Source: Terriglobales bacterium
GTDB lineage: Bacteria; Acidobacteriota; Terriglobia; Bryobacterales; Bryobacteraceae
NCBI GenBank assembly: GCA_027485675.1
Contig: JAIXQP010000023.1
Location: forward strand, 1-64,000
Reading direction: 5' to 3'
Length of the DNA: 64,000 bases
A program made the position numbers and the translations under genes. The notes under the pieces are model-generated. The model worked only from the letters and a program-made list of their open reading frames with translations. It was not told where the DNA came from and ran no database searches. Shown one piece after another: positions 1 to 64,000 of the stretch; the stretch's first letter is position 1, and the number at the start of each line of letters is the position of its first letter.

Positions 1-1
1 C

Positions 2-571
2 GTCGCCGCCGCCCAGTGGGAGATCCGCCGCTTCCGCTCCCTCCGGCTCGTCCTCCTCGAAGACCAGTTCCAAACCGTCGAACTCAAGACGAAGCACCAC
101 CCCCTGCCGGAATGCCCCGGCGCCCTGTATCTCGCCCGGGCCTATCAACTCTGCGCGGCGCCCGGCGCCGGACTCGCCGCACTGCGCCAGGATATCGCTG
201 CCGCCGAACGCACCATCGCCGCGGCCTACCGCGAACTTCGCCAGTTGCGCATCCTCGATCCGGTCAGCGGCCCGCCGGTGCCGTTCGAGCCGGAACTCAG
301 CGTGCCCCAAAAAGTCTACACGACCGGCGCGAAGCCCGAGCCGGAACCGGACGAAAACCCGCCGGCCACGAACCCACAAACTCCTGAAAACAAAGCATCG
401 GAGCCCGCCAAAACCCCGCAAAACCACGACGAACGAAGCCATCCGAAGCCGCTCGTCGCTCACGCCAACTTCGGCTTCGCCCTCGCCGCGCCAACCCGTA
501 AGCCGCCGCAAACCGCCGAACCCCAAGCCGAACCCAAGCCCAAAACCCGAACCGCTGGCGGCGGCGCCTAG
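2..571 (+). CDS. Terminase-small-subunit-like protein, C-terminal part (partial at left edge)
   Basis: An open frame runs from the window edge to a TAG at 569-571, so the start lies outside the window. The visible part begins with a basic helix (QWEIRRFRSLR) and contains a second helical stretch (ERTIAAAYRELRQLR, about residues 64-78 of the visible part). A long Pro/Glu/Lys-rich tail of low complexity follows. This helical layout, and the position just upstream of a terminase large subunit, resemble the common acidobacterial proteins with an NALKHG-type N-terminus that sit next to terminase-like genes. That N-terminus is not visible here, so the family call is inference. The tail looks disordered. 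It could equally be an unrelated hypothetical protein. Confidence 0.5.
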   Translation, partial: VAAAQWEIRRFRSLRLVLLEDQFQTVELKTKHHPLPECPGALYLARAYQLCAAPGAGLAALRQDIAAAERTIAAAYRELRQLRILDPVSGPPVPFEPELSVPQKVYTTGAKPEPEPDENPPATNPQTPENKASEPAKTPQNHDERSHPKPLVAHANFGFALAAPTRKPPQTAEPQAEPKPKTRTAGGGA

Positions 572-676
572 TCGCCACGACGAACGAACCGAAAGAAAGC
601 CACTTCCCGAACGCCTCCGGTCAGCGCCCCGTCGGGCCTGGCCGCAACCCCAACCCCAAACCACTGGAGAATCCTC

Positions 677-2089
677 ATGATCTTCCTCGAAATGGCCAGG
701 CCGGCGCCCCGGCCGGTGTTCCCTGCGGGCAACGGCCTTGGACCTTTGCCGCCCGCTTCCGTCTGGGCCGCTGAAGCCCTCGGCTACACCCCAGACCCGC
801 TGCAGGTCAAACTGCTCGACCTCGAAGCCCTGCGCATCGCCCTCTGCACCAGCCGCCAGCTCGGCAAGACGCAGATCGCCGCCACCAAAGGGCTCTATAT
901 CGCGATCACCCGTCCCAAGTCGCTCATCCTCATCTTCTGCCCGGTGGGCCGCCAGGCCGGCGAACTGCTCGGCCGCATCCGCGAATTCGCCCAACAGCTC
1001 GGCATCCGCACCCGCAGCGACGGCAACAACGAACGGTCGCTCGTCCTGCCCAACGGCTCCCGCTTCGTGGCCCTCTCGGATGTGCCTTCCACGGCCCGTT
1101 CCTATGCCAACGTCACCGTCGTCATCGTCGATGAGGCCGCCTTCGTCGACGACGCCATCTTCCAGGCGATCTCCCCCATGCTCGCCGTCTCGAACGGAGC
1201 CATGTGGGTCCTCTCGACGCCCGATGGCCAAACCGGCCGCTTCCACGATCTCTGCACCAAGCCCAACCCGGCCTGGAGCGTCTTCTTCGCCCCGGCCACG
1301 GAGTGCCCGCGCATATCGCCCGAGTTCCTCGCCCGCGAACGCGAGTTCCTCGGCGACGCCCTGTACCGCCAGGAGTACGAATGCGCCTTCATCGCCAGCA
1401 AAACCCAGTTCCTGGACCGCGAACTCATTGCCGCGGCCACCGTCGCGTCGCCGCCGCCGGGCAAGCCGCTGCCTTCGGCCACCGAACTCTTCGTCGGCGT
1501 CGACATCGGCAAACGGGTCGATCATTCCGCCATCGTCGTCCTGGCGCTGGACTGGTTTGAAGGCAAGCAGAGTCCGGTCACCATGGCCCACCAACTGCAT
1601 CCCCGTGTCCGGCTCCTGCATGCCGAGGCCTTGCCGCTTGGCAGCGCGTATCTCGATCTGCCGGTCCGCCTCAAGGCGATCTTCGCGCGCTGCCGGGCAG
1701 CGCATACGCCGTACACGCCTCAGGTGACGCTCGCCATGGACGCGACCGGCGAAGGCACGCTCATCGAACTCGTCCGTCACGCCCAGGGGTTGGAGAAGGT
1801 GTGGTTCCATCCGGTCACCATCACGAGCGGCCTCTCGAAGTCGGATTTGAAGGATAGCTACACGGGCATCCCGCGGCCGGATCTGTTGACCCGTCTGCGA
1901 TCGCTCTTTGAGCGCAATCTGATCCATCTGCCGCTCGACGCGCCCGGATTCGGGGACCTGGAGCGCGAACTGGTGCATTTCCGTTCCGACGGCCGCCAGC
2001 CCGAACACGACGATCTGGTCTTCGCCAGCGCCTTAGCGGCCTGGTTCCTCATCGAGAACCGGAAGGAGGTTCTGCTCCCCAAGCGATAG
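677..2089 (+). CDS. Phage-type terminase large subunit (TerL-like ATPase/nuclease)
   Basis: 470 aa. The N-terminal ATPase has a variant Walker A (SRQLGKT, residues 59-65), a Walker B (VVIVDE, 148-153) and a coupling motif with STP near 180. The C-terminal RNase H-like nuclease shows its acidic residues in VGVDIGKRVD (273-282), AMDATGEG (near 355) and EHDDLVFASALA (near 444). In phages this protein cuts and pumps DNA into capsids. A ribosome-binding site GGAGA (666-670) lies 6 nt before the ATG. All catalytic motifs look intact, so this is not an obvious pseudogene. No portal, capsid or tail genes follow: the next gene is an exported esterase on the other strand. It may be a domesticated terminase or the edge of a decayed element extending to the left. 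The family call is firm; the role is open. Confidence 0.85.
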   Translation: MIFLEMARPAPRPVFPAGNGLGPLPPASVWAAEALGYTPDPLQVKLLDLEALRIALCTSRQLGKTQIAATKGLYIAITRPKSLILIFCPVGRQAGELLGRIREFAQQLGIRTRSDGNNERSLVLPNGSRFVALSDVPSTARSYANVTVVIVDEAAFVDDAIFQAISPMLAVSNGAMWVLSTPDGQTGRFHDLCTKPNPAWSVFFAPATECPRISPEFLAREREFLGDALYRQEYECAFIASKTQFLDRELIAAATVASPPPGKPLPSATELFVGVDIGKRVDHSAIVVLALDWFEGKQSPVTMAHQLHPRVRLLHAEALPLGSAYLDLPVRLKAIFARCRAAHTPYTPQVTLAMDATGEGTLIELVRHAQGLEKVWFHPVTITSGLSKSDLKDSYTGIPRPDLLTRLRSLFERNLIHLPLDAPGFGDLERELVHFRSDGRQPEHDDLVFASALAAWFLIENRKEVLLPKR

Positions 2090-2136
2090 GAAACCGCTCC
2101 GGGGGCCGTTCTGGCCCCCGGAAGAAGGGTTTCCTA
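2087..2136. terminator. Long two-tier hairpin at the terminase 3' end
   Basis: A perfect 10-bp stem (2098-2107 with 2113-2122, loop GTTCT) lies inside an outer 9-bp inverted repeat, TAGGAAACC (2087-2095) with GGTTTCCTA (2128-2136). The outer arm begins in the terminase stop codon. No U-tract follows on either strand, so it is not a textbook intrinsic terminator. It sits between two convergent genes and would be expected to stop or stabilise transcripts from both sides. Confidence 0.6.
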
Positions 2137-2175
2137 AGGCACCCGCCGCACAGCCAACCGCTCCCGCCTACCCGC

Positions 2176-3909
2176 CTACAGCCCCGGCTTCGGCGGCTTC
2201 ACCGGCGACCACGGCGTCAGCCCCTTCCGGTTCACCTTCCGCCGGAACACCTTGTCCCCCGCCGTCACGTAAACCGTATCCAGCTCCTTCCCGGCAAACA
2301 CCACATTCGACAAACTCCCCGGCTGCGGCTTATTCAAAATCGCCGTCACCCGCCCCGGCTGGTCGCAAATCTGCAACCCAATGTTCGTCGTCACCCACAA
2401 ATACCCCTCCGTGTCCATCGTCATCCCGTCCGCGCTCGTCGCACTGCTCTGGTCGTTCGTCTCCAACCGATAAAACGGCTGCCCGTTCAGCAAACCCCCG
2501 TCCGGCCCAATCTGAAACGACCACACCCACTTGCTCCGGCTATCCGCCACCGTCAGCAGCGTCTGGTCCGGCGACAGCATGATCCCGTTCGGAAACTCCA
2601 AACCCTCATGCACCATCTTCTTCTCGCTGCCCGGCCGCACATACCAAACCTTCTTCGCCGTCGGATCGGTAAACCAGATCTCCCCCTTGGCGTTAATCAC
2701 CAAATCGTTCGAGGTCACATCCGTCACCACCGGCGTCGCCACCCCCGTCTTCACGTCGTAGGCCACAATCCGCCGCCGCCCGTTCTCGCATGCATACAGC
2801 TTCCCGTCCGGCCCAAACATCAGCCCGTTCGCGTTCCCCGTGTCTTCTTTGAACAGGGTCACCTTCCCGTCGATCATCCGCCAGATCTTGCTCGCCCGCG
2901 GATCGGAAAAGTACAGGTTCCCCTCGCGGTCCACCGCCGGGCCCTCGGTGAACTGATGGCCTTCGCTCACCAGCTCCCACTTGCTGTCCCCCGCAATCAT
3001 CCGGGAGAACTGCCGGTCGCCCGGCCGCAGCCGGTTGCTGATCGGCTTCGCCGGATCCTTCCACAGCCACCGCATCGCGTCCGGCAGAATCGCCGACCCG
3101 TGGATGGCGTTGTGCTTCTCCTCGCCCACCACGAAGGTGTACTCATAGCCGGCCCACTCGAACGCCGCCGCCATGTCCTGGTTGGCCACCCACCAGCTCC
3201 CCGCGTAGATGTTGTTATCGTTCCGCCCGTCCTGCAGGAACACCCGCAGCGGCTTCGGCTCGTACTTGCGAACTCGCGTCGGAAAGTCCTGCCCGCCCCG
3301 GATGTTCACGAACGTGCCGATTGTGCTCAGCACCCGCCGGAACTGGTCCGGCCGTTCCCACGCCGCGTTGAACGCCGCGATGGCGCCCGAAGACGAGCCC
3401 ATCAGCCCCCGCAGATTCGGGTCGGTCGTCAGGTTCAGCTTCTTGCCCACCTCGGGCAGAATCTCCTCGATCAGGAACCGCGCGTACCGGTCGCTCAGCG
3501 CGTCGTACTCGAAGCTGCGGTTATAGCGCCCTTCGGCGTTCGCGTGTGCTGCCGGCATCACCCCGGGGTTGATGAAAATACCGACGATCACCGGCAGTTC
3601 GCCGCTCGCGATCAGGTTGTCGAGCACCACCGGCACCCGCCAGCGCCCGTCCCGCGCGATCATTCCGCCGCCGTCCTGGAAGATCATCACCGCCGCCGGC
3701 TTGTTCGCGTCGTACTGCGCGGGCACGTAGGTCCAATAGTCTCGAGTGGTCCCCGGAAAGATCTTCGAGTTCGACCACTCATACTTCGTAATCGTGCCCT
3801 GCGGCACCCCGGGCTTCACCTGCGAATCCGGGCCCAACGGATACATCTCCGGCCCCTGCGCCGCCAGCGGCAAGGCCAACAAAACTGCCAAAACAAAAGA
3901 TCCACGCAT
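2176..3909 (-). CDS. Exported two-domain enzyme: putative esterase plus SMP-30/gluconolactonase
   Basis: 577 aa from the ATG at 3909. A GTG at 3930 is an alternative, but the ATG start gives a clean signal peptide (MRGSFVLAVLLALPLAAQ). The N-terminal half is a putative esterase (Esterase D type alpha/beta hydrolase) with nucleophile motif GSSSG (Ser173) and a late His in the KHNAIHG stretch. The C-terminal half, from about residue 320, is an SMP-30/gluconolactonase propeller with the metal-binding pattern of Glu in FTEGPAVD, Asn in FPNGIM and Asp in SADGMTMD. It is probably periplasmic, joining ester cleavage with lactone opening on a sugar-acid substrate. The substrate is not deducible. A TATGAT hexamer lies 12 nt before the ATG. 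The fusion itself is clear from one uninterrupted frame. Confidence 0.85.
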   Translation of the reverse strand: MRGSFVLAVLLALPLAAQGPEMYPLGPDSQVKPGVPQGTITKYEWSNSKIFPGTTRDYWTYVPAQYDANKPAAVMIFQDGGGMIARDGRWRVPVVLDNLIASGELPVIVGIFINPGVMPAAHANAEGRYNRSFEYDALSDRYARFLIEEILPEVGKKLNLTTDPNLRGLMGSSSGAIAAFNAAWERPDQFRRVLSTIGTFVNIRGGQDFPTRVRKYEPKPLRVFLQDGRNDNNIYAGSWWVANQDMAAAFEWAGYEYTFVVGEEKHNAIHGSAILPDAMRWLWKDPAKPISNRLRPGDRQFSRMIAGDSKWELVSEGHQFTEGPAVDREGNLYFSDPRASKIWRMIDGKVTLFKEDTGNANGLMFGPDGKLYACENGRRRIVAYDVKTGVATPVVTDVTSNDLVINAKGEIWFTDPTAKKVWYVRPGSEKKMVHEGLEFPNGIMLSPDQTLLTVADSRSKWVWSFQIGPDGGLLNGQPFYRLETNDQSSATSADGMTMDTEGYLWVTTNIGLQICDQPGRVTAILNKPQPGSLSNVVFAGKELDTVYVTAGDKVFRRKVNRKGLTPWSPVKPPKPGL

Positions 3910-3984
3910 AGTCGTGGACCGATCATACACCGTCTGGTTTTAGACCAGGAGTGACGCTGCAGAAAACAGCCCGGCTCCCGTAGC

Positions 3985-4752
3985 GCACCGCGACGGAGCA
4001 TCGCCTCACCGCCAACGCCCCAATGCCGAAAGAACACCCAATCGCCAGCGTACACCCGCCTTCCGCGCCCCGAACAACTCCCGCCGCTAACCCGTCAGTG
4101 TGGCCGCAGAATCCCCCACCGCCGCGGCAACGCCCAAAGGCCAAACCCGCAGCGGCCCGGCAGGGCATCGAGCCCTGCCGAGCCGCCGACAAGAAACCCA
4201 ACCACCAGCGTTCACCCACCGTCCGCGCCCCGAACACCGCCCGCTGCGCACCTTCGGCTCGTGAGCCCGACAACCCCCGCCAGGGTGGGCGCAGAATCCC
4301 CCACCGCCGCGGCAAAGCCCGAACGCCAAACCCGCAGCGGCTCGGCAGGGCATCGAGCCCTGCCGAGCCGCCGACAAGAAACCCAGCAACCAGCGTTCAC
4401 CCACCTTCCGCGCCCCAAACAACTCCCGTCGCTAACCCGTCAGTGCAGCTGCAGCATCCACATCGCCCACGCCCGCGTCACCGGCAACGCCGGAAGGCCC
4501 AAAGAAGACCCCAATCGCCAGGGTCCACCCGACTTCCTCGCCCCGAATACCGCCCGCTGCGCACCTTCAGCTCGTGAGCCCGACAACCCCCGCCAGGGTG
4601 GGCGCAGAATCCCCCATCGCCGCGGCAACGCCCAAACGCCAAACCCGCTGCGGCCCGGCAGGGCATCGAGCCCTGCCGAGCCGCCGACAAGAAACCCCAC
4701 CGCCCGCGTTCACCCACCTTCCGCGCCCCGAACAACGCCCGCTGCTCCCCCG
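3985..4752. repeat. Degenerate tandem repeat block, non-coding
   Basis: At least five imperfect units begin at about 4040, 4200, 4385, 4513 and 4699, each with a variant of CCAGCGTTCACCCACCTTCC. A partial unit precedes them. Spacings are 160, 185, 128 and 186 bp, and the last unit is truncated. Three units carry the hairpin GGCAGGGC-ATCGA-GCCCTGCC (4159-4179, 4344-4364, 4657-4677) followed by a shared GAGCCGCCGACAAGAAACCC. Units alternate between a GCTAACCCGTCAGTG branch and a CTCGTGAGCCCGACAACCCC branch. The final unit runs into the last codons of the downstream esterase. Long frames through this block are Pro/Arg-rich, mutually overlapping and lack any domain, so I treat it as non-coding. 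Bases 3910-3984 show nothing else. Confidence 0.85.
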
Positions 4753-6150
4753 TCACCGTGGCTGCAGAAAATAGTCAAGCATCGGCGCAAAGTGCGGCAC
4801 CACGATATCCGTATGGCTCCCGTTCGGCACCTCGACATACACATGCGGCGTCCCCAGCTTCTTCGCCGCCTCCACCATCGCCCGCGACTGCGCCACCGGC
4901 ACCGTCTTGTCGTTGTCCCCGTGCACAATGTAGTGCGGAATCGTCTTGATCTTTTCAAGGCCCGCCGGGTTCCCACCGCCCGCAATCGGCCCCAACGCCG
5001 CAAACAACCCCGGATGGTTCATCGCAATCGACCACGCCCCGTATCCACCCATCGAATGGCCCATCAAGTACACCCGCTTCGGGTCGATCTTGTAGTCCCG
5101 CTTCACCTCGGCCAATACATCCAGCACATCCTGCTCGGCCGCGCCCCGGTACATCGACGCCGGCCCACGCCCCTTCGGGCACACGACAAACAGGCCTCGC
5201 TTCTCCGCCTCCGCCTTCATCCGTCCCGCCGCGTACTGGTCAAAGATCGAGTTCTCATCCCCGCCCATCCCGTGCAGCGCCACCACGAGCCCCGCCGCCT
5301 TCTCCCCGTCGTAGCTCGACGGCACAAACAGCCGGTACGGCTGCAGCGTCTGGTCCACCGGCGAACGGTACGCCTTCCGAATGTCGCCCTTCACCCCGGC
5401 AAACGGATTCTTCGTATCGAGCAGCGTATTGGCCCGCGCGAACTCTTTCTTAAAGTCGATCCGGAACGGCACAATCTCGCCGCGATCCGCCCGGTCATAC
5501 AGCTCCAGCGCATAGGCCGCCGTCGGCTCCGTGGGGTTCCGTTTCCGCAGCGCCGCCACCTCCGCCGTCAGGTCCTCGACGTGTACCGGGATCGTCCGCC
5601 CCGGCAATGACTTCTCGCTCAGCGAAAGCCGCGCGTCCACCAGATAGTCGCCCGCCGCGTCCTTCGGAATCATCGCCTCAATCGTCAACGGCAAACGGTC
5701 CGGCCCCACCAGCGTCGCCGCCGCAATCGGCGGCCCCGCCATCTCGTTCGGCCGCCGCAGCGTCAACGTCACCGCCACCTTCTCCGGCAGCGGCCGCGTC
5801 GCCGCAAACATCGTCTTCAAGGTCACCCGGATCAACGTCCCCGGCGCGATCACGGCGTGGTCCGCCTTCGCCTGCAAGCCCGCCGTGAACTCGACAGCCG
5901 GCGTCCACTCCTGCCCCATCATCAGCGCCGTGCCCTGCGCATAGTTGCGCATGGCGTCGCCGTACTGGCCCGCGGCCGCCGCCGTCCGCGCCGCCTGGCC
6001 CAGCTTCTGCGCCTCGGCCTTCACCTCATCGGGCATCTGCCGGCTCGCCAGCATCGTGCCGTAGCCGACCGTGGTCCGCAAAACAAGTTCGGCGTCCTGA
6101 CCAAGCAGGACGCCGAAGGAAACGAACAGAAGAAGAAACGCGCGCGTCAT
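4753..6150 (-). CDS. Exported PHB-depolymerase/feruloyl-type alpha/beta hydrolase
   Basis: 465 aa. The start chosen is the ATG at 6150, which overlaps the upstream stop in ATGA (6147-6150) and gives a signal peptide (MTRAFLLLFVSFGVLLGQ). An earlier in-frame ATG would extend into the preceding gene. Residues about 20-270 form an all-beta/helical N-terminal region without a recognised name. The C-terminal 200 residues are an alpha/beta hydrolase with nucleophile GHSMGG (Ser366), an Asp in HGDNDKTVP (about 412-414) and a His in GSHTD (about 446). This is the pattern of LpqC/PHB depolymerase-like esterases. It probably acts in the periplasm on an ester-linked polymer or sugar ester, and is co-translated with the sugar isomerase-like gene. 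Its last codons lie inside the neighbouring tandem repeat. Confidence 0.8.
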   Translation of the reverse strand: MTRAFLLLFVSFGVLLGQDAELVLRTTVGYGTMLASRQMPDEVKAEAQKLGQAARTAAAAGQYGDAMRNYAQGTALMMGQEWTPAVEFTAGLQAKADHAVIAPGTLIRVTLKTMFAATRPLPEKVAVTLTLRRPNEMAGPPIAAATLVGPDRLPLTIEAMIPKDAAGDYLVDARLSLSEKSLPGRTIPVHVEDLTAEVAALRKRNPTEPTAAYALELYDRADRGEIVPFRIDFKKEFARANTLLDTKNPFAGVKGDIRKAYRSPVDQTLQPYRLFVPSSYDGEKAAGLVVALHGMGGDENSIFDQYAAGRMKAEAEKRGLFVVCPKGRGPASMYRGAAEQDVLDVLAEVKRDYKIDPKRVYLMGHSMGGYGAWSIAMNHPGLFAALGPIAGGGNPAGLEKIKTIPHYIVHGDNDKTVPVAQSRAMVEAAKKLGTPHVYVEVPNGSHTDIVVPHFAPMLDYFLQPR

Positions 6151-6971
6151 CCCTTCAGTTTGCGGTAATTCTTGAGACAACGGTCAACCGTCTCCATCGG
6201 CTGATCCTTGCCCTCCCACTCAATCAGGTAACCTTCCACGCCGCCCGTCTTCTCGGCCGCCGCGAAAATGTCCTTCCACTTCGCCGCGCCCTCACCGAAA
6301 CCGGCCAGGAAGCCATTGCCCGGAGGCGGCGCGTAGTCCTTGCAGTGCACCGAAACAATCCGCCCCGGATGATCCTTGATCCACTTCACCGGATCCACCC
6401 CCGCCTCAATGCAGGTGCCAATGTCCAACTGCAGCACCACCTGCTTCGGCGTGTTCTCCGCCAGCACCACCATCGGCATCTGCCCTTCGAGCGGCACAAA
6501 CTCCACCTTGTGATTATGGAAGCCCACCTTGATGCCCATCCCCTCGGTCGCCTCGGCCGCGTTGCTCAGGGTCTCGGCCACGCCCTTCCAGCCGTCGATC
6601 GACGTCACCCTTCCCGCCGAAGCCATCACCATCAGCTTCGAACCAAGAATCGTATTCAGCTCCGCCACCCGGCCCACATTGGCCGGCGCAAACACCTGGT
6701 TGCCGTTGTGCGTCGACATGCACTTGATGTTCAGATCATCGAGCAGCTTCCGCACCTCTTTGGCGTACTCCGGCTTCCACGCCGTATAGGGTGAAAAGAA
6801 CTCGACGCCTTCATATCCCATCTTCGCCACGGCCTTCACCGTGCCGAACAAATCCTTGGCCAACTCGTCCCGGACCGAATAGAGCTCCAAGCCGATCGGA
6901 ATCTTCTTGCCGGCTGCCGGCAGAATAGCCGCACTGGCGGCGGCACCTAGAAACGCGCGACGATTAAGCAT
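6147..6971 (-). CDS. Sugar phosphate isomerase/epimerase-like TIM barrel with export signal
   Basis: 274 aa, xylose-isomerase-like TIM barrel (AP endonuclease 2 superfamily). The N-terminus MLNRRAFLGAAASAAILPAAG is a twin-arginine type signal, so the enzyme is probably exported folded. The usual four metal ligands are visible in order: Glu in GFHNHKVEF, Asp in LQLDIGT, His in SVHCKDY and Glu in LIEWEG. Members isomerise or epimerise keto-sugars, or cleave 3-keto-glycosides. A GAGGGAG ribosome-binding sequence lies just before the ATG. It leads a two-gene operon with the esterase. With Gfo/Idh oxidoreductases and a DUF1080 protein elsewhere in the window, a role in periplasmic oxidised-sugar metabolism is a reasonable inference. 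Confidence 0.85.
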   Translation of the reverse strand: MLNRRAFLGAAASAAILPAAGKKIPIGLELYSVRDELAKDLFGTVKAVAKMGYEGVEFFSPYTAWKPEYAKEVRKLLDDLNIKCMSTHNGNQVFAPANVGRVAELNTILGSKLMVMASAGRVTSIDGWKGVAETLSNAAEATEGMGIKVGFHNHKVEFVPLEGQMPMVVLAENTPKQVVLQLDIGTCIEAGVDPVKWIKDHPGRIVSVHCKDYAPPPGNGFLAGFGEGAAKWKDIFAAAEKTGGVEGYLIEWEGKDQPMETVDRCLKNYRKLKG

Positions 6972-7004
6972 ACTCCCTCATCTGTATCACAGGAGACCCA
7001 GCTT

Positions 7005-7346
7005 ATGTATCGTGCCTTACTCATCAGCCTCTTGACCGCCGCTCTCTCCCTCGCCGCCGACATCACCGGCAAGTGGGAACTCCGCGGCACCTCTTCCGGC
7101 GGAGACGAAGCCCGCGTCCAACTCGTCATTTCCGAAGCCGCCGGCAAATACTCCGCCACCCTCTACGCCGAAGACGACTCCGTCCCCGTCCAGGGCCTGA
7201 CGGTCAACGGCGATGAGGTCACCTTCAAGATCCCCACCGAAGACGTCACCTACACCGTCAAGGTCACCCTAAAAAACGGTGCCGCCGAAGGCACCTATAG
7301 CGCCTCCGACGGCAAGTCGGGCAAAGTCTCCGGAAAGAAGGTCTAG
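7005..7346 (+). CDS. Small secreted beta-rich protein of unknown function
   Basis: 113 aa. It has a clear signal peptide (MYRALLISLLTAALSLAAD) and a short repetitive beta-rich mature part with motifs such as ITGKWELRGTSSGG and DEVTFKIPTED, resembling small lipocalin-like or bacterial immunoglobulin-like secreted proteins. No catalytic residues stand out, and there is no cysteine in the mature part. A good ribosome-binding site CAGGAG lies about 9 nt before the ATG, in the short gap from the divergent isomerase. Its TAG stop is shared, on the palindrome CTAG (7343-7346), with the convergent oxidoreductase. I do not recognise the family. Confidence 0.75.
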   Translation: MYRALLISLLTAALSLAADITGKWELRGTSSGGDEARVQLVISEAAGKYSATLYAEDDSVPVQGLTVNGDEVTFKIPTEDVTYTVKVTLKNGAAEGTYSASDGKSGKVSGKKV

Positions 7347-8653
7347 ACCTTCGCCGGAACGATGTACGGAGCGCGGTAAGGCCGCGTCAACATCTTGTTG
7401 GCCGCCAGATCGTCAAACGTCTGGGTCTTGCTGTTGAAGTTCAGACGTTTGCCGGTCCGGTAAGCGATGTTGGCAAAGTGGCAGAAGTCCGCCGCAGCGC
7501 CGCCGATCTCGATCTCGGCGTTCAGGCTCTTGTGGTCCCGCGACTTCACCGCCGCCAGGAAGTTCTCCATGTGCCGCACCGTGCCGTCCTGGCCGCGTTC
7601 GGCCTTCACGTTCTTGACGACTTCGTTGTTCTCGCCCTTGTAGATCCGATAACCGCTGCCATCGAGCTCCATCCAACCGTCAACCCCATAGAACAGGTTG
7701 CCCACCGCGTTGGTGGCGCGCGGCCCGGCACCCAACGTGCCTTCGCCGCCCGTCAAAACGCCGCGCACTTCAAAGGTGATCTCGCGGTCACCGTAGTGGA
7801 ACGAAGCGTACTGCGTATTCGGCGTCTCCTGCATATCGTCATAGGCATACATCCCGCCCGTCGACGAAACCGCCTTCAAGCCCGAATGGTCGTTCGCCAC
7901 GCCCATGCCCCACCGCGCGATGTCCATCTGATGAACGCCCTGATTGCCGAGGTCGCCGTTGCCCGTGTCCCAGAACCAATGCCAGTTGTAGGCAAAGCGC
8001 AGCTCATTAAAAGGACGCATCGGCGCCGGTCCCAGGAACTGATCCCAGTTCAAGCCCGGCGGCACTGGACCATCCGGCTTCTTGCCAATCGACTTGCGGC
8101 GCTTGTAGCAGAGACCCTTGGCCAGATAGATCTTCCCAATCGCCCCATCCTTAAGATCCTGAATTGCAGCGATCACATGCGGTGTCGAACGGCTCTGCGA
8201 GCCGATCTGACACATCCGCCCATACTTCCGCGCCGCGGCAATCATCTGCTTACTCTCAAACGGATTGTGGCTCGCCGGCTTCTCGCAGTAAGTATCCTTC
8301 CCCGCCTGCATCGCCCAAATCGCGCCGAGCGCGTGCCAGTGGTTCGGCGTGGCCATGGAAACAGCGTCGATGTCTTTCGACTCGAACAGCTTCCGCATGT
8401 CCCCAAACTCCACGGCCTTCTCCTGCCCCGCCTTCGTGATCCGGGCGTTGGCGCGCTCGCGCGCGGCCTGGTTCACGTCGCAAATCGCGGCGAGTTGGGA
8501 GCCGGGAATCTGCAGGTAGCTGCCGAGATGCGCGTTGCCTCGTCCGCCGAGGCCAATGAGGCCGACGCGGACACGGTCGTTCGCGCCAAGAATGCGCCGA
8601 CTGCCAATGGACAGGGCTGCTGCGCCGGTGATTAAGAGTTCTCTACGTTCCAT
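7343..8653 (-). CDS. Gfo/Idh/MocA family oxidoreductase, exported
   Basis: 436 aa from the ATG at 8653, which has GGAG 5 nt upstream. A longer frame exists, but its N-terminus would lie inside the upstream gene. The N-terminus MERRELLITGAAALSIGSRRILG is a Tat-like signal. A Rossmann NAD(P) domain follows, with GLIGLGGRGNAHLG, then the family's YCEKPASHN motif, then the C-terminal alpha/beta substrate domain. Such periplasmic oxidoreductases oxidise or epimerise sugars and cyclitols with a tightly bound cofactor. It starts 13 bp after the stop of the cytochrome c gene on the same strand, which suggests an operon in which the cytochrome could take electrons. That electron link is inference. Confidence 0.85.
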   Translation of the reverse strand: MERRELLITGAAALSIGSRRILGANDRVRVGLIGLGGRGNAHLGSYLQIPGSQLAAICDVNQAARERANARITKAGQEKAVEFGDMRKLFESKDIDAVSMATPNHWHALGAIWAMQAGKDTYCEKPASHNPFESKQMIAAARKYGRMCQIGSQSRSTPHVIAAIQDLKDGAIGKIYLAKGLCYKRRKSIGKKPDGPVPPGLNWDQFLGPAPMRPFNELRFAYNWHWFWDTGNGDLGNQGVHQMDIARWGMGVANDHSGLKAVSSTGGMYAYDDMQETPNTQYASFHYGDREITFEVRGVLTGGEGTLGAGPRATNAVGNLFYGVDGWMELDGSGYRIYKGENNEVVKNVKAERGQDGTVRHMENFLAAVKSRDHKSLNAEIEIGGAAADFCHFANIAYRTGKRLNFNSKTQTFDDLAANKMLTRPYRAPYIVPAKV

Positions 8654-8666
8654 AGTTGCTCCAAGC

Positions 8667-10127
8667 TTACGGCGTCGCGCCCAATTCGCGCAACAGGCGC
8701 AACGCCGGTTCGAGATCGGGCTCATAGCGCAGCGCCTGGCGCAACGCGGCAATCGCTTTCTCCCGCTCTCCGCTCCGCGACAACGCGACCGCTAAATTCA
8801 TCCGCGCCCCCGTCATCGCCGGGCTGCGCTTCAGCGCGGCCTCCCACAGCGCAATCGCCTCCGCCGTTCTCCCCCGCTTGATCCTATATATGGCGAGGTT
8901 CACCGCCGCCGCCGGATGGTCCGGCTCGATGGCGACGATCTGCTCACACAGCGCCATCGCCTGCTCCTCCTGCCCCATGCGGTCATGGAACTGCGCCAAC
9001 TGCGCCATCACCGCGACATCACGCGGCGCCTTTTGCAATCGTTCAAACGCTTCTCGCCGCACCGCCGGTTCGGTCATCGCCGCGATCGCGTAGCCGAGCG
9101 CCGTCTCTCGCTCTTGAGCGGGAGCGGGAAGAAACGGACGCAGGGCTCGCTTCGCCACCGGCGCGGCCGGCGGCCGCTTCTCGCGCGGAATCGAATGATC
9201 GGTGAAGGCAACATGGTCCACGCTGCGCGTCGCCCCTTTCGGCATATGGCAACTCGCGCAGTCACTCGTTGCCGCAGCCTTCGTGCAGGGCTTCTGGGCA
9301 TGACAGCTTTGGCAGCGCTGCCGATAGAATCCCGCCTTCTCCGCGGCCGCCGGTTCGCGATGCGAATCGTGGCAACTGCCGCACCAGAGCTTATCGCCGG
9401 AGGCTTGCTTGCACTTGCTGGCGGCAAGACGTTCATAGTGGCTCGTCGCGCTGAGCTCGCCCGCTTCAGCGGCATCCCAAACGAAGACGGCCAAGTGGTC
9501 GCTCAGCAAGTCGCCGGCGCGAAAGGTTCCCGCCTTCCGCGTTGCTGTCGCCACACGCGCTACCCCCGTCAAGTGACACTGAGCACATACTCCGTCCCGC
9601 CGGGCCGCCGGCAGTTTCGCGGGATGGATGATATCGGCCGCCTTGCCCGTTGCGACGTGCTTCTGCCCCGGACCATGGCAACGTTCGCAACTCACTCCTC
9701 CCTCCGGCTGCGCTCCGCTCGCGTGACACTGCAGACAAGCCGGCTCCACCGCCCGCCCCATTTGAATGGTTCGCTTGCCCTCATACCCGGGGGAGATGTC
9801 CCATTTGCCGGCGGCCGAGTAGTACGACACCGGGGCCTGAAAGAGAATCCCATCGAGCGCGAACAGGAAGCTCCGGCCGACGTTGCCCGAACCGATGAAC
9901 CATTCGAGCATCCGGCTGCCTTGCACCGGGCCCCGTTCAAACTCCATCCGGTGATCGTGGTTGATTCGGTAGGTCGCTCCGCTGGATGGATCGTGTACCG
10001 TGGCTACGGCTGTGGCGCCGGACAACTTACCGCTACTCCGCGCCATGCCGGTGGACTCATACTGCTTCACGATGGCCGGATGGCACGGAGCGCAGACGTT
10101 GGCGATGAGAAGAAGCAGTAGCGTCAC
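8667..10127 (-). CDS. Multihaem cytochrome c with C-terminal TPR domain
   Basis: 486 aa. Seven CxxCH haem-binding motifs are visible: CAPCH (12-16), CLQCH, CERCH, CAQCH, CGSCH, CQSCH and CASCH, within the first 300 or so residues. About 170 residues of tetratricopeptide repeats follow, with the usual Ala-Leu-Tyr helix pattern. The start is a GTG at 10127, bounded by an in-frame stop two codons upstream. The first haem motif comes after only about 11 residues (MTLLLLLIANV), so there is almost no room for a normal signal peptide. The protein should be periplasmic, because haem attachment happens there. It is divergent from the TonB receptor and probably co-transcribed with the downstream Gfo/Idh gene. 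It probably carries electrons; the TPR part suggests docking to a partner. Confidence 0.85.
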   Translation of the reverse strand: MTLLLLLIANVCAPCHPAIVKQYESTGMARSSGKLSGATAVATVHDPSSGATYRINHDHRMEFERGPVQGSRMLEWFIGSGNVGRSFLFALDGILFQAPVSYYSAAGKWDISPGYEGKRTIQMGRAVEPACLQCHASGAQPEGGVSCERCHGPGQKHVATGKAADIIHPAKLPAARRDGVCAQCHLTGVARVATATRKAGTFRAGDLLSDHLAVFVWDAAEAGELSATSHYERLAASKCKQASGDKLWCGSCHDSHREPAAAEKAGFYRQRCQSCHAQKPCTKAAATSDCASCHMPKGATRSVDHVAFTDHSIPREKRPPAAPVAKRALRPFLPAPAQERETALGYAIAAMTEPAVRREAFERLQKAPRDVAVMAQLAQFHDRMGQEEQAMALCEQIVAIEPDHPAAAVNLAIYRIKRGRTAEAIALWEAALKRSPAMTGARMNLAVALSRSGEREKAIAALRQALRYEPDLEPALRLLRELGATP

Positions 10128-10190
10128 GGGCTATCCCAAAACGAAATTCGCGAGTGCCTTCAAGATTATCGCCTTCTCAGTGGGGAGATC

Positions 10191-10206
10191 CACCGTTGCA
10201 ACGGTG
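10191..10206. promoter_or_regulatory. Perfect 16-bp palindrome, candidate operator
   Basis: CACCGTTGCAACGGTG is its own reverse complement. It lies midway between the divergent cytochrome (start 10127) and TonB receptor (start 10268) genes and contains the receptor's putative -35 TTGCAA. The size and symmetry fit a dimeric repressor such as a LacI- or GntR-type protein. No regulator gene is adjacent. Confidence 0.6.
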
Positions 10207-10224
10207 AATCAATTCGCATAGAAT
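10196..10224 (+). promoter_or_regulatory. Sigma70-type promoter of the TonB receptor gene
   Basis: -35 TTGCAA (10196-10201) and -10 TAGAAT (10219-10224) are separated by exactly 17 bp. The expected transcript has a leader of about 37 nt with GAGG (10254-10257) 10 nt before the ATG. The -35 is embedded in the 16-bp palindrome, so a bound protein would block it. Confidence 0.6.
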
Positions 10225-10267
10225 CACCCCACTTCACTCTCGCCTTTAGGCATGAGGTTTCTCATCT

Positions 10268-13200
10268 ATGAACATAAAGTCAGACCGACTGAGTCGATCG
10301 GTACTGGGGTTTCTGCTCACGGCAGCAGCTCTCAGCGCCCAAACGTTTACGGGCAATATATCCGGAACCGTAATCGATCCGGGGCAAGCAACGATTGCCG
10401 GAGCTACCGTGCGGGTCCGCAATGAAGCCACCAGCGACACACGCCAGACGGCCACGGGTGGTGACGGGCGCTACATCTTCTCCCAATTGCCGCCGGGAAA
10501 CTACGAAGTTTCCGTGGAGATGGCAGGCTTCCGCAAGAGCGTGCAGAAGAACGCGGAGCTCCGCGTGAACGCCACGTTGGAATTGAACTTCAACCTGCAG
10601 TTGGGCGAAGTGACGCAGGTGGTGGAGGTGACGGCCGGGGTGACGATGCTCGATACGCAGTCGGCCAACCGGTCGGTGACTCTGAACCAGCAGGCGGTGT
10701 TGGACCTGCCGGTGAACGCGCGAAATCCTTTTGTGCTCGTGCACGTCAACGCCGGGGTGATTGCCGTGCGCACGGGCATTTCGCAGGCGACGCAGGACCA
10801 GAACCACAACCGCTTTTCGATGAACGGCGGGCGCGGGCAGGCGGGCTTGACGCTGATTGACGGCGTGCCGGCCGCGGCGGTGGACTGGGGCGGGCTGATC
10901 GCTTCGCCGAGCGTGGATTCGGTGCAGGAAGTGAGCATTGTGCGGAACCAGTTCGACGCGCAGTTCGGCAAGTCGGACGGCGGCGCGGTGAACATGATCA
11001 CGCGCGGCGGATCGAACGCGTTCCATGGTTCGGTATTTGAGTTCCTGCGCAACGATAAGCTGGACGCCAACTCGTGGACCAATAATCGGTCCGGGTTGCC
11101 GCGGGTGCTCTTCCAGCGCAATCAGTTTGGGGCCGCGGTGGGCGGGCCGATCAAACGGTCCAGCCGCTTGTTCTTCTTTACCGCCTATGAAGGGTTGCGG
11201 CAGGGTTCGCCGGGCACGAACATTTCGAACGTGCCGACGGCGCTGCAGCGGAACGGCGACTTCTCGCAGACCTTTAACGCTAACGGCTCGCAAGCCACGA
11301 TCTTTGATCCGTTCTCGACGCGGCCGAACCCGGCTGGGGGCGGCTTCATCCGCGATGCGTTTCCGGGCAACCGGATTCCGTCGTCGATGATTGATCCGGT
11401 GTCGGCAAAGGTGATCAACCTGTTCCCTCTGCCGAATACGCAGGGCGATGCTTTCACGAACGCGCGAAACTTCGCGGCGGCGGGCAAGACGAACACCGTG
11501 AACGACCGCTTCGACCTACGCATCGATTGGGCCAAGAGTGAGAAGTGGACGCTGTTTGGCCGGTTTACGAAAGCCTGGCAGGAGAACGTGGCGCCGGTGT
11601 TTTTCGGCAACGGGGCGGACACGAACTTTTCCGACGTGAATCCGCGGCACCACGTGGTGATCGGCACGACGATTACCCCGTCGCCCACTTGGGTGATCAA
11701 CGTGCTGTTGGGTTCGGGCCGGTGGCGGGAGAATCAGATTTCGCCGTCGCAGGGCTTTAACGCGACGACCCTGGGCTTCTCGCCGCAGTTGGTTGGACAG
11801 TTCCAGGCGCAAACGATGCCCGGGTTTTCGGCACAGGGCTACGCTTCGTTGGGTAACCGGCGCTTTCTGAACGTGCCGCGCGAGACCCACAACCTGCAGG
11901 TGAATCTGACGAAAGAGTTGGGCGCTCATAGCTTGAAATTTGGCTGGTTGGGCGAGGCGGCGCGGCTGAACAACACGGACTTCAACACCCCGGCGTTTAA
12001 CTTCACGCGCGGGTTGACGTCGGGACCGACGGCGGCGATTGCGAGCTCGGTGACCGGAGACGGCATTGCGTCGATGTTGCTGGGCGTGGGGGCGAGCGGC
12101 AGTGCCCCGATCGGCATTGGCACGGCGACTGCGGCGGGCTACCACGGCATCTACTTCCAGGATTCCTGGCGCGCTAGCCGGAAGCTGACGCTGCACCTGG
12201 GCGTTCGGTGGGAGGTGCAACTGGCGCGGACCGAGCGGTTCAACCGGCAGAACAACTTCGACTTCACGGCGGCGAGTCCGCTGGCGCAACGGACCGGCCT
12301 GCCGCTGGTGGGCGGCCTAGTGTTCGTGACGCCGCAGAACCGCGGCGCGTGGGACACGGACTACAACAACCTGGCGCCGCGCTTTGGCATGGCGTACAAG
12401 ATTACAGACAAGCTCGTGTTCCGCGGCGGTTATGGGATCTTCTACCCGCAGACCGGCGGCGGTGCGAACCAAGGCTTCTCGACGACCACCGAATGGGTTT
12501 CAACGGTTGGCGCCGACGGCATCAATCCGAACCGGAACGCGCTGCTGAGCAACCCGTTTCCGAACGGCTTTAATCAGCCGGTGGGTTCGAGCCAGGGCCT
12601 GTTGACGCAGGTGGGCGACAACGTGAACGCGTTCTCGCGGCACCACCCGCTGAGCTACGTGCAGAACTTCAGTGTCGACTTCCAATACGAGATCAAACAG
12701 GGCATGGTGCTCGAAGCCGGCTACACCGGTTCGCAGAGCCGGAAGCTGCTGTTTGGCACGGGGCAGCAAGCAAACCAGATGCCGCCGGAGTTCCTCTCGT
12801 TGGGCGCCGCGCTGAATAACCCGGTGCGGAACCCCTTCTTCGGGATCATTCCGACGGGCGCTCTTTCCGGGGCGACCATTCCGCAACACCGGCTGCTGCG
12901 GCCGCATCCGCAGTTCCTCGGCGTCGGACTTTCGGGCGATACGCCGGGCGCGAGCGCGAGCTTCAACGCGCTGGTGGTCCGCTACCACTGGCAGATGGGC
13001 AAGGACCTGAACCTGCTGAGCACGTACCAATGGTCAAAGGCGATTGACAATGCGAGCGAATGGCAGGGTTGGGAGGTCGGCGACACGTTGCGGAACTACT
13101 ATGACCTGAGCGTGGACCGTTCGATCAGCGCCCACGACATTCCGCAGAGCTTCGTGAATGCGCTGGTGTACGAGATGCCGGTGGGCAAGGGACGGAAGTT

Positions 13201-13690
13201 CCTATCCGACATGCACCCGGTGGCGAATGCGGTGATTGGCGGCTGGCAGGTTTCGACGATCGTGCGGTTCTCGAGCGGCTTGCCGCTGGGCTTCACGGCG
13301 CCGAACACGCTGAGCGCTTTCGGCTTCCAGACGCAGCGGCCGAACGTGGCGGACCTGAAGGCGGCGGCGGTTTCAAACCCGACGCCGGACCGGTGGTTCA
13401 ACACGGCGGCGTTTACCGCTCCGGGCGCCTTCGAGATGGGCAACGCGCCGCGGTGGATTCCGAACATCCGGTTTGGTCCGACGAATCATGCGGATTTGGC
13501 GATTCTCAAGAACTTCCGCTGGGGCGAGCACTGGAAGGCGCAGTTCCGGGCGGAGATGTTCAACTTCACGAACACGCCGCAGTTTGGACGGGCGAGTACC
13601 AACATCGCGGATCCGAACTTCGGGGTGGTGACGGGCACGACGAACGTCGGGCCGCGAAACATCCAGTTGGGCGTCAGAATTCAGTTCTGA
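10268..13690 (+). CDS. Oar-like TonB-dependent receptor with carboxypeptidase-regulatory-like domain
   Basis: 1140 aa outer-membrane protein. A signal peptide ends near ALSAQ. A carboxypeptidase regulatory-like beta-sandwich (about 27-110; ISGTVIDPGQATIAGATV, then YIFSQLPPGNYEV) precedes a plug domain (about 120-240; NGGRGQAGLTLIDGVPA, then GGAVNMITRGGSNAFHG). A long beta-barrel ends in an aromatic C-terminus (IQLGVRIQF). This is the large receptor type expanded in Acidobacteria, thought to import oligomeric substrates such as glycans. The substrate is unknown. The neighbouring divergent cytochrome and Gfo/Idh genes suggest an oxidised sugar. Its last 10 bp overlap the convergent TPR gene. 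Confidence 0.9.
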   Translation: MNIKSDRLSRSVLGFLLTAAALSAQTFTGNISGTVIDPGQATIAGATVRVRNEATSDTRQTATGGDGRYIFSQLPPGNYEVSVEMAGFRKSVQKNAELRVNATLELNFNLQLGEVTQVVEVTAGVTMLDTQSANRSVTLNQQAVLDLPVNARNPFVLVHVNAGVIAVRTGISQATQDQNHNRFSMNGGRGQAGLTLIDGVPAAAVDWGGLIASPSVDSVQEVSIVRNQFDAQFGKSDGGAVNMITRGGSNAFHGSVFEFLRNDKLDANSWTNNRSGLPRVLFQRNQFGAAVGGPIKRSSRLFFFTAYEGLRQGSPGTNISNVPTALQRNGDFSQTFNANGSQATIFDPFSTRPNPAGGGFIRDAFPGNRIPSSMIDPVSAKVINLFPLPNTQGDAFTNARNFAAAGKTNTVNDRFDLRIDWAKSEKWTLFGRFTKAWQENVAPVFFGNGADTNFSDVNPRHHVVIGTTITPSPTWVINVLLGSGRWRENQISPSQGFNATTLGFSPQLVGQFQAQTMPGFSAQGYASLGNRRFLNVPRETHNLQVNLTKELGAHSLKFGWLGEAARLNNTDFNTPAFNFTRGLTSGPTAAIASSVTGDGIASMLLGVGASGSAPIGIGTATAAGYHGIYFQDSWRASRKLTLHLGVRWEVQLARTERFNRQNNFDFTAASPLAQRTGLPLVGGLVFVTPQNRGAWDTDYNNLAPRFGMAYKITDKLVFRGGYGIFYPQTGGGANQGFSTTTEWVSTVGADGINPNRNALLSNPFPNGFNQPVGSSQGLLTQVGDNVNAFSRHHPLSYVQNFSVDFQYEIKQGMVLEAGYTGSQSRKLLFGTGQQANQMPPEFLSLGAALNNPVRNPFFGIIPTGALSGATIPQHRLLRPHPQFLGVGLSGDTPGASASFNALVVRYHWQMGKDLNLLSTYQWSKAIDNASEWQGWEVGDTLRNYYDLSVDRSISAHDIPQSFVNALVYEMPVGKGRKFLSDMHPVANAVIGGWQVSTIVRFSSGLPLGFTAPNTLSAFGFQTQRPNVADLKAAAVSNPTPDRWFNTAAFTAPGAFEMGNAPRWIPNIRFGPTNHADLAILKNFRWGEHWKAQFRAEMFNFTNTPQFGRASTNIADPNFGVVTGTTNVGPRNIQLGVRIQF

Positions 13691-14502
13691 GGCGCAAGGG
13701 ATATTCGATACTGTTGTTCGGTACGGGCCGCGTCTTCGACGCGGCCCGTTGCTTTGTAGGCGCGGCTGAGGGGCAGGAGGAGCGTGGCGTCGGCCGGAGA
13801 TGCCGCGACGAGATGCGGGATGGCATCGGCGTGACGGCCGGCTTCGACGAGAGCGCGGCCGAGGGCGCCGCGAGCGGGGGTGAGGCTGGGGGCCAGTTCG
13901 ACGCTGCGTTCGAGCACAGCCAGGCTGGCTTCGGCGCCTTCGGTGCGGGCGAGGGTATCGCCGAATTCGTAGAGGAACTCGGCGTCGTTCGAGGACGTGG
14001 GGCGGAGGGCGGTGAAGAGGGGCCGGGCGGCGGCGCGCTTGAGGCGGCCGGCGTTGGCGGTGGCCTTGGCGGCGGCTTCGGCGTAGGTGGCGCCGGCTTG
14101 CGGGTAGCGCTTGCAGGCGGAGTAGGCATCGGCGAGTTCGGTGAGCACCTGTTCGGAGGCCTGCCAGCGCTTGGCCTTTTCGAGGATCGGGGCGGCGTCG
14201 CAGGGCCGGTGGGCTTTGAGCAGAGAGAGGCCGGCGACGAGATGGACGGGGCCGGGGGGTGGGTTCGTTTTGAGGAACTGGGCGAAGGCGAGATTGGCGT
14301 CGGCGTACTTCTTGCCGGAGTGGAGAGCGAGGGCGAGGTTGAGTTGGAGGCGGGGCTCGTTGGGGACTTGCTGGATGAGGCCGCGGTAGAGGCGTTCGGC
14401 GTCGGCGAAGCGGCCCTCGCGCATGGCGCGGGCGGCGGCGGCCGCGGGGTCTTCCTGCGCGGGGAGCAGGGCCGCGAGCAGGAGCAGGGGGAGCAACTTC
14501 AT
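13681..14502 (-). CDS. Exported TPR-repeat protein
   Basis: 273 aa. A signal peptide (MKLLPLLLLAALLPAQ) is followed by tetratricopeptide repeats through most of the length, for example ARAMREGRFADAERLYRGLIQQVPNEPRL and NLALALHSGKKYADANLAF. It probably serves as a periplasmic scaffold; no enzymatic motif is visible. The ATG at 14502 overlaps the stop of the upstream CRTAC1 gene in ATGA (14499-14502), so the two are translationally coupled and form an operon with the TonB receptor further upstream. Its 3' end overlaps the convergent receptor gene by 10 bp. Confidence 0.85.
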   Translation of the reverse strand: MKLLPLLLLAALLPAQEDPAAAAARAMREGRFADAERLYRGLIQQVPNEPRLQLNLALALHSGKKYADANLAFAQFLKTNPPPGPVHLVAGLSLLKAHRPCDAAPILEKAKRWQASEQVLTELADAYSACKRYPQAGATYAEAAAKATANAGRLKRAAARPLFTALRPTSSNDAEFLYEFGDTLARTEGAEASLAVLERSVELAPSLTPARGALGRALVEAGRHADAIPHLVAASPADATLLLPLSRAYKATGRVEDAARTEQQYRISLAPQN

Positions 14503-15956
14503 GGCTTCAATTGAATCGCACGATTCGTGGGCGTGGCAACGCGGCGGGTGCGGCCATCGGGCCAGGTGACTTCGATGTCGACCTGGGTGGCGCTGCCGAG
14601 GCCGAAGTGCAGCGGGCCGAGATAGGAGGACGCGTAGCCGGTGGCGGAGGAGACCCAGCGGGTTTGGTTGCCGATGCGGACGCGGGCGCCGACTTCGCGA
14701 ACGTCGACGCTGAGCCAGCGGCCGACGCTCTGGCAGGGATGGCGGAGGATACGGGGAGCGGCTTGGAGGGCCGTGAGGACGACGTCGAGGCAGCCGTCGG
14801 CGTTGAGGTCGGCGGCGAAGGTTCTGTTGCCTTGATAGCGGAACCAGGTGGGAGGCTCCTTGGCCTTGGCGGCGTGGCCGCCGGTTGCGGAGAGGGCGTC
14901 GCTGCGGGCGGCGAGAATGTCCTTCCAGCCGTCGTTATCGAGGTCAGCGAAGGTGATGCCCCAGCCGGCCATGGCGCGGCTTAAGGGGGCGAGGCGGCTT
15001 TTGCCGGTGGCCTCTTCGAACTCCTGGCCGAGGTTGCGGTAAAGGGGGAAGGTCTCGTCGCGGAGGGCGGTATAGACGATATCGGGGCGGCCGTCGTTGT
15101 CGTAATCCTCGGCGCTGACTCCCATGCCGGAGACGGGGTTCCCGTCTTGCGGGACGGCGATGCCGCGGTCAAAGGCGCACTCTTCGAACTGGCCCTGGCC
15201 GCGGTTGCGGAAGTAGAAGGCGGGGGCGCGGTCGTTGGTGACGTAGAGATCGATGAGGCCGTCGGCATCGAAATCAGCGGCGGCGACGGACATGCCTTTG
15301 CCTTGGTGGGCGGCGATGCCGGAGGGGGCGGAGATGTCGGTGAAGGTGCCGTCGCCGTTGTTGCGGAAGAGGGCGTTGGGTTCGGGGGCGTAGTGGCGGG
15401 GATGGCAGAAATCGGGCTTGCCGGCGACGAGGCAGACTTTTTCGGCGGCGGGGTTCCACTGGACGTAGTTGACGATGAAGAGATCGAGGTCGGCGTCGTT
15501 GTCCATGTCGCACCAGGCGGCGGCGATGGACCAGCGGCCGTGATTGTCGAGTTGGGCGGCGGTGGTGACATCCTTGAACGTGCCGTTGCCCTGGTTGCGA
15601 TAGAGGGTGACGCCGCGGAGGCCGAGGGTGAGGAGATCGGGGTGGCCGTCGTTGTTGTAGTCGGCGGCGGCGGCGCCGAGATCGTAGTGGCGGCCGGGGA
15701 TGCCGGCTTCGGCGGTGACGTTCGAGAACTGGAAATTGCCGTCGTTGCGGAGGAGCGTATTGGGGGCTTTGGGGCCGTTGGGGAGGGCGCCGCCGTTGGG
15801 GAAGAAGAGATCGAGGCGGCCGTCGTTGTTGTAGTCGAAGACGGCGATGCCGCCGGGTGTGGTGGCGGGAAGAGGCTTCTTAACGGACTCGCCGGTAACG
15901 AGGACGGGGCCCAGGGGGGCGACCGTCCAGTTACCGGCGAGGGTGAGGAACAGCAG
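14499..15956 (-). CDS. CRTAC1 / ASPIC-UnbV FG-GAP repeat protein, start codon unclear
   Basis: About 485 aa. Successive FG-GAP/VCBS repeats carry calcium-loop motifs (VFDYNNDGRLDLFF, ADYNNDGHPDLL, CDMDNDADLDLFIVN, DYDNDGRPDIVY). A C-terminal ASPIC/UnbV domain follows (VGARVRIGNQTRWVSSATGY, then LHFGLGSATQVDIEVTWPDG). The frame is open back to the receptor stop at 15990 and has coding character to its far end. No ATG, GTG or TTG occurs in frame before the ATG at 15506, which would cut off the first repeats. The best initiator is CTG at 15956, beginning LLFLTLAG, a possible short signal sequence. I chose that. An upstream sequence error would be an alternative. It is probably a secreted beta-propeller, in an operon with the upstream TonB receptor and downstream TPR protein. 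Confidence 0.7.
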   Translation of the reverse strand: MLFLTLAGNWTVAPLGPVLVTGESVKKPLPATTPGGIAVFDYNNDGRLDLFFPNGGALPNGPKAPNTLLRNDGNFQFSNVTAEAGIPGRHYDLGAAAADYNNDGHPDLLTLGLRGVTLYRNQGNGTFKDVTTAAQLDNHGRWSIAAAWCDMDNDADLDLFIVNYVQWNPAAEKVCLVAGKPDFCHPRHYAPEPNALFRNNGDGTFTDISAPSGIAAHQGKGMSVAAADFDADGLIDLYVTNDRAPAFYFRNRGQGQFEECAFDRGIAVPQDGNPVSGMGVSAEDYDNDGRPDIVYTALRDETFPLYRNLGQEFEEATGKSRLAPLSRAMAGWGITFADLDNDGWKDILAARSDALSATGGHAAKAKEPPTWFRYQGNRTFAADLNADGCLDVVLTALQAAPRILRHPCQSVGRWLSVDVREVGARVRIGNQTRWVSSATGYASSYLGPLHFGLGSATQVDIEVTWPDGRTRRVATPTNRAIQLKP

Positions 15957-15989
15957 ATTAAGGGATGACCACTTCGTCTGGTTCGGCCG

Positions 15990-18900
15990 CTAGAAAGAGT
16001 AGCGGAGGGCGAACTGGATTTGGCGGTTGGCCGCGGTGGAGGTGATGACGCCGTAGCCGGGAGTGTTCAACACGTAGCCACCCGAGCCGGGGGCGCCGAA
16101 CATGGTGTGGTTCGGGAAGTTGAAGAACTCACCACGGAGTTCGAGCGAATGACCCTCGATGATGCGGAACTTCTTGGCAATCGAGAAGTCGAAGACGCGG
16201 CGGCCGTCGTCGCGAACGATGTAGGCGCCCGCGTTGCCGAAGGTGAAGGCATCGGGCATGACGAAGGCCGAGGTGTCGAACCAGCGATCCGGCGTCCGCT
16301 GGTCGGCGGGCAGGTTCGGATTGCGGATCACGTTCGGGCGTTCCTGGGTACGGCCAACGTTCGCGCGGTCGAGACCGGTGCGGACGTTGGAGGGCGTGCC
16401 GGACTGCCATTGCACGATACCTTCAACGGCCCATCCACCGAGGACGCCATCGACGAAGCGGTTCCAATCGCCGCCAAAGGCGCGGCCACGGCCGAAGGGC
16501 AGATCGTAGACATAGCCCATTTTGAAAGCGTGGGCGATGTCATAGGAGCAGCGGGACCAATCGGCGCGGAGGTTGAAGATGTCCTGGTACTTGCCTTCGG
16601 CGAGCGAGGACTGGTTGTCCATGCACTTGCCCCAGGTGTAGTTGGCGAGGACGGTCAAGCCTTTGCTGAAGCGCTTGTTGGCTTTGACCTGGAGGGCGTT
16701 GTACTCGGAGTTGAACATGTTCTCGCCACCGTCCATGTTGCCTGCGAAGCCCGCGGCGGCCAGGCGGCGCCGGGGATCGATGGGGCCAGGGCCCGGGGTG
16801 AAGGCGTTGTTCAGGCCGTAGTAGCCGATCTGCTTCTTGTTCGAAGAACCGACGTAGCCGACGTCGAGGGTCATATCCTGCTGGATCTGGCGCTGGACGA
16901 AGAGGTTCCACTGCATGGAGTAGGGCGTGCGGTTGTTGGGGTTCTGGGGCCAGCCGCCGATGGCCTGCGTCGAGCCGAAGCCGGGGCCGGGCTGGTTGAT
17001 GCTGTACTCCGGCACGGCGCCGCGGTTGAAGCTGATTTCCTGCTGCGGCAGGTAGGGCCAGAACTTGCGGAGGTCGTTGATCTCCTGCATGAACGTGGTG
17101 TTGTAGAAGACGCCGGCGCCCATGCGGATCACGGTCTTCGAGTTCGCCTGGTAGGCGATGCCGAGGCGGGGGGCGAAGTTGTTCATGTCATTCCGCATGA
17201 GCGAGCGGCCGTAACCAAGGGTTTTGGCGGGGGCGTTGTCGCGGAGCGGGTTGGTGCCGGCCCACAGGAGTTCGGCGCCGTAGACGCCCTGGGCGTCGCG
17301 GGTGATGACGAGGTTGCCGAGAGCGTTGTTGGTATCCCAGGGGCGGATGCCGGACTCCCAGCGGATGCCGAGGTTAACGGTGAGGCGGTCGGTGACGCGC
17401 CAGTCATCCTGGAAGAAGGCTTCGCCGTAGGGTTGGCGGGCGAAGAGGCGGGGGATGCTGAAGCCGCGGCGGATGTAGCTGGGGTAGCCGAGGAGCATCG
17501 TCGCCAGGGCGTTGCCTTGCGAGGGGTTCAGGTCGTCCGCGGTGAGGGAGGTCCAGAACTGGGCGTCGCCGTTGGTGGGGTTCGAGTAGGCCGCGTCCAT
17601 GGCGCGCCACGTGAAGCCGCCGCCCATCTTGAACGAGTGCCGGCCCATGACCATAGAGAGCTTGCCGTTGGTCTGGTGGTTCTTGTCCATGATGGTTTCG
17701 CCGCCGCCGCCGCCCGCCGCCAGGTAGCCTTGGGGCGAGAAGCTGGGGAGAGTGCCGCAGAGCGCTTCTTTGTCGAAGATCTGCACGCCGCCGGCATCGA
17801 GGACGCCCGAGCGGGTGATGCCGTTGCGGAAGACCGGGCAGCCGGGGTTATCGGGGCTGTTGTAGCCGTACTTGACTTCGAGCACGGTGGAGGGGCTGAT
17901 GATGTTGTTCCAGCCGAGGCCCCAGTTGCGAACGTCGTAGCGGTTCTCGCTGACGAAGAGGGCGGAGGCCGACGGAACGGTTTGGCCGACGCGCTGTTCG
18001 AGCATGCGGCCCCAGATGATGTTCTTGTCGTTGATGGTGTGGTCAACGCGGAGGACGATCATGTCGCGGTCGATGCCCTGGCCTTCGGTCTGGAGGAAGT
18101 TGTTGACGAGGCCGGGGCGGTTGGGCAGCGGATGGAGCGTGTCGATGGTGCGCCGCATGCCCTGGTTGATGCGGTTGGCGGGGATGATATTGCCGGGGAA
18201 GAGTTGGCGCACGATGCGGCCCTGCGCGTCGAGTTGGCCGGTGAGGGGATCGTAGATCCGCTGCGTGATGCCGCTGAAGTTGCCAGCCCGCATCTCGGGG
18301 GTGGGGACAGTGCTCTGAGCGGTCTGGCCGCGGCGGAGGCGGAAGCCTTCCCAGCCGAGGAACCAGAAGGTCTTCTCGCGGCCGTTGTAGATCTTGGGCA
18401 GCATGACCGGGCCGCCGATGGCGAGGCCGTACTGATTCTGACGGAAGGGCACCTTGCCGCGGCCTTGCTTGTTGGCGAAGAACTCGTTGGCGTCGAACTT
18501 ATCGTTGCGGACGAAGGAGTAGAGCGAGCCGTGGAGGTCGCGGGTGCCGGACTTGATGGAGACGTTGACGTTGGCGCCGGCGGAGCGGCCGTACTCGGCC
18601 GAGTTGCCCGTGGCGACGCGGAACTCCTGGATGGCGTCCATGGGCGGGGAGCCGCCGGGCGAGTTCATGAACATCATGTTGTTGTCGACACCGTCGAGGG
18701 TGTAGTTGTTGTCCTGGGTGCGCTGGCCGTTGACGGAGACCATCTGCGCGCCGGAGAGGCCGCCGCGGCCCTGGCTGCGCTGGATGTCGCTCGTGCCGGG
18801 CATCAGAACGAGCAGGCGCGTATAGTTGCGGCCGTTAACGGGGATGCGGGCGAGTTGTGACTGCGAGATGACGCCGCCGACGGAGGCTTCCTGCGTCTGC

Positions 18901-19280
18901 AGCATGGGCGCGGCGCCGGTGACTTCTACGCTTTCGGTGACATTGCCGACTTCGAGGGCGACGTCGATTTTGACGACCGCGCCGGTTTGCAGAACGACTT
19001 CTTTCTGCACTTGCGTCTTAAAGCCGCTGAGCTTGGCCGTGACGGTGTAGGTGCCCGGGACGAGGGGGCCGAGGCGGTAGGCGCCGGTTTCGTTGGTGAC
19101 CACTTCGCGGGACACGCCCGTGGCGGTGTTGACGGCGGAGACAGTGGCACCGGCGGCCGAAGCGCCGGAGGCGTCAGAGATGATGCCGACCAGGACGGCG
19201 TCAGAGGTTTGCGCCGAAGTGATCAGGGGGACAGCCATGCCGAACAGCAGGGCGGCAAGGTATTTTCGATTGATTTGCAT
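15990..19280 (-). CDS. Oar-like TonB-dependent receptor with carboxypeptidase-regulatory-like domain
   Basis: 1096 aa. The signal peptide is MQINRKYLAALLFGMAVPLITSAQ. The regulatory-like domain (VGIISDASGASAAGATVSA, then YRLGPLVPGTYTV, about 30-115) is followed by a plug (RGGLSGAQMVSVNGQRTQDNNY, then GANVNVSIKSGTRDLHG) and a beta-barrel ending in FALRYSF. It is an outer-membrane receptor for an unknown, probably polymeric, substrate. GGGAG lies about 10 nt before the ATG, and a sigma70-like promoter is visible upstream. It leads the operon with the CRTAC1 and TPR genes, 33 bp before the putative CTG of the CRTAC1 protein. Gene order suggests the propeller and TPR proteins handle what this receptor imports or binds. 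Confidence 0.9.
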   Translation of the reverse strand: MQINRKYLAALLFGMAVPLITSAQTSDAVLVGIISDASGASAAGATVSAVNTATGVSREVVTNETGAYRLGPLVPGTYTVTAKLSGFKTQVQKEVVLQTGAVVKIDVALEVGNVTESVEVTGAAPMLQTQEASVGGVISQSQLARIPVNGRNYTRLLVLMPGTSDIQRSQGRGGLSGAQMVSVNGQRTQDNNYTLDGVDNNMMFMNSPGGSPPMDAIQEFRVATGNSAEYGRSAGANVNVSIKSGTRDLHGSLYSFVRNDKFDANEFFANKQGRGKVPFRQNQYGLAIGGPVMLPKIYNGREKTFWFLGWEGFRLRRGQTAQSTVPTPEMRAGNFSGITQRIYDPLTGQLDAQGRIVRQLFPGNIIPANRINQGMRRTIDTLHPLPNRPGLVNNFLQTEGQGIDRDMIVLRVDHTINDKNIIWGRMLEQRVGQTVPSASALFVSENRYDVRNWGLGWNNIISPSTVLEVKYGYNSPDNPGCPVFRNGITRSGVLDAGGVQIFDKEALCGTLPSFSPQGYLAAGGGGGETIMDKNHQTNGKLSMVMGRHSFKMGGGFTWRAMDAAYSNPTNGDAQFWTSLTADDLNPSQGNALATMLLGYPSYIRRGFSIPRLFARQPYGEAFFQDDWRVTDRLTVNLGIRWESGIRPWDTNNALGNLVITRDAQGVYGAELLWAGTNPLRDNAPAKTLGYGRSLMRNDMNNFAPRLGIAYQANSKTVIRMGAGVFYNTTFMQEINDLRKFWPYLPQQEISFNRGAVPEYSINQPGPGFGSTQAIGGWPQNPNNRTPYSMQWNLFVQRQIQQDMTLDVGYVGSSNKKQIGYYGLNNAFTPGPGPIDPRRRLAAAGFAGNMDGGENMFNSEYNALQVKANKRFSKGLTVLANYTWGKCMDNQSSLAEGKYQDIFNLRADWSRCSYDIAHAFKMGYVYDLPFGRGRAFGGDWNRFVDGVLGGWAVEGIVQWQSGTPSNVRTGLDRANVGRTQERPNVIRNPNLPADQRTPDRWFDTSAFVMPDAFTFGNAGAYIVRDDGRRVFDFSIAKKFRIIEGHSLELRGEFFNFPNHTMFGAPGSGGYVLNTPGYGVITSTAANRQIQFALRYSF

Positions 19281-19319
19281 ACGTAGCGGAACTCCCAGTG
19301 AGAATACAGAGGCTTAGGA

Positions 19320-19348
19320 AAGCTATCGAAAATTTCCCTTTTCGTCAA
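19320..19348 (-). promoter_or_regulatory. Sigma70-like promoter of the receptor/CRTAC1/TPR operon
   Basis: On the minus strand, -35 TTGACG (19348-19343) and -10 TAGCTT (19325-19320) are separated by 17 bp. Start would be near 19312, giving a leader of about 30 nt that includes the ribosome-binding site. The -35 is strong and the -10 weak. Confidence 0.45.
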
Positions 19349-19382
19349 GTCGGGATGGCGCGATATGATCTGGGATTACTTT

Positions 19383-20327
19383 ATGACTTCTCGCTTTATT
19401 GCCCAGGAATTCTTTGCTCCCGCCCGCGAGGAGCTGCGCTACCTGCCCGAGGGACCCCGGGTGCTGCAAGGAGCGAAGGAGTTGGGTTGGGTGGCGATTC
19501 AACACAGCGCCGAGGCGACGGTGGGGAGCCTGAACCGGCTGGACCTGGCGAGCGGCGAGAACCGGAGCTGGACGCTGCCGGGGCGGCCGGGATTCTTCGC
19601 CGAGACGGACACGCCGGGGCGATGGCTGGTGGGCATGGAGCGGCAGTTGGTGGTGGCGGACTGGACGAGTGGGACCGTGGAAGAGTTGGGGGTTACGGTC
19701 TCGGACGATGAGCGGGTGATCATCAACGACGGGTTGGGCGTGGAGGGAGGCGTCCTGTTCGGCACCAAGCACCTGGGCTTTTCTGAACCGATTGCGAAGC
19801 TGTTATTCTATGACGCCGCGGCGCGGCAACTGCATACCGTGATGGAAGGGCAGACGTGTTCGAACGGCAAGGATCTGCGGGGCGAGCGATTGATCGATAT
19901 CGACTCGACGCCGAAGGCGATTAGCCGCTACCACTGGGACGCGGCAGCGCGGCGGGCGGCGGGGCGGGAGTTGCTAGTGGATCCGGCCAGCTTGCCGGCG
20001 TATCCGGACGGGTTGCGGCCATCGCCGGAGGGGGAGAGCGTGATCGTCGCGTTCTTCAACCCGGGGGCGGTGAGCGATGGGGTGGCGCGGATGTACCGGG
20101 TGGAAGACGGGGCGGTGGAGTGCGAGTGGGTGATTCCGGGTTCGCCGCGGGTGACGTGTCCGGAGTTTGTGGAGTTGGAAGGGAAGGTGAGGATTGTGTT
20201 CACGACGGCGGTGGAGGGGATGCCGGCCGAGATTCGGGCGATGGCGCCGGGAGCTGGTTCGTTGTACATCGCCGACACTCCGTTTGACCGGGCGCCGGCG
20301 CGGCCGCCGCTGGTGAGGTTGGGATGA
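19383..20327 (+). CDS. SMP-30/gluconolactonase family protein
   Basis: 314 aa, cytoplasmic by appearance (no signal peptide). It is a six-bladed propeller of the SMP-30/LRE type, shown by an ordered set of strands around LGWVAIQHSAEATVGSLNRLD, DDERVIINDGLGVEGGVLFGT, GQTCSNGKDL and YPDGLRPSPEGESV. Members hydrolyse sugar lactones with one divalent metal. The Asn of CSNGKDL and Asp of YPDGL match the expected ligand positions. The start at 19383 fits the family better than the upstream ATG at 19365. No Shine-Dalgarno is visible, but TATGAT lies 13 nt upstream (19364-19369). It overlaps the next gene by ATGA (20324-20327), so lactonase and double hydrolase are coupled. Confidence 0.75.
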   Translation: MTSRFIAQEFFAPAREELRYLPEGPRVLQGAKELGWVAIQHSAEATVGSLNRLDLASGENRSWTLPGRPGFFAETDTPGRWLVGMERQLVVADWTSGTVEELGVTVSDDERVIINDGLGVEGGVLFGTKHLGFSEPIAKLLFYDAAARQLHTVMEGQTCSNGKDLRGERLIDIDSTPKAISRYHWDAAARRAAGRELLVDPASLPAYPDGLRPSPEGESVIVAFFNPGAVSDGVARMYRVEDGAVECEWVIPGSPRVTCPEFVELEGKVRIVFTTAVEGMPAEIRAMAPGAGSLYIADTPFDRAPARPPLVRLG

Positions 20328-22540
20328 GGAACTTGGCTTGCGCTGGGTTTTTGTTGGCGGGCTTGCTGGGGGCGCAGGATGGTTCGCTTGAGGAGTTGCA
20401 GCGGCTGCTGCGGCCGAGCGCGCCGCCGCCGGATGGGCGATACAACGCGACCGACCGGACCTGGGAAGACTGGCTGAAGCGAACCGGCGAACGGCCGCCG
20501 GAGTTTGCGAAGATGCGATCGATTCCGGGGTTGCCGGATGCGCTTGAGGGCGTGAAGACGCGGGCGGAGTGGGCGAAGCGGCGGGTGGAACTGAAGGCGC
20601 TGGTGGAGCGCTGGCTGTTTGGGAAGATGCCGCCGGCGCCGGGGAATGTGCGCGCGGTGGTGACCGGGGAGCGGAAAGAGGGGCGGGCGACGGTGCGGGA
20701 GGTGCGGCTGGAGTTCGGGCCGGGGCACCGGGCGACGCTGCGGCTGGAGCTGGTGATCCCGGAGGGGAAGGGGCCGTTCCCGGTGTTTCTCACGAATCAT
20801 GGGGTGAACCGGCCATGGATCTATACGGCGGTGCGGCGGGGTTATATCGCGTGTGTTTATCATGCGACGGATCCGCGGTATTTGAACGGCGACGATTCGG
20901 ACGCCTGGGTGGAGGTGTATCCGGAGTACGACTGGAGCGTGCTGGCGCGATGGGCGTGGGCGGCGTCGCGGGCGGTGGATTATCTGGTGACGCGGCCGGA
21001 GGTGGACGCGGCGAAGATCGGCACGACGGGGCATTCGCGAAACGGGAAGTCGGCGCTGCTGGCGGCGGCGATGGATGAACGGATTGGCGCCGTGGTGCCT
21101 TCGAGCGGGAACAGCGGGGAGGTGGACCCGTGGCGATATACGACCGAGCCGTTTGCCAATGAAAGCATTGAGCTGTTGACCGGGGCGCAGTCGCACTGGT
21201 TCCATCCGCGGCTGCGGTTCTTCGCGGGAAGGGAAGATAAGCTGCCGGTGGATCAGAACACGCTGCTGGCGCTGGTGGCGCCGCGGGGGGCAATGCTCTA
21301 TAGCGGTTACGCGGAGTCGGCGGGGAATCCATTTGGGTTCGAGCAGGCTTATCGGGATGCGCGGCGGGTGTACCGGTGGTTGGGGAAGGAGCAGAACGTG
21401 TGGCTGCATCTGCGGGCCGGGGAGCATGCGACGTCGGCGGGAGATGTCGAGAATTTCGTCGACTTCTTTGACTCGGTGTTCGGGCGGACGGTGATGCCGA
21501 AGCTGGAGACGTGGACGCACGGCTATGAGTACAAGGGCCCGCAGCCGCGGCCGGCGGGAAAGATGGGGGACCGGGAGCAGGTGGAGTGGGTGCTGGGCGA
21601 GGAGCCGGCGGGGGTGAAGAACCTGCAACTGCGGCGGGCGCCGCTGGAGGTGAGTTCGGTCGAGAGTTGGATTGCCGGGGTGTTGCGGCGGCCGTCGATG
21701 GATGTGACGGTGCGGGAGCGGATTGCGAAGGAGGGGATGCGGTGGACGGAGGTGCCGTTTGGCGATGGGTTGAAGGGCGATCTGTTTTTGCCGCAGGCGA
21801 AGGGGAAGTATCCCGTGGTGGTGTGGCTGCACGGGTATACGTATCAGGCGGGATGGTCGATTATGGCGCCGTGGGCGAGCGGGGGGAGCGTGTGGCGGAA
21901 TGATCAGAGGCCGTCGATTCCGGAGCTGGTGAAGCGGGGATTCGCGGTGTTTGCGTTTGACCAGATCGGGTTTGGCGCGCGGGTGCTGGATGCCAAGGAC
22001 TTCTACCGGCGGTATCCGCGGTGGAGCCTGATGGGGAAGATGGTGACGGATACGCGGGCGGCGGTGGAGGCGTTGGGGCAGACCGCGGAGTTGGGGGACG
22101 TGTACTTGATGGGGTATTCGCTGGGCGGGAAGGTGGCGCTGTTGACGGCGGCTTTGGACGAACGCGTGAAGGGGTTGGCCGTGGTGAGCGGGTTCGACGT
22201 GCTGCGGGCGGCGACGGCGGATAAGGGCGTGGAGGGCATTCGGCACTACTCGCACCTGCACGGATTGTTGCCGCGGTTGGGGCCGTATATTGACGATCCG
22301 CGGAGTTCGCCGTTTGATTTCGATGCGGCGGTGCGGCTGACGGCGGGGCGGCCGGTGCTGTTGATTGCGCCGGCGCTCGACCGGTATGTGCGGGCGGCGG
22401 ACGTGACGGCGGCCGTGAAGCCGTTGGCGCGGGCGGGGTTGACGGTGGAGACGCCGCTCGACTTCAACCGCTTCCGGCGGGAGACGCAGGACCGGGTGTT
22501 CCGTTGGTTCGCGGAGGTTACAGCCCGAAGCGATCGATGA
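20324..22540 (+). CDS. Exported tandem alpha/beta hydrolase: CE15-like plus dienelactone-hydrolase-like
   Basis: 738 aa with a signal peptide (MRNLACAGFLLAGLLGAQ). Two hydrolase domains lie in one chain. The first (about 30-420) has GHSRNGK, the nucleophile motif of glucuronoyl esterases (CE15, usually GCSRNGK), followed by HWFHPRLRFFAGREDKLPVDQ and APRGAMLYSG, both typical of that family. It would cleave glucuronic-acid esters between lignin and xylan. The second (about 460-738) has GYSLGGK after VVVWLHGYTY, as in dienelactone hydrolase-like or acetyl esterases. Nucleophiles in both halves look intact. It is coupled to the upstream lactonase, which fits uronic-acid or aldonolactone processing. 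Its 3' end overlaps the convergent regulator gene by 23 bp. Confidence 0.8.
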   Translation: MRNLACAGFLLAGLLGAQDGSLEELQRLLRPSAPPPDGRYNATDRTWEDWLKRTGERPPEFAKMRSIPGLPDALEGVKTRAEWAKRRVELKALVERWLFGKMPPAPGNVRAVVTGERKEGRATVREVRLEFGPGHRATLRLELVIPEGKGPFPVFLTNHGVNRPWIYTAVRRGYIACVYHATDPRYLNGDDSDAWVEVYPEYDWSVLARWAWAASRAVDYLVTRPEVDAAKIGTTGHSRNGKSALLAAAMDERIGAVVPSSGNSGEVDPWRYTTEPFANESIELLTGAQSHWFHPRLRFFAGREDKLPVDQNTLLALVAPRGAMLYSGYAESAGNPFGFEQAYRDARRVYRWLGKEQNVWLHLRAGEHATSAGDVENFVDFFDSVFGRTVMPKLETWTHGYEYKGPQPRPAGKMGDREQVEWVLGEEPAGVKNLQLRRAPLEVSSVESWIAGVLRRPSMDVTVRERIAKEGMRWTEVPFGDGLKGDLFLPQAKGKYPVVVWLHGYTYQAGWSIMAPWASGGSVWRNDQRPSIPELVKRGFAVFAFDQIGFGARVLDAKDFYRRYPRWSLMGKMVTDTRAAVEALGQTAELGDVYLMGYSLGGKVALLTAALDERVKGLAVVSGFDVLRAATADKGVEGIRHYSHLHGLLPRLGPYIDDPRSSPFDFDAAVRLTAGRPVLLIAPALDRYVRAADVTAAVKPLARAGLTVETPLDFNRFRRETQDRVFRWFAEVTARSDR

Positions 22541-23843
22541 GGCGATAGAGCGTTTTGCGTTCGATGCCGAGGATCTTGGCGGCCTTCGACTTGTTGCCGT
22601 TGGCGGCGGCGAGGACCTTCTTGATCTGTTCGGCCTTGGCGTCTTCGAGCGTTTCGACGGGGGCGTCGCGGCCTTCGGCGTCGGCGATGGCTTCGCGGAC
22701 GGCGGCTTCATCAATGCGGCCTTGGGGGGCGAGGATGACGAGGCGCTCCATCATGTGCTGGAGCTGGCGGACGTTGCCGGGCCAGGTGTAGGAGTCGAGG
22801 GCGCTGAGCCCGGACTTGGTGACGACGGCTTCGCGGCCATAGCGTTCGTTGTAGCGGTCCATGAACTTCTGGACGAGGAGGGGGATGTCGCCCGAGCGTT
22901 CGCGGAGCGGCGGCATTTCCACCTTCACGACATCGAGGCGGAACCAGAGGTCTTCGCGGAACTTGCCGTCTTCGACGAGCTGGCGAACGTTTTTGTTGGT
23001 GGCGGCGACGACGCGGACGTCGATGGCTTTCGCGCGAGAGGCGCCGAGGGGGCGGATCTCTTTTTCCTGGAGGACGCGGAGGAGCTTGGCTTGGAAGTTG
23101 AGGTCGATGTCGCCGATTTCGTCGAGGAAGACGGTGCCGGTGTGGGCGGCTTCAAAGACGCCGATGCGGTCGCGATCGGCGCCGGTGAAGGAGCCTTTAA
23201 GGGCGCCGAAGAGTTCGCTTTCGAGCAGGGACGGGGGAATGGAGCCGCAGTCGACGGGGACGAAGGGCTTGTCGGCGCGGCGGGAGTGGCGATGGATCAT
23301 CCGGGCGATGAGTTCTTTGCCGGTGCCGGTTTCGCCTTCGATGAGGACGGTGGCTTCGGTGGGGGCGACCTGGGCGAGGGTCTTGTAGATTTGCACCATG
23401 CCGGCGGAGGAGCCGATCATGTCGGTTTCGGGGATGTCGTCGATGCGGGCTTCTTTTTCGTCGGCTTCCTGGAGCGAGGCTTCGGCGCGACGGATCTTTT
23501 CGATCATGTCGTCGAGGTCGAAGGGTTTGGCGAGATAGTCGAAGGCGCCGCCACGGGTGGCGGCCATGACGGTTTCCATGGAGCCGCGGCCGGACATGAG
23601 GATGACGGCGCAGGAGGGGTTGTTTTCGCGGGCGGCGCGGAGGACATCGAGGCCGGTGCGCTCGTCGAGGTAGATGTCGGACAGGACGATGGGGTAGTGC
23701 TCCTGGGCGAGGCGCGTGAGGGCTTCGCGGGTGGAGCCGACGGCGTCGACCGTGAAGCCTTCGAGCTCGAGGCAGGTGACGATGTTCGAGCGGACCGAGG
23801 AGTCATCTTCCACGACAAGAAGACGGGACAATACGTTCTCCAT
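22518..23843 (-). CDS. Sigma54-dependent response regulator (NtrC/AtoC type)
   Basis: 441 aa. It has a receiver domain (phospho-acceptor Asp56 in LSDIYLD, conserved Lys106 in AKPFD), then a central AAA+ domain with Walker A GETGTGKE (170-177) and Walker B VFLDEIG (238-244). The C-terminal Fis-type helix-turn-helix contains NKSKAAKILGIERKTLYRLIDRF. The sigma54-contacting loop reads GSFTGA (217-222) instead of the near-universal GAFTGA. No histidine kinase gene is adjacent, so the sensor partner is elsewhere. The kinase at 31299-33122 is a distant candidate only. No Shine-Dalgarno is clear before the ATG. Confidence 0.9.
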   Translation of the reverse strand: MENVLSRLLVVEDDSSVRSNIVTCLELEGFTVDAVGSTREALTRLAQEHYPIVLSDIYLDERTGLDVLRAARENNPSCAVILMSGRGSMETVMAATRGGAFDYLAKPFDLDDMIEKIRRAEASLQEADEKEARIDDIPETDMIGSSAGMVQIYKTLAQVAPTEATVLIEGETGTGKELIARMIHRHSRRADKPFVPVDCGSIPPSLLESELFGALKGSFTGADRDRIGVFEAAHTGTVFLDEIGDIDLNFQAKLLRVLQEKEIRPLGASRAKAIDVRVVAATNKNVRQLVEDGKFREDLWFRLDVVKVEMPPLRERSGDIPLLVQKFMDRYNERYGREAVVTKSGLSALDSYTWPGNVRQLQHMMERLVILAPQGRIDEAAVREAIADAEGRDAPVETLEDAKAEQIKKVLAAANGNKSKAAKILGIERKTLYRLIDRFGL

Positions 23844-23902
23844 AATTAGCGCAGCGGACGGGGATGAGGCTTGAACTACTATGGTACGGCAATGGGGAGG
23901 CG

Positions 23903-23908
23903 TATGAT
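23903..23908 (+). promoter_or_regulatory. Leaderless -10 element, Uma2 gene
   Basis: TATGAT lies exactly 6 nt before the ATG at 23915. Initiation 6-7 nt downstream would begin the mRNA at the start codon. No -35 is clear. Confidence 0.55.
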
Positions 23909-23914
23909 GGGGGG

Positions 23915-24502
23915 ATGTCGGCGCAGCATATTCCGCGGATGAGTTTGGCAGAGTTTCTGGAACGGGAAGAGCGGGCGGAGAGCAAGAGCGAATTCTGGGA
24001 TGGGCAAATGATTGCGATGTCCGGGGGAACGTTCAATCATGCCCGGATCGGCACCAATCTGATTCACCGATTGAGCGATGCGCTGGAGAATTCGCCCTGC
24101 CAAGTGATTAATTCTGAGTTGTTGGTTCAGGCTGCACCTGGGGGACTCGTCGCATATCCGGATTTGACCGTGATCTGTGGAGAGATTCAGTTTCTTCCGC
24201 CGAAAGAGCTGGTGGTGACAAACCCGACGTTGATCATCGAAGTGCTTTCGCCGTCAACGGAACTGCGCGACCGGGGAGAGAAGTCGGCAGCGTACCGGCG
24301 CAGCGAGTCGCTACGCCAGTATGTGCTCGTCGAATCCCGGTTCCCGCAAATCGAAGTTTATACGAAGGGCGATAACGGCATCTGGTTTCTTCGGGAGTGG
24401 CACGGCCTCGAAGGGGTGTGTGAACTCACGAGCATCAACTGCACCTTACCGATGGCGCAAATCTACGATAAGGCTCGTTTTGCCGATACTCAGGGCGGCT
24501 GA
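23915..24502 (+). CDS. Uma2 family (DUF820) putative endonuclease
   Basis: 195 aa. It is a PD-(D/E)XK-fold protein of the Uma2/DUF820 family: N-terminal MSLAEFLEREE with SKSEFWDGQMIAMSGG, then YPDLTVICG, then PTLIIEVLSPSTELRDRGEK, which supplies the acidic and lysine residues of the site (Asp in YPDL, Glu in IIEVL, Lys in RGEK). These proteins are abundant in cyanobacteria and other genomes with many copies, and their role is poorly known. An in-frame codon at 23864 would lengthen it by 17 residues. I chose 23915 because it matches the family N-terminus and has a -10 hexamer 6 nt upstream. It is a monocistronic gene between the regulator and the DUF1080 gene. Confidence 0.8.
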   Translation: MSAQHIPRMSLAEFLEREERAESKSEFWDGQMIAMSGGTFNHARIGTNLIHRLSDALENSPCQVINSELLVQAAPGGLVAYPDLTVICGEIQFLPPKELVVTNPTLIIEVLSPSTELRDRGEKSAAYRRSESLRQYVLVESRFPQIEVYTKGDNGIWFLREWHGLEGVCELTSINCTLPMAQIYDKARFADTQGG

Positions 24503-24583
24503 GGCGGCCGTCTTTGTTGGTGTGGAGCTTGTCGAAGCCGGGGGCTTGGGCGAACAACTAACGCATAGAGCGGTTCGATATTG

Positions 24584-24589
24584 TACACT
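24584..24589 (+). promoter_or_regulatory. Leaderless -10 element, DUF1080 gene
   Basis: TACACT lies 7 nt before the GTG at 24597. There is no Shine-Dalgarno. This supports GTG as the initiation codon. Confidence 0.4.
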
Positions 24590-24596
24590 TCGCTTC

Positions 24597-25202
24597 GTGA
24601 CTCGAAGGCAATGGATCGCGTGGGCGGGCGTGGCGCAGGCGGCGGAGACCTGGCAGCCGCTGTTCGACGGCAAGTCGATCGCGGGATGGAAGGAGACGGC
24701 GTTTCCGCGGCGCGGGAAGGTGAGCGTGGCGGAGGGGCGGATCCTGTTAGAGGCCGGGGCGCCATTGACCGGGGTGACCTACACGGGGACGTTTCCGCAG
24801 ACGAACTACGAAGTCCGCTATGAGGCGATGCGGGTTTCCGGTGGGGACTTTTTCGCGAGCCTGACCTTTCCCGTGGGCGCGAACTTCGCGACGTTCGTGC
24901 TGGGCGGATGGGGCGGCGACATCATCGGCGTTTCGAGCATTGATGGCTGGAACGCTTCTGAGAACGAGACGCGAAACTACTTCACCTTCGAAGACGGCAA
25001 GTGGTACGCGATCCGCGTGGCCGTGCGGCCGGAACGGATCGAGTGCTGGATTGGGGCCGAGCGCGTGGTGAACGTCGGCATCGGTGGGCGGCAGATTACG
25101 ATGCGGCCGGGGGATATCGAGCTCTCCGCACCGCTCGGGATCGCTTCGTACAATACGACCGGGGCGGTGCGGAGAATCGAGTACAGGACCGTTAGCCGTT
25201 AA
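24597..25202 (+). CDS. DUF1080 (3-keto-disaccharide hydrolase type) protein
   Basis: 201 aa from a GTG. The upstream frame extends through the Uma2 gene and is not used. A short export-like N-terminus (VTRRQWIAWAGVAQAAE) precedes a concanavalin-like jelly roll that starts with TWQPLFDGKSIAGWKE, the hallmark of DUF1080. NYEVRYEAMRVSGGDFFASLTFPVG and the closing LGIASYNTTGAVRRIEY follow. Members bind or hydrolyse glycosides, including 3-keto-disaccharides formed by Gfo/Idh-type dehydrogenases. A Gfo/Idh gene lies next to it in convergent orientation, overlapping by 11 bp (25192-25202). Confidence 0.8.
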   Translation: MTRRQWIAWAGVAQAAETWQPLFDGKSIAGWKETAFPRRGKVSVAEGRILLEAGAPLTGVTYTGTFPQTNYEVRYEAMRVSGGDFFASLTFPVGANFATFVLGGWGGDIIGVSSIDGWNASENETRNYFTFEDGKWYAIRVAVRPERIECWIGAERVVNVGIGGRQITMRPGDIELSAPLGIASYNTTGAVRRIEYRTVSR

Positions 25203-26757
25203 GGGTCCAGTTGGGGCGGTAGGTGCGCTTCAGGTAGTCGTTGGCTTCGGGGACGTTGGTGATGCGGCCCGTGGCGGGATCGTAGGTGAGCTTCTTGCCG
25301 ACGCGGTGGGCGACGAGGCCGAGCAGCATCTGCTCCATCATGGTGCCGGAGTAGTCGAAGTCGCAGTGGGTTTTGCTGCTGGTGCCGTGGGTGACGTTGT
25401 TGAGCTTGCCTTTGCAGGCGTCGAGCCATTCGCGCTGGAAGACGTCGACGGTGCGGTTGGGCGGGTTGCCGGCGAGGATGCCGGGGATGGCCGGGTTCGG
25501 CAGGCCGAGCGCGGCGGGGACCTTGCCGTTGAGCATCTGGATGTCCGGGAAGCCGGAGGGGCCAGGCTGCTGGTTGGGTTGGGCCGTGAAGCCGGGAGGC
25601 AGCGGCGCGGGGGCGCCAGAGGGACGGCGGGGCGGCACGTTCTGCGTCACCTGACCGGTGCCACCGATGAGGGGCAGGGGATCGGCGCGGCGCTTGTAGT
25701 AGGTCAGGTCGCCGTCGTCGTTGTTGGGGAGGATGATGCGGCTGGTGAAGTCGGCGAAGATGCTGCCTTTGGTGCCTTCGAAGATGGCGCCGTTGGGGAC
25801 CTTCGAGATGTCGATGTAGCCGCGGGGCGCCTCCGGCTTCTGGCCGCCCTGGTACCAGAGGACCTCGATGGGGCCGCGCCAGGAGTTGGCGGGGTGTTCA
25901 AAGGTGACCTTGAGCCGGACGGGGCAGATATCGGGGTTGTACTTGTCGGTGACCTCCTGATCGACTTCGATGCCGGTGGGGGCGCCGGCGTCGATGGCGT
26001 TCCAGAGGAGGTCCATGGTGTGGGCGCCCATGTCGCCCATCTGGCCGACGCCGAAGTCGCGGTACATGTTCCAGAAGAGGCAGTTGAGGCCGGCGGAGCC
26101 GCCGAAGTATTGGGGGCTATAGGGGTGATAGGGCGAGGGGCCGATCCACTGCTCGTAGTGGAGTTCGGGCGGCGGCTGGCCCTGGGCGGTGGGGTAGCCG
26201 GGGCGGGGGAGTTGGCGGGCGTCCCAGCCGTGGACGCGCTTGAGTTCGCCGATGGCGCCGTCGAGGATGAGCTCGCGGAGGCGTTCGAAGTTGGGGTAGG
26301 CGTGGCGCTGGGTGCCGTGCTGGGTGGCGACTTTGGATTTGTTCTTGAGGTAGTTGGCGCGGACGGTGCGGACCTCTTCGACGGAGATGCCGAGGGGTTT
26401 TTCGCAGAAGACGTGCTGGCCGCGATTGATGGCCCAGTTGGCGATGAAGGCGTGGTGGTGATCGGCGGTGCAGATGATGACGGCTTCGACGTCTTTCTGG
26501 TCGAGACACTGGCGCCAGTCGTAGTAGGTTTTGGCTTTGGGGAAGATGGCGAGGGCTTCTTTGGTGCGGAGGTCGTTGACGTCGCAGAGGGCGACGACGT
26601 TTTCGTCGCGGAGGACGTTGTAGTGAGCGGTGCCGCGGCCCCAGACGCCGATGAGGGCGACGTTGAGGCGGTTGGAGGGGGCGGTCTGGCCGCGGAGGAG
26701 GCCGGAGCGGAGGATGGTGAGGCCGGCGGCGGATTGCAGGATTTGACGGCGTTGCAT
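25192..26757 (-). CDS. Gfo/Idh/MocA family oxidoreductase, exported
   Basis: 521 aa from the ATG at 26757. An upstream in-frame start would add 19 residues but destroy the Tat-like signal MQRRQILQSAAGLTILRSG. A Rossmann domain (NVALIGVWGRGTAHYN) and the EKP motif (VFCEKPLGISVEEV) are followed by the substrate domain with an inserted Pro/Gln-rich loop (about 385-430). It is longer than typical members (350-440 aa) because of this loop. It probably oxidises a sugar or polyol in the periplasm. TACAAT lies 7 nt before the chosen ATG, supporting that start and a leaderless message. Confidence 0.85.
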   Translation of the reverse strand: MQRRQILQSAAGLTILRSGLLRGQTAPSNRLNVALIGVWGRGTAHYNVLRDENVVALCDVNDLRTKEALAIFPKAKTYYDWRQCLDQKDVEAVIICTADHHHAFIANWAINRGQHVFCEKPLGISVEEVRTVRANYLKNKSKVATQHGTQRHAYPNFERLRELILDGAIGELKRVHGWDARQLPRPGYPTAQGQPPPELHYEQWIGPSPYHPYSPQYFGGSAGLNCLFWNMYRDFGVGQMGDMGAHTMDLLWNAIDAGAPTGIEVDQEVTDKYNPDICPVRLKVTFEHPANSWRGPIEVLWYQGGQKPEAPRGYIDISKVPNGAIFEGTKGSIFADFTSRIILPNNDDGDLTYYKRRADPLPLIGGTGQVTQNVPPRRPSGAPAPLPPGFTAQPNQQPGPSGFPDIQMLNGKVPAALGLPNPAIPGILAGNPPNRTVDVFQREWLDACKGKLNNVTHGTSSKTHCDFDYSGTMMEQMLLGLVAHRVGKKLTYDPATGRITNVPEANDYLKRTYRPNWTLNG

Positions 26758-26764
26758 GGCCGTG

Positions 26765-26770
26765 ATTGTA
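26765..26770 (-). promoter_or_regulatory. Leaderless -10 element, second Gfo/Idh gene
   Basis: On the minus strand, TACAAT (26770-26765) ends 7 nt before the ATG at 26757. It matches five of six bases of TATAAT. Confidence 0.5.
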
Positions 26771-26822
26771 TCGGGTTGGGCGGGGCGGTGGGAAGATGTG
26801 AGAATGTGAGGCAAGAGATCCT

Positions 26823-27551
26823 ATGCTGCGTGGTTATCTGAGATTGCCCGGCATTGTGTTGGCCTTGGCCGGTGTGCTGCTCGCGCAGGAGATGCCCGGC
26901 CCCAGAATTGTTGTCGACAAAGATTTTGTCCACAACGCGCCGCCCGAGGTCAGAGCGCTGAGGTCGGCGGTTTTCAGCATGTTTTCCACGGGGCAAGATA
27001 TCCTGCGAAACGACCCGCGAACCTTGGGAATGAGATCGGCGGCGAGCCTCATGCCCATGGCCGAACTGCCATCCGGGGAGAGCGATACGATTTTGGTCGG
27101 AAAGGTTGAGAAAGTGCACTCGCACCTGACGACGAACCGCGGCGCAATCTATCGGGAGTTCACGGTCCTTGTGGAGGAGACACTGTCGGAGAAAGTTCCT
27201 AGCTCGCTAAGTGCGCCAACGGCACTGCAAGGAAAGGTCCGCATCGCGATGCTGCAACCCGGCGGTACATTGCAACTGAGTGATGGGACTCAATACACCC
27301 ATGCCTTCACGGGATACGGCCGAGAGTTGGAGGCTGGGGGGCGGTACGTTCTGTTCTTACGGCATCGGCTCTTCTGTGAATGCTACGTTCGAATCAAGGC
27401 GTGGGAGTTGCGCGACGGTTCGGTGTATCCGATGTCACCGGACGACCTTGCCGCTGCGTCGATGAATCGGTCCGTCTACGCCGGAATGAAGGAGGATCTT
27501 TTCCTGGAACGGGTGAGGCAGGAACGTGCACAGCTTGAGCCTATTCGCTGA
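26823..27551 (+). CDS. Secreted protein of unknown function
   Basis: 242 aa with a signal peptide (MLRGYLRLPGIVLALAGVLLAQ). The mature part is mixed alpha/beta, with a segment SDTILVGKVEKVHSHL and later GYGRELEAGGRYVLFLRHR. That is the style of small OB-fold-like or metalloprotease-inhibitor-like secreted domains, but I do not recognise a family. There are two cysteines close together (LFCECYVR). GAGG about 11 nt before the ATG may serve as ribosome-binding site. It is divergent from the Gfo/Idh gene, and its stop overlaps the convergent MFS gene by 11 bp. Confidence 0.7.
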   Translation: MLRGYLRLPGIVLALAGVLLAQEMPGPRIVVDKDFVHNAPPEVRALRSAVFSMFSTGQDILRNDPRTLGMRSAASLMPMAELPSGESDTILVGKVEKVHSHLTTNRGAIYREFTVLVEETLSEKVPSSLSAPTALQGKVRIAMLQPGGTLQLSDGTQYTHAFTGYGRELEAGGRYVLFLRHRLFCECYVRIKAWELRDGSVYPMSPDDLAAASMNRSVYAGMKEDLFLERVRQERAQLEPIR

Positions 27552-28740
27552 TTGGCGATGCTGTCCTGCTGGGGTTGACGAACAGCCAGAGGACGGCGGC
27601 GGTGACGGTGGTGGCGGCGGAGAGGTAGAGGACGGCGTTCCAGTCGTGGAAGCGGTCGAGGACCAGGCCCATGATGGCCGGGGAGGCGAAGCCGGCGGCG
27701 TTCGAGGCGGCGTTCATCAGGCCGGAAACCGCTCCTCCCGACGTCTCGCCTATGTCGGTCGCCGAGGACCAGGCCGCTCCTAAATATAGATCGACGCCGC
27801 CGGCGGCGCTGGCCATGAGTAAGGCACCGAGGGCCGGGGCTGGGTGCCAGATGCCGGCTGTGAACAACGCCGCACCCGTGAATAACGAAACGAAGCCAAT
27901 GAGCGTCCGGGCGCGGCGGTCGCCTAATCGCCGGGAAAGGAGATCCGTCAGGAAGCCGCCGATCCAGGTGGCGGCGACCCCGAACAAGAGCGGGAGGCCG
28001 GCGTAGTAGGACGCTTCCGTGATCGCCATGCCGCGTTGCTCGCGGAGGTAAGTCGGGAACCAAGTGATGTAGAACTGCCATAGGAACGTTGATCCGAAGG
28101 CCGTTCCGAGGAGACACCACAAGCGGCGGGAGCGGAGGAGGACGGCCCAGGGGATGGGTTCGTTTTGGGTTTGGGCGGCGGTGGGCGGCGGGTTGCGGTA
28201 GAAGGCGTACCAGGCCGCGGCCCACAAGATTCCGAACGCACCGAAGACGAGGAAGGGGGCCTGCCATCCATAACGGAGGACCAGGAAACCGGCTACCGGC
28301 GGTGCCAAGGCGCCGCCGAGACGGCCTCCTCCCAGGAAGGCGCCGAAGGCCGTGGCGCGCTCGTTGATCGGGATCCAGCGGGAGAAGGCCGAGGCGACGG
28401 CGGGGGAGAAGGCGGCTTCGAGGGCGCCAAAGACGAAGCGGATGACGAGGAGGGAGGCGTAGCTCCAGGCGGCGGCCGTCAGGGCCGTGAACAGCGACCA
28501 GCCGGCGATGGCGAAGGCGACCAGGCCGCGGGAGCCGTAGCGGTCCGCAAGGACGCCCCAGGGGGTTTGGCCGAGGAAATAGGACAGGCTGAAGATGCTG
28601 AAGACGAGGCCCATCTGCGTTTGCGAGAGGCCGAAGGAGGTGCGGAGTTCGGGGCCGGCGATGGCGATGCAGACACGGTCCGTGTAACAGACCATGTTGA
28701 TGACGAGCGCGAGGAGGACGAGCCGGTGGCGGTAGGCCAT
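27541..28740 (-). CDS. MFS transporter, anion:cation symporter-like
   Basis: 399 aa with about 12 hydrophobic segments. It opens with VINMVCYTDRVCIAIAGPEL, as in the ACS family (hexuronate, glucarate and related organic anions). The MFS signature loop between TM2 and TM3 (WGVLADRYGSRGLVA) and the TM4 region (FVFGALEAAFSPA) follow. It is an inner-membrane importer or exporter of a small organic anion. It starts 3 bp after the M81 peptidase stop (28744-28746) on the same strand, so the two are almost certainly co-expressed, and the transported molecule may be the peptidase product or substrate. Confidence 0.85.
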   Translation of the reverse strand: MAYRHRLVLLALVINMVCYTDRVCIAIAGPELRTSFGLSQTQMGLVFSIFSLSYFLGQTPWGVLADRYGSRGLVAFAIAGWSLFTALTAAAWSYASLLVIRFVFGALEAAFSPAVASAFSRWIPINERATAFGAFLGGGRLGGALAPPVAGFLVLRYGWQAPFLVFGAFGILWAAAWYAFYRNPPPTAAQTQNEPIPWAVLLRSRRLWCLLGTAFGSTFLWQFYITWFPTYLREQRGMAITEASYYAGLPLLFGVAATWIGGFLTDLLSRRLGDRRARTLIGFVSLFTGAALFTAGIWHPAPALGALLMASAAGGVDLYLGAAWSSATDIGETSGGAVSGLMNAASNAAGFASPAIMGLVLDRFHDWNAVLYLSAATTVTAAVLWLFVNPSRTASPISE

Positions 28741-28743
28741 GGG

Positions 28744-30207
28744 TTAGAAGCCCTCGGTATCGAGGGGGTAGAGGGGGCGGGGGACGCGTTTGAAGGGCAT
28801 CTGGCGGAGGTTGGCGGAGGAGACGCCGGGCGTGTCGACGACGAAGATCGCCTTGGCGATGGGCTCGTAGGCGGCGCGGAAGCCGTTGGGCGATTTGACG
28901 ACGACGATCTGGCAATAAATGGGCTCGATGCCGTGGCTGCGGAAGAGTTCGGGGTCGACGGTCATGGCGGAGCGCTCGGCGACGAGGATGTGGACATGGC
29001 CGGAGACGAGGACGGCGGCGCGGCCCATGGACGTTGTGATGCCGGTGTTGTAGCCGCGGGCGCGGGCGGTCCAGGTGCCGTCCGAGAGGAGCTTGACGTA
29101 GGCTTCGACGGGGACGGGCTTCGAGTTCTTCTTGTCGAAGCAGCCGCCAATGCGGCGGGAGATGGTGGCTCCGACGCCGGCTGCGAAGGCAGCGGCGACG
29201 GTGGCGGGGTCGACGAGGAAGATGGCGGCAGGGCCGGTGAGCGGGGCTTTGAGGAGATGCTTGAGGACGCCGGTCGAGTCGCCGGGGGAGCCGGAGCCGG
29301 TGGAGTCCGAAGACTCGGCGAGGACGGTGGGGCCGGAGGGGAGGGCGAGGGCGGCGGCGATGGCCTCGGGGACCGGTGTCAAGGTGGTTTCGAATTCGGC
29401 TCTGCGCTTCCAGAGTTGCTTCGCGAGTTTCGTGGCCTGGGCCTGGGCGGCCTTGGGTTTGTTGTTGGTGACGGCGACGACGGCGCAGCCCATTTCGGCG
29501 ATGTCGAGCCATGGTTGGACGGGGAAGACCGAGATCGCTTCGGCCTCGCCGGAGGCTTCGAGGGCCTGGGCGGCGGTGACGAGCTCGTGCATGGGGCCGC
29601 GGTAGGTTTGCGAGTTTTCGGCTTGGATAATGAGGGGGAGCTTGTGATAGGCCATGGTGTGGCGGACTTCGCCCGCGAGGGTGCGGAGGAGGAGGCGGGC
29701 GGCTTTCTGGCCGGTTTCGAACATGTCGATGTGGGGGTAGGTGTGGTAGCCGACGATGGCCGTGGCGAGGGCGACCATGCGTTGGGTGATGTTGGCGTGG
29801 AGGTCGAGGGTGAGGATGATGGGCTTAGCGGGACCGAGGATTTGGCGGGCGATTTCGAGGAAGCGGCCTTCGACGTCGTCTTCGCCCTGGGCGGTTTGGG
29901 CGCCGTGCATGGCGAGGAGGAGGGCGTCGGGATTAGCTTGCTTCAGATGCTCGGCGAAGGCCTTCAAGAGGCGGGCGAAATCGGCGCGGCGGAGGCGGTT
30001 GGCGGTGATGGCCCAGGCGGCGCAGATGGGTTCGACGGTGGCTTCGGTCGTATCGAGGACATCGAGAAAGCCGCCCATTTCGGTGAGCTTGCCGCGATGG
30101 CGCTCGAGTACGGCGGGGCCGAAGACGGGCGTGAAGTCGTCGTAGGTGGTGGCGACCGGGGAGAAGTTGTTACTTTCCTGCAGGCAGGAGGCGATAGCGA
30201 TTTTCAT
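28744..30207 (-). CDS. M81 family metallopeptidase (MlrC-like)
   Basis: 487 aa from the ATG at 30207 (MKIAIASCLQESNNFSP, the canonical N-terminus). The earlier in-frame start adds 16 atypical residues. The MlrC N-terminal domain contains the Zn-ligand motifs around EMGGFLDVLD, LLLAMHGAQTAQGEDDVEG and ILTLDLHANITQRM, then VGYHTYPHIDMFETG. The C-terminal MlrC domain includes AESSDSTGSGSPGDST. The namesake hydrolyses linearised microcystin, but most members act on unknown amides or small peptides. There is no signal peptide, so it is cytoplasmic. It is paired with an MFS transporter 3 bp downstream. Confidence 0.85.
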   Translation of the reverse strand: MKIAIASCLQESNNFSPVATTYDDFTPVFGPAVLERHRGKLTEMGGFLDVLDTTEATVEPICAAWAITANRLRRADFARLLKAFAEHLKQANPDALLLAMHGAQTAQGEDDVEGRFLEIARQILGPAKPIILTLDLHANITQRMVALATAIVGYHTYPHIDMFETGQKAARLLLRTLAGEVRHTMAYHKLPLIIQAENSQTYRGPMHELVTAAQALEASGEAEAISVFPVQPWLDIAEMGCAVVAVTNNKPKAAQAQATKLAKQLWKRRAEFETTLTPVPEAIAAALALPSGPTVLAESSDSTGSGSPGDSTGVLKHLLKAPLTGPAAIFLVDPATVAAAFAAGVGATISRRIGGCFDKKNSKPVPVEAYVKLLSDGTWTARARGYNTGITTSMGRAAVLVSGHVHILVAERSAMTVDPELFRSHGIEPIYCQIVVVKSPNGFRAAYEPIAKAIFVVDTPGVSSANLRQMPFKRVPRPLYPLDTEGF

Positions 30208-30225
30208 AGGCCGAAGGTCTTGCGA

Positions 30226-30231
30226 TAGGCT
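30226..30231 (+). promoter_or_regulatory. Possible leaderless -10 element, VanY-like gene
   Basis: TAGGCT lies 6 nt before the ATG at 30238. It is a weak match to TATAAT, but the position equals that seen at the other leaderless starts. Confidence 0.3.
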
Positions 30232-30237
30232 ATCAAG

Positions 30238-31302
30238 ATGCGACAGTTCAGGCACAGCTTAGGGGCGGCGTTGTGTGCCTGCGCCCTGGCCTGGGCTTCT
30301 CCCGCGGCGGTGGGAGAGGGCGCGGCGAACGAGCCGGATGACGTGGCGCTGTTGCAGGCGATGTTGTTGGCGGTGAAGACACCGTCGGGCCGTCCGTACA
30401 TTCAGTTTCGGATTGATGGCGAGTTAGGCGCCGGGACGAAGGCGGCGCTGGCGGCGTTTCAACGGGACCGCAAGATTGCGGAGAATCCGCTGCGGCCGGA
30501 TGGGCCAACATGGAAGGCGCTGCGGGCGGCTTTGCCGGAAGAGTACGTGGGCATGCGGGTGCTGCCGGGTTCGAAGATCGTCTACTTCGAGGCAACCGCG
30601 GCGGAGGCGGCCAAGTCGATCTACCAGATAGAAAGCTACGGCGAGTTTGAGCCTTCGTTTCAACGGCAGATTGTGGCGATGGTGCAGCGGATGTTTGAAG
30701 AGCACCGGATTGTTTTGTGGATCACGTATACGGGTTGGCGGCGGCCGTTTGGTGACCAGATGGGGTTCGCGCGGCGTAACTCGCAGGCGGGTCCGGGGGA
30801 GAGCACGCATCACTACGGGCGGGCTTGTGACTTGGGGTTCCGCAACTTCCGCTGGATGGACACGACCGGGGCGATCCGGGAGGATACGGACTGGCTGGAC
30901 CGGATGAGCCGGGCGCTGGGCCCGGCGAGCTGGCGGCTTTGGAAGGCGCGGGATGCGATTGCGTTTTCTCTAGGCCTGTATAAGATCGCCTGGGAGGCGG
31001 TGCACTTACAGGCGCTTGAGGACGAACGGATCAGTAACGCGCGGTCGCTCGTGAAGTTACTTGAGAAGACCGGCAAGATGAAGTGGGAAACCAAGCACGT
31101 GAACCGGAAGGCGCATTACTGGAGCGACCTGGGCCGGGGCGGGCCGATGTATCCAGTGGGGACGGCGCATGAGATTTGGGCGGGGAAGGCTCCGGTGCCC
31201 GCGGGGGCCGGGGACATTGAGGGGATCCGGAAGGCGCTGCGCGAAGAGTTCGAAAAGGCGGAACAGAACTGGCGGCTGTGGGAGCCGGTGGAGGCGAACT
31301 AG
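30238..31302 (+). CDS. Exported peptidoglycan-binding / VanY-like M15 peptidase
   Basis: 354 aa. The signal peptide is followed by a peptidoglycan-binding-like helical domain (about 35-100; DGELGAGTKAALAAFQRDR) and a D-Ala-D-Ala carboxypeptidase-like M15 domain. The zinc signature is S189-x-H191-x2-G194-x-A196-x-D198 (GESTHHYGRACDLGF). It would trim peptidoglycan stem peptides or another D-amino-acid peptide in the periplasm. It lies only 30 bp from the divergent M81 peptidase gene. Its TAG stop lies in the palindrome CTAG (31299-31302), shared with the convergent kinase gene. Confidence 0.8.
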   Translation: MRQFRHSLGAALCACALAWASPAAVGEGAANEPDDVALLQAMLLAVKTPSGRPYIQFRIDGELGAGTKAALAAFQRDRKIAENPLRPDGPTWKALRAALPEEYVGMRVLPGSKIVYFEATAAEAAKSIYQIESYGEFEPSFQRQIVAMVQRMFEEHRIVLWITYTGWRRPFGDQMGFARRNSQAGPGESTHHYGRACDLGFRNFRWMDTTGAIREDTDWLDRMSRALGPASWRLWKARDAIAFSLGLYKIAWEAVHLQALEDERISNARSLVKLLEKTGKMKWETKHVNRKAHYWSDLGRGGPMYPVGTAHEIWAGKAPVPAGAGDIEGIRKALREEFEKAEQNWRLWEPVEAN

Positions 31303-33105
31303 TTCGCCGGCAGGGAGATGGTGAAGCAGGAGCCTTCGCCGGGCTGTGAGGTGACTTCGATGCGGCCGCCGTGGAGGGTGACGATCTGCTGGACGATGGA
31401 GAGGCCGATGCCGGTGCCGACTTCGCCGGACTGTTCGGCGCGGGCGGTGCGGTAGAACTTGGTGAACAGTTTCTTCAGTTCGGCGGCGCTCATGCCCATA
31501 CCCTGATCGCGGACGGCGATGCGGAGCCGGCCCTGGCCGTTGGCGGTGGTCACCTCTACCTTCGTATCGGGCTGGGAGTATTTGATGGCGTTGGTGAGTA
31601 AGTTGTAGACGGCGTATTCGAGTAACTCGCGGTCGCCTTGGAGGGTGACGTCGAGGGGCGTGGGTAGGTCAAGGGCGATGTTCTTGCGTTCGGCGAGCGG
31701 CTTGACGCGGTCGACGCAGACGGTGAGCAGGGCGGGAATGGGGATGGGGTCCTGCTTGAGCTGCATCTGCCCGGCGCCGAGGCGTTCGACGTCGAGGAAG
31801 GTCTGGATCATGCGGGCGAGGCGCTTCGATTCGCTATTGATCTGGGCGGCGAGTTGTTTTTGTTTTTCTTCGGTGAGCTTGTAGCGGCCCATGAGTTCGC
31901 TCGAGCCTTGAATGGCAGTGAGCGGGGTACGCATTTCGTGGGTGACGAACTGGATGGCTTGTTGATAGCGGGCGCGTTCGCCTTCGGCGGTGGCGAGGGC
32001 GAGGCGCGTGGAGAAGTACTGCCAGGCGGCGGCGACGACGACGGCGAACCAGGCGGCGAGCATGGGGGCGACGTGGGAGAAGACGATGCCGGCCATGAAG
32101 AAGATATGCGGAATGAGATGGGCGACACCGAGGAGGGCGGCGGCGAGGCTATAGGCGGGGAGGCCGGTGAACCGCCAGAAGATGGCGGCGGCGCCGGCGA
32201 CGAGGGCGATGGAGAGAAGCAGGACGAGGGAGGGAGAGGCGTCGGTGAGGAACTGGCCGGTGGCGAGCGTTTCGTAGGCGTGGGCGTGGATTTCGACGCC
32301 GGGCATGGGCTGGAGCGTGGTGTAGGGCGTCATGAGGCGGTCGCGGACGGCGGATTGCGAGGTGGCGCCGACGAAGACGACTTTGCCGCGGAAGGTTTCG
32401 GCGAGGGAGGGGTTGGCGAGGAGCGCCTTGATGGTGACGTGGGGGATGCGGGAGAGTTCGTTCTCATCGGGCGGGAGATAGCGGATGCGCATCAGGCGGC
32501 CGCCGGCGAGGGAAGAGGGGATGGTGACGCCGCCGACTTCGAGGTCATCGGGGGATTCGGTGACGGGGCCGCCGCCGCGGGCAAGGCGAAAGGCTTCGAG
32601 CGAGAGCGCCCAGAGGCGCAGACCGCCGGCGCGCTTTTCGAGGGGCATGGCGCGGGACATGCCGTCGCGGGAGTCGGGGTCGGCGTGGACGTGGCCGAGG
32701 GCGGGGGCGACTTTGCGGAAACGGTCCTGGGGGAGTTCCCAGCCGTCGGTGGGGGTGAGGACGGCGGGGAGGACGACGTTCTTGAGGAGTGGTTCGAGGG
32801 CGTTGTCGTCGGCGGGGTCGCCGGGGTCGGCGAGAACGACGTCGAGCGCGATGGCTTTGGGCTCAGCGGCGATGACGAGGGCGAGGGATTGGGCGAGGGC
32901 GGCGCGGAGTTTGGAGACGCCGCCGATGGACTTATATGACGCGTCGTCGATGGCGAGGATGACGGAGGAGGTGGGCCAGGGGACGGGGCGGTGGAGGCGG
33001 TAGGTCCAGTCGAGGGCGTAGTTATCGAACTGGGCGCCGAGGGGGGCCCAGGCGACCAGGAGGGCGACAATGCCGGCGGCGGCGAGAGCGAGCCAGTAAC
33101 CGGAG

Positions 33106-33122
<17 letters not shown>
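31299..33122 (-). CDS. CHASE2-domain sensor histidine kinase
   Basis: 607 aa membrane sensor. A first transmembrane helix (YWLALAAAGIVALLVAWAPL) leads into an extracytoplasmic CHASE2 domain (about 40-300; VILAIDDASYKSIG and GKVVFVGATSQSAVRDRLMTPY are typical). Three to four further TM helices (300-385) follow, then a HisKA domain with the H-box FVTHEMRTPLTAIQG. The ATPase domain has N-box YNLLTNAIKYS, G1 DQGMGM, F-box FTKFYR and G2 GTGIGLSIV. It is complete. No response regulator is adjacent. Its start overlaps the 3' end of the Xaa-Pro aminopeptidase gene by 17 bp, so the kinase is probably translated from the same message. Confidence 0.9.
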
Positions 33123-36073
<2,951 letters not shown>

Positions 36074-36083
36074 GATAACTGAT

Positions 36084-37274
36084 ATGGGCTTATCAGTATC
36101 GTCGCGTCGGGCGTTTTTGGCGGCCAGTTCGGCCGGGATGGTATTCGGCGGCTGGCCGGGCTTTCGCGGGGATGGTTCGAGTGTGGCGGGGGAGCGGAAG
36201 TTGCCGCTGACTTGGAAGGAGCCGGCGTGGCGGACGGCGTTGCCCGGCTATGGGCAGTCGAGCCCGGCGGTGTGGGGCGACCGGGTGTTTCTGACGGCGG
36301 TGGAGGGGGCGGAGAAGGAGCGGCTGCACGCCGTTTGCGTGGACGCGCGGAAGGGGACGCTGCTGTGGGACCAGGGGATGGACGCCACGCAGCGGTGGAA
36401 GGATTCGAACATGGTGACGAAGGCGAGCCCGTCGCCGGCGGCGGACGGGAAGCTGGCCTATTTCTTCTTTGAGAGCGGCGACCTGGCGGCGTTTGACCAC
36501 GGGGGGAAGCTGCGGTGGCGGCGGAAGTTGACCGAGGAGTATGGCCTGTTCACGGGGAACCACGGGGTAGGGAATTCGACGCGGTTGGCGGGGCGGACGC
36601 TGCTGCAGCTGGTGACGCACGGGGGGACGTCGTTCCTGCTGGCGGTGGAGGCGGCGACGGGCAAGACGCTGTGGAAGAAGGACGTGGCGGCGGGGGCGTC
36701 GTGGTCGACGCCGGTGGTGGCGGGCGGGCTGGTGCTGGCGAACGCCGCGGGCAAGGTGTTCGCTTGGCGGCTGGCGGACGGCGAGCCGGCGTGGGAGATC
36801 GATGGGCATAAGGGGAATGTGATTCCTTCGGTGACGGTGGCGGGAAATGTGATGGTGATTGGGGCGAGCGACAAGGGGGCCTCGGCGGTGTACCGGCTGG
36901 GGGCGGGGAAGCCGGAGTTGCTGTGGCGGCCGGCGAACGCGACGGCGAACTTCTGCTCGCCGCTGGTGCATGGCGGGCAGGTGCTGTTTGTGAACAAGGT
37001 GGGAGTGCTGTACGCGTTGGAGTTGGCCACGGGGAGAGAGCTGTGGACGGACCGGGTGGGCGGCGAGGTGTGGAGTTCGCCGATGGGGGCGGGCGATCGG
37101 GTGTACTGCTTTACGGTGGATGGGCAGTGTGCGGTGTACCGGGCGGGGGCGGCGCAGGCGGAGGTGTTGGGGCGGAGCACGCTCGAACTGAATAGCCGGG
37201 TGTATGCCGTGGTGCCGCAGGAAGGCGGGTTGATTCTGCGGGCGGGCCGGGAACTGGTGGGGTTGCGCGGGTAG
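36084..37274 (+). CDS. Exported PQQ-like beta-propeller protein
   Basis: 396 aa from the ATG at 36084. A longer frame overlaps the preceding gene. The Tat signal is SSRRAFLAASSAGMVFGG. The mature part is an outer beta-propeller of the PQQ-like type, with repeated blades such as GYGQSSPAVWGDRVFLTAV, KASPSPAADGKLAYFFFESGDLAAFD, GASWSTPVVAGGLVLA and NFCSPLVHGGQVLFVNKVGVLYALELATGRELW. The W-motifs are regular, but nothing shows that it binds PQQ. Such proteins are common exported scaffolds or quinoprotein-like enzymes. It is close behind thiC and the small gene, but may have its own promoter. Confidence 0.8.
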   Translation: MGLSVSSRRAFLAASSAGMVFGGWPGFRGDGSSVAGERKLPLTWKEPAWRTALPGYGQSSPAVWGDRVFLTAVEGAEKERLHAVCVDARKGTLLWDQGMDATQRWKDSNMVTKASPSPAADGKLAYFFFESGDLAAFDHGGKLRWRRKLTEEYGLFTGNHGVGNSTRLAGRTLLQLVTHGGTSFLLAVEAATGKTLWKKDVAAGASWSTPVVAGGLVLANAAGKVFAWRLADGEPAWEIDGHKGNVIPSVTVAGNVMVIGASDKGASAVYRLGAGKPELLWRPANATANFCSPLVHGGQVLFVNKVGVLYALELATGRELWTDRVGGEVWSSPMGAGDRVYCFTVDGQCAVYRAGAAQAEVLGRSTLELNSRVYAVVPQEGGLILRAGRELVGLRG

Positions 37275-37328
37275 GGAGCTTTTGGAGTTGGACGGGGCAG
37301 TGGACTACCATAAGAGTTTTCCCTCCCG

Positions 37329-38729
37329 ATGGCACTGCGCTTCTATAACTCCCTCTCGCAGCAACTGGAACCTTTCTCGCCGCAGGACGGCAAGACGGTG
37401 CGGATGTACTGCTGCGGCCCCACCGTGTACCACTACGCCCATATCGGGAACCTGCGCACGTTTACGTTTCAGGACATCCTGCGGCGCTGGCTGCGGGCTT
37501 CCGGATTTGCGCTCGACAACGTGATGAACATCACGGACGTGGAGGATAAGATCATCCGGGCCGCGATGGCGCAGGGGAAGACGCTGCGCGAATACACGCA
37601 GCAGTATGAGGACGCGTTTCTCGAAGATATGGCGACGCTACGGCTCGAGCGGCCGGAGCGCGTGGTGCGGGCGACGGAGCACATCGGCGAGATGGTGGAT
37701 CTGATCCAGCAGCTGGGCGAGAAGGGCTTCACGTATGAATCGGACGGGAGCACCTACTACCGGATTGCGAAGTTTCCGGAGTACGGCAAGCTGTCGCATA
37801 ACGACTTCGGCGGGATGATCGCCGGGGCGCGCGTGGACGTGGACGAGTACGAGAAGGACGACGCCCGCGACTTCGTGCTGTGGAAGCAGAAGAAAGAGGG
37901 CGAGCCGAGTTGGGATACGCCGATTGGCGATGGGCGGCCGGGTTGGCACATTGAATGCAGCGCGATGGCGATGAAGTATCTGGGCTCCACGCTGGATATT
38001 CACGCGGGCGGCATCGATTTGCAATTTCCGCACCATGAGAACGAGATTGCGCAGAGCGAGGCCGTCACCGGCAAGCCGTTTGCGCGGTTCTGGCTGCATG
38101 CGGAGCACCTGATTGTGGAAGGGCAGAAGATGTCGAAGTCGCTCGGCAACTTCTACACGCTGCGGGACCTGCTGGCGCTGGGGTATGCGCCGGAAACGGT
38201 GCGGTATCTGCTCGCGAGTGTGCCGTACCGGAACAAGCTGAACTTCACGATGGACGGGGTGAAGGCGGCGGCCACGGCGATTGAGCGGCTGCGGAATTTT
38301 GAGCTGCGGCTGAAGAGCGAGAAGTTCGCGCCCGGCAGCGATGCGGCGGCCGAGGAGCGGGCGGCCGGTGCGACGGCGCGGTTCCGCGAGTGCATGGACG
38401 ACGACTTGAACACGGCGGGGGCGTTGGGCGTGGTGTTCGAGTTCCTGCGCGATACGAATTCGGCGATGGACTCCGGGCAGTTTGGCGGGGAGAACGTGGC
38501 GGCGGCGCAGGCGTTTTTGGCGCTGTTTGACTCCGTTTTTGACGTGCTGCGGCCGGCGGAGACCGTCGGCGGGCTGTCGAATGACGAGATTGACGCGTTG
38601 ATTGCGGAGCGCGTGGCGGCGAAGAAGGCGCGGAATTTTGGCCGAGCCGATGAGGTTCGCGCGCAGTTGGATGCGCAGGGTATTGTACTCGAAGACACGA
38701 AAGACGGTACCCGCTGGAAGAGGAAATGA
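37329..38729 (+). CDS. cysS: Cysteinyl-tRNA synthetase
   Basis: 466 aa. This class I synthetase charges tRNA-Cys. The zinc Cys and start of the catalytic fold lie in YCCGPTVYHYAHIGNLRTF (HIGN as HIGH motif, about 28-46). The central zinc-site signature is WHIECSAMAMKYLGSTLDIHAGGIDLQFPHHENE. KMSKSLGNF is the KMSKS loop. The C-terminal helical DALR-type domain ends in a basic tail. It is full length. No Shine-Dalgarno is visible before the ATG. It overlaps the next gene by ATGA (38726-38729). Confidence 0.97.
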   Translation: MALRFYNSLSQQLEPFSPQDGKTVRMYCCGPTVYHYAHIGNLRTFTFQDILRRWLRASGFALDNVMNITDVEDKIIRAAMAQGKTLREYTQQYEDAFLEDMATLRLERPERVVRATEHIGEMVDLIQQLGEKGFTYESDGSTYYRIAKFPEYGKLSHNDFGGMIAGARVDVDEYEKDDARDFVLWKQKKEGEPSWDTPIGDGRPGWHIECSAMAMKYLGSTLDIHAGGIDLQFPHHENEIAQSEAVTGKPFARFWLHAEHLIVEGQKMSKSLGNFYTLRDLLALGYAPETVRYLLASVPYRNKLNFTMDGVKAAATAIERLRNFELRLKSEKFAPGSDAAAEERAAGATARFRECMDDDLNTAGALGVVFEFLRDTNSAMDSGQFGGENVAAAQAFLALFDSVFDVLRPAETVGGLSNDEIDALIAERVAAKKARNFGRADEVRAQLDAQGIVLEDTKDGTRWKRK

Positions 38730-39907
38730 AGATTCAAACCCAAGCCGTCCATGCGGGCGACCGGAAGAAGGCCGGCGCGCATGTTCCGGTGACCACGCCG
38801 ATCTATACGGCGGCGAGCTACTCCTACGAAGACATTGAAACCACCGATCAGGTCTTCGCCCACGAGATTCCCGGCTATGCGTACGCACGCTACGACAACC
38901 CGACGAATCACGCCCTCGAAGAGCTGCTGACCGCGCTCGAAGGCGGTGCGGGGTCGCTGGCTTGTTCCACTGGCATGGCGGCGCTGCAGATTGCGATTGC
39001 GACGGCGCTGCTGGACCGGCGGAAGAAGGTGCTGGCGGCCAGTGCGCTCTACGGGGCGACGATTAACCTACTGATGAACGTGATGGGGCCGTTCGGGGTG
39101 GATACGTCGTTTGTCGACATCACGAATCTCGAGGCGGTGAAAGCCGCGATTGCGGCGGAGAAGCCGGGCTGCCTGCTGATGGAGACGGTTTCGAATCCGG
39201 TGCTGCGCGTGGGGCCGCTCGATGAGATTGCGCGGATCTGCCGGGAGGCGGATGTGGCGTTGATCGTCGACAACACGTTTGCGACGCCGCTGCTGGTGCG
39301 GCCGCTCGAACTGGGGGCGCACCTAGTGGTGCACTCGCTGACGAAGTACCTTTCGGGCCATGGCGACGTGATGGGCGGGGCGGTGACGGCGGACGAGGCG
39401 CATCTGCCGATTCTGCGGCAGATGTCGCGGACGGCCGGGCCGACGCTGGGGCCGTTTGAAGCTTACCTGGCGATGCGGGGGATCAAGACCTTTCCGCTGC
39501 GCATGGAGCGGCAGTGCGCAAATGCGGCGGCGGTGGCGCGGTTCCTGCGGGGGCTGGACGGGGTGGAACGAGTCTTCTATCTCGACGACCCGGCGCATGT
39601 GGACGCCGCGACGATTGCGCGGTTGTTTCCGGCCGGGCAGTTTGGGGCGATGGTGGCTTTCGAACTGAAGAACGCCGGGACGCCCGAGGTGTTCGCGTTC
39701 ATGAACCGGCTGCGGCTGGTGGTGAAGGCGACCTCGCTCGGCGATGTGCATTCGATGATGCTGTACCCGAAGATGGCTTCACACCGGGATTTGAGTCCGA
39801 AGCAGCGGGAACGGATGGGGATTCGGGACTCGCTCGTCCGTTTGTCTGTGGGAATTGAAGCGGCCGAGGATATCTGCGCGGATCTCGAACAGGCTCTTCA
39901 CCAATAA
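38726..39907 (+). CDS. Cys/Met metabolism PLP-dependent enzyme (cystathionine gamma-synthase/lyase type)
   Basis: 393 aa. It belongs to the PF01053 family. MKIQTQAVHAGDRKKAGAHVPVTTPIYTAASY is the typical N-terminus, with YARYDNPTN, then ETVSNPVLRVGPL and VDNTFATP. The PLP lysine is in VHSLTKYLSGHGDVMGG (about residue 210), and LRLVVKATSLGDVHSMMLYP closes the family signature. It could be cystathionine gamma-synthase, O-acetylhomoserine sulfhydrylase or a gamma-lyase; sequence inspection does not separate them. Translational coupling to cysS suggests that sulfur amino acid supply and tRNA-Cys charging are expressed together. Confidence 0.9.
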   Translation: MKIQTQAVHAGDRKKAGAHVPVTTPIYTAASYSYEDIETTDQVFAHEIPGYAYARYDNPTNHALEELLTALEGGAGSLACSTGMAALQIAIATALLDRRKKVLAASALYGATINLLMNVMGPFGVDTSFVDITNLEAVKAAIAAEKPGCLLMETVSNPVLRVGPLDEIARICREADVALIVDNTFATPLLVRPLELGAHLVVHSLTKYLSGHGDVMGGAVTADEAHLPILRQMSRTAGPTLGPFEAYLAMRGIKTFPLRMERQCANAAAVARFLRGLDGVERVFYLDDPAHVDAATIARLFPAGQFGAMVAFELKNAGTPEVFAFMNRLRLVVKATSLGDVHSMMLYPKMASHRDLSPKQRERMGIRDSLVRLSVGIEAAEDICADLEQALHQ

Positions 39908-39939
39908 AAAAAGCCGCATCCGGTAGTGCTGGATGCGGC
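39906..39939 (-). terminator. Intrinsic terminator of the PEP-CTERM gene
   Basis: GCCGCATCC (39913-39921) pairs perfectly with GGATGCGGC (39931-39939). On the minus strand the hairpin is followed directly by seven T (complement of A7 at 39906-39912). It ends transcription from 40640 leftward. The T run overlaps the stop of the PLP enzyme gene. Confidence 0.85.
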
Positions 39940-39995
39940 GTATTGTAAGGTTAAGGAGGGAGACAATCACTAACAGAACTGCGCGAAAACTGGGG

Positions 39996-40640
39996 TTACC
40001 CGCGGCGGCGGAGCTGGCTTAGGACCAGGAGGCCGGCGCCCATCAGCAGGTAGGTGCTGGGTTCGGGGACGTCACTGCCGGGGGCTTCAAAGAGGGTCTG
40101 GGAGTACCGGGAGCCAGCGGTGGGTTCGAAAAAGACGCCGTTTTTGGCGGACTTGCCTTGGCTGGCCGCGACGAGAGCGGAGGCGGCGGTAAGGATCCGG
40201 GCGTTGGTGGTGCCGGCGCCCTGGACGCGGCCGATGGCGAGTCCATCGCCGTTATCGGCGACGATGTCCCAGGCGGCGAGTCGGAAGGCGGCGGCCTGCC
40301 AGCCTTGGGTCATGGCGGGGACGTAGGAGTTGAACATCCAGGCCAGGCGCTCGCCCTGGTTGACCTGGCTGCCGGTGAGACGGTTGACCGAGACGGCGTC
40401 GAGACGGAGCGCGACGAAGGGATCGGCGCAGAAGAGGAGCGCGGTGAGCCCGCTATCGAAACGGACGCCGAGCTGGCCGGCATAGATGTTCGTGTTCTGA
40501 TTGTCGAACTTCACGGTGATCTGTTCGAACAGCGCCGGCACGGTGCCGTCGTAGGTCATGGTCATCGCAGATACTGGTGCAACCGAAAGGCCAATCAGTG
40601 CGAGGAGGTTGGTGAGGCGGTAGGTCCGTTTCCCTGTCAT
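39996..40640 (-). CDS. PEP-CTERM sorted protein
   Basis: 214 aa. The signal peptide (MTGKRTYRLTNLLALIGLSVAPVSA) and C-terminal sorting tail VPEPSTYLLMGAGLLVLSQLRRRG (PEP motif, hydrophobic helix, Arg cluster) mark an exosortase substrate destined for the cell surface. The middle (YAGQLGVRFDSGLTALLFCADPF, then AWMFNSYVPAMTQGWQAAAFRLAAWDIV) resembles the all-beta surface domains common in PEP-CTERM proteins. No exosortase gene is in the window. GATACT lies 6 nt before the ATG, and an intrinsic terminator follows, so it is a monocistronic unit. Confidence 0.85.
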   Translation of the reverse strand: MTGKRTYRLTNLLALIGLSVAPVSAMTMTYDGTVPALFEQITVKFDNQNTNIYAGQLGVRFDSGLTALLFCADPFVALRLDAVSVNRLTGSQVNQGERLAWMFNSYVPAMTQGWQAAAFRLAAWDIVADNGDGLAIGRVQGAGTTNARILTAASALVAASQGKSAKNGVFFEPTAGSRYSQTLFEAPGSDVPEPSTYLLMGAGLLVLSQLRRRG

Positions 40641-40646
40641 GGATTT

Positions 40647-40652
40647 AGTATC
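40647..40652 (-). promoter_or_regulatory. Leaderless -10 element, PEP-CTERM gene
   Basis: On the minus strand, GATACT (40652-40647) ends 6 nt before the ATG at 40640. There is no Shine-Dalgarno. Confidence 0.45.
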
Positions 40653-40759
40653 CGGTCGGGCCGCGTTTGCCCCAATGATGCATCCGGCTCAAAACAGTGG
40701 ACTTACGGGACTATAGACCGGCTGGTTCCGGCGTACTGCAGGACCTTCGGGGCTTGGCG

Positions 40760-40823
40760 TACCGCAGTACCGAACCCTTAGATCGGAAGTACCGAAAATC
40801 GGGGGAATGGGACAAAATGTCCC
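40760..40823. promoter_or_regulatory. Candidate regulatory region between PEP-CTERM and channel genes
   Basis: GTACCG occurs three times (40760-40765, 40768-40773, 40790-40795), two of them within AGTACCGAA repeats 22 bp apart, about two helical turns. A perfect inverted repeat GGGACA-AAA-TGTCCC follows (40809-40823). The 270-bp gap 40641-40910 holds no gene I can support, so these look like binding sites for the divergent pair. Confidence 0.4.
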
Positions 40824-40901
40824 CGAAGACTCCGGCGATTTGGCCGCTGCACTGAGGGAATGTGCCAAATCGTCCCATTACCTTTGGGGCTGTGGTCCGG
40901 C

Positions 40902-40910
40902 TGGTATGAT
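40902..40910 (+). promoter_or_regulatory. Extended -10 promoter, voltage-gated channel gene (leaderless)
   Basis: TGGTATGAT is an extended -10 (TGnTATGAT). The hexamer ends 6 nt before the ATG at 40917. A second in-frame ATG at 40911 would start inside the spacer, so 40917 is preferred. Confidence 0.55.
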
Positions 40911-40916
40911 ATGCCG

Positions 40917-41723
40917 ATGAAAAGTTGGCGGCGGAAGGTGCACGACCTGCTGGAGCCGGGCGAGCAGGCCTCTCCCTGGGAGCAGTTGTTTGACGTCCTC
41001 ATTCTGCTGGTCATTCTCGTCAGCGTCAGTGTCGTCGTCTTGCAGTCGATGCCGGAGCTCGCGGTCTACGACCCGCTGTTTTCGAAAATCGAGGCATTCG
41101 CCGTCTACTTCTTTTCGGTGGAGTACCTGGCGCGGCTGTGGACCGCTCCGGAGATCGAAACGTACGGCGGCGGCTGGCGAGGGCGGTTGCGGTACGCGTT
41201 CAGTTTGATGGCGTTGGTGGACCTGGCGGCGATTCTGCCGTTCTATCTGGCGGCTTTCGCGGACTCGAACACGGTGGTTTTCCGGCTGCTGCGGGTGTTC
41301 CGGCTGGTGCGGGTGCTGAAGTTTGGCCGCTACCACTCCTCGATTGGGATTCTCGGCCGGGTGCTGCTGTCGCGGCGGGAGGAGTTGGTGGTGTCGGTGG
41401 GTTTGGTTTTGGCGTTGGTGGTGATTACCTCCACGTTGATGTATGCGGTGGAACATGATGCGCAGCCCAAGGTGTTTTCGAGTATTCCGGCGTCGATGTG
41501 GTGGGGAGTGGTGACGCTGACGACGGTGGGCTACGGCGATGTGTATCCGGTGACGGCGCAGGGCAAGGTAGTGGCAGGGATTTCGGTGTTGCTGGGGGTG
41601 GGTTTGTTTGCGCTGCCGGCGGGAATTCTGGCGGGCGGCTTTTCTGAGGAGCTGGCGCGGAGCAAGCGGGAGGAGGGCGGGAAGTGCTGTCCGCATTGCG
41701 GGAAGTCGCTGTCGGAGGAGTAG
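40917..41723 (+). CDS. Six-helix voltage-gated potassium-type channel with C-terminal zinc knuckle
   Basis: 268 aa. Six transmembrane helices are visible. S4 carries the voltage-sensor charges at every third residue (R123, R126, R129, R132, K135, R138 in FRLLRVFRLVRVLKFGR). A pore loop has the K+ filter TVGYGD (203-208), followed by S6 with a Pro-containing gate (GLFALPAGILAGG). The short cytoplasmic tail ends in CCPHCGKSL (257-265), a half zinc-ribbon that is unusual on such a small channel and could tetramerise or sense metal or redox state. The start was chosen from the promoter position. It is followed 41 bp later by a metal-type TonB receptor. Confidence 0.85.
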   Translation: MKSWRRKVHDLLEPGEQASPWEQLFDVLILLVILVSVSVVVLQSMPELAVYDPLFSKIEAFAVYFFSVEYLARLWTAPEIETYGGGWRGRLRYAFSLMALVDLAAILPFYLAAFADSNTVVFRLLRVFRLVRVLKFGRYHSSIGILGRVLLSRREELVVSVGLVLALVVITSTLMYAVEHDAQPKVFSSIPASMWWGVVTLTTVGYGDVYPVTAQGKVVAGISVLLGVGLFALPAGILAGGFSEELARSKREEGGKCCPHCGKSLSEE

Positions 41724-41749
41724 AAAAACGAAATCTGTGATTGATCTTG

Positions 41750-41758
41750 TGTTATCAT
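41750..41758 (+). promoter_or_regulatory. Extended -10 promoter, His-rich TonB receptor gene (leaderless)
   Basis: TGTTATCAT is an extended -10 with TATCAT (41753-41758) ending 6 nt before the ATG at 41765. This supports 41765 over the in-frame TTG at 41741. Confidence 0.55.
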
Positions 41759-41764
41759 TATCGG

Positions 41765-43990
41765 ATGGTTTTCCCTCTCGTCCTTGTCGCCGCCGTTTTT
41801 CTGGTGGCGCCGCTCGTTGCGCAATCCTCAGCGTCTACCGGCAGTATTGCCGGGAAGATCACGCTCGCCGCGACCGGGAATCCTTTACATCACGCTTCGG
41901 TTCTGCTGCTGCCACTGGGCCGGGTAGTGGAATCCGACGACGATGGGCTCTACCGGTTCGCGGATGTGCCGGTGGGAAAGTACACGCTGGTGGCGAACGT
42001 GAATGGTCTGAGCGGAGAGCGGATTCCGGTGGCGGTGACGGCCGGCGGGACGGCGACGGCGGACTTTGTGCTCGCGATCTCTCCCCTGCGGCAGGAGATC
42101 ACCGTGACCGCGTCAGGGCGGCCGGAGACGACGCTCGAAGCCTTTAGTTCGGTTTCCTCCCTGGACACGCTGGATCTGGCGACGAAAGCGGCGGCCTCGC
42201 TGGGCGATGTATTGGACGGCCAGCCGGGCGTAGCCAAGCGCAGCTTTGGGCCGGGAACCGGGCGTCCGGTGTTGCGCGGATTCGATGGCGACCGGGTTTT
42301 GATTATGCAGGATGGGGTGCGGACCGGCTCCCTTTCGAGCCAATCGGGGGACCACGGGGAGCCGCTGGACCCGCAGTCGTTAGAGCGGGTGGAGGTGGTG
42401 CGGGGGCCGGCGACTCTGCTTTATGGCTCGAACGCGATTGGCGGGGTGGTGAACATGATTACGGGCCATCACGAGGCCCAGAGCGCCGGGCACGAGGGTC
42501 TGCACGGGTATCTGTCGACGATCGGAGGGACGAACAACGGGCTGCACGGGGGTAGCGCCGGCCTGGACTATGGCGTGGGCCGCTGGGTCTTCCGGATGGG
42601 TTCGGGGGGACAGCGAACGTCCGACTACCGGACGCCGGTGGACCGGATCTTCAATTCGGCGACCCGGACCTATTCCGGCCAGGCGGGGGTGGCGCGGTAC
42701 GGCGAACGCTCCTGGTTCAACCTCTCTTACAACACGCAGCGGGGAACCTATCAGGTGCCGAACGCGGAACTCGAGGAAGAGGAGCACCACGAGGGCAAAG
42801 AGGAGGAGCACGAGGGGCATGGCCACGAGTCGGTGCGGCTGCCTTTCACGCGGCAAGGGGTTCGGCTGGCGGGAGGTTTCCGGAACCTGAACCGGCCGAT
42901 TGAAGGAATTCAGTACAGCTACAACTACACCGACTGGCGCCACAACGAGGTGGCCGGCGGCGAGATTGAGAACCAGTTCTTCAACAAGCAGTCGGACTAC
43001 CGGGTGGTCTTCGAGCAGCGCCGTTCCGGCCGGCTCTCGGGCAGTTTTGGCGGCTGGGGGTTGCGGCGCGACTACAAGGCTATCGGCGCGGAAGCGATTA
43101 CGCCGCCGGTGGTGCAAAACGCCTTGGCTGCTTTCGCGGTGGAGACGCTGAGCTTGTCCGACCGGGTGCGGATGCAGTTTGGCGCGCGCCTCGAGAACAA
43201 CCGCTTTCGGCCGGAGGGGCTGCGGAACCGCTCGTTTACGGGGCTGTCGGGGTCGGTGGGGGTGAACGCTTCGGTTTGGGACGGGGGCGTGTTCGTGGCG
43301 AACTATAACCACTCCTACCGGGCTCCGGCGATTGAGGAGTTGTACGCGAATGGGCCGCACCTCGGCAATTTGACCTTTGAGGTCGGTAGCGCGAATCTGC
43401 GGCGGGAGCGTGGCGATGGCTTGGACCTTTCGCTGCGTCACACGACGAATCGGGTGCGGGCGGAGTTGAACTACTTCTACTACCGGATGCGGGATTTCGT
43501 CTTTCTGGCTCCGACGGGCAAGCGCGAGGATGGGCTGCCGGTGGCGGAGTATTCCCAGGCGAACTCCCGGTACACGGGCGTTGACGGGCGGATTCAGGCG
43601 GGGCTGCACAAGAATGTGTGGCTGAACCTGGGGTTTGACACGGTGAACGCGGAGCTGACCGGGCTGGGCACGCCGCTGCCGCGGATTCCGCCGGTGCGGG
43701 GCCGGGTGGGGTTCGATCTGCGAGCGGGGCGTTGGAGCCTGTTGCCGGAGGTGGTGATGTCGAATCAGCAGAACCGGGTCTATTTGACCGAGACGGAGAC
43801 GGCCGGCTTCGCTGTGTTCAACCTGCGGGGGACTTATACGGTGACGACGCAGCATACGATCCACCTGTTCGGGGTGAACTTCTTCAACGCGGGCAACCGG
43901 CTTTACCGGAACCATCTGTCGTTCATCAAGGACGTCGCGCCGGAGATCGGCCGGGGCGCTTCGTTCAGCTATTCGGTTCGCTTCTTCTAG
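41765..43990 (+). CDS. TonB-dependent receptor with His-rich loop, probable metal (zinc) uptake
   Basis: 741 aa. The signal peptide is MVFPLVLVAAVFLVAPLVAQ. A short carboxypeptidase-regulatory-like domain (SIAGKITLAATGNPLHHASV, then YRFADVPVGKYTLVANV, about 25-105) precedes a plug (RPVLRGFDGDRVLIMQDGVRTGSLS, then LERVEVVRGPATLLYGSNAIGGVVNMIT) and a beta-barrel ending in GASFSYSVRFF. A loop near residues 335-360 is rich in Glu and His (EEEEHHEGKEEEHEGHGHE). That is the hallmark of ZnuD-like zinc receptors, where such loops capture metal at the surface. The barrel is smaller and more canonical than the other receptors here. No Zur box is recognisable upstream. Confidence 0.85.
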   Translation: MVFPLVLVAAVFLVAPLVAQSSASTGSIAGKITLAATGNPLHHASVLLLPLGRVVESDDDGLYRFADVPVGKYTLVANVNGLSGERIPVAVTAGGTATADFVLAISPLRQEITVTASGRPETTLEAFSSVSSLDTLDLATKAAASLGDVLDGQPGVAKRSFGPGTGRPVLRGFDGDRVLIMQDGVRTGSLSSQSGDHGEPLDPQSLERVEVVRGPATLLYGSNAIGGVVNMITGHHEAQSAGHEGLHGYLSTIGGTNNGLHGGSAGLDYGVGRWVFRMGSGGQRTSDYRTPVDRIFNSATRTYSGQAGVARYGERSWFNLSYNTQRGTYQVPNAELEEEEHHEGKEEEHEGHGHESVRLPFTRQGVRLAGGFRNLNRPIEGIQYSYNYTDWRHNEVAGGEIENQFFNKQSDYRVVFEQRRSGRLSGSFGGWGLRRDYKAIGAEAITPPVVQNALAAFAVETLSLSDRVRMQFGARLENNRFRPEGLRNRSFTGLSGSVGVNASVWDGGVFVANYNHSYRAPAIEELYANGPHLGNLTFEVGSANLRRERGDGLDLSLRHTTNRVRAELNYFYYRMRDFVFLAPTGKREDGLPVAEYSQANSRYTGVDGRIQAGLHKNVWLNLGFDTVNAELTGLGTPLPRIPPVRGRVGFDLRAGRWSLLPEVVMSNQQNRVYLTETETAGFAVFNLRGTYTVTTQHTIHLFGVNFFNAGNRLYRNHLSFIKDVAPEIGRGASFSYSVRFF

Positions 43991-43992
43991 AC

Positions 43993-44001
43993 TGGTACCC
44001 T
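43993..44001 (+). promoter_or_regulatory. Possible extended -10 promoter, MATE gene (leaderless)
   Basis: TGGTACCCT has the TGn extension and a TANNNT hexamer ending 6 nt before the ATG at 44008. It begins just after the receptor stop codon. Confidence 0.4.
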
Positions 44002-44007
44002 AACAGA

Positions 44008-45345
44008 ATGCTTTCGGTTCGCGGCCACGTGCTCCGCATGGCCGCGCTCGCCTGGCCAATTATTGTCGCCGAACTCGGCTGGATGTCGATGGGCCTGGTG
44101 GATACCGTCATGGTGGGCCCGTTGGGCAAAGAAGCCATCGGCGCTGTGGGCGTGGCGAATATCCTATACGACACCTTCGGGATCTTCTCGCTCGGCTTGC
44201 TGCTGGGTTTGGACCCGCTGGTAGCGCAGGCCTTCGGCGCGGGACGGCCCGCCGAGGCGAACCGGTACCTGCGTCAGGGCGTGTGGCTGGCGCTGTTTCT
44301 GACGCCGCCGACGATGGTGATGGCGCTGAGCCTGCCGGTGCTGATGCAGTGGATTGGCGTGCAGGGGGAGGTGCGGGCGCTGGCGGAACCGTACATTCTG
44401 GCGCTGTCGACGGGAACTCTGCCCCTGCTGCTTTACGCCGCATTCCGGCGGTTTCTGCAGGCGACCAACCGGGTCCGGCCGGTGATGATTGCCCTGGTTT
44501 CGGCCAACCTGATCAATGCCGGGGCTAACTACGTGCTGATCCACGGCGCCTGGGGGTTGCCGGCGTTTGGGGTAACCGGATCGGGGTGGGCGACGGCGGC
44601 GGCCCGGGTCTTTCTGGCGGGCGCGCTGATTGTGGCGACTTACTGGGACGACGTCACCGGGCTTTGGGCCAAGGGACAGCGCTGGGGAAAGCCGCGGCTC
44701 GACGACTTGCGGGAACTGCTACGGCTGGGGGCGCCGGCGGCGGGGCAGATCGGCTTGGAGATTGCCGTCTTCGGGGCGGCGACCATGTTGGCCGGGCGCC
44801 TATCGACCGCTTCGCTGGCGGCCCACCATATTGCCTTGAACATGGCGGGGGTGACGTTCATGGTGCCGCTGGGGATCTCTTCGGCGGGAGCGGTCGCCGT
44901 GGGGCAGGCGCTGGGCCGGGGCGAGCCGGAGGAGGCCAAGCGGGCGGGTTGGGTGGCGCTGGGTTTTGCGGCGAGCTTCATGATGGTGGCGGGAGGGGTG
45001 TTCGCGTTGGCGCCCCAGTTGGTGCTTGGCGCGTTCACGGATGATCCGGAGCTGTTGGCCATCGGGGTGGGGCTGCTGCGAATCGCCGCGGTGTTTCAGC
45101 TTTTTGACGGGTTGCAGGTGGCGGCGACGGGCGTTCTGCGCGGGGCGGCGGAGACGCGGCTGCCGATGCTGGCGAATCTGGCCGGGCATTGGGCGCTGGG
45201 GCTGCCCCTGGGCTACTATCTCTGCTTTGCGCGCGGCATGGACGCCGCCGGACTGTGGGCCGGCCTGTCGGTAGGGCTGATTGTGGTGGCGGTGGTGCTC
45301 GTGTGGCAGTGGTGGCGATTGCCGCTGCGGCCTGTGTCATCCTGA
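44008..45345 (+). CDS. MATE family efflux transporter
   Basis: 445 aa, about 12 transmembrane helices in two homologous halves. The first half opens MAALAWPIIVAELGWMSMGLVDTVMVGPLGKEAIGAVGVA, and the second has LGAPAAGQIGLEIAVFGAATMLAGRLSTASLAAHHIALNMAGVTFMVPLGIS. It is a Na+- or H+-driven exporter of cationic drugs or metabolites in the inner membrane. The start is the ATG at 44008; the longer frame lies inside the TonB receptor gene. The DUF58 gene begins 4 bp after its stop. Confidence 0.9.
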   Translation: MLSVRGHVLRMAALAWPIIVAELGWMSMGLVDTVMVGPLGKEAIGAVGVANILYDTFGIFSLGLLLGLDPLVAQAFGAGRPAEANRYLRQGVWLALFLTPPTMVMALSLPVLMQWIGVQGEVRALAEPYILALSTGTLPLLLYAAFRRFLQATNRVRPVMIALVSANLINAGANYVLIHGAWGLPAFGVTGSGWATAAARVFLAGALIVATYWDDVTGLWAKGQRWGKPRLDDLRELLRLGAPAAGQIGLEIAVFGAATMLAGRLSTASLAAHHIALNMAGVTFMVPLGISSAGAVAVGQALGRGEPEEAKRAGWVALGFAASFMMVAGGVFALAPQLVLGAFTDDPELLAIGVGLLRIAAVFQLFDGLQVAATGVLRGAAETRLPMLANLAGHWALGLPLGYYLCFARGMDAAGLWAGLSVGLIVVAVVLVWQWWRLPLRPVSS

Positions 45346-45349
45346 AGCC

Positions 45350-46408
45350 ATGCGCCGGTTCTGGCAGCGACTGAAGAAGGCCCTGCGGCCGCGGATTGCG
45401 CAGCGGATTACCCGGGCCGGGCTTTGGTTTACCATCACGATTTTGCTGACGGGCGTGGGCGCGTTTCTTTCGGCCAATAATCTGATCTTTCTGATTCTCT
45501 CGGCGCTGCTGGCGACGCTCGTGGTGAGTGGCAACCTGAACCGGTTAACGCTGGCGGGTCTGGAGGTGGAGTTTGAGCCTCCCGAACACCTGTTCGCGCA
45601 GGAGACCGCCTCCGGACGCATCGTGATTCGGAACACGAAGTCCTGGTTCCCAAGCTTTGCCCTGCGCCTTTCGAGCGCGAACGATGATGGACTGCGGCTG
45701 CCGGTGTTCATTCCGTTGATCGCGCCGGGGGACGTGGTGACGTTTTATGGGGATGTGCGGTTCCGGCGCCGGGGCCGCTACCGCGAGAACGGCTTTGAGT
45801 TCTCGTCGCGGTTTCCGTTCGGCTTTGCCGAGCGCCGAGCCGCGGTGACGCTTCTGGCGGAGGTGTTGGTGTACCCGGAGTTGGAGGAGCGTTGCTTGAA
45901 CGAGCCGCTCTTCGTTGAACTGTTAGCGGAGGCGGAGGTCCGCCGGCAGGGCCGGGGTACGGAGTTTCATCAACTGCGGCCTTACCGGTTTGAAGACGAC
46001 GCCCGGCATATCGACTGGCGGTCTTCGGCGCGGCACGGCGAGATGTATCTGCGGGAGTTCGCCGTCGAGCAAATGGAGGACGTGGAGTTGTGGCTCGACC
46101 TGGGCGGTTGGCGTCTGCCGGAGTTTGAACAGGCCGTTCGCGCCGTCGCGTCGCAGTCGTTTGAGTTGAACCGGCGCGGGCTGCGGGTTACGCTGCGGAC
46201 CCAGGAGTGCGACCTGGCCGTACCGGAACAGACCGACATCTACGGGTTGCTCAAGTATCTGGCGCTGGTGGAGGCGGAGCCGTTGGCGCGGCCGTTTTCG
46301 GAGTCCGGCGTCTCGGCCGCCGCGCAGATTTTGCTCTATACCCCGGTGCGCGAGCGGGCGCCGGCGGCTTTACTCCACCGGGCCATCTGCCCGAGCGAGC
46401 CTGCTTAG
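45350..46408 (+). CDS. DUF58 domain membrane protein
   Basis: 352 aa. Two transmembrane helices near the N-terminus (about 25-65) are followed by a beta-rich region and the DUF58 core (GRGTEFHQLRPYRFEDDARHIDWRSSARHGEMYLREF, about 205-240). DUF58 proteins usually stand beside MoxR ATPases and VWA proteins in chaperone or envelope operons. Neither is adjacent here. It begins 4 bp after the MATE gene, so it is probably translated from that message. Its stop overlaps that of the convergent protease on TTAG (46405-46408). Confidence 0.85.
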   Translation: MRRFWQRLKKALRPRIAQRITRAGLWFTITILLTGVGAFLSANNLIFLILSALLATLVVSGNLNRLTLAGLEVEFEPPEHLFAQETASGRIVIRNTKSWFPSFALRLSSANDDGLRLPVFIPLIAPGDVVTFYGDVRFRRRGRYRENGFEFSSRFPFGFAERRAAVTLLAEVLVYPELEERCLNEPLFVELLAEAEVRRQGRGTEFHQLRPYRFEDDARHIDWRSSARHGEMYLREFAVEQMEDVELWLDLGGWRLPEFEQAVRAVASQSFELNRRGLRVTLRTQECDLAVPEQTDIYGLLKYLALVEAEPLARPFSESGVSAAAQILLYTPVRERAPAALLHRAICPSEPA

Positions 46409-47286
46409 GACGGGCGGCGGCGCAGGAGGAAGATCGCCGTGAGTCCGGCGCCGAACAAGAGATAGGTCCCTGGTTCCGGCACCGCGCTGATCGCCGAACT
46501 GGTCCAACTCCGGGCCATCTCGTCGTAGAGATTGATGTGTAAGCCGAAGTAACTCCCGGAGGTATAAGCTCCGGACGAGACTTGCGGGACCGTGCTCGCC
46601 GAGGCGATGCCGATGATGACGTTATTCAGAAACATCGGGCCACCGGAGTCCCCCGCGGCGATGATTCCATAGTTCGCCGGTTCACTGGACGACGCAAAGT
46701 CATGGCCCGTGATCAGAGGGCTATCCAGTTCGCCCGCCAGAATGCCCAGCAGGCGATTCTGCGCGGCGCGGCGCGTGCCCCCCGGCAATGCTCCGGAGGG
46801 GTTGCCGCCGAGCCCATAGCCGACCATATCGACGACGGTTCCCGTCGTGTCGCTGAACACGAGCGGAACCGTGCCGTTGGTGATCGTGTAAACGGAGGCG
46901 TCCAGGGGCGCTGCGGTCGCCAGACGGAGAATGGCGAGGTCGTACTCCTGAATCCCCGAGTTCGAAGCGCGATTGGCGTAGAGCGGGTGGAGTTCGGCGC
47001 TGTTCACCCCTACCGTGGCGAGGCCGGAGGCGGTCTGGAAGGTGACGTTCCAATTGTTGGCTGGGGCCACGCAGTGGCCGGCGGTGAGGATGACGGTGGG
47101 CGCGACCAGGGCGCCGGTGCAGCCGAAGGAGCCGCCGGCGGTGTAAGTGCCCACGATGCTCGCTACGCCGGTGAACGAATTGTTGCCCGTGATGTAGCCA
47201 GGCGACGACGTATTGTGAATCGTAATCCCGCTGGCCGTGGCGCCGGTGAGGCACAGGAGAAGAGCGCACTGGCGGACAGATGCCAT
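46405..47286 (-). CDS. Trypsin-like (S1) serine protease with PEP-CTERM tail
   Basis: 293 aa. After a signal peptide, the chymotrypsin fold shows a complete triad: His in TAGHC (about 70), Asp in YDLAILRL (about 118) and Ser in GDSGGP (about 215). The C-terminus VPEPGTYLLFGAGLTAIFLLRRRPS is a PEP-CTERM sorting signal, so the protease should be processed by an exosortase and displayed or released at the surface. It is one of two PEP-CTERM proteins within 7 kb. TAACTT lies 6 nt before the ATG. Confidence 0.9.
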   Translation of the reverse strand: MASVRQCALLLCLTGATASGITIHNTSSPGYITGNNSFTGVASIVGTYTAGGSFGCTGALVAPTVILTAGHCVAPANNWNVTFQTASGLATVGVNSAELHPLYANRASNSGIQEYDLAILRLATAAPLDASVYTITNGTVPLVFSDTTGTVVDMVGYGLGGNPSGALPGGTRRAAQNRLLGILAGELDSPLITGHDFASSSEPANYGIIAAGDSGGPMFLNNVIIGIASASTVPQVSSGAYTSGSYFGLHINLYDEMARSWTSSAISAVPEPGTYLLFGAGLTAIFLLRRRPS

Positions 47287-47292
47287 ACCCTG

Positions 47293-47298
47293 AAGTTA
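47293..47298 (-). promoter_or_regulatory. Leaderless -10 element, PEP-CTERM protease gene
   Basis: On the minus strand, TAACTT (47298-47293) ends 6 nt before the ATG at 47286. There is no Shine-Dalgarno. Confidence 0.45.
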
Positions 47299-47459
47299 CT
47301 ACGAAACTTACAAACCGAAGCGCCGAACAGCGGGATAATCTTGCCCTAGGCGGATAAATAAGTCGGTGTACTTAGTCCCATCTAGGGTGAGTGCCGGATG
47401 ACTTGGACCGTTCCCGGGAGGAATCCCTGAGGCGAACGTGCTACCATCGCGGCAAAGCG

Positions 47460-48359
47460 ATGGAAAAGACTACCCCCCTTTACTACCTCGAATCCGATTT
47501 TCCGGCCGATGAGTTGAGCCTGGCGCCGCCGGCCGAACCGGCCAACCGCCGCTTTTTTGTCACCGCGCTGGCCACGGGCTTTGCCCTGGCCGTGCAGCCC
47601 GTCTCCGCGGCGGCTATCACGACGAGCGCCGAGGGGTTGACGGCGGGCGAGGTGAAAATCCCCGCCCAGGGCGGCGAGATTCCGGCTTATCGGGCGATGC
47701 CCGCCAAGGGCAAGAAGTTTCCCGTGGTGCTGGTGGTGCAGGAGATCTTCGGGGTCCACGAACACATCAAAGACGTTTGCCGCCGTTTTGCCAAAGCGGG
47801 CTGGTTCGCCATCGCGCCCGAGATGTACGCGCGGCAGGGCGACGTATCGAAGCTGCAGAACATCCAAGACATTTTCAAGATCGTTTCTCAGGTGCCGGAT
47901 AGTCAGGTGATGGCGGACCTGGACGCCGCCGTGGCCTACGCGGCGAAGACGGGCCAGTGTGACACGAAGAAGCTTGGCGTGACCGGCTTTTGCTGGGGTG
48001 GGCGGATTACGTGGCTCTACGCCGCGCACAATCCGAAGGTGAAGGCCGGGGTGGCGTGGTACGGCCGGCTGGTCGGCGACGCGACGGCGAATTCGCCCAA
48101 GCACCCCGTGGATATCGCGGCCTCCCTGCACGCGCCGGTGCTGGGCCTGTACGGGGCGAAGGATCGCGGCATTCCGCTCGAATCGGTGGAGAAGATGCGG
48201 GCCGCTTTGAAGGCGGCGGGCAAGCCCGGCGAGATCGAGGTGTATCCGGAGGCCGACCACGGCTTCCATGCGGACTACCGGCCCACCTACAACGAAGCGG
48301 CGGCGAAAGACGGCTGGCAGAAATTACAGGCCTGGCTTAAGAAACACGGTGCGGCCTAA
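47460..48359 (+). CDS. Dienelactone hydrolase family protein
   Basis: 299 aa from the ATG at 47460. An upstream in-frame GTG at 47391 adds 23 residues without family character. A 28-residue cytoplasmic-type lead precedes an internal twin-Arg/hydrophobic stretch ([23 protein letters not shown]), as in exported members of the family. The alpha/beta hydrolase shows the Glu switch (VVQEIFGV), nucleophile Cys in GFCWGG, Asp in GAKDRGIP and His in ADHGFHADY. It opens lactones such as dienelactone; the substrate here is unknown. A ribosome-binding site with a 9-nt spacer follows for the next gene, so co-transcription is likely. Confidence 0.85.
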
Positions 48360-48389
48360 ACGGATCTACAGGGAGGAGGTATTCCAGCC

Positions 48390-48632
48390 ATGATTTCCAT
48401 GATCGTGATCGGCTTTCTGATCGGCTTGGTGGCTCGGTTCCTTTTCCCGGGTCGCGATCCGAGTGGGTTTATCATTACGACCTTGCTGGGCATTGCCGGC
48501 TCCATGGTGGGCAGCTATGCCGGGCAGGCGTTGGGGTTTTACTCGGCGGGGCAACCGGCGGGTTTCCTGATGTCCGTGGTGGGGGCGATGCTGCTGCTGT
48601 TCGCCGTCCGGATGGTTCGTTCGAAGGCCTAA
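48390..48632 (+). CDS. GlsB/YeaQ/YmgE family small membrane protein
   Basis: 80 aa with three predicted membrane segments: MISMIVIGFLIGLVARFLFPG, then GFIITTLLGIAGSMVGSYAGQALGFY, then GFLMSVVGAMLLLFAVRMVR. This is the transglycosylase-associated/GlsB pattern, linked to envelope stress tolerance. The strongest Shine-Dalgarno of the window (GGGAGGAGGT, 48371-48380) lies 9 nt before the ATG. It is 30 bp after the dienelactone hydrolase and 4 bp before the DUF4126 gene. Confidence 0.9.
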   Translation: MISMIVIGFLIGLVARFLFPGRDPSGFIITTLLGIAGSMVGSYAGQALGFYSAGQPAGFLMSVVGAMLLLFAVRMVRSKA

Positions 48633-48636
48633 CGCC

Positions 48637-49569
48637 ATGTTCTCTGTCGCCGTACTCTCGAACGTATTGGGCCTGGCGATCGGCGCCGGACTCAATCTCT
48701 ATGCGGCCGTCCTGGTGACCGGACTGGGAATTCGGTACGGCTGGCTGACGCAACTGCCGGCGGAACTGAACATCCTGGCGCATCCGGTGGTGTTGATTGC
48801 GGCCGGGGTGATGTATACGGCGGAGTTCGTCGCCGACAAGGTGCCGTTCTTCACCCCGATCTGGGACGGCGTGCACACGTTTATCCGACCGGCTGGCGCG
48901 GCGCTGCTGGCCCTGGGCGCGACGGGCGACATGGACCCGATGGTGCGGACGTTGGCGATGTTGGCCGCGGGCACGGTGGCCCTGGGGACGCATTCGAGTA
49001 AGATGGGCGTGCGGCTGATGGCGCATACGACGCCGGAGCCCGCCACCCACTCGGCGATGAGCATTGCCGAGGATGTGGGCGTGGTGGCGCTGCTGGCGCT
49101 GGTGTTCCAATATCCCTGGGCCGCGCTGCCGGTGCTGCTGGCGCTGCTGGTGGGCATGGCTGTTCTGCTGCCCTTCCTGTGGCGCGTGGCCAAGTTCCTG
49201 GTGGCGGGCTTGTGGGGGCGGGTGACGGCCCTCTTTGGCGTGGCTCCGGACGCGGAGGCGGCGCCGGGGTGGGTCCCCGCGCAGGTGCAGGCGGTGCGGT
49301 TATTCAGCCGGAAGGTGAAAGGCGCTCCCCGGCTGTGGCCGGGCTATCTGCTGCTCTATGGCACGCACACCCAGTTCGTCTACCGGCGCTGGGGCCGGGT
49401 GCGGACGATCGACCTGGGCGAGGCGGAGGCGCGCCCGGAGTGGGGTTTCGTGTTTAACGTCATCCGCTGCTCCGGGGGCGCCAGTTTCTATGTCACCAAG
49501 GAATGGTGTCCGGTGCTTACTTCACAAACGCCTGGCGGAGCATCGCTTCAAAAGGTGGAGTACAGATGA
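48637..49569 (+). CDS. DUF4126 membrane protein with C-terminal extension
   Basis: 310 aa. The N-terminal 190 residues form a multi-helix membrane domain with the DUF4126 pattern (GLNLYAAVLVTGLGIRYGW, AEFVADKVPFFTPIWDGVHTFIRP, LMAHTTPEPATHSAMSIAEDVGV). The C-terminal 110 residues are soluble and less conserved (VWRVAKF-like helix, then PRLWPGYLLLYGTHTQFVYRRWG). The function is not known. It follows the GlsB-like gene by 4 bp. Its 3' end overlaps the convergent IMPase gene by 53 bp, the second longest convergent overlap here. Confidence 0.8.
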   Translation: MFSVAVLSNVLGLAIGAGLNLYAAVLVTGLGIRYGWLTQLPAELNILAHPVVLIAAGVMYTAEFVADKVPFFTPIWDGVHTFIRPAGAALLALGATGDMDPMVRTLAMLAAGTVALGTHSSKMGVRLMAHTTPEPATHSAMSIAEDVGVVALLALVFQYPWAALPVLLALLVGMAVLLPFLWRVAKFLVAGLWGRVTALFGVAPDAEAAPGWVPAQVQAVRLFSRKVKGAPRLWPGYLLLYGTHTQFVYRRWGRVRTIDLGEAEARPEWGFVFNVIRCSGGASFYVTKEWCPVLTSQTPGGASLQKVEYR

Positions 49570-50281
49570 GCGCATTGCCGCCGTAGATGGAGTCCGTACC
49601 GGCGAAGTTGAAGAACTTGCCGCCGGCCTCTTCGACGAGAACTTTGAGCGGGCACAGGTCCCAGGGTTGGGCGCTGGGCTCCACCCAGACTTCCGCCTTA
49701 CCGGTGACGATCATCATGCAGTCCGGGCCACCGCTCAGACTCCGCACCGCCCAGAAGTTGGCGCAGAAGTCCATCACCTGGTCGCGATAGGACCACTTCT
49801 TGTTGTTTTGCAGGCCGTTGAAGCAGACCACGGCGCGATCCAGCCGCTCGACGCTCGATACCTTGCAGCGGACGTCGTTGCACCAGGCGCCGCCGCCGAC
49901 GCTGGCGAAGTAGGTTTCTGCCATCACGGGATAGTGGGCGCAGCCGGCGACCGGCTGGCCGTTTTCCTCGAGGCCCAGCAGCACGCCCCACAGCATGTTG
50001 CCGCGGACGAAATCGCGCGTGCCGTCAATGGGATCGATGATCCAGGTGCGGCCGGAGCGGGACGGTTTGGCGACGCCTTCTTCGCCGCGCTGCCCGTCTT
50101 CGGGGAACATCTCTTCGAGCATCCGCGCGATGAGTTTCTCGCTTTCCTTGTCGGCGATCGTAACCGGGGAATCGTCGCTTTTGTCTTCCATCTGGATGCC
50201 CTGCTCAAAGTAACGCATGGCGAGCGAGGAACTGGCTTTCGAGATGCGGCGCATTGCCGCGATTTCGCGTTCGTAATTCAT
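49517..50281 (-). CDS. Inositol monophosphatase family / histidinol-phosphatase-like
   Basis: 254 aa. It is a Mg2+-dependent phosphatase with the full set of metal residues: Glu in GQRGEEGV (about 67), Asp residues in WIIDPIDGTRDFVRG (about 81-95), and the late WDLCPLKVLVEEAGGKFFNF (usually WDxAPxxxIVxEAGG). RDFVRG after DGT is closer to histidinol-phosphate phosphatase (HisN) than to classical inositol phosphatase, but both remain possible. Cytoplasmic. TAATAT lies 6 nt before the ATG. It shares a 19-bp promoter with the divergent acyl-CoA ligase. Confidence 0.9.
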   Translation of the reverse strand: MNYEREIAAMRRISKASSSLAMRYFEQGIQMEDKSDDSPVTIADKESEKLIARMLEEMFPEDGQRGEEGVAKPSRSGRTWIIDPIDGTRDFVRGNMLWGVLLGLEENGQPVAGCAHYPVMAETYFASVGGGAWCNDVRCKVSSVERLDRAVVCFNGLQNNKKWSYRDQVMDFCANFWAVRSLSGGPDCMMIVTGKAEVWVEPSAQPWDLCPLKVLVEEAGGKFFNFAGTDSIYGGNALICTPPFEAMLRQAFVK

Positions 50282-50287
50282 CTATGG

Positions 50288-50293
50288 ATATTA
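50288..50293 (-). promoter_or_regulatory. Leaderless -10 element, IMPase gene
   Basis: On the minus strand, TAATAT (50293-50288) ends 6 nt before the ATG at 50281. It overlaps the plus-strand -10 almost completely. Confidence 0.6.
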
Positions 50294-50294
50294 T
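50289..50294 (+). promoter_or_regulatory. Leaderless -10 element, acyl-CoA ligase gene
   Basis: TATTAT ends 6 nt before the ATG at 50301. Only 19 bp separate the two divergent start codons, so the two -10 elements share five positions. Confidence 0.6.
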
Positions 50295-50300
50295 CTAACG

Positions 50301-52094
50301 ATGAGCCTGCGAACCGTATATTCCCTCCTTGAAGAGGCCGTCAGCAAGTATGGCGAAGCCGTGGCGTTGCACCAACCGGTGGTAACTGGGAAGGAGCGAA
50401 GCTATCAGACGTGGACTTGGCCGCAGTACCGCGACGCGGTACGGGAGATCGCTTGTGGATTGCGGGCGATGGGCGTGCAGCCGGGGGACATTGTGGCGCT
50501 GGGCAGCGAGACCCGGGCCGAGTTCTATCTGACCGACCTGGCGATTATGACCAACGGCTCCACCGCCGCGGCGCTTTATGCCAATTCGCTGGCGGCCGAC
50601 CAGGTGAAGGCGCTGCGCACCTGCGGCGCCAAGATCGTGTTCCTCGAAGATCCGAAGTATTTGAAGACGCTGCGGGCGGCCGGGGGCGGGGAACTGGAGG
50701 TGCAGTGGATTCTGCTGACCGGTTTTGAAGAGGGCATCGCTACCTTGGCCGAGGTGCGGGCGCGGGGCCAGGCGGCGATGAAGGAAGACCGCGACTATTT
50801 CGAACGCATTCGGGTGATGGTGAAGCCGGAGGACCGGGCGATTCTCTATCTCACGTCCGGCGCCACGGGCGAGCCCAAGATGGTGGAGGTGTCGCACGGC
50901 GCCTTGGTCGCCAACGTCGACATGGGCCCGCCGGCGATTCCGATTGGCCCGCAGGACCGGATGCTGGCGTTTCTGCCTTCGGCCCACATCGCACAACGGA
51001 TTGCGCTCGAACTGTTGCCGCTGCGCATGGGCGTGCCGGTGTGGTTTAGCGAGAGCCTGGCGCGCATGCCGCACGAATTCAAGATCGTGAAGCCGACCTT
51101 CTTCCTGGCGCCGCCGCGCGTGTGGGAGCGCGTCTATTCCACCGTGCGCACCGAACTGCAAAAGTTCACGGGCGTGAAGCGGACGCTGGCGTTTACCGCG
51201 CTTGGCATGGGCCAGGAGGCGGCGCAGATCCGGCAGCGCGGCGAGACAGTGCCGCTGCGGCTGGCGCTGCCGCTAAAGCTGTTTGACAAGCTAGTGTTTG
51301 CTAAGATCCGCGACCGCTTCGGCGGCGAATTGAAGTTCCCCATCTCGGGCGCCGCGCCGCTGAGCAAGGATCTCGGCCTGTTCTACGACATGATCGGCAT
51401 GCCGCTGATTGAGGGCTTCGGCCTCACCGAAGGCGGCATCAACTGCCTGAATCCGACCGATAAGCCGCGCCTGGGGACGATCGGCAAGCCGCTGCAGGGG
51501 GTGACGATGAAGATCTCCGACGATGGTGAACTGATCATCAAGTCGCCGTCGAACGCCAGCGGATATTTCAACGACCCGGCGGCGACCGCCTCGGTCTTTC
51601 GCGACGGTTGGCTCTATACCGGCGACCTGGCCACCATCTCCGAGGATGGGTTCGTTTCGATTGTGGGCCGAAAGAAGGAGATGATCGTCTCCTCGAACGG
51701 CAAGAAGATCTATCCTTCGCGCGTGGAGGCGTTGTTCAAGACCGAGCCGCTGATCAGCCAGATGGTGCTGGCCGGCGAGCAGCAGCCCTACGTCACCGCG
51801 CTCTTCACCCTCAACCCCGTCGCCGCCGAGGCGCTCGAAGGCATGAAGGGCAAGAAGATGGAGGAGCTCGTTAAAGAGCCTGTGGTGCAGAAGGCGGTGA
51901 AGAAGGCCGTCGAGCGGGCCAACAAGGAGCTGGCGGTTTACGAGGCGATCAAGAAGTTCCGGATTCTCGAAAAAGACCTTTCGATCGAGGCCGGCGAACT
52001 GACGCCTACGATGAAGGTGCGGACGAAGAAGGTGCTGGAGAAGTACTCGGCGCTGATTCAGGAGATGTACGGGTCAAAAGAAGATCTCCTGTAG
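50301..52094 (+). CDS. AMP-binding long-chain acyl-CoA synthetase
   Basis: 597 aa adenylate-forming enzyme of the long-chain fatty acid ligase type. The P-loop is LTSGATGEPKMVEVSHG (about 175-191; usually YTSGTTGxPKG). QDRMLAFLPSAHIAQR follows, the A5 region is EGFGLTEGGINCLN, and the hinge/A7-A8 segment is GWLYTGDLATISEDGFVSIVGRKKEMIVSSNGKKIYPS. The near-C-terminal Lys is expected in LTPTMKVRTKKVLEKY, with TPTMKVRR-like context typical for the family. It activates a fatty acid for lipid synthesis or degradation. It is divergent from IMPase. Its last 89 bp overlap the convergent tsaE. Confidence 0.9.
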   Translation: MSLRTVYSLLEEAVSKYGEAVALHQPVVTGKERSYQTWTWPQYRDAVREIACGLRAMGVQPGDIVALGSETRAEFYLTDLAIMTNGSTAAALYANSLAADQVKALRTCGAKIVFLEDPKYLKTLRAAGGGELEVQWILLTGFEEGIATLAEVRARGQAAMKEDRDYFERIRVMVKPEDRAILYLTSGATGEPKMVEVSHGALVANVDMGPPAIPIGPQDRMLAFLPSAHIAQRIALELLPLRMGVPVWFSESLARMPHEFKIVKPTFFLAPPRVWERVYSTVRTELQKFTGVKRTLAFTALGMGQEAAQIRQRGETVPLRLALPLKLFDKLVFAKIRDRFGGELKFPISGAAPLSKDLGLFYDMIGMPLIEGFGLTEGGINCLNPTDKPRLGTIGKPLQGVTMKISDDGELIIKSPSNASGYFNDPAATASVFRDGWLYTGDLATISEDGFVSIVGRKKEMIVSSNGKKIYPSRVEALFKTEPLISQMVLAGEQQPYVTALFTLNPVAAEALEGMKGKKMEELVKEPVVQKAVKKAVERANKELAVYEAIKKFRILEKDLSIEAGELTPTMKVRTKKVLEKYSALIQEMYGSKEDLL

Positions 52095-52509
52095 CGGTGA
52101 TGCGGCGATGGTCCCCATCGCCGTGTTCGATGGTCAGGATGATCCGGTTGGGGGGCAGGAAGCGCGCGAACTTCTCGCCCCATTCGATCAGCACGAGGGC
52201 GTTGGCTTCGAAGATCTCTTCGAGGCCGAGCGTAAAGAGTTCGCGCGGCTCTTCGAGGCGATAGAGATCGATGTGATAGACGCGCGTGGGCTCGCCGTAC
52301 TCGTGGATCAGCGAGAACGTAGGGCTGGTGACTTCGGCCGCCGGAGCGACGCCGAGGGCTTCGACGAGAGCCGAGACCAGGGTCGTCTTGCCGGCGCCGA
52401 GGTTGCCCGTGAGTTGGACCACGGCGCGGCGGGGGAGCAGGGCGGCGAGTTCGGCGGCGGCGGCGCGGGTCTCTTCGACACGGGCGGGGGACCAGGTATA
52501 GCTAGGCAC
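52006..52509 (-). CDS. tsaE: tRNA threonylcarbamoyladenosine biosynthesis ATPase
   Basis: 167 aa from a GTG at 52509, overlapping the nnr stop by 8 bp. P-loop LTGNLGAGKTTLV (about 30-42), then SPTFSLIHEY, VYHIDLYRLE and LVLIEWGEKF are all conserved TsaE blocks. It drives the TsaBDE complex that makes t6A37 on ANN-decoding tRNAs. The family is essential in most bacteria. The last 20 or so residues are Ser/Pro-rich and lie antisense to the acyl-CoA ligase 3' end; they look non-conserved. TsaE next to nnr and near other essential genes is a familiar arrangement. Confidence 0.9.
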   Translation of the reverse strand: MPSYTWSPARVEETRAAAAELAALLPRRAVVQLTGNLGAGKTTLVSALVEALGVAPAAEVTSPTFSLIHEYGEPTRVYHIDLYRLEEPRELFTLGLEEIFEANALVLIEWGEKFARFLPPNRIILTIEHGDGDHRRITATGDLLLTRTSPESAPSTSPAPSSSAPSS

Positions 52510-53914
52510 AGCGGCGAATGGCCTCCGGCAGGTAGCGGAGCAGGTCGGTGGCGATGACGCAGCGTTCGGTGAGTTCGGCGGCGGCGAGTTCACCGGCGAG
52601 GCCGTGGAGATAGACCGCGGCCAGCGTCGCCTCCCAGGGCGGGGCGGTAGCAAGGAGGGCGGCGAGCAGGCCTGTAAGGATGTCGCCGCTGCCGGCGGTG
52701 GCCATGGCGGGGGAGCCGGTGGGGTTGATGGCGGCACGGCCGTCTGGTGTCGCGATTACGGTGCGGTGTCCTTTTAAGACGACAATCGCGCCGGTGGCCG
52801 CGGCCAGCGACCGGGCGTCGGCGATGCGGTCGCCGACGGGCCGGCCGAGGAGCCGGGCCATCTCGCCAGGGTGGGGGGTGAAGACACGAGGGCCGGCGAA
52901 CGCGGCGGGCATTACGGCGGCCAGGGAGTTGAGGCCGTCGGCGTCGACCACCATCGGCAGCGGGCAATCCCGGACGAACGCCGGGACGCGCGGATCGAGT
53001 CCGAGGCCGGGGCCGAGGGCGACGCTGTGTTTGCCGGCGAGGGGCCAATCGGCTTCGAGCGGCGTGGTCATCAGCTCGGGCGTGGGCAGCGTGGGCGCGC
53101 TGGTGGCCACGGTGACCAGGCCGGCGCCCATCCGGAGCGCGGCCAGGCCGGTCATGCCGACGGCGCCGGCTTTGCCCGCTGCCCCGCCGATGGCGAGGAC
53201 GTGCCCGAAGGTTCCCTTGTGGCCTTCGGCGGGGCGTGGGGCCAGGAGATGACGCCACGCCATGGGTTCGTTTCGTAAAAGCGTGAATTCGTCCAGCAGC
53301 GAGGTCGGAGTGCCGATGGGCGAGACGGTGATCTGCCCCAAGCCGTGGCCGAGCAGATGAGCGCGTTTGGGGGCGGTGAAGGTGACGGAGTAGTCCGCGC
53401 GGACCACGGCGCCAACGGCCGCTCCCGTATCGGCATTCATGCCGGAGGGCAGATCCACGGAGACGACCCGCGCCAGCGGAAAGCCGGTGTTGATCTCGTG
53501 GATTAACGACGCGTACGGCTCGCGGGCCGGGCCGGTCAAGCCGGTGCCGAGCAGGGCGTCGATGACCAGCGTCGCCAGGCGCGCATGCGGCGGAATCGTA
53601 TCGTGGATGGCCGTAAAGCCGCTCGCGCGGAGCAGCGTGATTTGCGGATGAGCCTCGGCGGCCAGGACTACGTCCAGAGCGCGGGGCGCGAAGCGGCTGA
53701 AGAGCAGGCGGGCAATGGCGAGGCCGTCGCCGCCGTTGTTGCCTTTGCCGGCGAAGATGACGATGCGCTGATCGGGGAGCGGGGCGAAGTGGCGTTCGAG
53801 CACTTCGACGACGCGGTGGGCGGCGTTCTCCATCAGCACGATATCCGGAATACCGGCCTCAATCGTCCGCGCGTCAATGGCGCGCATTTCGGCGGCGGTG
53901 AGGACCTTCGTCAT
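52502..53914 (-). CDS. nnr: Bifunctional NAD(P)H-hydrate epimerase/dehydratase
   Basis: 470 aa from the ATG at 53914, in an ATGA overlap with the channel gene. The N-terminal YjeF epimerase domain (about 1-210) has GIPDIVLMENAA, VIFAGKGNNGGDGLAIAR and SVDLPSGMNADTG. The C-terminal ADP-dependent dehydratase domain has KGTFGHVLAIGGAAGKAGA, VVDADGLNSL, TPHPGEMARLLG and the nucleotide motif NPTGSPAMATAGSGDILTG. It repairs damaged (hydrated) NAD(P)H. It is translationally coupled both to the upstream channel gene and to the downstream tsaE. Confidence 0.93.
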   Translation of the reverse strand: MTKVLTAAEMRAIDARTIEAGIPDIVLMENAAHRVVEVLERHFAPLPDQRIVIFAGKGNNGGDGLAIARLLFSRFAPRALDVVLAAEAHPQITLLRASGFTAIHDTIPPHARLATLVIDALLGTGLTGPAREPYASLIHEINTGFPLARVVSVDLPSGMNADTGAAVGAVVRADYSVTFTAPKRAHLLGHGLGQITVSPIGTPTSLLDEFTLLRNEPMAWRHLLAPRPAEGHKGTFGHVLAIGGAAGKAGAVGMTGLAALRMGAGLVTVATSAPTLPTPELMTTPLEADWPLAGKHSVALGPGLGLDPRVPAFVRDCPLPMVVDADGLNSLAAVMPAAFAGPRVFTPHPGEMARLLGRPVGDRIADARSLAAATGAIVVLKGHRTVIATPDGRAAINPTGSPAMATAGSGDILTGLLAALLATAPPWEATLAAVYLHGLAGELAAAELTERCVIATDLLRYLPEAIRRCA

Positions 53915-54942
53915 GCAGCGCTCTTCAGCATATCTTCGAGGCGCCGCAGCTGCCCCGGGGGCCCGAGCACGATGAGATAGTCGCCGGCGGCCATGACGCA
54001 TTCGGCGGGCGGGTTGAAGACCATTTCGCCGTTCGCGCGGCGGATGGCGAGCACGATGACGCCGAGGTCGCGGCGCATGGGCGTATCGCGCAGGGACTTG
54101 TTGACGAAGTCGCTGCGATCGGTCACCAGGATCTGTTCAATGCGGACGTCGAGGCCGATGGCGTTGCCGGTGGTGAAGTCGATGAAGTCCTTCACGTGCG
54201 GGCGCAGGAGGCTTTGCGAAAGCCGGTGGCCGGCCATGGCGTAGGGCGCGTAGACGATATCGGCGCCGGCGCGTTTCAGCTTGGCTTCGGAGTCCTCTTC
54301 GATGACGCGGGCGGCCACCTGCACCTTGGCGTTGAGGGTTTTGGCGGTGAGGATGAGGTAGAGATTATCGGCGTCGGTGGAGAGGGCGGCGATGAGCCCG
54401 GCGGCGCGGTCGATGCCGAGTTCGCGGAGCGATTCGTCGCGGGTGCAGTCGGCGGCGACGGCGACGTAGCCCATGCGCATGGCGCGTTCTACCTCTTCTT
54501 CGTTGCGATCGACGATGAGAAAGGGGGCGGAGGAGAGTTCGAGTTCCGCGGCCGCGGCGCGGCCTACGCGGCCGAAGCCGCAGATGATGTAGTGATTTAC
54601 GAACTTGTCGATCATGCGTCGATTCCGTCTCTTAGCAAAGTATCCGCTTAACTCGAGTTCCACCACCGTCTGGGTCAGGGCGCCAAGCGAGACGATCATG
54701 GTGGATACGCCGATGATGAGGTAGGCGATGTTCCAGGTGCGGGCCGCCCGGGACATCGGGAGAATCTCGCCGTAGCCGACCGTGGTGATGGTCGTCAGCG
54801 CCATGTAGAAGGCTTCGAACGCGGGGAAACCGCCGAAGGCCATATAGCCCCAGGCGCCCAGGATCAGCACGCTGGCGACGGCGAGGGCGACGGCCGTGAG
54901 CCGTTTCTGGATGCGCGTCCAGGAGGAAGGAACGCGGATCAT
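53911..54942 (-). CDS. Two-helix potassium channel with RCK (TrkA-N/TrkA-C) domains
   Basis: 343 aa from the ATG at 54942, in an ATGA overlap with the phosphatase gene. TM1 (about 15-35) is followed by a pore helix and filter TTVGYGE (53-59), TM2 (about 70-92) and a cytoplasmic RCK domain with nucleotide motif IICGFGRVGRAAA (119-131), Asp in LIVDRNEE, then TrkA-C (about 250-340). This is the MthK/Kch-like layout, a K+ channel gated by a nucleotide or ion on the RCK ring. It is one of two K+-type channels in the window. It may set membrane potential or osmotic response together with the coupled phosphatase. Confidence 0.9.
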   Translation of the reverse strand: MIRVPSSWTRIQKRLTAVALAVASVLILGAWGYMAFGGFPAFEAFYMALTTITTVGYGEILPMSRAARTWNIAYLIIGVSTMIVSLGALTQTVVELELSGYFAKRRNRRMIDKFVNHYIICGFGRVGRAAAAELELSSAPFLIVDRNEEEVERAMRMGYVAVAADCTRDESLRELGIDRAAGLIAALSTDADNLYLILTAKTLNAKVQVAARVIEEDSEAKLKRAGADIVYAPYAMAGHRLSQSLLRPHVKDFIDFTTGNAIGLDVRIEQILVTDRSDFVNKSLRDTPMRRDLGVIVLAIRRANGEMVFNPPAECVMAAGDYLIVLGPPGQLRRLEDMLKSAA

Positions 54943-56927
54943 GCGGTCCTCCGCACGAGGAGGATGGTCATATCGTCGTTCGAATCCGGGGCGTGGATCC
55001 ACTGCTCGACCGCGTGGAAAACCTCGGCGATGATCTCGCTATTCGGGCGGCCGAGGACGCGTTGGATGGTCGCAATCAGCCGGTCTTCGCCGAACATCTC
55101 GTCGTACTCGTTTTCGGGTTCGGTGATGCCGTCGGTGTAGAGCACAAGGAGATCGCCGGGTTCCAGTTGGATGGTGGAATCATCATACTTGGCGAGCGCG
55201 AAGGCACCCACCACCATGCCATTAACGTCGAGCCGGATCACTTCGCCGCCGCGGAAGAGCAGCGGCTGCAGGTGGCCGGCGTTGGTATAGGTCAGGACCC
55301 CGGTGGTTTCGTCATAGACGCCGAAGCAGAACGTGGCATACTTTTCGGCCGTGGTGTGGGCGTGGAGGTGCTTGTTGAGCTGGCTGACGATGGAGGACGT
55401 GGAGCAGGCGTGGCCGAGCTCCTGCGTATGGCGGATCTGCGCGCGGAGCGCCGATTGCACGCTGGCCATGAGGATGGCCGCGGAGATGCCTTTGCCCGCG
55501 ACGTCGCCCATGGCGAGGGCGATGCAGTGGTCATTCACCCGCTGAAAGTCATAGTAGTCGCCGGAAACGGAGCGGGCGGGGTTGAGGCGGGCGGTGAGTT
55601 CGAGCGAGTTTGACGGCGGGACGGTGCGGGGGTAAAGCTGCTCCTGCACTTCGCGGGCGATGGTGAGGTCGGCCTGGATGCGCTCGTTATCCTTGGCGAC
55701 GACAAGGAGCCTTTCGAGATTCTCGGTCATGGTGTTGAACGAGTGGGAAAGCTCGGCGAGCTGGTCGCGGCCCTTGACGGGGATGCGCGTCGAGAAGTCG
55801 CCCTCCTGCACGCGGCGGGTGCCTTCGTAGAGGTGGTGGACGGCGCCGGTGATGGTGCGGGTGATGGAGATTCCAATGATGAGGGCGACGAATTCGAAGA
55901 AGAGGAAGAGGCCGGCGAACAGGTAGAAGACGGAGATCAGCACCGGTTGATCGCGATCGGCTTTCTGCGAGAACAGGACGCGATAGACCTGCGCCATGCG
56001 GGTGTGGACGCCGAGAACCACCTTGCGCTCGCGGCCCGGCTCGTTCCAGTCGTGCACGGGTACTTCTGTGCCCCAGAGCACCTGCAGGTCCAGGAAGTTT
56101 ACAGGGGCCGGAACGCCGCGGGTAGAAAAGAGGTCGGCCGGCGAATCTTCGGCCGTGCGGTCATGCAGCTTCATGGGTGGGCCGTCCGAAGCGAGGTCCA
56201 TGAGCGTGATGGCGCCGAGGCTGGGGATGAGGTCGGCGAGGTAGGCGCGGGTGAGCGGGGCGAGCACCGTGACCGATCCGCGTTCGGAGTGGTGATGGGC
56301 CCAGGCATAGAGGAGGCCGTCCTTCACGAGGACGCCGGAGACGTGCTCCTGGGCGTTGGGCGGCGCGGTGAGCGTGGAGTCCGCGGGCAGCCGCACCTCC
56401 GGTTGGCCGGGCCGGGTGACGAGGTATTCGATGCCGGGGAACCGGGAATTGAGGAGCGAGAAGAGCCGGGTGGTTGGTTCGCTCGAGCCGCCTGCCGCCC
56501 CGGTCAAGACGGCGGCGGAGGCGTCGCTGAGCACTTCGATGCGCTTGTTGAATTCGGCGGCGACGAGATAGAACGCCGTCTGCGAGGCCAGCACCCAGGC
56601 GCCGATCCAACCGAGCGAAAACAGCAGCAGAACCGGTACGACCGCGATGAACAGGTAGCTTGAAAGCAGCCGGTTCCGCAGCCGCCAGACGGAGTGTTGG
56701 ATGAGCCGCCGGACTGCCCGGGTGGCCACCCAGGATCCGGAGGCGAGCAGGACGATGAGCAGCACCGGGGCCAGAAACGACCCCGGCGCGAAGTAGCTGG
56801 TGCCGAGCCAGGCGATGGCCGCCACCAGGGCGAACTGCTCGATCCGGCCGAACGGCATCGCCGCGGGATGCGGCGGCTGTTCGGCCGTATAGCGGAACGG
56901 AGCTTTGGAGGCGGACGGATCGCTCAC
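54939..56927 (-). CDS. SpoIIE-type PP2C phosphatase with HAMP and extracytoplasmic sensor
   Basis: 662 aa from a GTG at 56927 (GTGA overlap with the LOG gene). Two or three N-terminal TM helices, an extracytoplasmic domain of about 220 residues, another TM (about 335-360) and a HAMP linker (TRTITGAVHHLYEGTRRVQEGDFSTRIPV) lead into a PP2C/SpoIIE domain. Metal-binding Asp residues lie in SGDYYDF, MGDVAGKGISAA, YTDGITEP and SNDDMTILLV. It is RsbU-like, and should dephosphorylate an anti-sigma antagonist or STAS protein in response to an external cue. No STAS or anti-sigma gene is nearby. Confidence 0.9.
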   Translation of the reverse strand: MSDPSASKAPFRYTAEQPPHPAAMPFGRIEQFALVAAIAWLGTSYFAPGSFLAPVLLIVLLASGSWVATRAVRRLIQHSVWRLRNRLLSSYLFIAVVPVLLLFSLGWIGAWVLASQTAFYLVAAEFNKRIEVLSDASAAVLTGAAGGSSEPTTRLFSLLNSRFPGIEYLVTRPGQPEVRLPADSTLTAPPNAQEHVSGVLVKDGLLYAWAHHHSERGSVTVLAPLTRAYLADLIPSLGAITLMDLASDGPPMKLHDRTAEDSPADLFSTRGVPAPVNFLDLQVLWGTEVPVHDWNEPGRERKVVLGVHTRMAQVYRVLFSQKADRDQPVLISVFYLFAGLFLFFEFVALIIGISITRTITGAVHHLYEGTRRVQEGDFSTRIPVKGRDQLAELSHSFNTMTENLERLLVVAKDNERIQADLTIAREVQEQLYPRTVPPSNSLELTARLNPARSVSGDYYDFQRVNDHCIALAMGDVAGKGISAAILMASVQSALRAQIRHTQELGHACSTSSIVSQLNKHLHAHTTAEKYATFCFGVYDETTGVLTYTNAGHLQPLLFRGGEVIRLDVNGMVVGAFALAKYDDSTIQLEPGDLLVLYTDGITEPENEYDEMFGEDRLIATIQRVLGRPNSEIIAEVFHAVEQWIHAPDSNDDMTILLVRRTA

Positions 56928-57700
56928 GAATTTTGGGTATGGGCAATGCCCGGAGTCATTTCGAACTCCTCTTCCGGCGTCAGGTACAGACGCGTGAGGC
57001 CGTTGCGGAGATGGGTAAACGCTGTGTCGACATCGTCGGCAAACTGGAAGATATGCAGGTCTTCCGGGGAGATCAACCCGTATTTGGCCAGCGCGTCGAA
57101 GTTGAAAATCTCCTTCCAGAACGACGTCCCGTAGAGGAGTACGACGATGGGTTTATGCAGCTTGCGGGTCTGCACCAGCGTGAGGATTTCGAAGAGCTCG
57201 TCCATGGTGCCGAAGCCGCCGGGGAATACAACGAGCGCCTTGGCCAGGTAGGCGAACCAGAACTTGCGCATGAAGAAGTAGCCGAACTCCATGCTGAGGT
57301 CGGGCGTGATGTAGGGATTGGGCGCCTGCTCGAAGGGCAGGGCGATGTTGAGGCCCACCGAGATGCCGCCCGCATCGAAAGCCCCGCGGTTGGCGGCTTC
57401 CATGATGCCGGGGCCGCCGCCGGTGGTGACGACGAAGCGCTGCGCCGAAGTGGGCAGGCTGTCGCTCCATTGTGTCAACCGCTTGGCCAGTTCGCGGCAC
57501 TCGGTGTAGTAGCGGGCCATGGGCCCTTCCTCGTGAATGCGCGCCGAACCGAACATCGCGATCGTGTCCCGGATCTTCTCCTTGCGGAAGACGCGGAGCG
57601 GGCCGAGATACTCAGATAGCATCCGGACGCTCCGGGCTTCCGAGGAGCCGAGAAACTCATCATCATGGAAAAACATTGGAGGTTTGGCGGGAGGATTCAT
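56924..57700 (-). CDS. LOG family nucleotide phosphoribohydrolase-like protein
   Basis: 258 aa of the TIGR00730/LOG family (lysine decarboxylase-like fold). Signature motifs are GGGPGIMEAANRGA (about 94-107) and PGGFGTMDELFE (PGGxGTxxE, about 159-170). Members release cytokinin-type bases or hydrolyse nucleoside monophosphates. In bacteria they also process damaged purine nucleotides. The N-terminal 45 residues (RSVRMLSEYLGPLRVFRKEKIRDTIAMFGSAR) are an extension typical of the longer bacterial form. The start is in ATGA overlap with lpxD (57697-57700). Confidence 0.9.
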   Translation of the reverse strand: MNPPAKPPMFFHDDEFLGSSEARSVRMLSEYLGPLRVFRKEKIRDTIAMFGSARIHEEGPMARYYTECRELAKRLTQWSDSLPTSAQRFVVTTGGGPGIMEAANRGAFDAGGISVGLNIALPFEQAPNPYITPDLSMEFGYFFMRKFWFAYLAKALVVFPGGFGTMDELFEILTLVQTRKLHKPIVVLLYGTSFWKEIFNFDALAKYGLISPEDLHIFQFADDVDTAFTHLRNGLTRLYLTPEEEFEMTPGIAHTQNS

Positions 57701-58737
57701 TCGTTGCCTTTCGTTTTGGCCTCAAGTTCGGCGAGACGCTTTTCCAATTCTCGCACCGTACGCACCATATCCGGCAGTTTGGGAAACGCGGTGACGGCGC
57801 GCAGCCAGGTCCGGTTATCAAAGGCCGGCGAGCCGGAAACCAGGGTGCCGGCCGGGACGTCGTGGCCGATGCCGCTCTGGGCGTAGGCGATGGCGTTGTC
57901 GTGGATGGTCAGGTGGCCGGAGACGCCCACCTGTCCAGCCAGCAGGACGCTCTTGCCGAGGATGGTGCTGCCGGCCAGGCCGACCTGGGAGCAGATGATA
58001 TTGTCCTCGCCCACGACGCTCGCGTGGCCGATCTGCACGAGATTGTCAACCTTGGCGCCGCGTTTGATGCGGGTCTCGCCGACCGTGGCGCGGTCGATGG
58101 CCGTGAGCGCTTGAATCTCGACATCGTCCTCGATGACCACGATGCCGCTTTGCACAATCTTGTATTGGGTCCCGGTGGCCGTCTTCGCGAAGCCGAAGCC
58201 ATCGCCGCCGATGACGGCGCCGTTTTGCAGGATCACCCGGTGGCCGATCTGGCAGAACTCCCGCACGGTGACGTGCGAATGGGCCAGGAAGTCGTCACCG
58301 ATCCGGGCGCCTTCGTAGATCGAAACATGCGGATGCACCACCGCCCGCTGGCCGATGGTGACGTGGGCGCCGACGGCGACGAACGGGCCGATGGAGGCGC
58401 CTTCGCCAATGGTGGCCGTGGGGTGGATGGAGGCCAGGGGATGGATCCCCGGTTCGGGCCGCGGCGGCTGATAGAAGAGCTCGAGCGCCCGGGCGAAGTC
58501 ATGATACGGATTCTTGCTTTCGAGCGTCGCCATCCCTTCAATCGGCGCGTTGGCCAGGATCGCCGAAGCTCGGGAGGACTTTACCTTCGGCGCGTATTTC
58601 GGGTTAGCCAGGAAAGTCAACTGGCCGGGGACGGCTTGTTCCATGCCGCAAACGCCAGTAATGCGCAGGGATGGGTCGCCATGTAGAATGCAGCCGAGCT
58701 TATCTGCCAGGTCGCCCAGAGTTAGGGAAGGAGTCAT
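57697..58737 (-). CDS. lpxD: UDP-3-O-acylglucosamine N-acyltransferase
   Basis: 346 aa, third step of lipid A biosynthesis. The N-terminal uridine-binding domain (TLGDLADKLGCILHGDP, LTFLANPKYAPKV) is followed by a left-handed beta-helix of hexapeptide repeats (about 100-310; IHPTATIGEGASIGPFVAVG, VILQNGAVIGGDGFGF). The catalytic His is in QIGHASVVGEDNIICSQVGLAGS. A short helical C-terminus (VRTVRELEKRLAELE) ends the chain. It shows that the organism makes lipopolysaccharide and therefore has an outer membrane, consistent with the TonB receptors. It is isolated from the usual lpxA/fabZ cluster and leads a six-gene overlapping operon. Confidence 0.95.
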   Translation of the reverse strand: MTPSLTLGDLADKLGCILHGDPSLRITGVCGMEQAVPGQLTFLANPKYAPKVKSSRASAILANAPIEGMATLESKNPYHDFARALELFYQPPRPEPGIHPLASIHPTATIGEGASIGPFVAVGAHVTIGQRAVVHPHVSIYEGARIGDDFLAHSHVTVREFCQIGHRVILQNGAVIGGDGFGFAKTATGTQYKIVQSGIVVIEDDVEIQALTAIDRATVGETRIKRGAKVDNLVQIGHASVVGEDNIICSQVGLAGSTILGKSVLLAGQVGVSGHLTIHDNAIAYAQSGIGHDVPAGTLVSGSPAFDNRTWLRAVTAFPKLPDMVRTVRELEKRLAELEAKTKGNE

Positions 58738-58746
58738 AAGGAGAAG

Positions 58747-58752
58747 TACACT
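58747..58752 (+). promoter_or_regulatory. Leaderless -10 element, plug-less barrel operon
   Basis: TACACT ends 6 nt before the ATG at 58759, within the 21-bp gap from the divergent lpxD. Confidence 0.45.
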
Positions 58753-58758
58753 GTTATT

Positions 58759-61476
58759 ATGCAGAAGTCTGTTCCCTTAGCCGGATGGATTCTTCTGTTG
58801 CCCTGCTCGCTGTGGGCGCAGGGAGAGTTGCAGAAAGCGGCTGAGGAGTTCAAAGCGGCGACCCGGGAATTGGGGTTGCGAGCGGATTCGCCGGCCCGTT
58901 CGGCCGGCAAACGGCAGTACCCCTGGCAGACGTGGCACGGCCGCTTGTCCTACAACCTGCGCAATGACGTGCTCGACGCGGTTCCGCACGAAATCGCCCA
59001 ACGCGGGGGCGGGAAGAACCTGCTGCGGCGCGGGCAGTTTGGCTTCAATGTCGCCGGTCCGGTGATCGGCAAGTCAACGTTCGCCTCGCTCTCCTACGAA
59101 GGCGTCCGCGAACGCATTGGCCGGAATTCGCTGCGGACCGTAGCGATTGCGCCGGAACGCACCGGTGACTTCTCGCAGACCGTCGATAGCGCCGGCGACC
59201 CGCAGCAGATCTTCGATCCTGCGACTACCCGGCTGAACCCGGACTTTAATCCGGCGCGGCCCGTTTCGACGAGCAACCTCGAATACATCCGCCAACCGTT
59301 TCCTGGCAGAGTGATTCCTTCCAGCCGGCTGGATCCGGTGGCGATGCGCGGCGTCTCGCTCTACCCGCTGCCCAACGCCAACGCCGGCCCCTTTTTCCGG
59401 AACAACTACTTCGTCGTTTCGCCCGAAACGAACAAGGCGGACGGGATCATCTTCAAGCTCGACCACACCCTCGATGAAAAGAGCCGCCTGAGCCTGTCGC
59501 TTTCAGCCACCAACGGCTTCGCGGTTGCCTCTCGGCTGATGCCGACCATCGCCGATCCCGGCGCGAACGACCGAACCTATAGCGCCCGGCGCGGCACCGT
59601 CGAACACATCCTAACGTTGAGCCCGCGCACCATCAACACCCTGACCCTCGACCTGGCCACCGACCGCAGCGACGCGAGCCGCCCCGGCGAAGTGTTTCCG
59701 GACTATCGTTTCTCCGGCAACTACCTGGGCATGGGCCGGGCCAACCCGGTGCAGTTGACGGCCCACAATACCTATTCGCTTTCCGACGGCTACTCCACCC
59801 GCATCGGCAAGCACAGCCTCCGCGCCGTGGCCCGGTTCACCCACTATCAGGTGCATGCGTTTCTGCCGCATTATCCGCAGGGCCGGTATACGTTTGGCCC
59901 CGGCTTCACCTCGCTGCCCGGCATCAACAACACCGGCTACTCCTTTGCCAGCTTCCTGTTGGGTGCGGCGGAGTATTCCGAAGCCAGTGTCTTTGCTTCC
60001 CCGTCGTACTGGCGGCGCAACACCGCCAGCCTGGTCCTGCGCGATCAGTATGAGGTCACCAAACGATTGAACCTGACGCTTAGCGGCAACATGGACATCT
60101 CGACGCCGCGGACGGAAAAGTACAACCGGATTTCGACCGTGCGCCTCGACGTGATCAACCCGGCGAATGGCCGCCCCGGCGCCCTGGTGGCCGGGGGCGC
60201 GGCGCAGCCGGTGCGCGTCCGACCGGGCGCCAGCGTGGGCTTTGCCTGGAACCCCACGGGCAACCCCAAAAGCGTCGTGCGCGGCAGCGCCGGGCTCAGC
60301 TTTCAAGCCGTGCCGGTTTACACGTCGCAATGGGGCACGCAGGGGTTTAACGGCACGCCGACATCGATTTCGACCAATACCCAGTTGGCTCCCGCGATCC
60401 TGCTGCGCAATGGCATGCCGGCGCTCGAACGGCCGCTGCCGGATCTCCGGCTCGATTTTGCCAACAATACGGTGGCCGATCTTGTGGAACCGAACGCCAC
60501 GCAGCCGTTTTATCAGTCCGCCTCGCTGAGCTACGAGCGCGAACTGCCCGGCCAACTGATTGTCGCCGGCACGCTGGCGCACTCGCGGGGGCAGCGGCTG
60601 TTTGTCTCCAATTCCGGCGTGAACCTGAACGCGATTCCGCTTGAAAATCTGCGGTTCCGCGATGAACTGAATAACGAGTCCTTCCGCCGCGAACTGCGCC
60701 CCTACCCGCAGTATCAGCGCTTCGACGTCTTCAGCGCCTGGCCCATCGGGAACTACAAGCGGGACGCCGGTTCGGTGCGCGTCGAGAAGCGGTCCACGAG
60801 CGGCCTGGGCCTGACCGCCACCTATGAGGTCTCCCGGCAGATGGACGATTACTCCGGCCCCTACGGCGTGCAGGACTTCTATAACCGGCGGGCCGAATGG
60901 GCCCTGACCGCCTACAATATTCCGCACCGCGTTTCGCTCTCGTACGCCTATGAGCTGCCCATCGGCTCCAAAAAGTCGCTGCTTGCTTATAACGACTGGC
61001 GGCGATACCTCGTTGACGGCTGGTCGATCAGCGGCATGTCCACGTTGCTGAGCGGCGAACCCATCGCCTTGCGGCCGCAGTTCAACAATACGGGCGGCCT
61101 GGTGGAAGCGCTGCGGGTGAACGTCGTGCCGGGCATCGACCCGAACGTCTCCAGCCGCACCCCCGATCTCTGGTTCAACCCGGCTGCCTTCGACAATCCG
61201 GAGAACTTCACGCTCGGTGACGGGCCGCGGACCCACCCGACGCTGCGCAATCCGGCCAGCCAGAACCACGACCTTTCGGTGACCAAGCGGTTCGCCATCG
61301 ACACCGAACGCGCGCTGGAACTGCAGGCCACCGGCTTCAACTTCGTCAACACCGCGAACTGGACGAACCCGGACCCGGTGATCGGCCCCGCCTCGACGCC
61401 GAACGTGAACGCGGGCCGGATTATCGGATCGGTCGGCGGCCGCGTGATTCAGGTTGGCTTGAGGTTAAGCTTTTGA
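58759..61476 (+). CDS. Oar-like outer-membrane beta-barrel lacking the plug and regulatory domains
   Basis: 905 aa. The signal peptide (MQKSVPLAGWILLLPCSLWAQ) is followed by only about 35 charged, helix-prone residues (ELQKAAEEFKAATRELG). The chain then enters directly at the first barrel segment (TWHGRLSYNLRNDVLDAVPH, then GFNVAGPVIGKSTFASLSYEGVRERIG), which lines up with FHGSVFEFLRNDKLDA and FGAAVGGPIKRSS in the receptor at 10268. The barrel proceeds as in Oar receptors (GRVIPSSRLDPVAMRGVSLYPLPNAN, and GYSFASFLLGAAEY) and ends in VIQVGLRLSF. About 230 N-terminal residues, including the plug, are absent, so it may not be TonB-gated. It overlaps the VWA gene in TTGA. Confidence 0.85.
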   Translation: MQKSVPLAGWILLLPCSLWAQGELQKAAEEFKAATRELGLRADSPARSAGKRQYPWQTWHGRLSYNLRNDVLDAVPHEIAQRGGGKNLLRRGQFGFNVAGPVIGKSTFASLSYEGVRERIGRNSLRTVAIAPERTGDFSQTVDSAGDPQQIFDPATTRLNPDFNPARPVSTSNLEYIRQPFPGRVIPSSRLDPVAMRGVSLYPLPNANAGPFFRNNYFVVSPETNKADGIIFKLDHTLDEKSRLSLSLSATNGFAVASRLMPTIADPGANDRTYSARRGTVEHILTLSPRTINTLTLDLATDRSDASRPGEVFPDYRFSGNYLGMGRANPVQLTAHNTYSLSDGYSTRIGKHSLRAVARFTHYQVHAFLPHYPQGRYTFGPGFTSLPGINNTGYSFASFLLGAAEYSEASVFASPSYWRRNTASLVLRDQYEVTKRLNLTLSGNMDISTPRTEKYNRISTVRLDVINPANGRPGALVAGGAAQPVRVRPGASVGFAWNPTGNPKSVVRGSAGLSFQAVPVYTSQWGTQGFNGTPTSISTNTQLAPAILLRNGMPALERPLPDLRLDFANNTVADLVEPNATQPFYQSASLSYERELPGQLIVAGTLAHSRGQRLFVSNSGVNLNAIPLENLRFRDELNNESFRRELRPYPQYQRFDVFSAWPIGNYKRDAGSVRVEKRSTSGLGLTATYEVSRQMDDYSGPYGVQDFYNRRAEWALTAYNIPHRVSLSYAYELPIGSKKSLLAYNDWRRYLVDGWSISGMSTLLSGEPIALRPQFNNTGGLVEALRVNVVPGIDPNVSSRTPDLWFNPAAFDNPENFTLGDGPRTHPTLRNPASQNHDLSVTKRFAIDTERALELQATGFNFVNTANWTNPDPVIGPASTPNVNAGRIIGSVGGRVIQVGLRLSF

Positions 61477-62375
61477 CGCGCCGCCACCTGCTTGCGTTGT
61501 TCGCTCCGCCTCCTCCGCCCGAAGGCTCGGGACCGCTGCGGCTGCGGGTGCCGGCGCTGGTCTCGAAAGGCGAGCCGGCCAATATCGAAGCCACCGTGGA
61601 CGGCAAACCCGCGAAGGTGGAACTGCTCAAAGGGCCGCAGGACGATCTGCTGATTCTGCTGGTGCTCGACTTCAGCGGCGACATCTCCTACATTGAGGCG
61701 GCGCGGACCGGCCTTGAAGCGGCCGTGAAGGAGTTGCCCGCCAACGCCTGGGCCACGGTGCTGCGGGCGCAGGACGGCCTCCGCGTTCTGCAGGACCCCA
61801 CGGGGCAGGCCGAAGAGTTGATCTCGACGATCAACACCTACACGGGGGGAGGGAAGGCGGGCCTGCTGGACACGGTGGAGGACGCCGCCAAACTCGCCGA
61901 CCGGCTGCTCGTCAAGACGGCTACGCGGGTAGCCTTGCTCTACTGCACGGACGGCAGCATCTACAACTACCGGGAAGACTATACGAACCCGGTGATCAAT
62001 TCGAGCGATTCGCGCGACCTCAGCCGGCGTTTCCCCGATCAACTGGTGCGGGAGAAGACGCAGAAGATGATCAGTTCGCTGCTGCAACGCGAAGCGCCCA
62101 TTTGGATCGTCCACATTCATTACCGGGTGGATGCCATCAACGAGGCCTACCAGCGCGGTCTGCAGCAAATGGCCGAAGCCACCGGCGGAGAGGCGGCCAT
62201 TTGCCGCGGAATGGCGGACATCCCCTCCGCGATCAGCAACGCCATGCTCCGCATCCGGGAGCATTGGAGCGTGTTTCTGGAACTGCCGCCGGGCAAGTCG
62301 CGGAACATCGTGGTTGGGTTGAACGCGCCGGAATGTGATATGACTTACCGGCAAAGGTTCTCGGTGAAGCGATGA
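61473..62375 (+). CDS. VWFA-related domain protein
   Basis: 300 aa from a TTG at 61473, whose last two bases lie in the stop of the barrel gene (TTGA, 61473-61476). A short export-like start (MTRRHLLALFA) and a beta segment precede a von Willebrand factor A domain. Its metal-ion site reads DFSGD (66-70) where the canonical MIDAS is DxSxS, so metal binding may be altered. Acidobacteria carry many such VWFA-related exported proteins. MISSLLQREAPIWIVHIHYRVD and the closing VFLELPPGKSRNIVVGL are recognisable. Coupled translation with a barrel and a coiled-coil protein suggests one envelope assembly. Confidence 0.8.
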   Translation: MTRRHLLALFAPPPPPEGSGPLRLRVPALVSKGEPANIEATVDGKPAKVELLKGPQDDLLILLVLDFSGDISYIEAARTGLEAAVKELPANAWATVLRAQDGLRVLQDPTGQAEELISTINTYTGGGKAGLLDTVEDAAKLADRLLVKTATRVALLYCTDGSIYNYREDYTNPVINSSDSRDLSRRFPDQLVREKTQKMISSLLQREAPIWIVHIHYRVDAINEAYQRGLQQMAEATGGEAAICRGMADIPSAISNAMLRIREHWSVFLELPPGKSRNIVVGLNAPECDMTYRQRFSVKR

Positions 62376-63187
62376 AGACTGGAAAGGGATTGCTGATTAC
62401 GCTAGTCGGTGCGGTAGGACTGACGGCCGCCGGGATGTTTCTGATGGTGGAGGAACGGCGCAGCCGGGCGGTCGCCGAGTTGAAGATCGCCGAACTGACC
62501 GCTCAGGTGGAAGCCCTCAAGACCGCGCGGCCCACACCCACTCCGGAACTGGAGCCCGAAGCGCACGAAGCGCCTGCGCCAGGCAAAACCGTGGCGAAAA
62601 CGGCGCCGGCCACTCTGCCCACCGAGTACATTCGCATCATCGCTGAGACCCAGGCCGCCCTCGAAACGGCCCGCAAGGAGCTCTCCTCGGCGCGCAACGA
62701 TATCGCTGCATTGCAGGCCCGCGCGGCGCAGGAGCAGGAGCAGAGGGATAAACTGACGGCGGAGCTGGCCGAATTGAACGAGGCGCTGGCGTCTACCAAA
62801 CGCGTCGTGGCCGCCACCCAGACCGAGTTGAAGGCCAAGAACGACCGGCTGGTGCGGCTGGAGACGAGCGAGAAATTGGTACGGGAAGCGGCCGGCAAAG
62901 CCGAGATTGAAGCCGCCAAGAGCCTGCGCAACGCGCAGGAGCTTGAAGATCTGAACCGGCGCCGGGAGGTGCTGCTGAACAGCATGGTGCGACGCTACCG
63001 GGAGGTCACCGATCAGTACCGCACGCTGTCGCTCCGGGTGCAGAGCCGGGCTGACCAGCTTGGACTCGACCCCGGCGCCGGCGAGCTATCCCGCATTCAA
63101 ACGTCAGTGCAGCAGGCCGAAGAGGAGTTCCGGCAACTGAACGGGCTCAGCGCCCAGGCGGCGAAACTGCTGCGGCCGAACCGCTAG
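62372..63187 (+). CDS. Membrane-anchored coiled-coil protein
   Basis: 271 aa. One N-terminal TM helix (GLLITLVGAVGLTAAGMFLMV, about 6-26) is followed by a coiled coil, a Pro/Glu/Ala-rich linker (about 50-85), and a long heptad-rich helix (about 90-245) without enzyme motifs. The orientation of the N-terminus suggests the coil lies in the periplasm. The start is in ATGA overlap with the VWA gene (62372-62375). The stop lies on CTAG (63184-63187), shared with the convergent gene. It could tie the barrel and the VWA protein to the inner membrane, as an analogue of TonB- or Tol-like linkers. That role is inference. Confidence 0.8.
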   Translation: MKTGKGLLITLVGAVGLTAAGMFLMVEERRSRAVAELKIAELTAQVEALKTARPTPTPELEPEAHEAPAPGKTVAKTAPATLPTEYIRIIAETQAALETARKELSSARNDIAALQARAAQEQEQRDKLTAELAELNEALASTKRVVAATQTELKAKNDRLVRLETSEKLVREAAGKAEIEAAKSLRNAQELEDLNRRREVLLNSMVRRYREVTDQYRTLSLRVQSRADQLGLDPGAGELSRIQTSVQQAEEEFRQLNGLSAQAAKLLRPNR

Positions 63188-63459
63188 GCGGCGGCCTTTT
63201 TCTCGCAATCTTTCGAGCAGTAGAAGACGTCCGTCTCGCGGGTGCTGTGGCGGAGCATCCGCGTCTCCGGGGCGAAGGTTCCACACGTCTTGCATTTGCG
63301 CAGGCGGGTGCCCGACTCCGGCGGTGCGTTGCCGCCCGCCGCTGTCGGCGCGTCCGGCTGCATCGCTTCCTTGGCGCCTTTGACGAGCAACGTCATCACC
63401 GCCCGGAGGAACGTCACAGCGAGGATCGAAACGAGTATGCCGAGGAGAGCTTTAATCAT
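63184..63459 (-). CDS. Small membrane protein with zinc-finger-like cysteines
   Basis: 91 aa. One N-terminal TM helix (ALLGILVSILAVTFLRAVMTLL) is followed by a Pro/Ala linker and a C-terminal CKTCGTFAPETRMLRHSTRETDVFYCSKDCEKK. This is a C-x2-C...C-x3-C zinc finger resembling PP0621/TRASH-type small proteins. I do not recognise a named gene. The upstream hairpin (63471-63503) separates it from the TPR gene. AAAAAG in front of the ATG is not a Shine-Dalgarno. Confidence 0.7.
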   Translation of the reverse strand: MIKALLGILVSILAVTFLRAVMTLLVKGAKEAMQPDAPTAAGGNAPPESGTRLRKCKTCGTFAPETRMLRHSTRETDVFYCSKDCEKKAAA

Positions 63460-63470
63460 AAAAAGCGGAA

Positions 63471-63503
63471 GGGCGTCCTACCACCTCTAGTAGTAGGACG
63501 CCC
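63471..63503 (-). terminator. Hairpin after the TPR gene
   Basis: GGGCGTCCTAC (63471-63481) pairs perfectly with GTAGGACGCCC (63493-63503), loop 11 nt. On the minus strand six other bases (TTCCGC) separate it from a run of five T that abuts the ATG at 63459. It is either an intrinsic terminator for the TPR gene or an attenuator for the small membrane protein. Confidence 0.65.
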
Positions 63504-63540
63504 ATTTATCGTAGCGAGTTTCGAGAACCCGGCGGATTCC

Positions 63541-64000
63541 TTACTTCTTCTTCTGCGTCGCCTTCTTCGGAGCCGGCGCGTTCGGATTGGTGAAGGTGGT
63601 TTCGACCTTCGAACCCATCGACTCAATCATGCTCTTGGCGCTGGCGGCGAACGGGCCATCCGGCTTCAACTGCATGTACTTCTGGAAGGACTCTTCCGTG
63701 CCGGGGACCGGGGTGATCTTGCCGTCCGCGGCCACCTGCGCCTTGCCGACGAGGTAGATGCCGTACTGGTAGTGGGCATCGGCGTAGTTCGGATCCATCT
63801 CAATCGCCTTCTTGAAGGCGCTGCCGGCGGCTTCGAGCTGGCCGACGTTGGTCAGGATGGCGCCGAGGTTGTAGAAGTAGCGGCCGCCGTTGGCGGGGTC
63901 GAGCGCCGCGGCCTTGTCGAGTTCCGCGCGGGCTTCGTCAAACTTCTTCACCTTGGCGAGGGCCAGGGCGTAGTTGTTGTGCATGCCCGCGTCGTCGCTC
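63541..64000 (-). CDS. TPR-repeat protein (partial at right edge)
   Basis: The C-terminal 153 residues or so are visible. The frame stays open through base 64000, so the start lies beyond the window and the ATG at 63984 is internal. Repeats such as MHNNYALALAKVKKFDEARAELDKAAALDPANG and YFYNLGAILTNVGQLEAAGSAFKKAIEMDPNYADAHYQ are canonical tetratricopeptide units. A Lys/Pro-rich tail (PNAPAPKKATQKKK) follows. It is probably an exported or cytoplasmic scaffold; only the fold can be stated. A perfect hairpin follows its stop. Confidence 0.85.
   Translation of the reverse strand, partial: SDDAGMHNNYALALAKVKKFDEARAELDKAAALDPANGGRYFYNLGAILTNVGQLEAAGSAFKKAIEMDPNYADAHYQYGIYLVGKAQVAADGKITPVPGTEESFQKYMQLKPDGPFAASAKSMIESMGSKVETTFTNPNAPAPKKATQKKK

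Follow-up and report, generated by a model that had tools for sequence, protein, structure and literature searches.

The window analysed here, a 64,000-nucleotide stretch of contig JAIXQP010000023.1 from a Terriglobales bacterium, raises the question of whether many of its genes are expressed without a leader, from -10 hexamers placed directly before their start codons. An earlier note had listed 15 starts on both strands, described as operon-leading and free of Shine-Dalgarno (SD) sequences, with TANNNT or a one-base variant ending 6 or 7 nt upstream, and had called the genome acidobacterium-like. The affiliation was borne out by the thiC protein, which is 98% identical to the proteins of Candidatus Sulfopaludibacter sp. 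SbA3 and of a Bryobacteraceae MAG and probably places the genome in the Bryobacteraceae. The source genome comprises 6.59 Mb in 54 contigs, and no match to 16S was found in its own assembly.

The hexamers were present before all 15 starts, 13 of them exact and two (34396 and 40640) one-base variants. The exact motif ends 6 nt before 23915, 30238, 40917, 41765, 44008, 50301 and 58759 on the plus strand and 47286 and 50281 on the minus strand, and 7 nt before 24597 and 36084 on the plus strand and 26757 and 34350 on the minus strand. An SD core, defined as GGAG, GAGG or AGGA within -18 to -4 of the start, was absent from 14 of the 15 starts as the earlier note had it; the exception is 23915, with a GAGG, and at 58759 a GGAG lies approximately 15 nt upstream, beyond the scanned stretch. 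The operon-leading position held only in part, as 41765 lies 41 bp and 44008 17 bp behind a same-strand gene, and neither is clearly leading. All 15 proteins had a Pfam match (that of the 30238 product just under the cut-off; the Uma2 protein was taken from 23864 onward), and the products include enzymes, transporters, an ion channel, and outer-membrane and PEP-CTERM proteins. The sites are as follows, with their state in a same-genus genome, G122.

23903..23908, plus strand: TATGAT, 6 nt before ATG 23915; inside the open reading frame 23864-24502 (Uma2), GAGG nearby.
24584..24589, plus strand: -10 TACACT, 7 nt before GTG 24597, gene with a 3-keto-disaccharide hydrolase domain; kept in G122.
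26765..26770, minus strand: -10 TACAAT, 7 nt before ATG 26757, GFO/IDH/MocA oxidoreductase; identical in G122.
30226..30231, plus strand: -10 TAGGCT, 6 nt before ATG 30238, product with a marginal, sub-threshold Pfam match to PG_binding_1; kept in G122.
34358..34363, minus strand: -10 TATACT, 7 nt before ATG 34350, M24 peptidase, divergent from thiC; identical in G122.
34384..34389, plus strand: -10-like GATAAT, a one-base variant, 6 nt before ATG 34396 (thiC); identical in G122.
36071..36076, plus strand: -10 TAAGAT, 7 nt before ATG 36084, PQQ beta-propeller; no match in 80 kb of G122.
40647..40652, minus strand: GATACT, a one-base variant and by itself a weak case, 6 nt before ATG 40640, PEP-CTERM protein; AATACT in G122.
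40905..40910, plus strand: -10 TATGAT, 6 nt before ATG 40917, ion channel; TAGAAT in G122.
41753..41758, plus strand: -10 TATCAT, 6 nt before ATG 41765, TonB-dependent receptor; kept in G122, with GTG as the aligned start there.
43996..44001, plus strand: -10 TACCCT, 6 nt before ATG 44008, MatE; within a 17-bp same-strand gap; TACCTT in G122.
47293..47298, minus strand: -10 TAACTT, 6 nt before ATG 47286, trypsin-like, PEP-CTERM; kept in G122.
50288..50294, both strands: ATATTAT, read as TATTAT for ATG 50301 (plus, AMP-binding) and as TAATAT for ATG 50281 (minus, inositol monophosphatase family).
58747..58752, plus strand: -10 TACACT, 6 nt before ATG 58759, outer-membrane beta-barrel; identical in G122.

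Comparison with 80 kb of G122, in which box conservation was judged by eye from alignments, covered 13 of the 15 listed regions well enough to read. The T-A-T of the exact boxes was kept in 10 of 11 alignable cases (24597, 30238, 40917, 41765, 44008, 50301, 58759, 26757, 34350 and 47286). The T-A-T of the minus-strand 50281 box was broken, and the plus-strand 50301 box was kept. The boxes at 47286 and 41765 stand out amid diverged flanks, and at 44008 the 6-nt offset appeared constant by eye despite changed spacer bases. The identity of the 58759 and 26757 boxes says little, because the whole flank is nearly identical in both genomes. Among the one-base variants, the box at 34396 was identical in G122 and that at 40640 was still a variant. 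The region of 23915 aligned over 51 nt only, with the box lost, and this box is probably not a real case.

The chance of well under 1% that had been assigned to the motif at a fixed offset was too low. With the upstream composition of the listed starts, the exact motif is expected at 1.9% per fixed offset, and a match to at least two of the three defined bases at 17%, which makes the one-base variants uninformative. As the list was a selected one and its chance estimate too low, genes were called motif-blind, using a hexamer coding score with upstream signals ignored, on 1.74 of the genome's 6.59 Mb (22 contigs or contig parts; 1,283 genes). Those with a score of at least 25 and usable flanks (1,059 genes) formed the genome-wide test set, and the mean TANNNT count over offsets 14-44 served as the offset background.

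In the window, 7 of 40 motif-blind genes had TANNNT at 6 or 7 nt, against a background of 2.1% (P = 2 × 10−5), in agreement with the claim that the pattern is not coincidental. The genome-wide scoring of TANNNT versus SD that the earlier note had proposed likewise gave enrichment at the offset, with SD depleted. The TANNNT counts at offsets 5 to 10 were 18, 64, 36, 27, 23 and 11 of 1,059 genes, with 9.9 per offset expected (P = 2 × 10−30 for the peak at offset 6). Taken together, 150 genes carried the motif at offsets 6-9, compared with approximately 39 expected; 200 single-base shuffles of the 20-bp upstream regions averaged 47 such genes and never exceeded 64. The offset-6 peak remained when the window was removed (58/1,021), among starts without an upstream alternative (51/617) and in the strictest set (13/160). 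The excess of TANNNT amounted to 10.4% of genes in the motif-blind set (n = 1,059), which is probably a minimum, since miscalled starts weaken the signal. It was 10.9% for leading genes (n = 465) and 8.3% for genes that follow a same-strand neighbour at a distance of under 20 bp (n = 436), the tightly packed genes showing 45 matches at offsets 6-9 where 8.8 were expected; with nearly equal excesses, an operon-leading position is not required. A spacing control on the whole genome counted 642 TANNNT-N6-ATG, 436 TANNNT-N12-ATG and 477 of the pattern read backward, a crude measure since the majority of ATG triplets do not start genes and the ratio is lowered in AT-rich genomes.

The TA-led genes were poor in SD cores (14/167, versus 264/892 in the rest; P = 7 × 10−10). 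ATG usage was neutral, at 142/167 (85%) in the TA-led and 225/264 (85%) in the SD-led genes. In a box-anchored set (n = 99), position 5 of the hexamer was C in 54% and A in 32%, and the second base before the box was G in 48%. No -35 signal was detected in this set (7/99, versus 2/40 control boxes), nor any excess of an extended -10 TGn (16/99 versus 7/40), and neither element was retained as a defining part. A system that has abandoned SD recognition through loss of the anti-SD was also rejected, since CCTCC is kept in relatives: it was intact in 10 of 10 16S loci of the family and in all 20 of the phylum loci that were read out of 30 retrieved. An intact anti-SD in the family relatives implies a mixed system, in which SD-led and leaderless genes probably coexist.

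The reading we prefer, and consider very probable, is that about one gene in ten is expressed leaderlessly from a -10 box 6-9 nt before its start, beside SD-led genes. In sigma-70 promoters, the usual initiation point lies approximately 7 nt downstream of the -10 hexamer. For a box that ends 6 nt before ATG, the usual initiation point thus falls on the A of ATG. The boxes would belong to housekeeping-type promoters, recognised by a presumably sigma-70-like factor, with the hexamer ending at offsets 6-9 from the start codon. RNA polymerase would begin at, or a few nucleotides from, the A of ATG, the resulting mRNA would have no leader and hence no room for an SD site, and translation would be expected to start on the 5'-terminal start codon.

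Among the alternatives, the closest to this reading is that the promoters are real but leave very short leaders (1-10 nt), or that the true start lies elsewhere, so that the genes are short-leadered and SD-less. The spread of the matches over offsets 6 to 9 (64, 36, 27 and 23) would fit this, as would the motif-blind calls, which at times fall on a later start (30310 instead of 30238). With its mode at 6 nt, however, the distribution sets the usual initiation point on the A of ATG itself, and 44008 appears to keep its 6-nt offset in G122 though the spacer bases differ; we regard this alternative as very unlikely. Chance combined with selection, whereby fitting starts and one-base variants were picked in the 64-kb window, is highly improbable. 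A 17% match rate per offset for two of three bases leaves ample room for such picks, and 23915 looks like one, but neither the 7 of 40 motif-blind genes in the window nor the genome-wide peak at offset 6 would be expected from it. The genome-wide peak rejects chance as a full account, and it survives for single sites only.

Bacterial initiation regions are often AT-rich, and TANNNT near the start could be a translation-level signal, an AU-rich, unstructured initiation region, with no promoter involved. The peak among packed genes in presumed operons would be in keeping with such a signal. Against it, the motif is a positioned T-A-x-x-x-T with base preferences within the hexamer (position 5) and at the second base ahead of it, it peaks at one offset with no broad rise in AT, and the box stands in for SD; we give this explanation very little credence.

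The spacing control gave an N6/N12 ratio above 1 in 56 of 61 genomes of the family (24 at P < 0.01, none significantly below) and in 98 of 119 genomes of the phylum (49 at P < 0.01, one significantly below). The excess was uneven within the family, and two of its genomes, G126 and G160, showed none in this control. Other families exceed twofold, as in f22 with 2,292 N6 versus 1,042 N12 matches (10 genomes), and f2, of the same class, had 6,117 versus 5,622, a 9% excess (12 genomes). In short stretches, TANNNT stood at offset 6 in 4/48 genes of G122, 3/59 of G126, 1/69 of G146 and 1/56 of G160, and in none of the genes of four further genomes; all eight of these samples were too small (7-69 genes each).

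For thiC, the 20 best-matching relatives (L026-L045) were compared, using a box pattern looser than TANNNT, a preference for the box-bearing start among several in-frame and a set in which the closest relatives are non-independent. In 14, TANNNT or NATAAT was found at 5-10 nt, none of these having an SD core, and five of the remaining six had an SD core. On these sequences, thiC seems to switch between leaderless and SD modes across genera. The data did not connect leaderless thiC with the loss of a riboswitch: the 31 acidobacterial thiC loci, whether leaderless or SD-led, gave no match to the TPP riboswitch at the gathering score; three of three positive-control loci from other phyla matched. 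Across the 61 family genomes, just 2 had a TPP riboswitch under filters that miss some weak matches.

At 50281/50301, the start codons lie 20 bp apart and the self-symmetric ATATTAT is common to both, so that one box could serve both genes. In E. coli, bidirectional promoters with a shared -10 are reported to have start sites mostly 18 bp apart, with 10 and 23 bp also common (PMC12825309). Head-to-head ATG pairs with both members TA-led numbered 16 in the 1.74 Mb when gaps of 8-79 bp were searched, 10 of them at gaps of 12-25 bp. Among motif-blind divergent pairs, those with both members TA-led matched independence (3 versus 2.7 expected at gaps of 15-29 bp and 3 versus 3.8 at 30-59 bp), and across 197 divergent pairs the gap lengths formed no clear peak. 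Summed over the 35 f2 genomes among 297 of the phylum, the 7/8 spacing occurred 87 times, its backward pattern 34 times and the 10/11 spacing 68 times; the corresponding counts in the own genome were 6, 1 and 2. As a tentative proposal, which we consider less likely than not, a short symmetric -10 may in this lineage suffice as the entire promoter of a divergent leaderless pair approximately 12-25 bp apart (50281/50301; in several other pairs a single TA within ANNNTANNNT is common to both genes), and boxes between packed same-strand genes may give operon members transcripts of their own. A search for leaderless genes with bidirectional promoters turned up no paper on such pairs, judged by title. 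Base sharing alone raises the joint chance of two boxes at gaps of 12-25 bp.

The principle of leaderless expression is itself already established. For Bryobacteraceae, a promoter-aware model would be the best choice for calling gene starts. Genes of the leaderless type offer no leader for a riboswitch or SD site to act in, and leaderless translation could be studied in one more group, the soil acidobacteria. The papers found on leaderless genes, judged mostly by title, showed no 5'-end mapping in an acidobacterium, and a search combining leaderless genes with Acidobacteria or Acidobacteriota found, in the text accessible, only the survey of Zheng et al. 2011 reporting leaderless genes for the phylum.

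That survey of 953 genomes removes the novelty implied by the earlier note, as it had already predicted leaderless genes for Acidobacteria, with TA-led genes in 3 of 3 genomes at a mean of 13.3% (9.7-19.4) in its accessible part (PMC3160421). The excess of approximately 10% found here fits this range. In the survey, too, the first T of TANNNT stands approximately 12 bp ahead of the start, and both of its marks of TA-led genes, TANNNT above shuffles (dinucleotide shuffles in the survey) and a TA signal in place of SD, were found here. A gene-level acidobacterial account does not appear in that accessible part (PMC3160421), whereas here an uncultured member of the Bryobacteraceae is described together with conservation. 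In Deinococcus-Thermus, according to the available text, TANNNT just upstream of open reading frames is similarly the -10 of leaderless mRNAs, but approximately 30% of open reading frames are concerned, compared with an excess of approximately 10% here, and the case includes experiments in D. radiodurans, where mutations of the box are reported to disturb expression, whereas the evidence here is from sequence (PMC12340547). In Mycobacterium tuberculosis, judged by title, transcription starts have been mapped, whereas those described here are predicted from the DNA sequence; the likeness lies in the extensive leaderless transcripts of a high-GC bacterium (PMC3898074).

The -10-like box TANNNT, read here as a putative promoter of leaderless genes, was analysed at tightly packed genes of the window's own genome, using start calls made blind to the motif over 1.74 Mb. 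In 436 genes the gap to the preceding gene on the same strand was below 20 bp, and among these the box was present 6-9 nt before the start codon in 45 cases, compared with 8.8 expected. This suggests that promoters are present within presumed operons.

In the window, the divergent genes starting at 50281 (minus strand) and 50301 (plus strand), with start codons 20 bp apart, have in common a self-symmetric -10-like box, ATATTAT. Alignment with a same-genus genome showed that the plus-strand box was intact and the minus-strand box was lost.

Two minus-strand proteins in the window matched the PEP-CTERM sorting motif, and one of the two contains a trypsin-like domain:
39996-40640, minus strand, PEP-CTERM sorting-motif protein
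46405-47286, minus strand, PEP-CTERM sorting-motif protein

For thiC (start at 34396 in the window; loci L026-L055 and L061), no TPP riboswitch was identified at gathering score among 31 acidobacterial loci. Matches of any kind were found in only 2/61 family genomes, in a search whose filters drop some weak matches. The riboswitch was present in all three control loci from other phyla.

Across the phylum sample, TANNNT-N6-ATG was more than twofold above the spacing control (TANNNT-N12-ATG; crude, as most ATG triplets are not starts) in family f22 (10 genomes) and in single genomes of f54, f15 and f32, with an excess surpassing that of the window's own genome.
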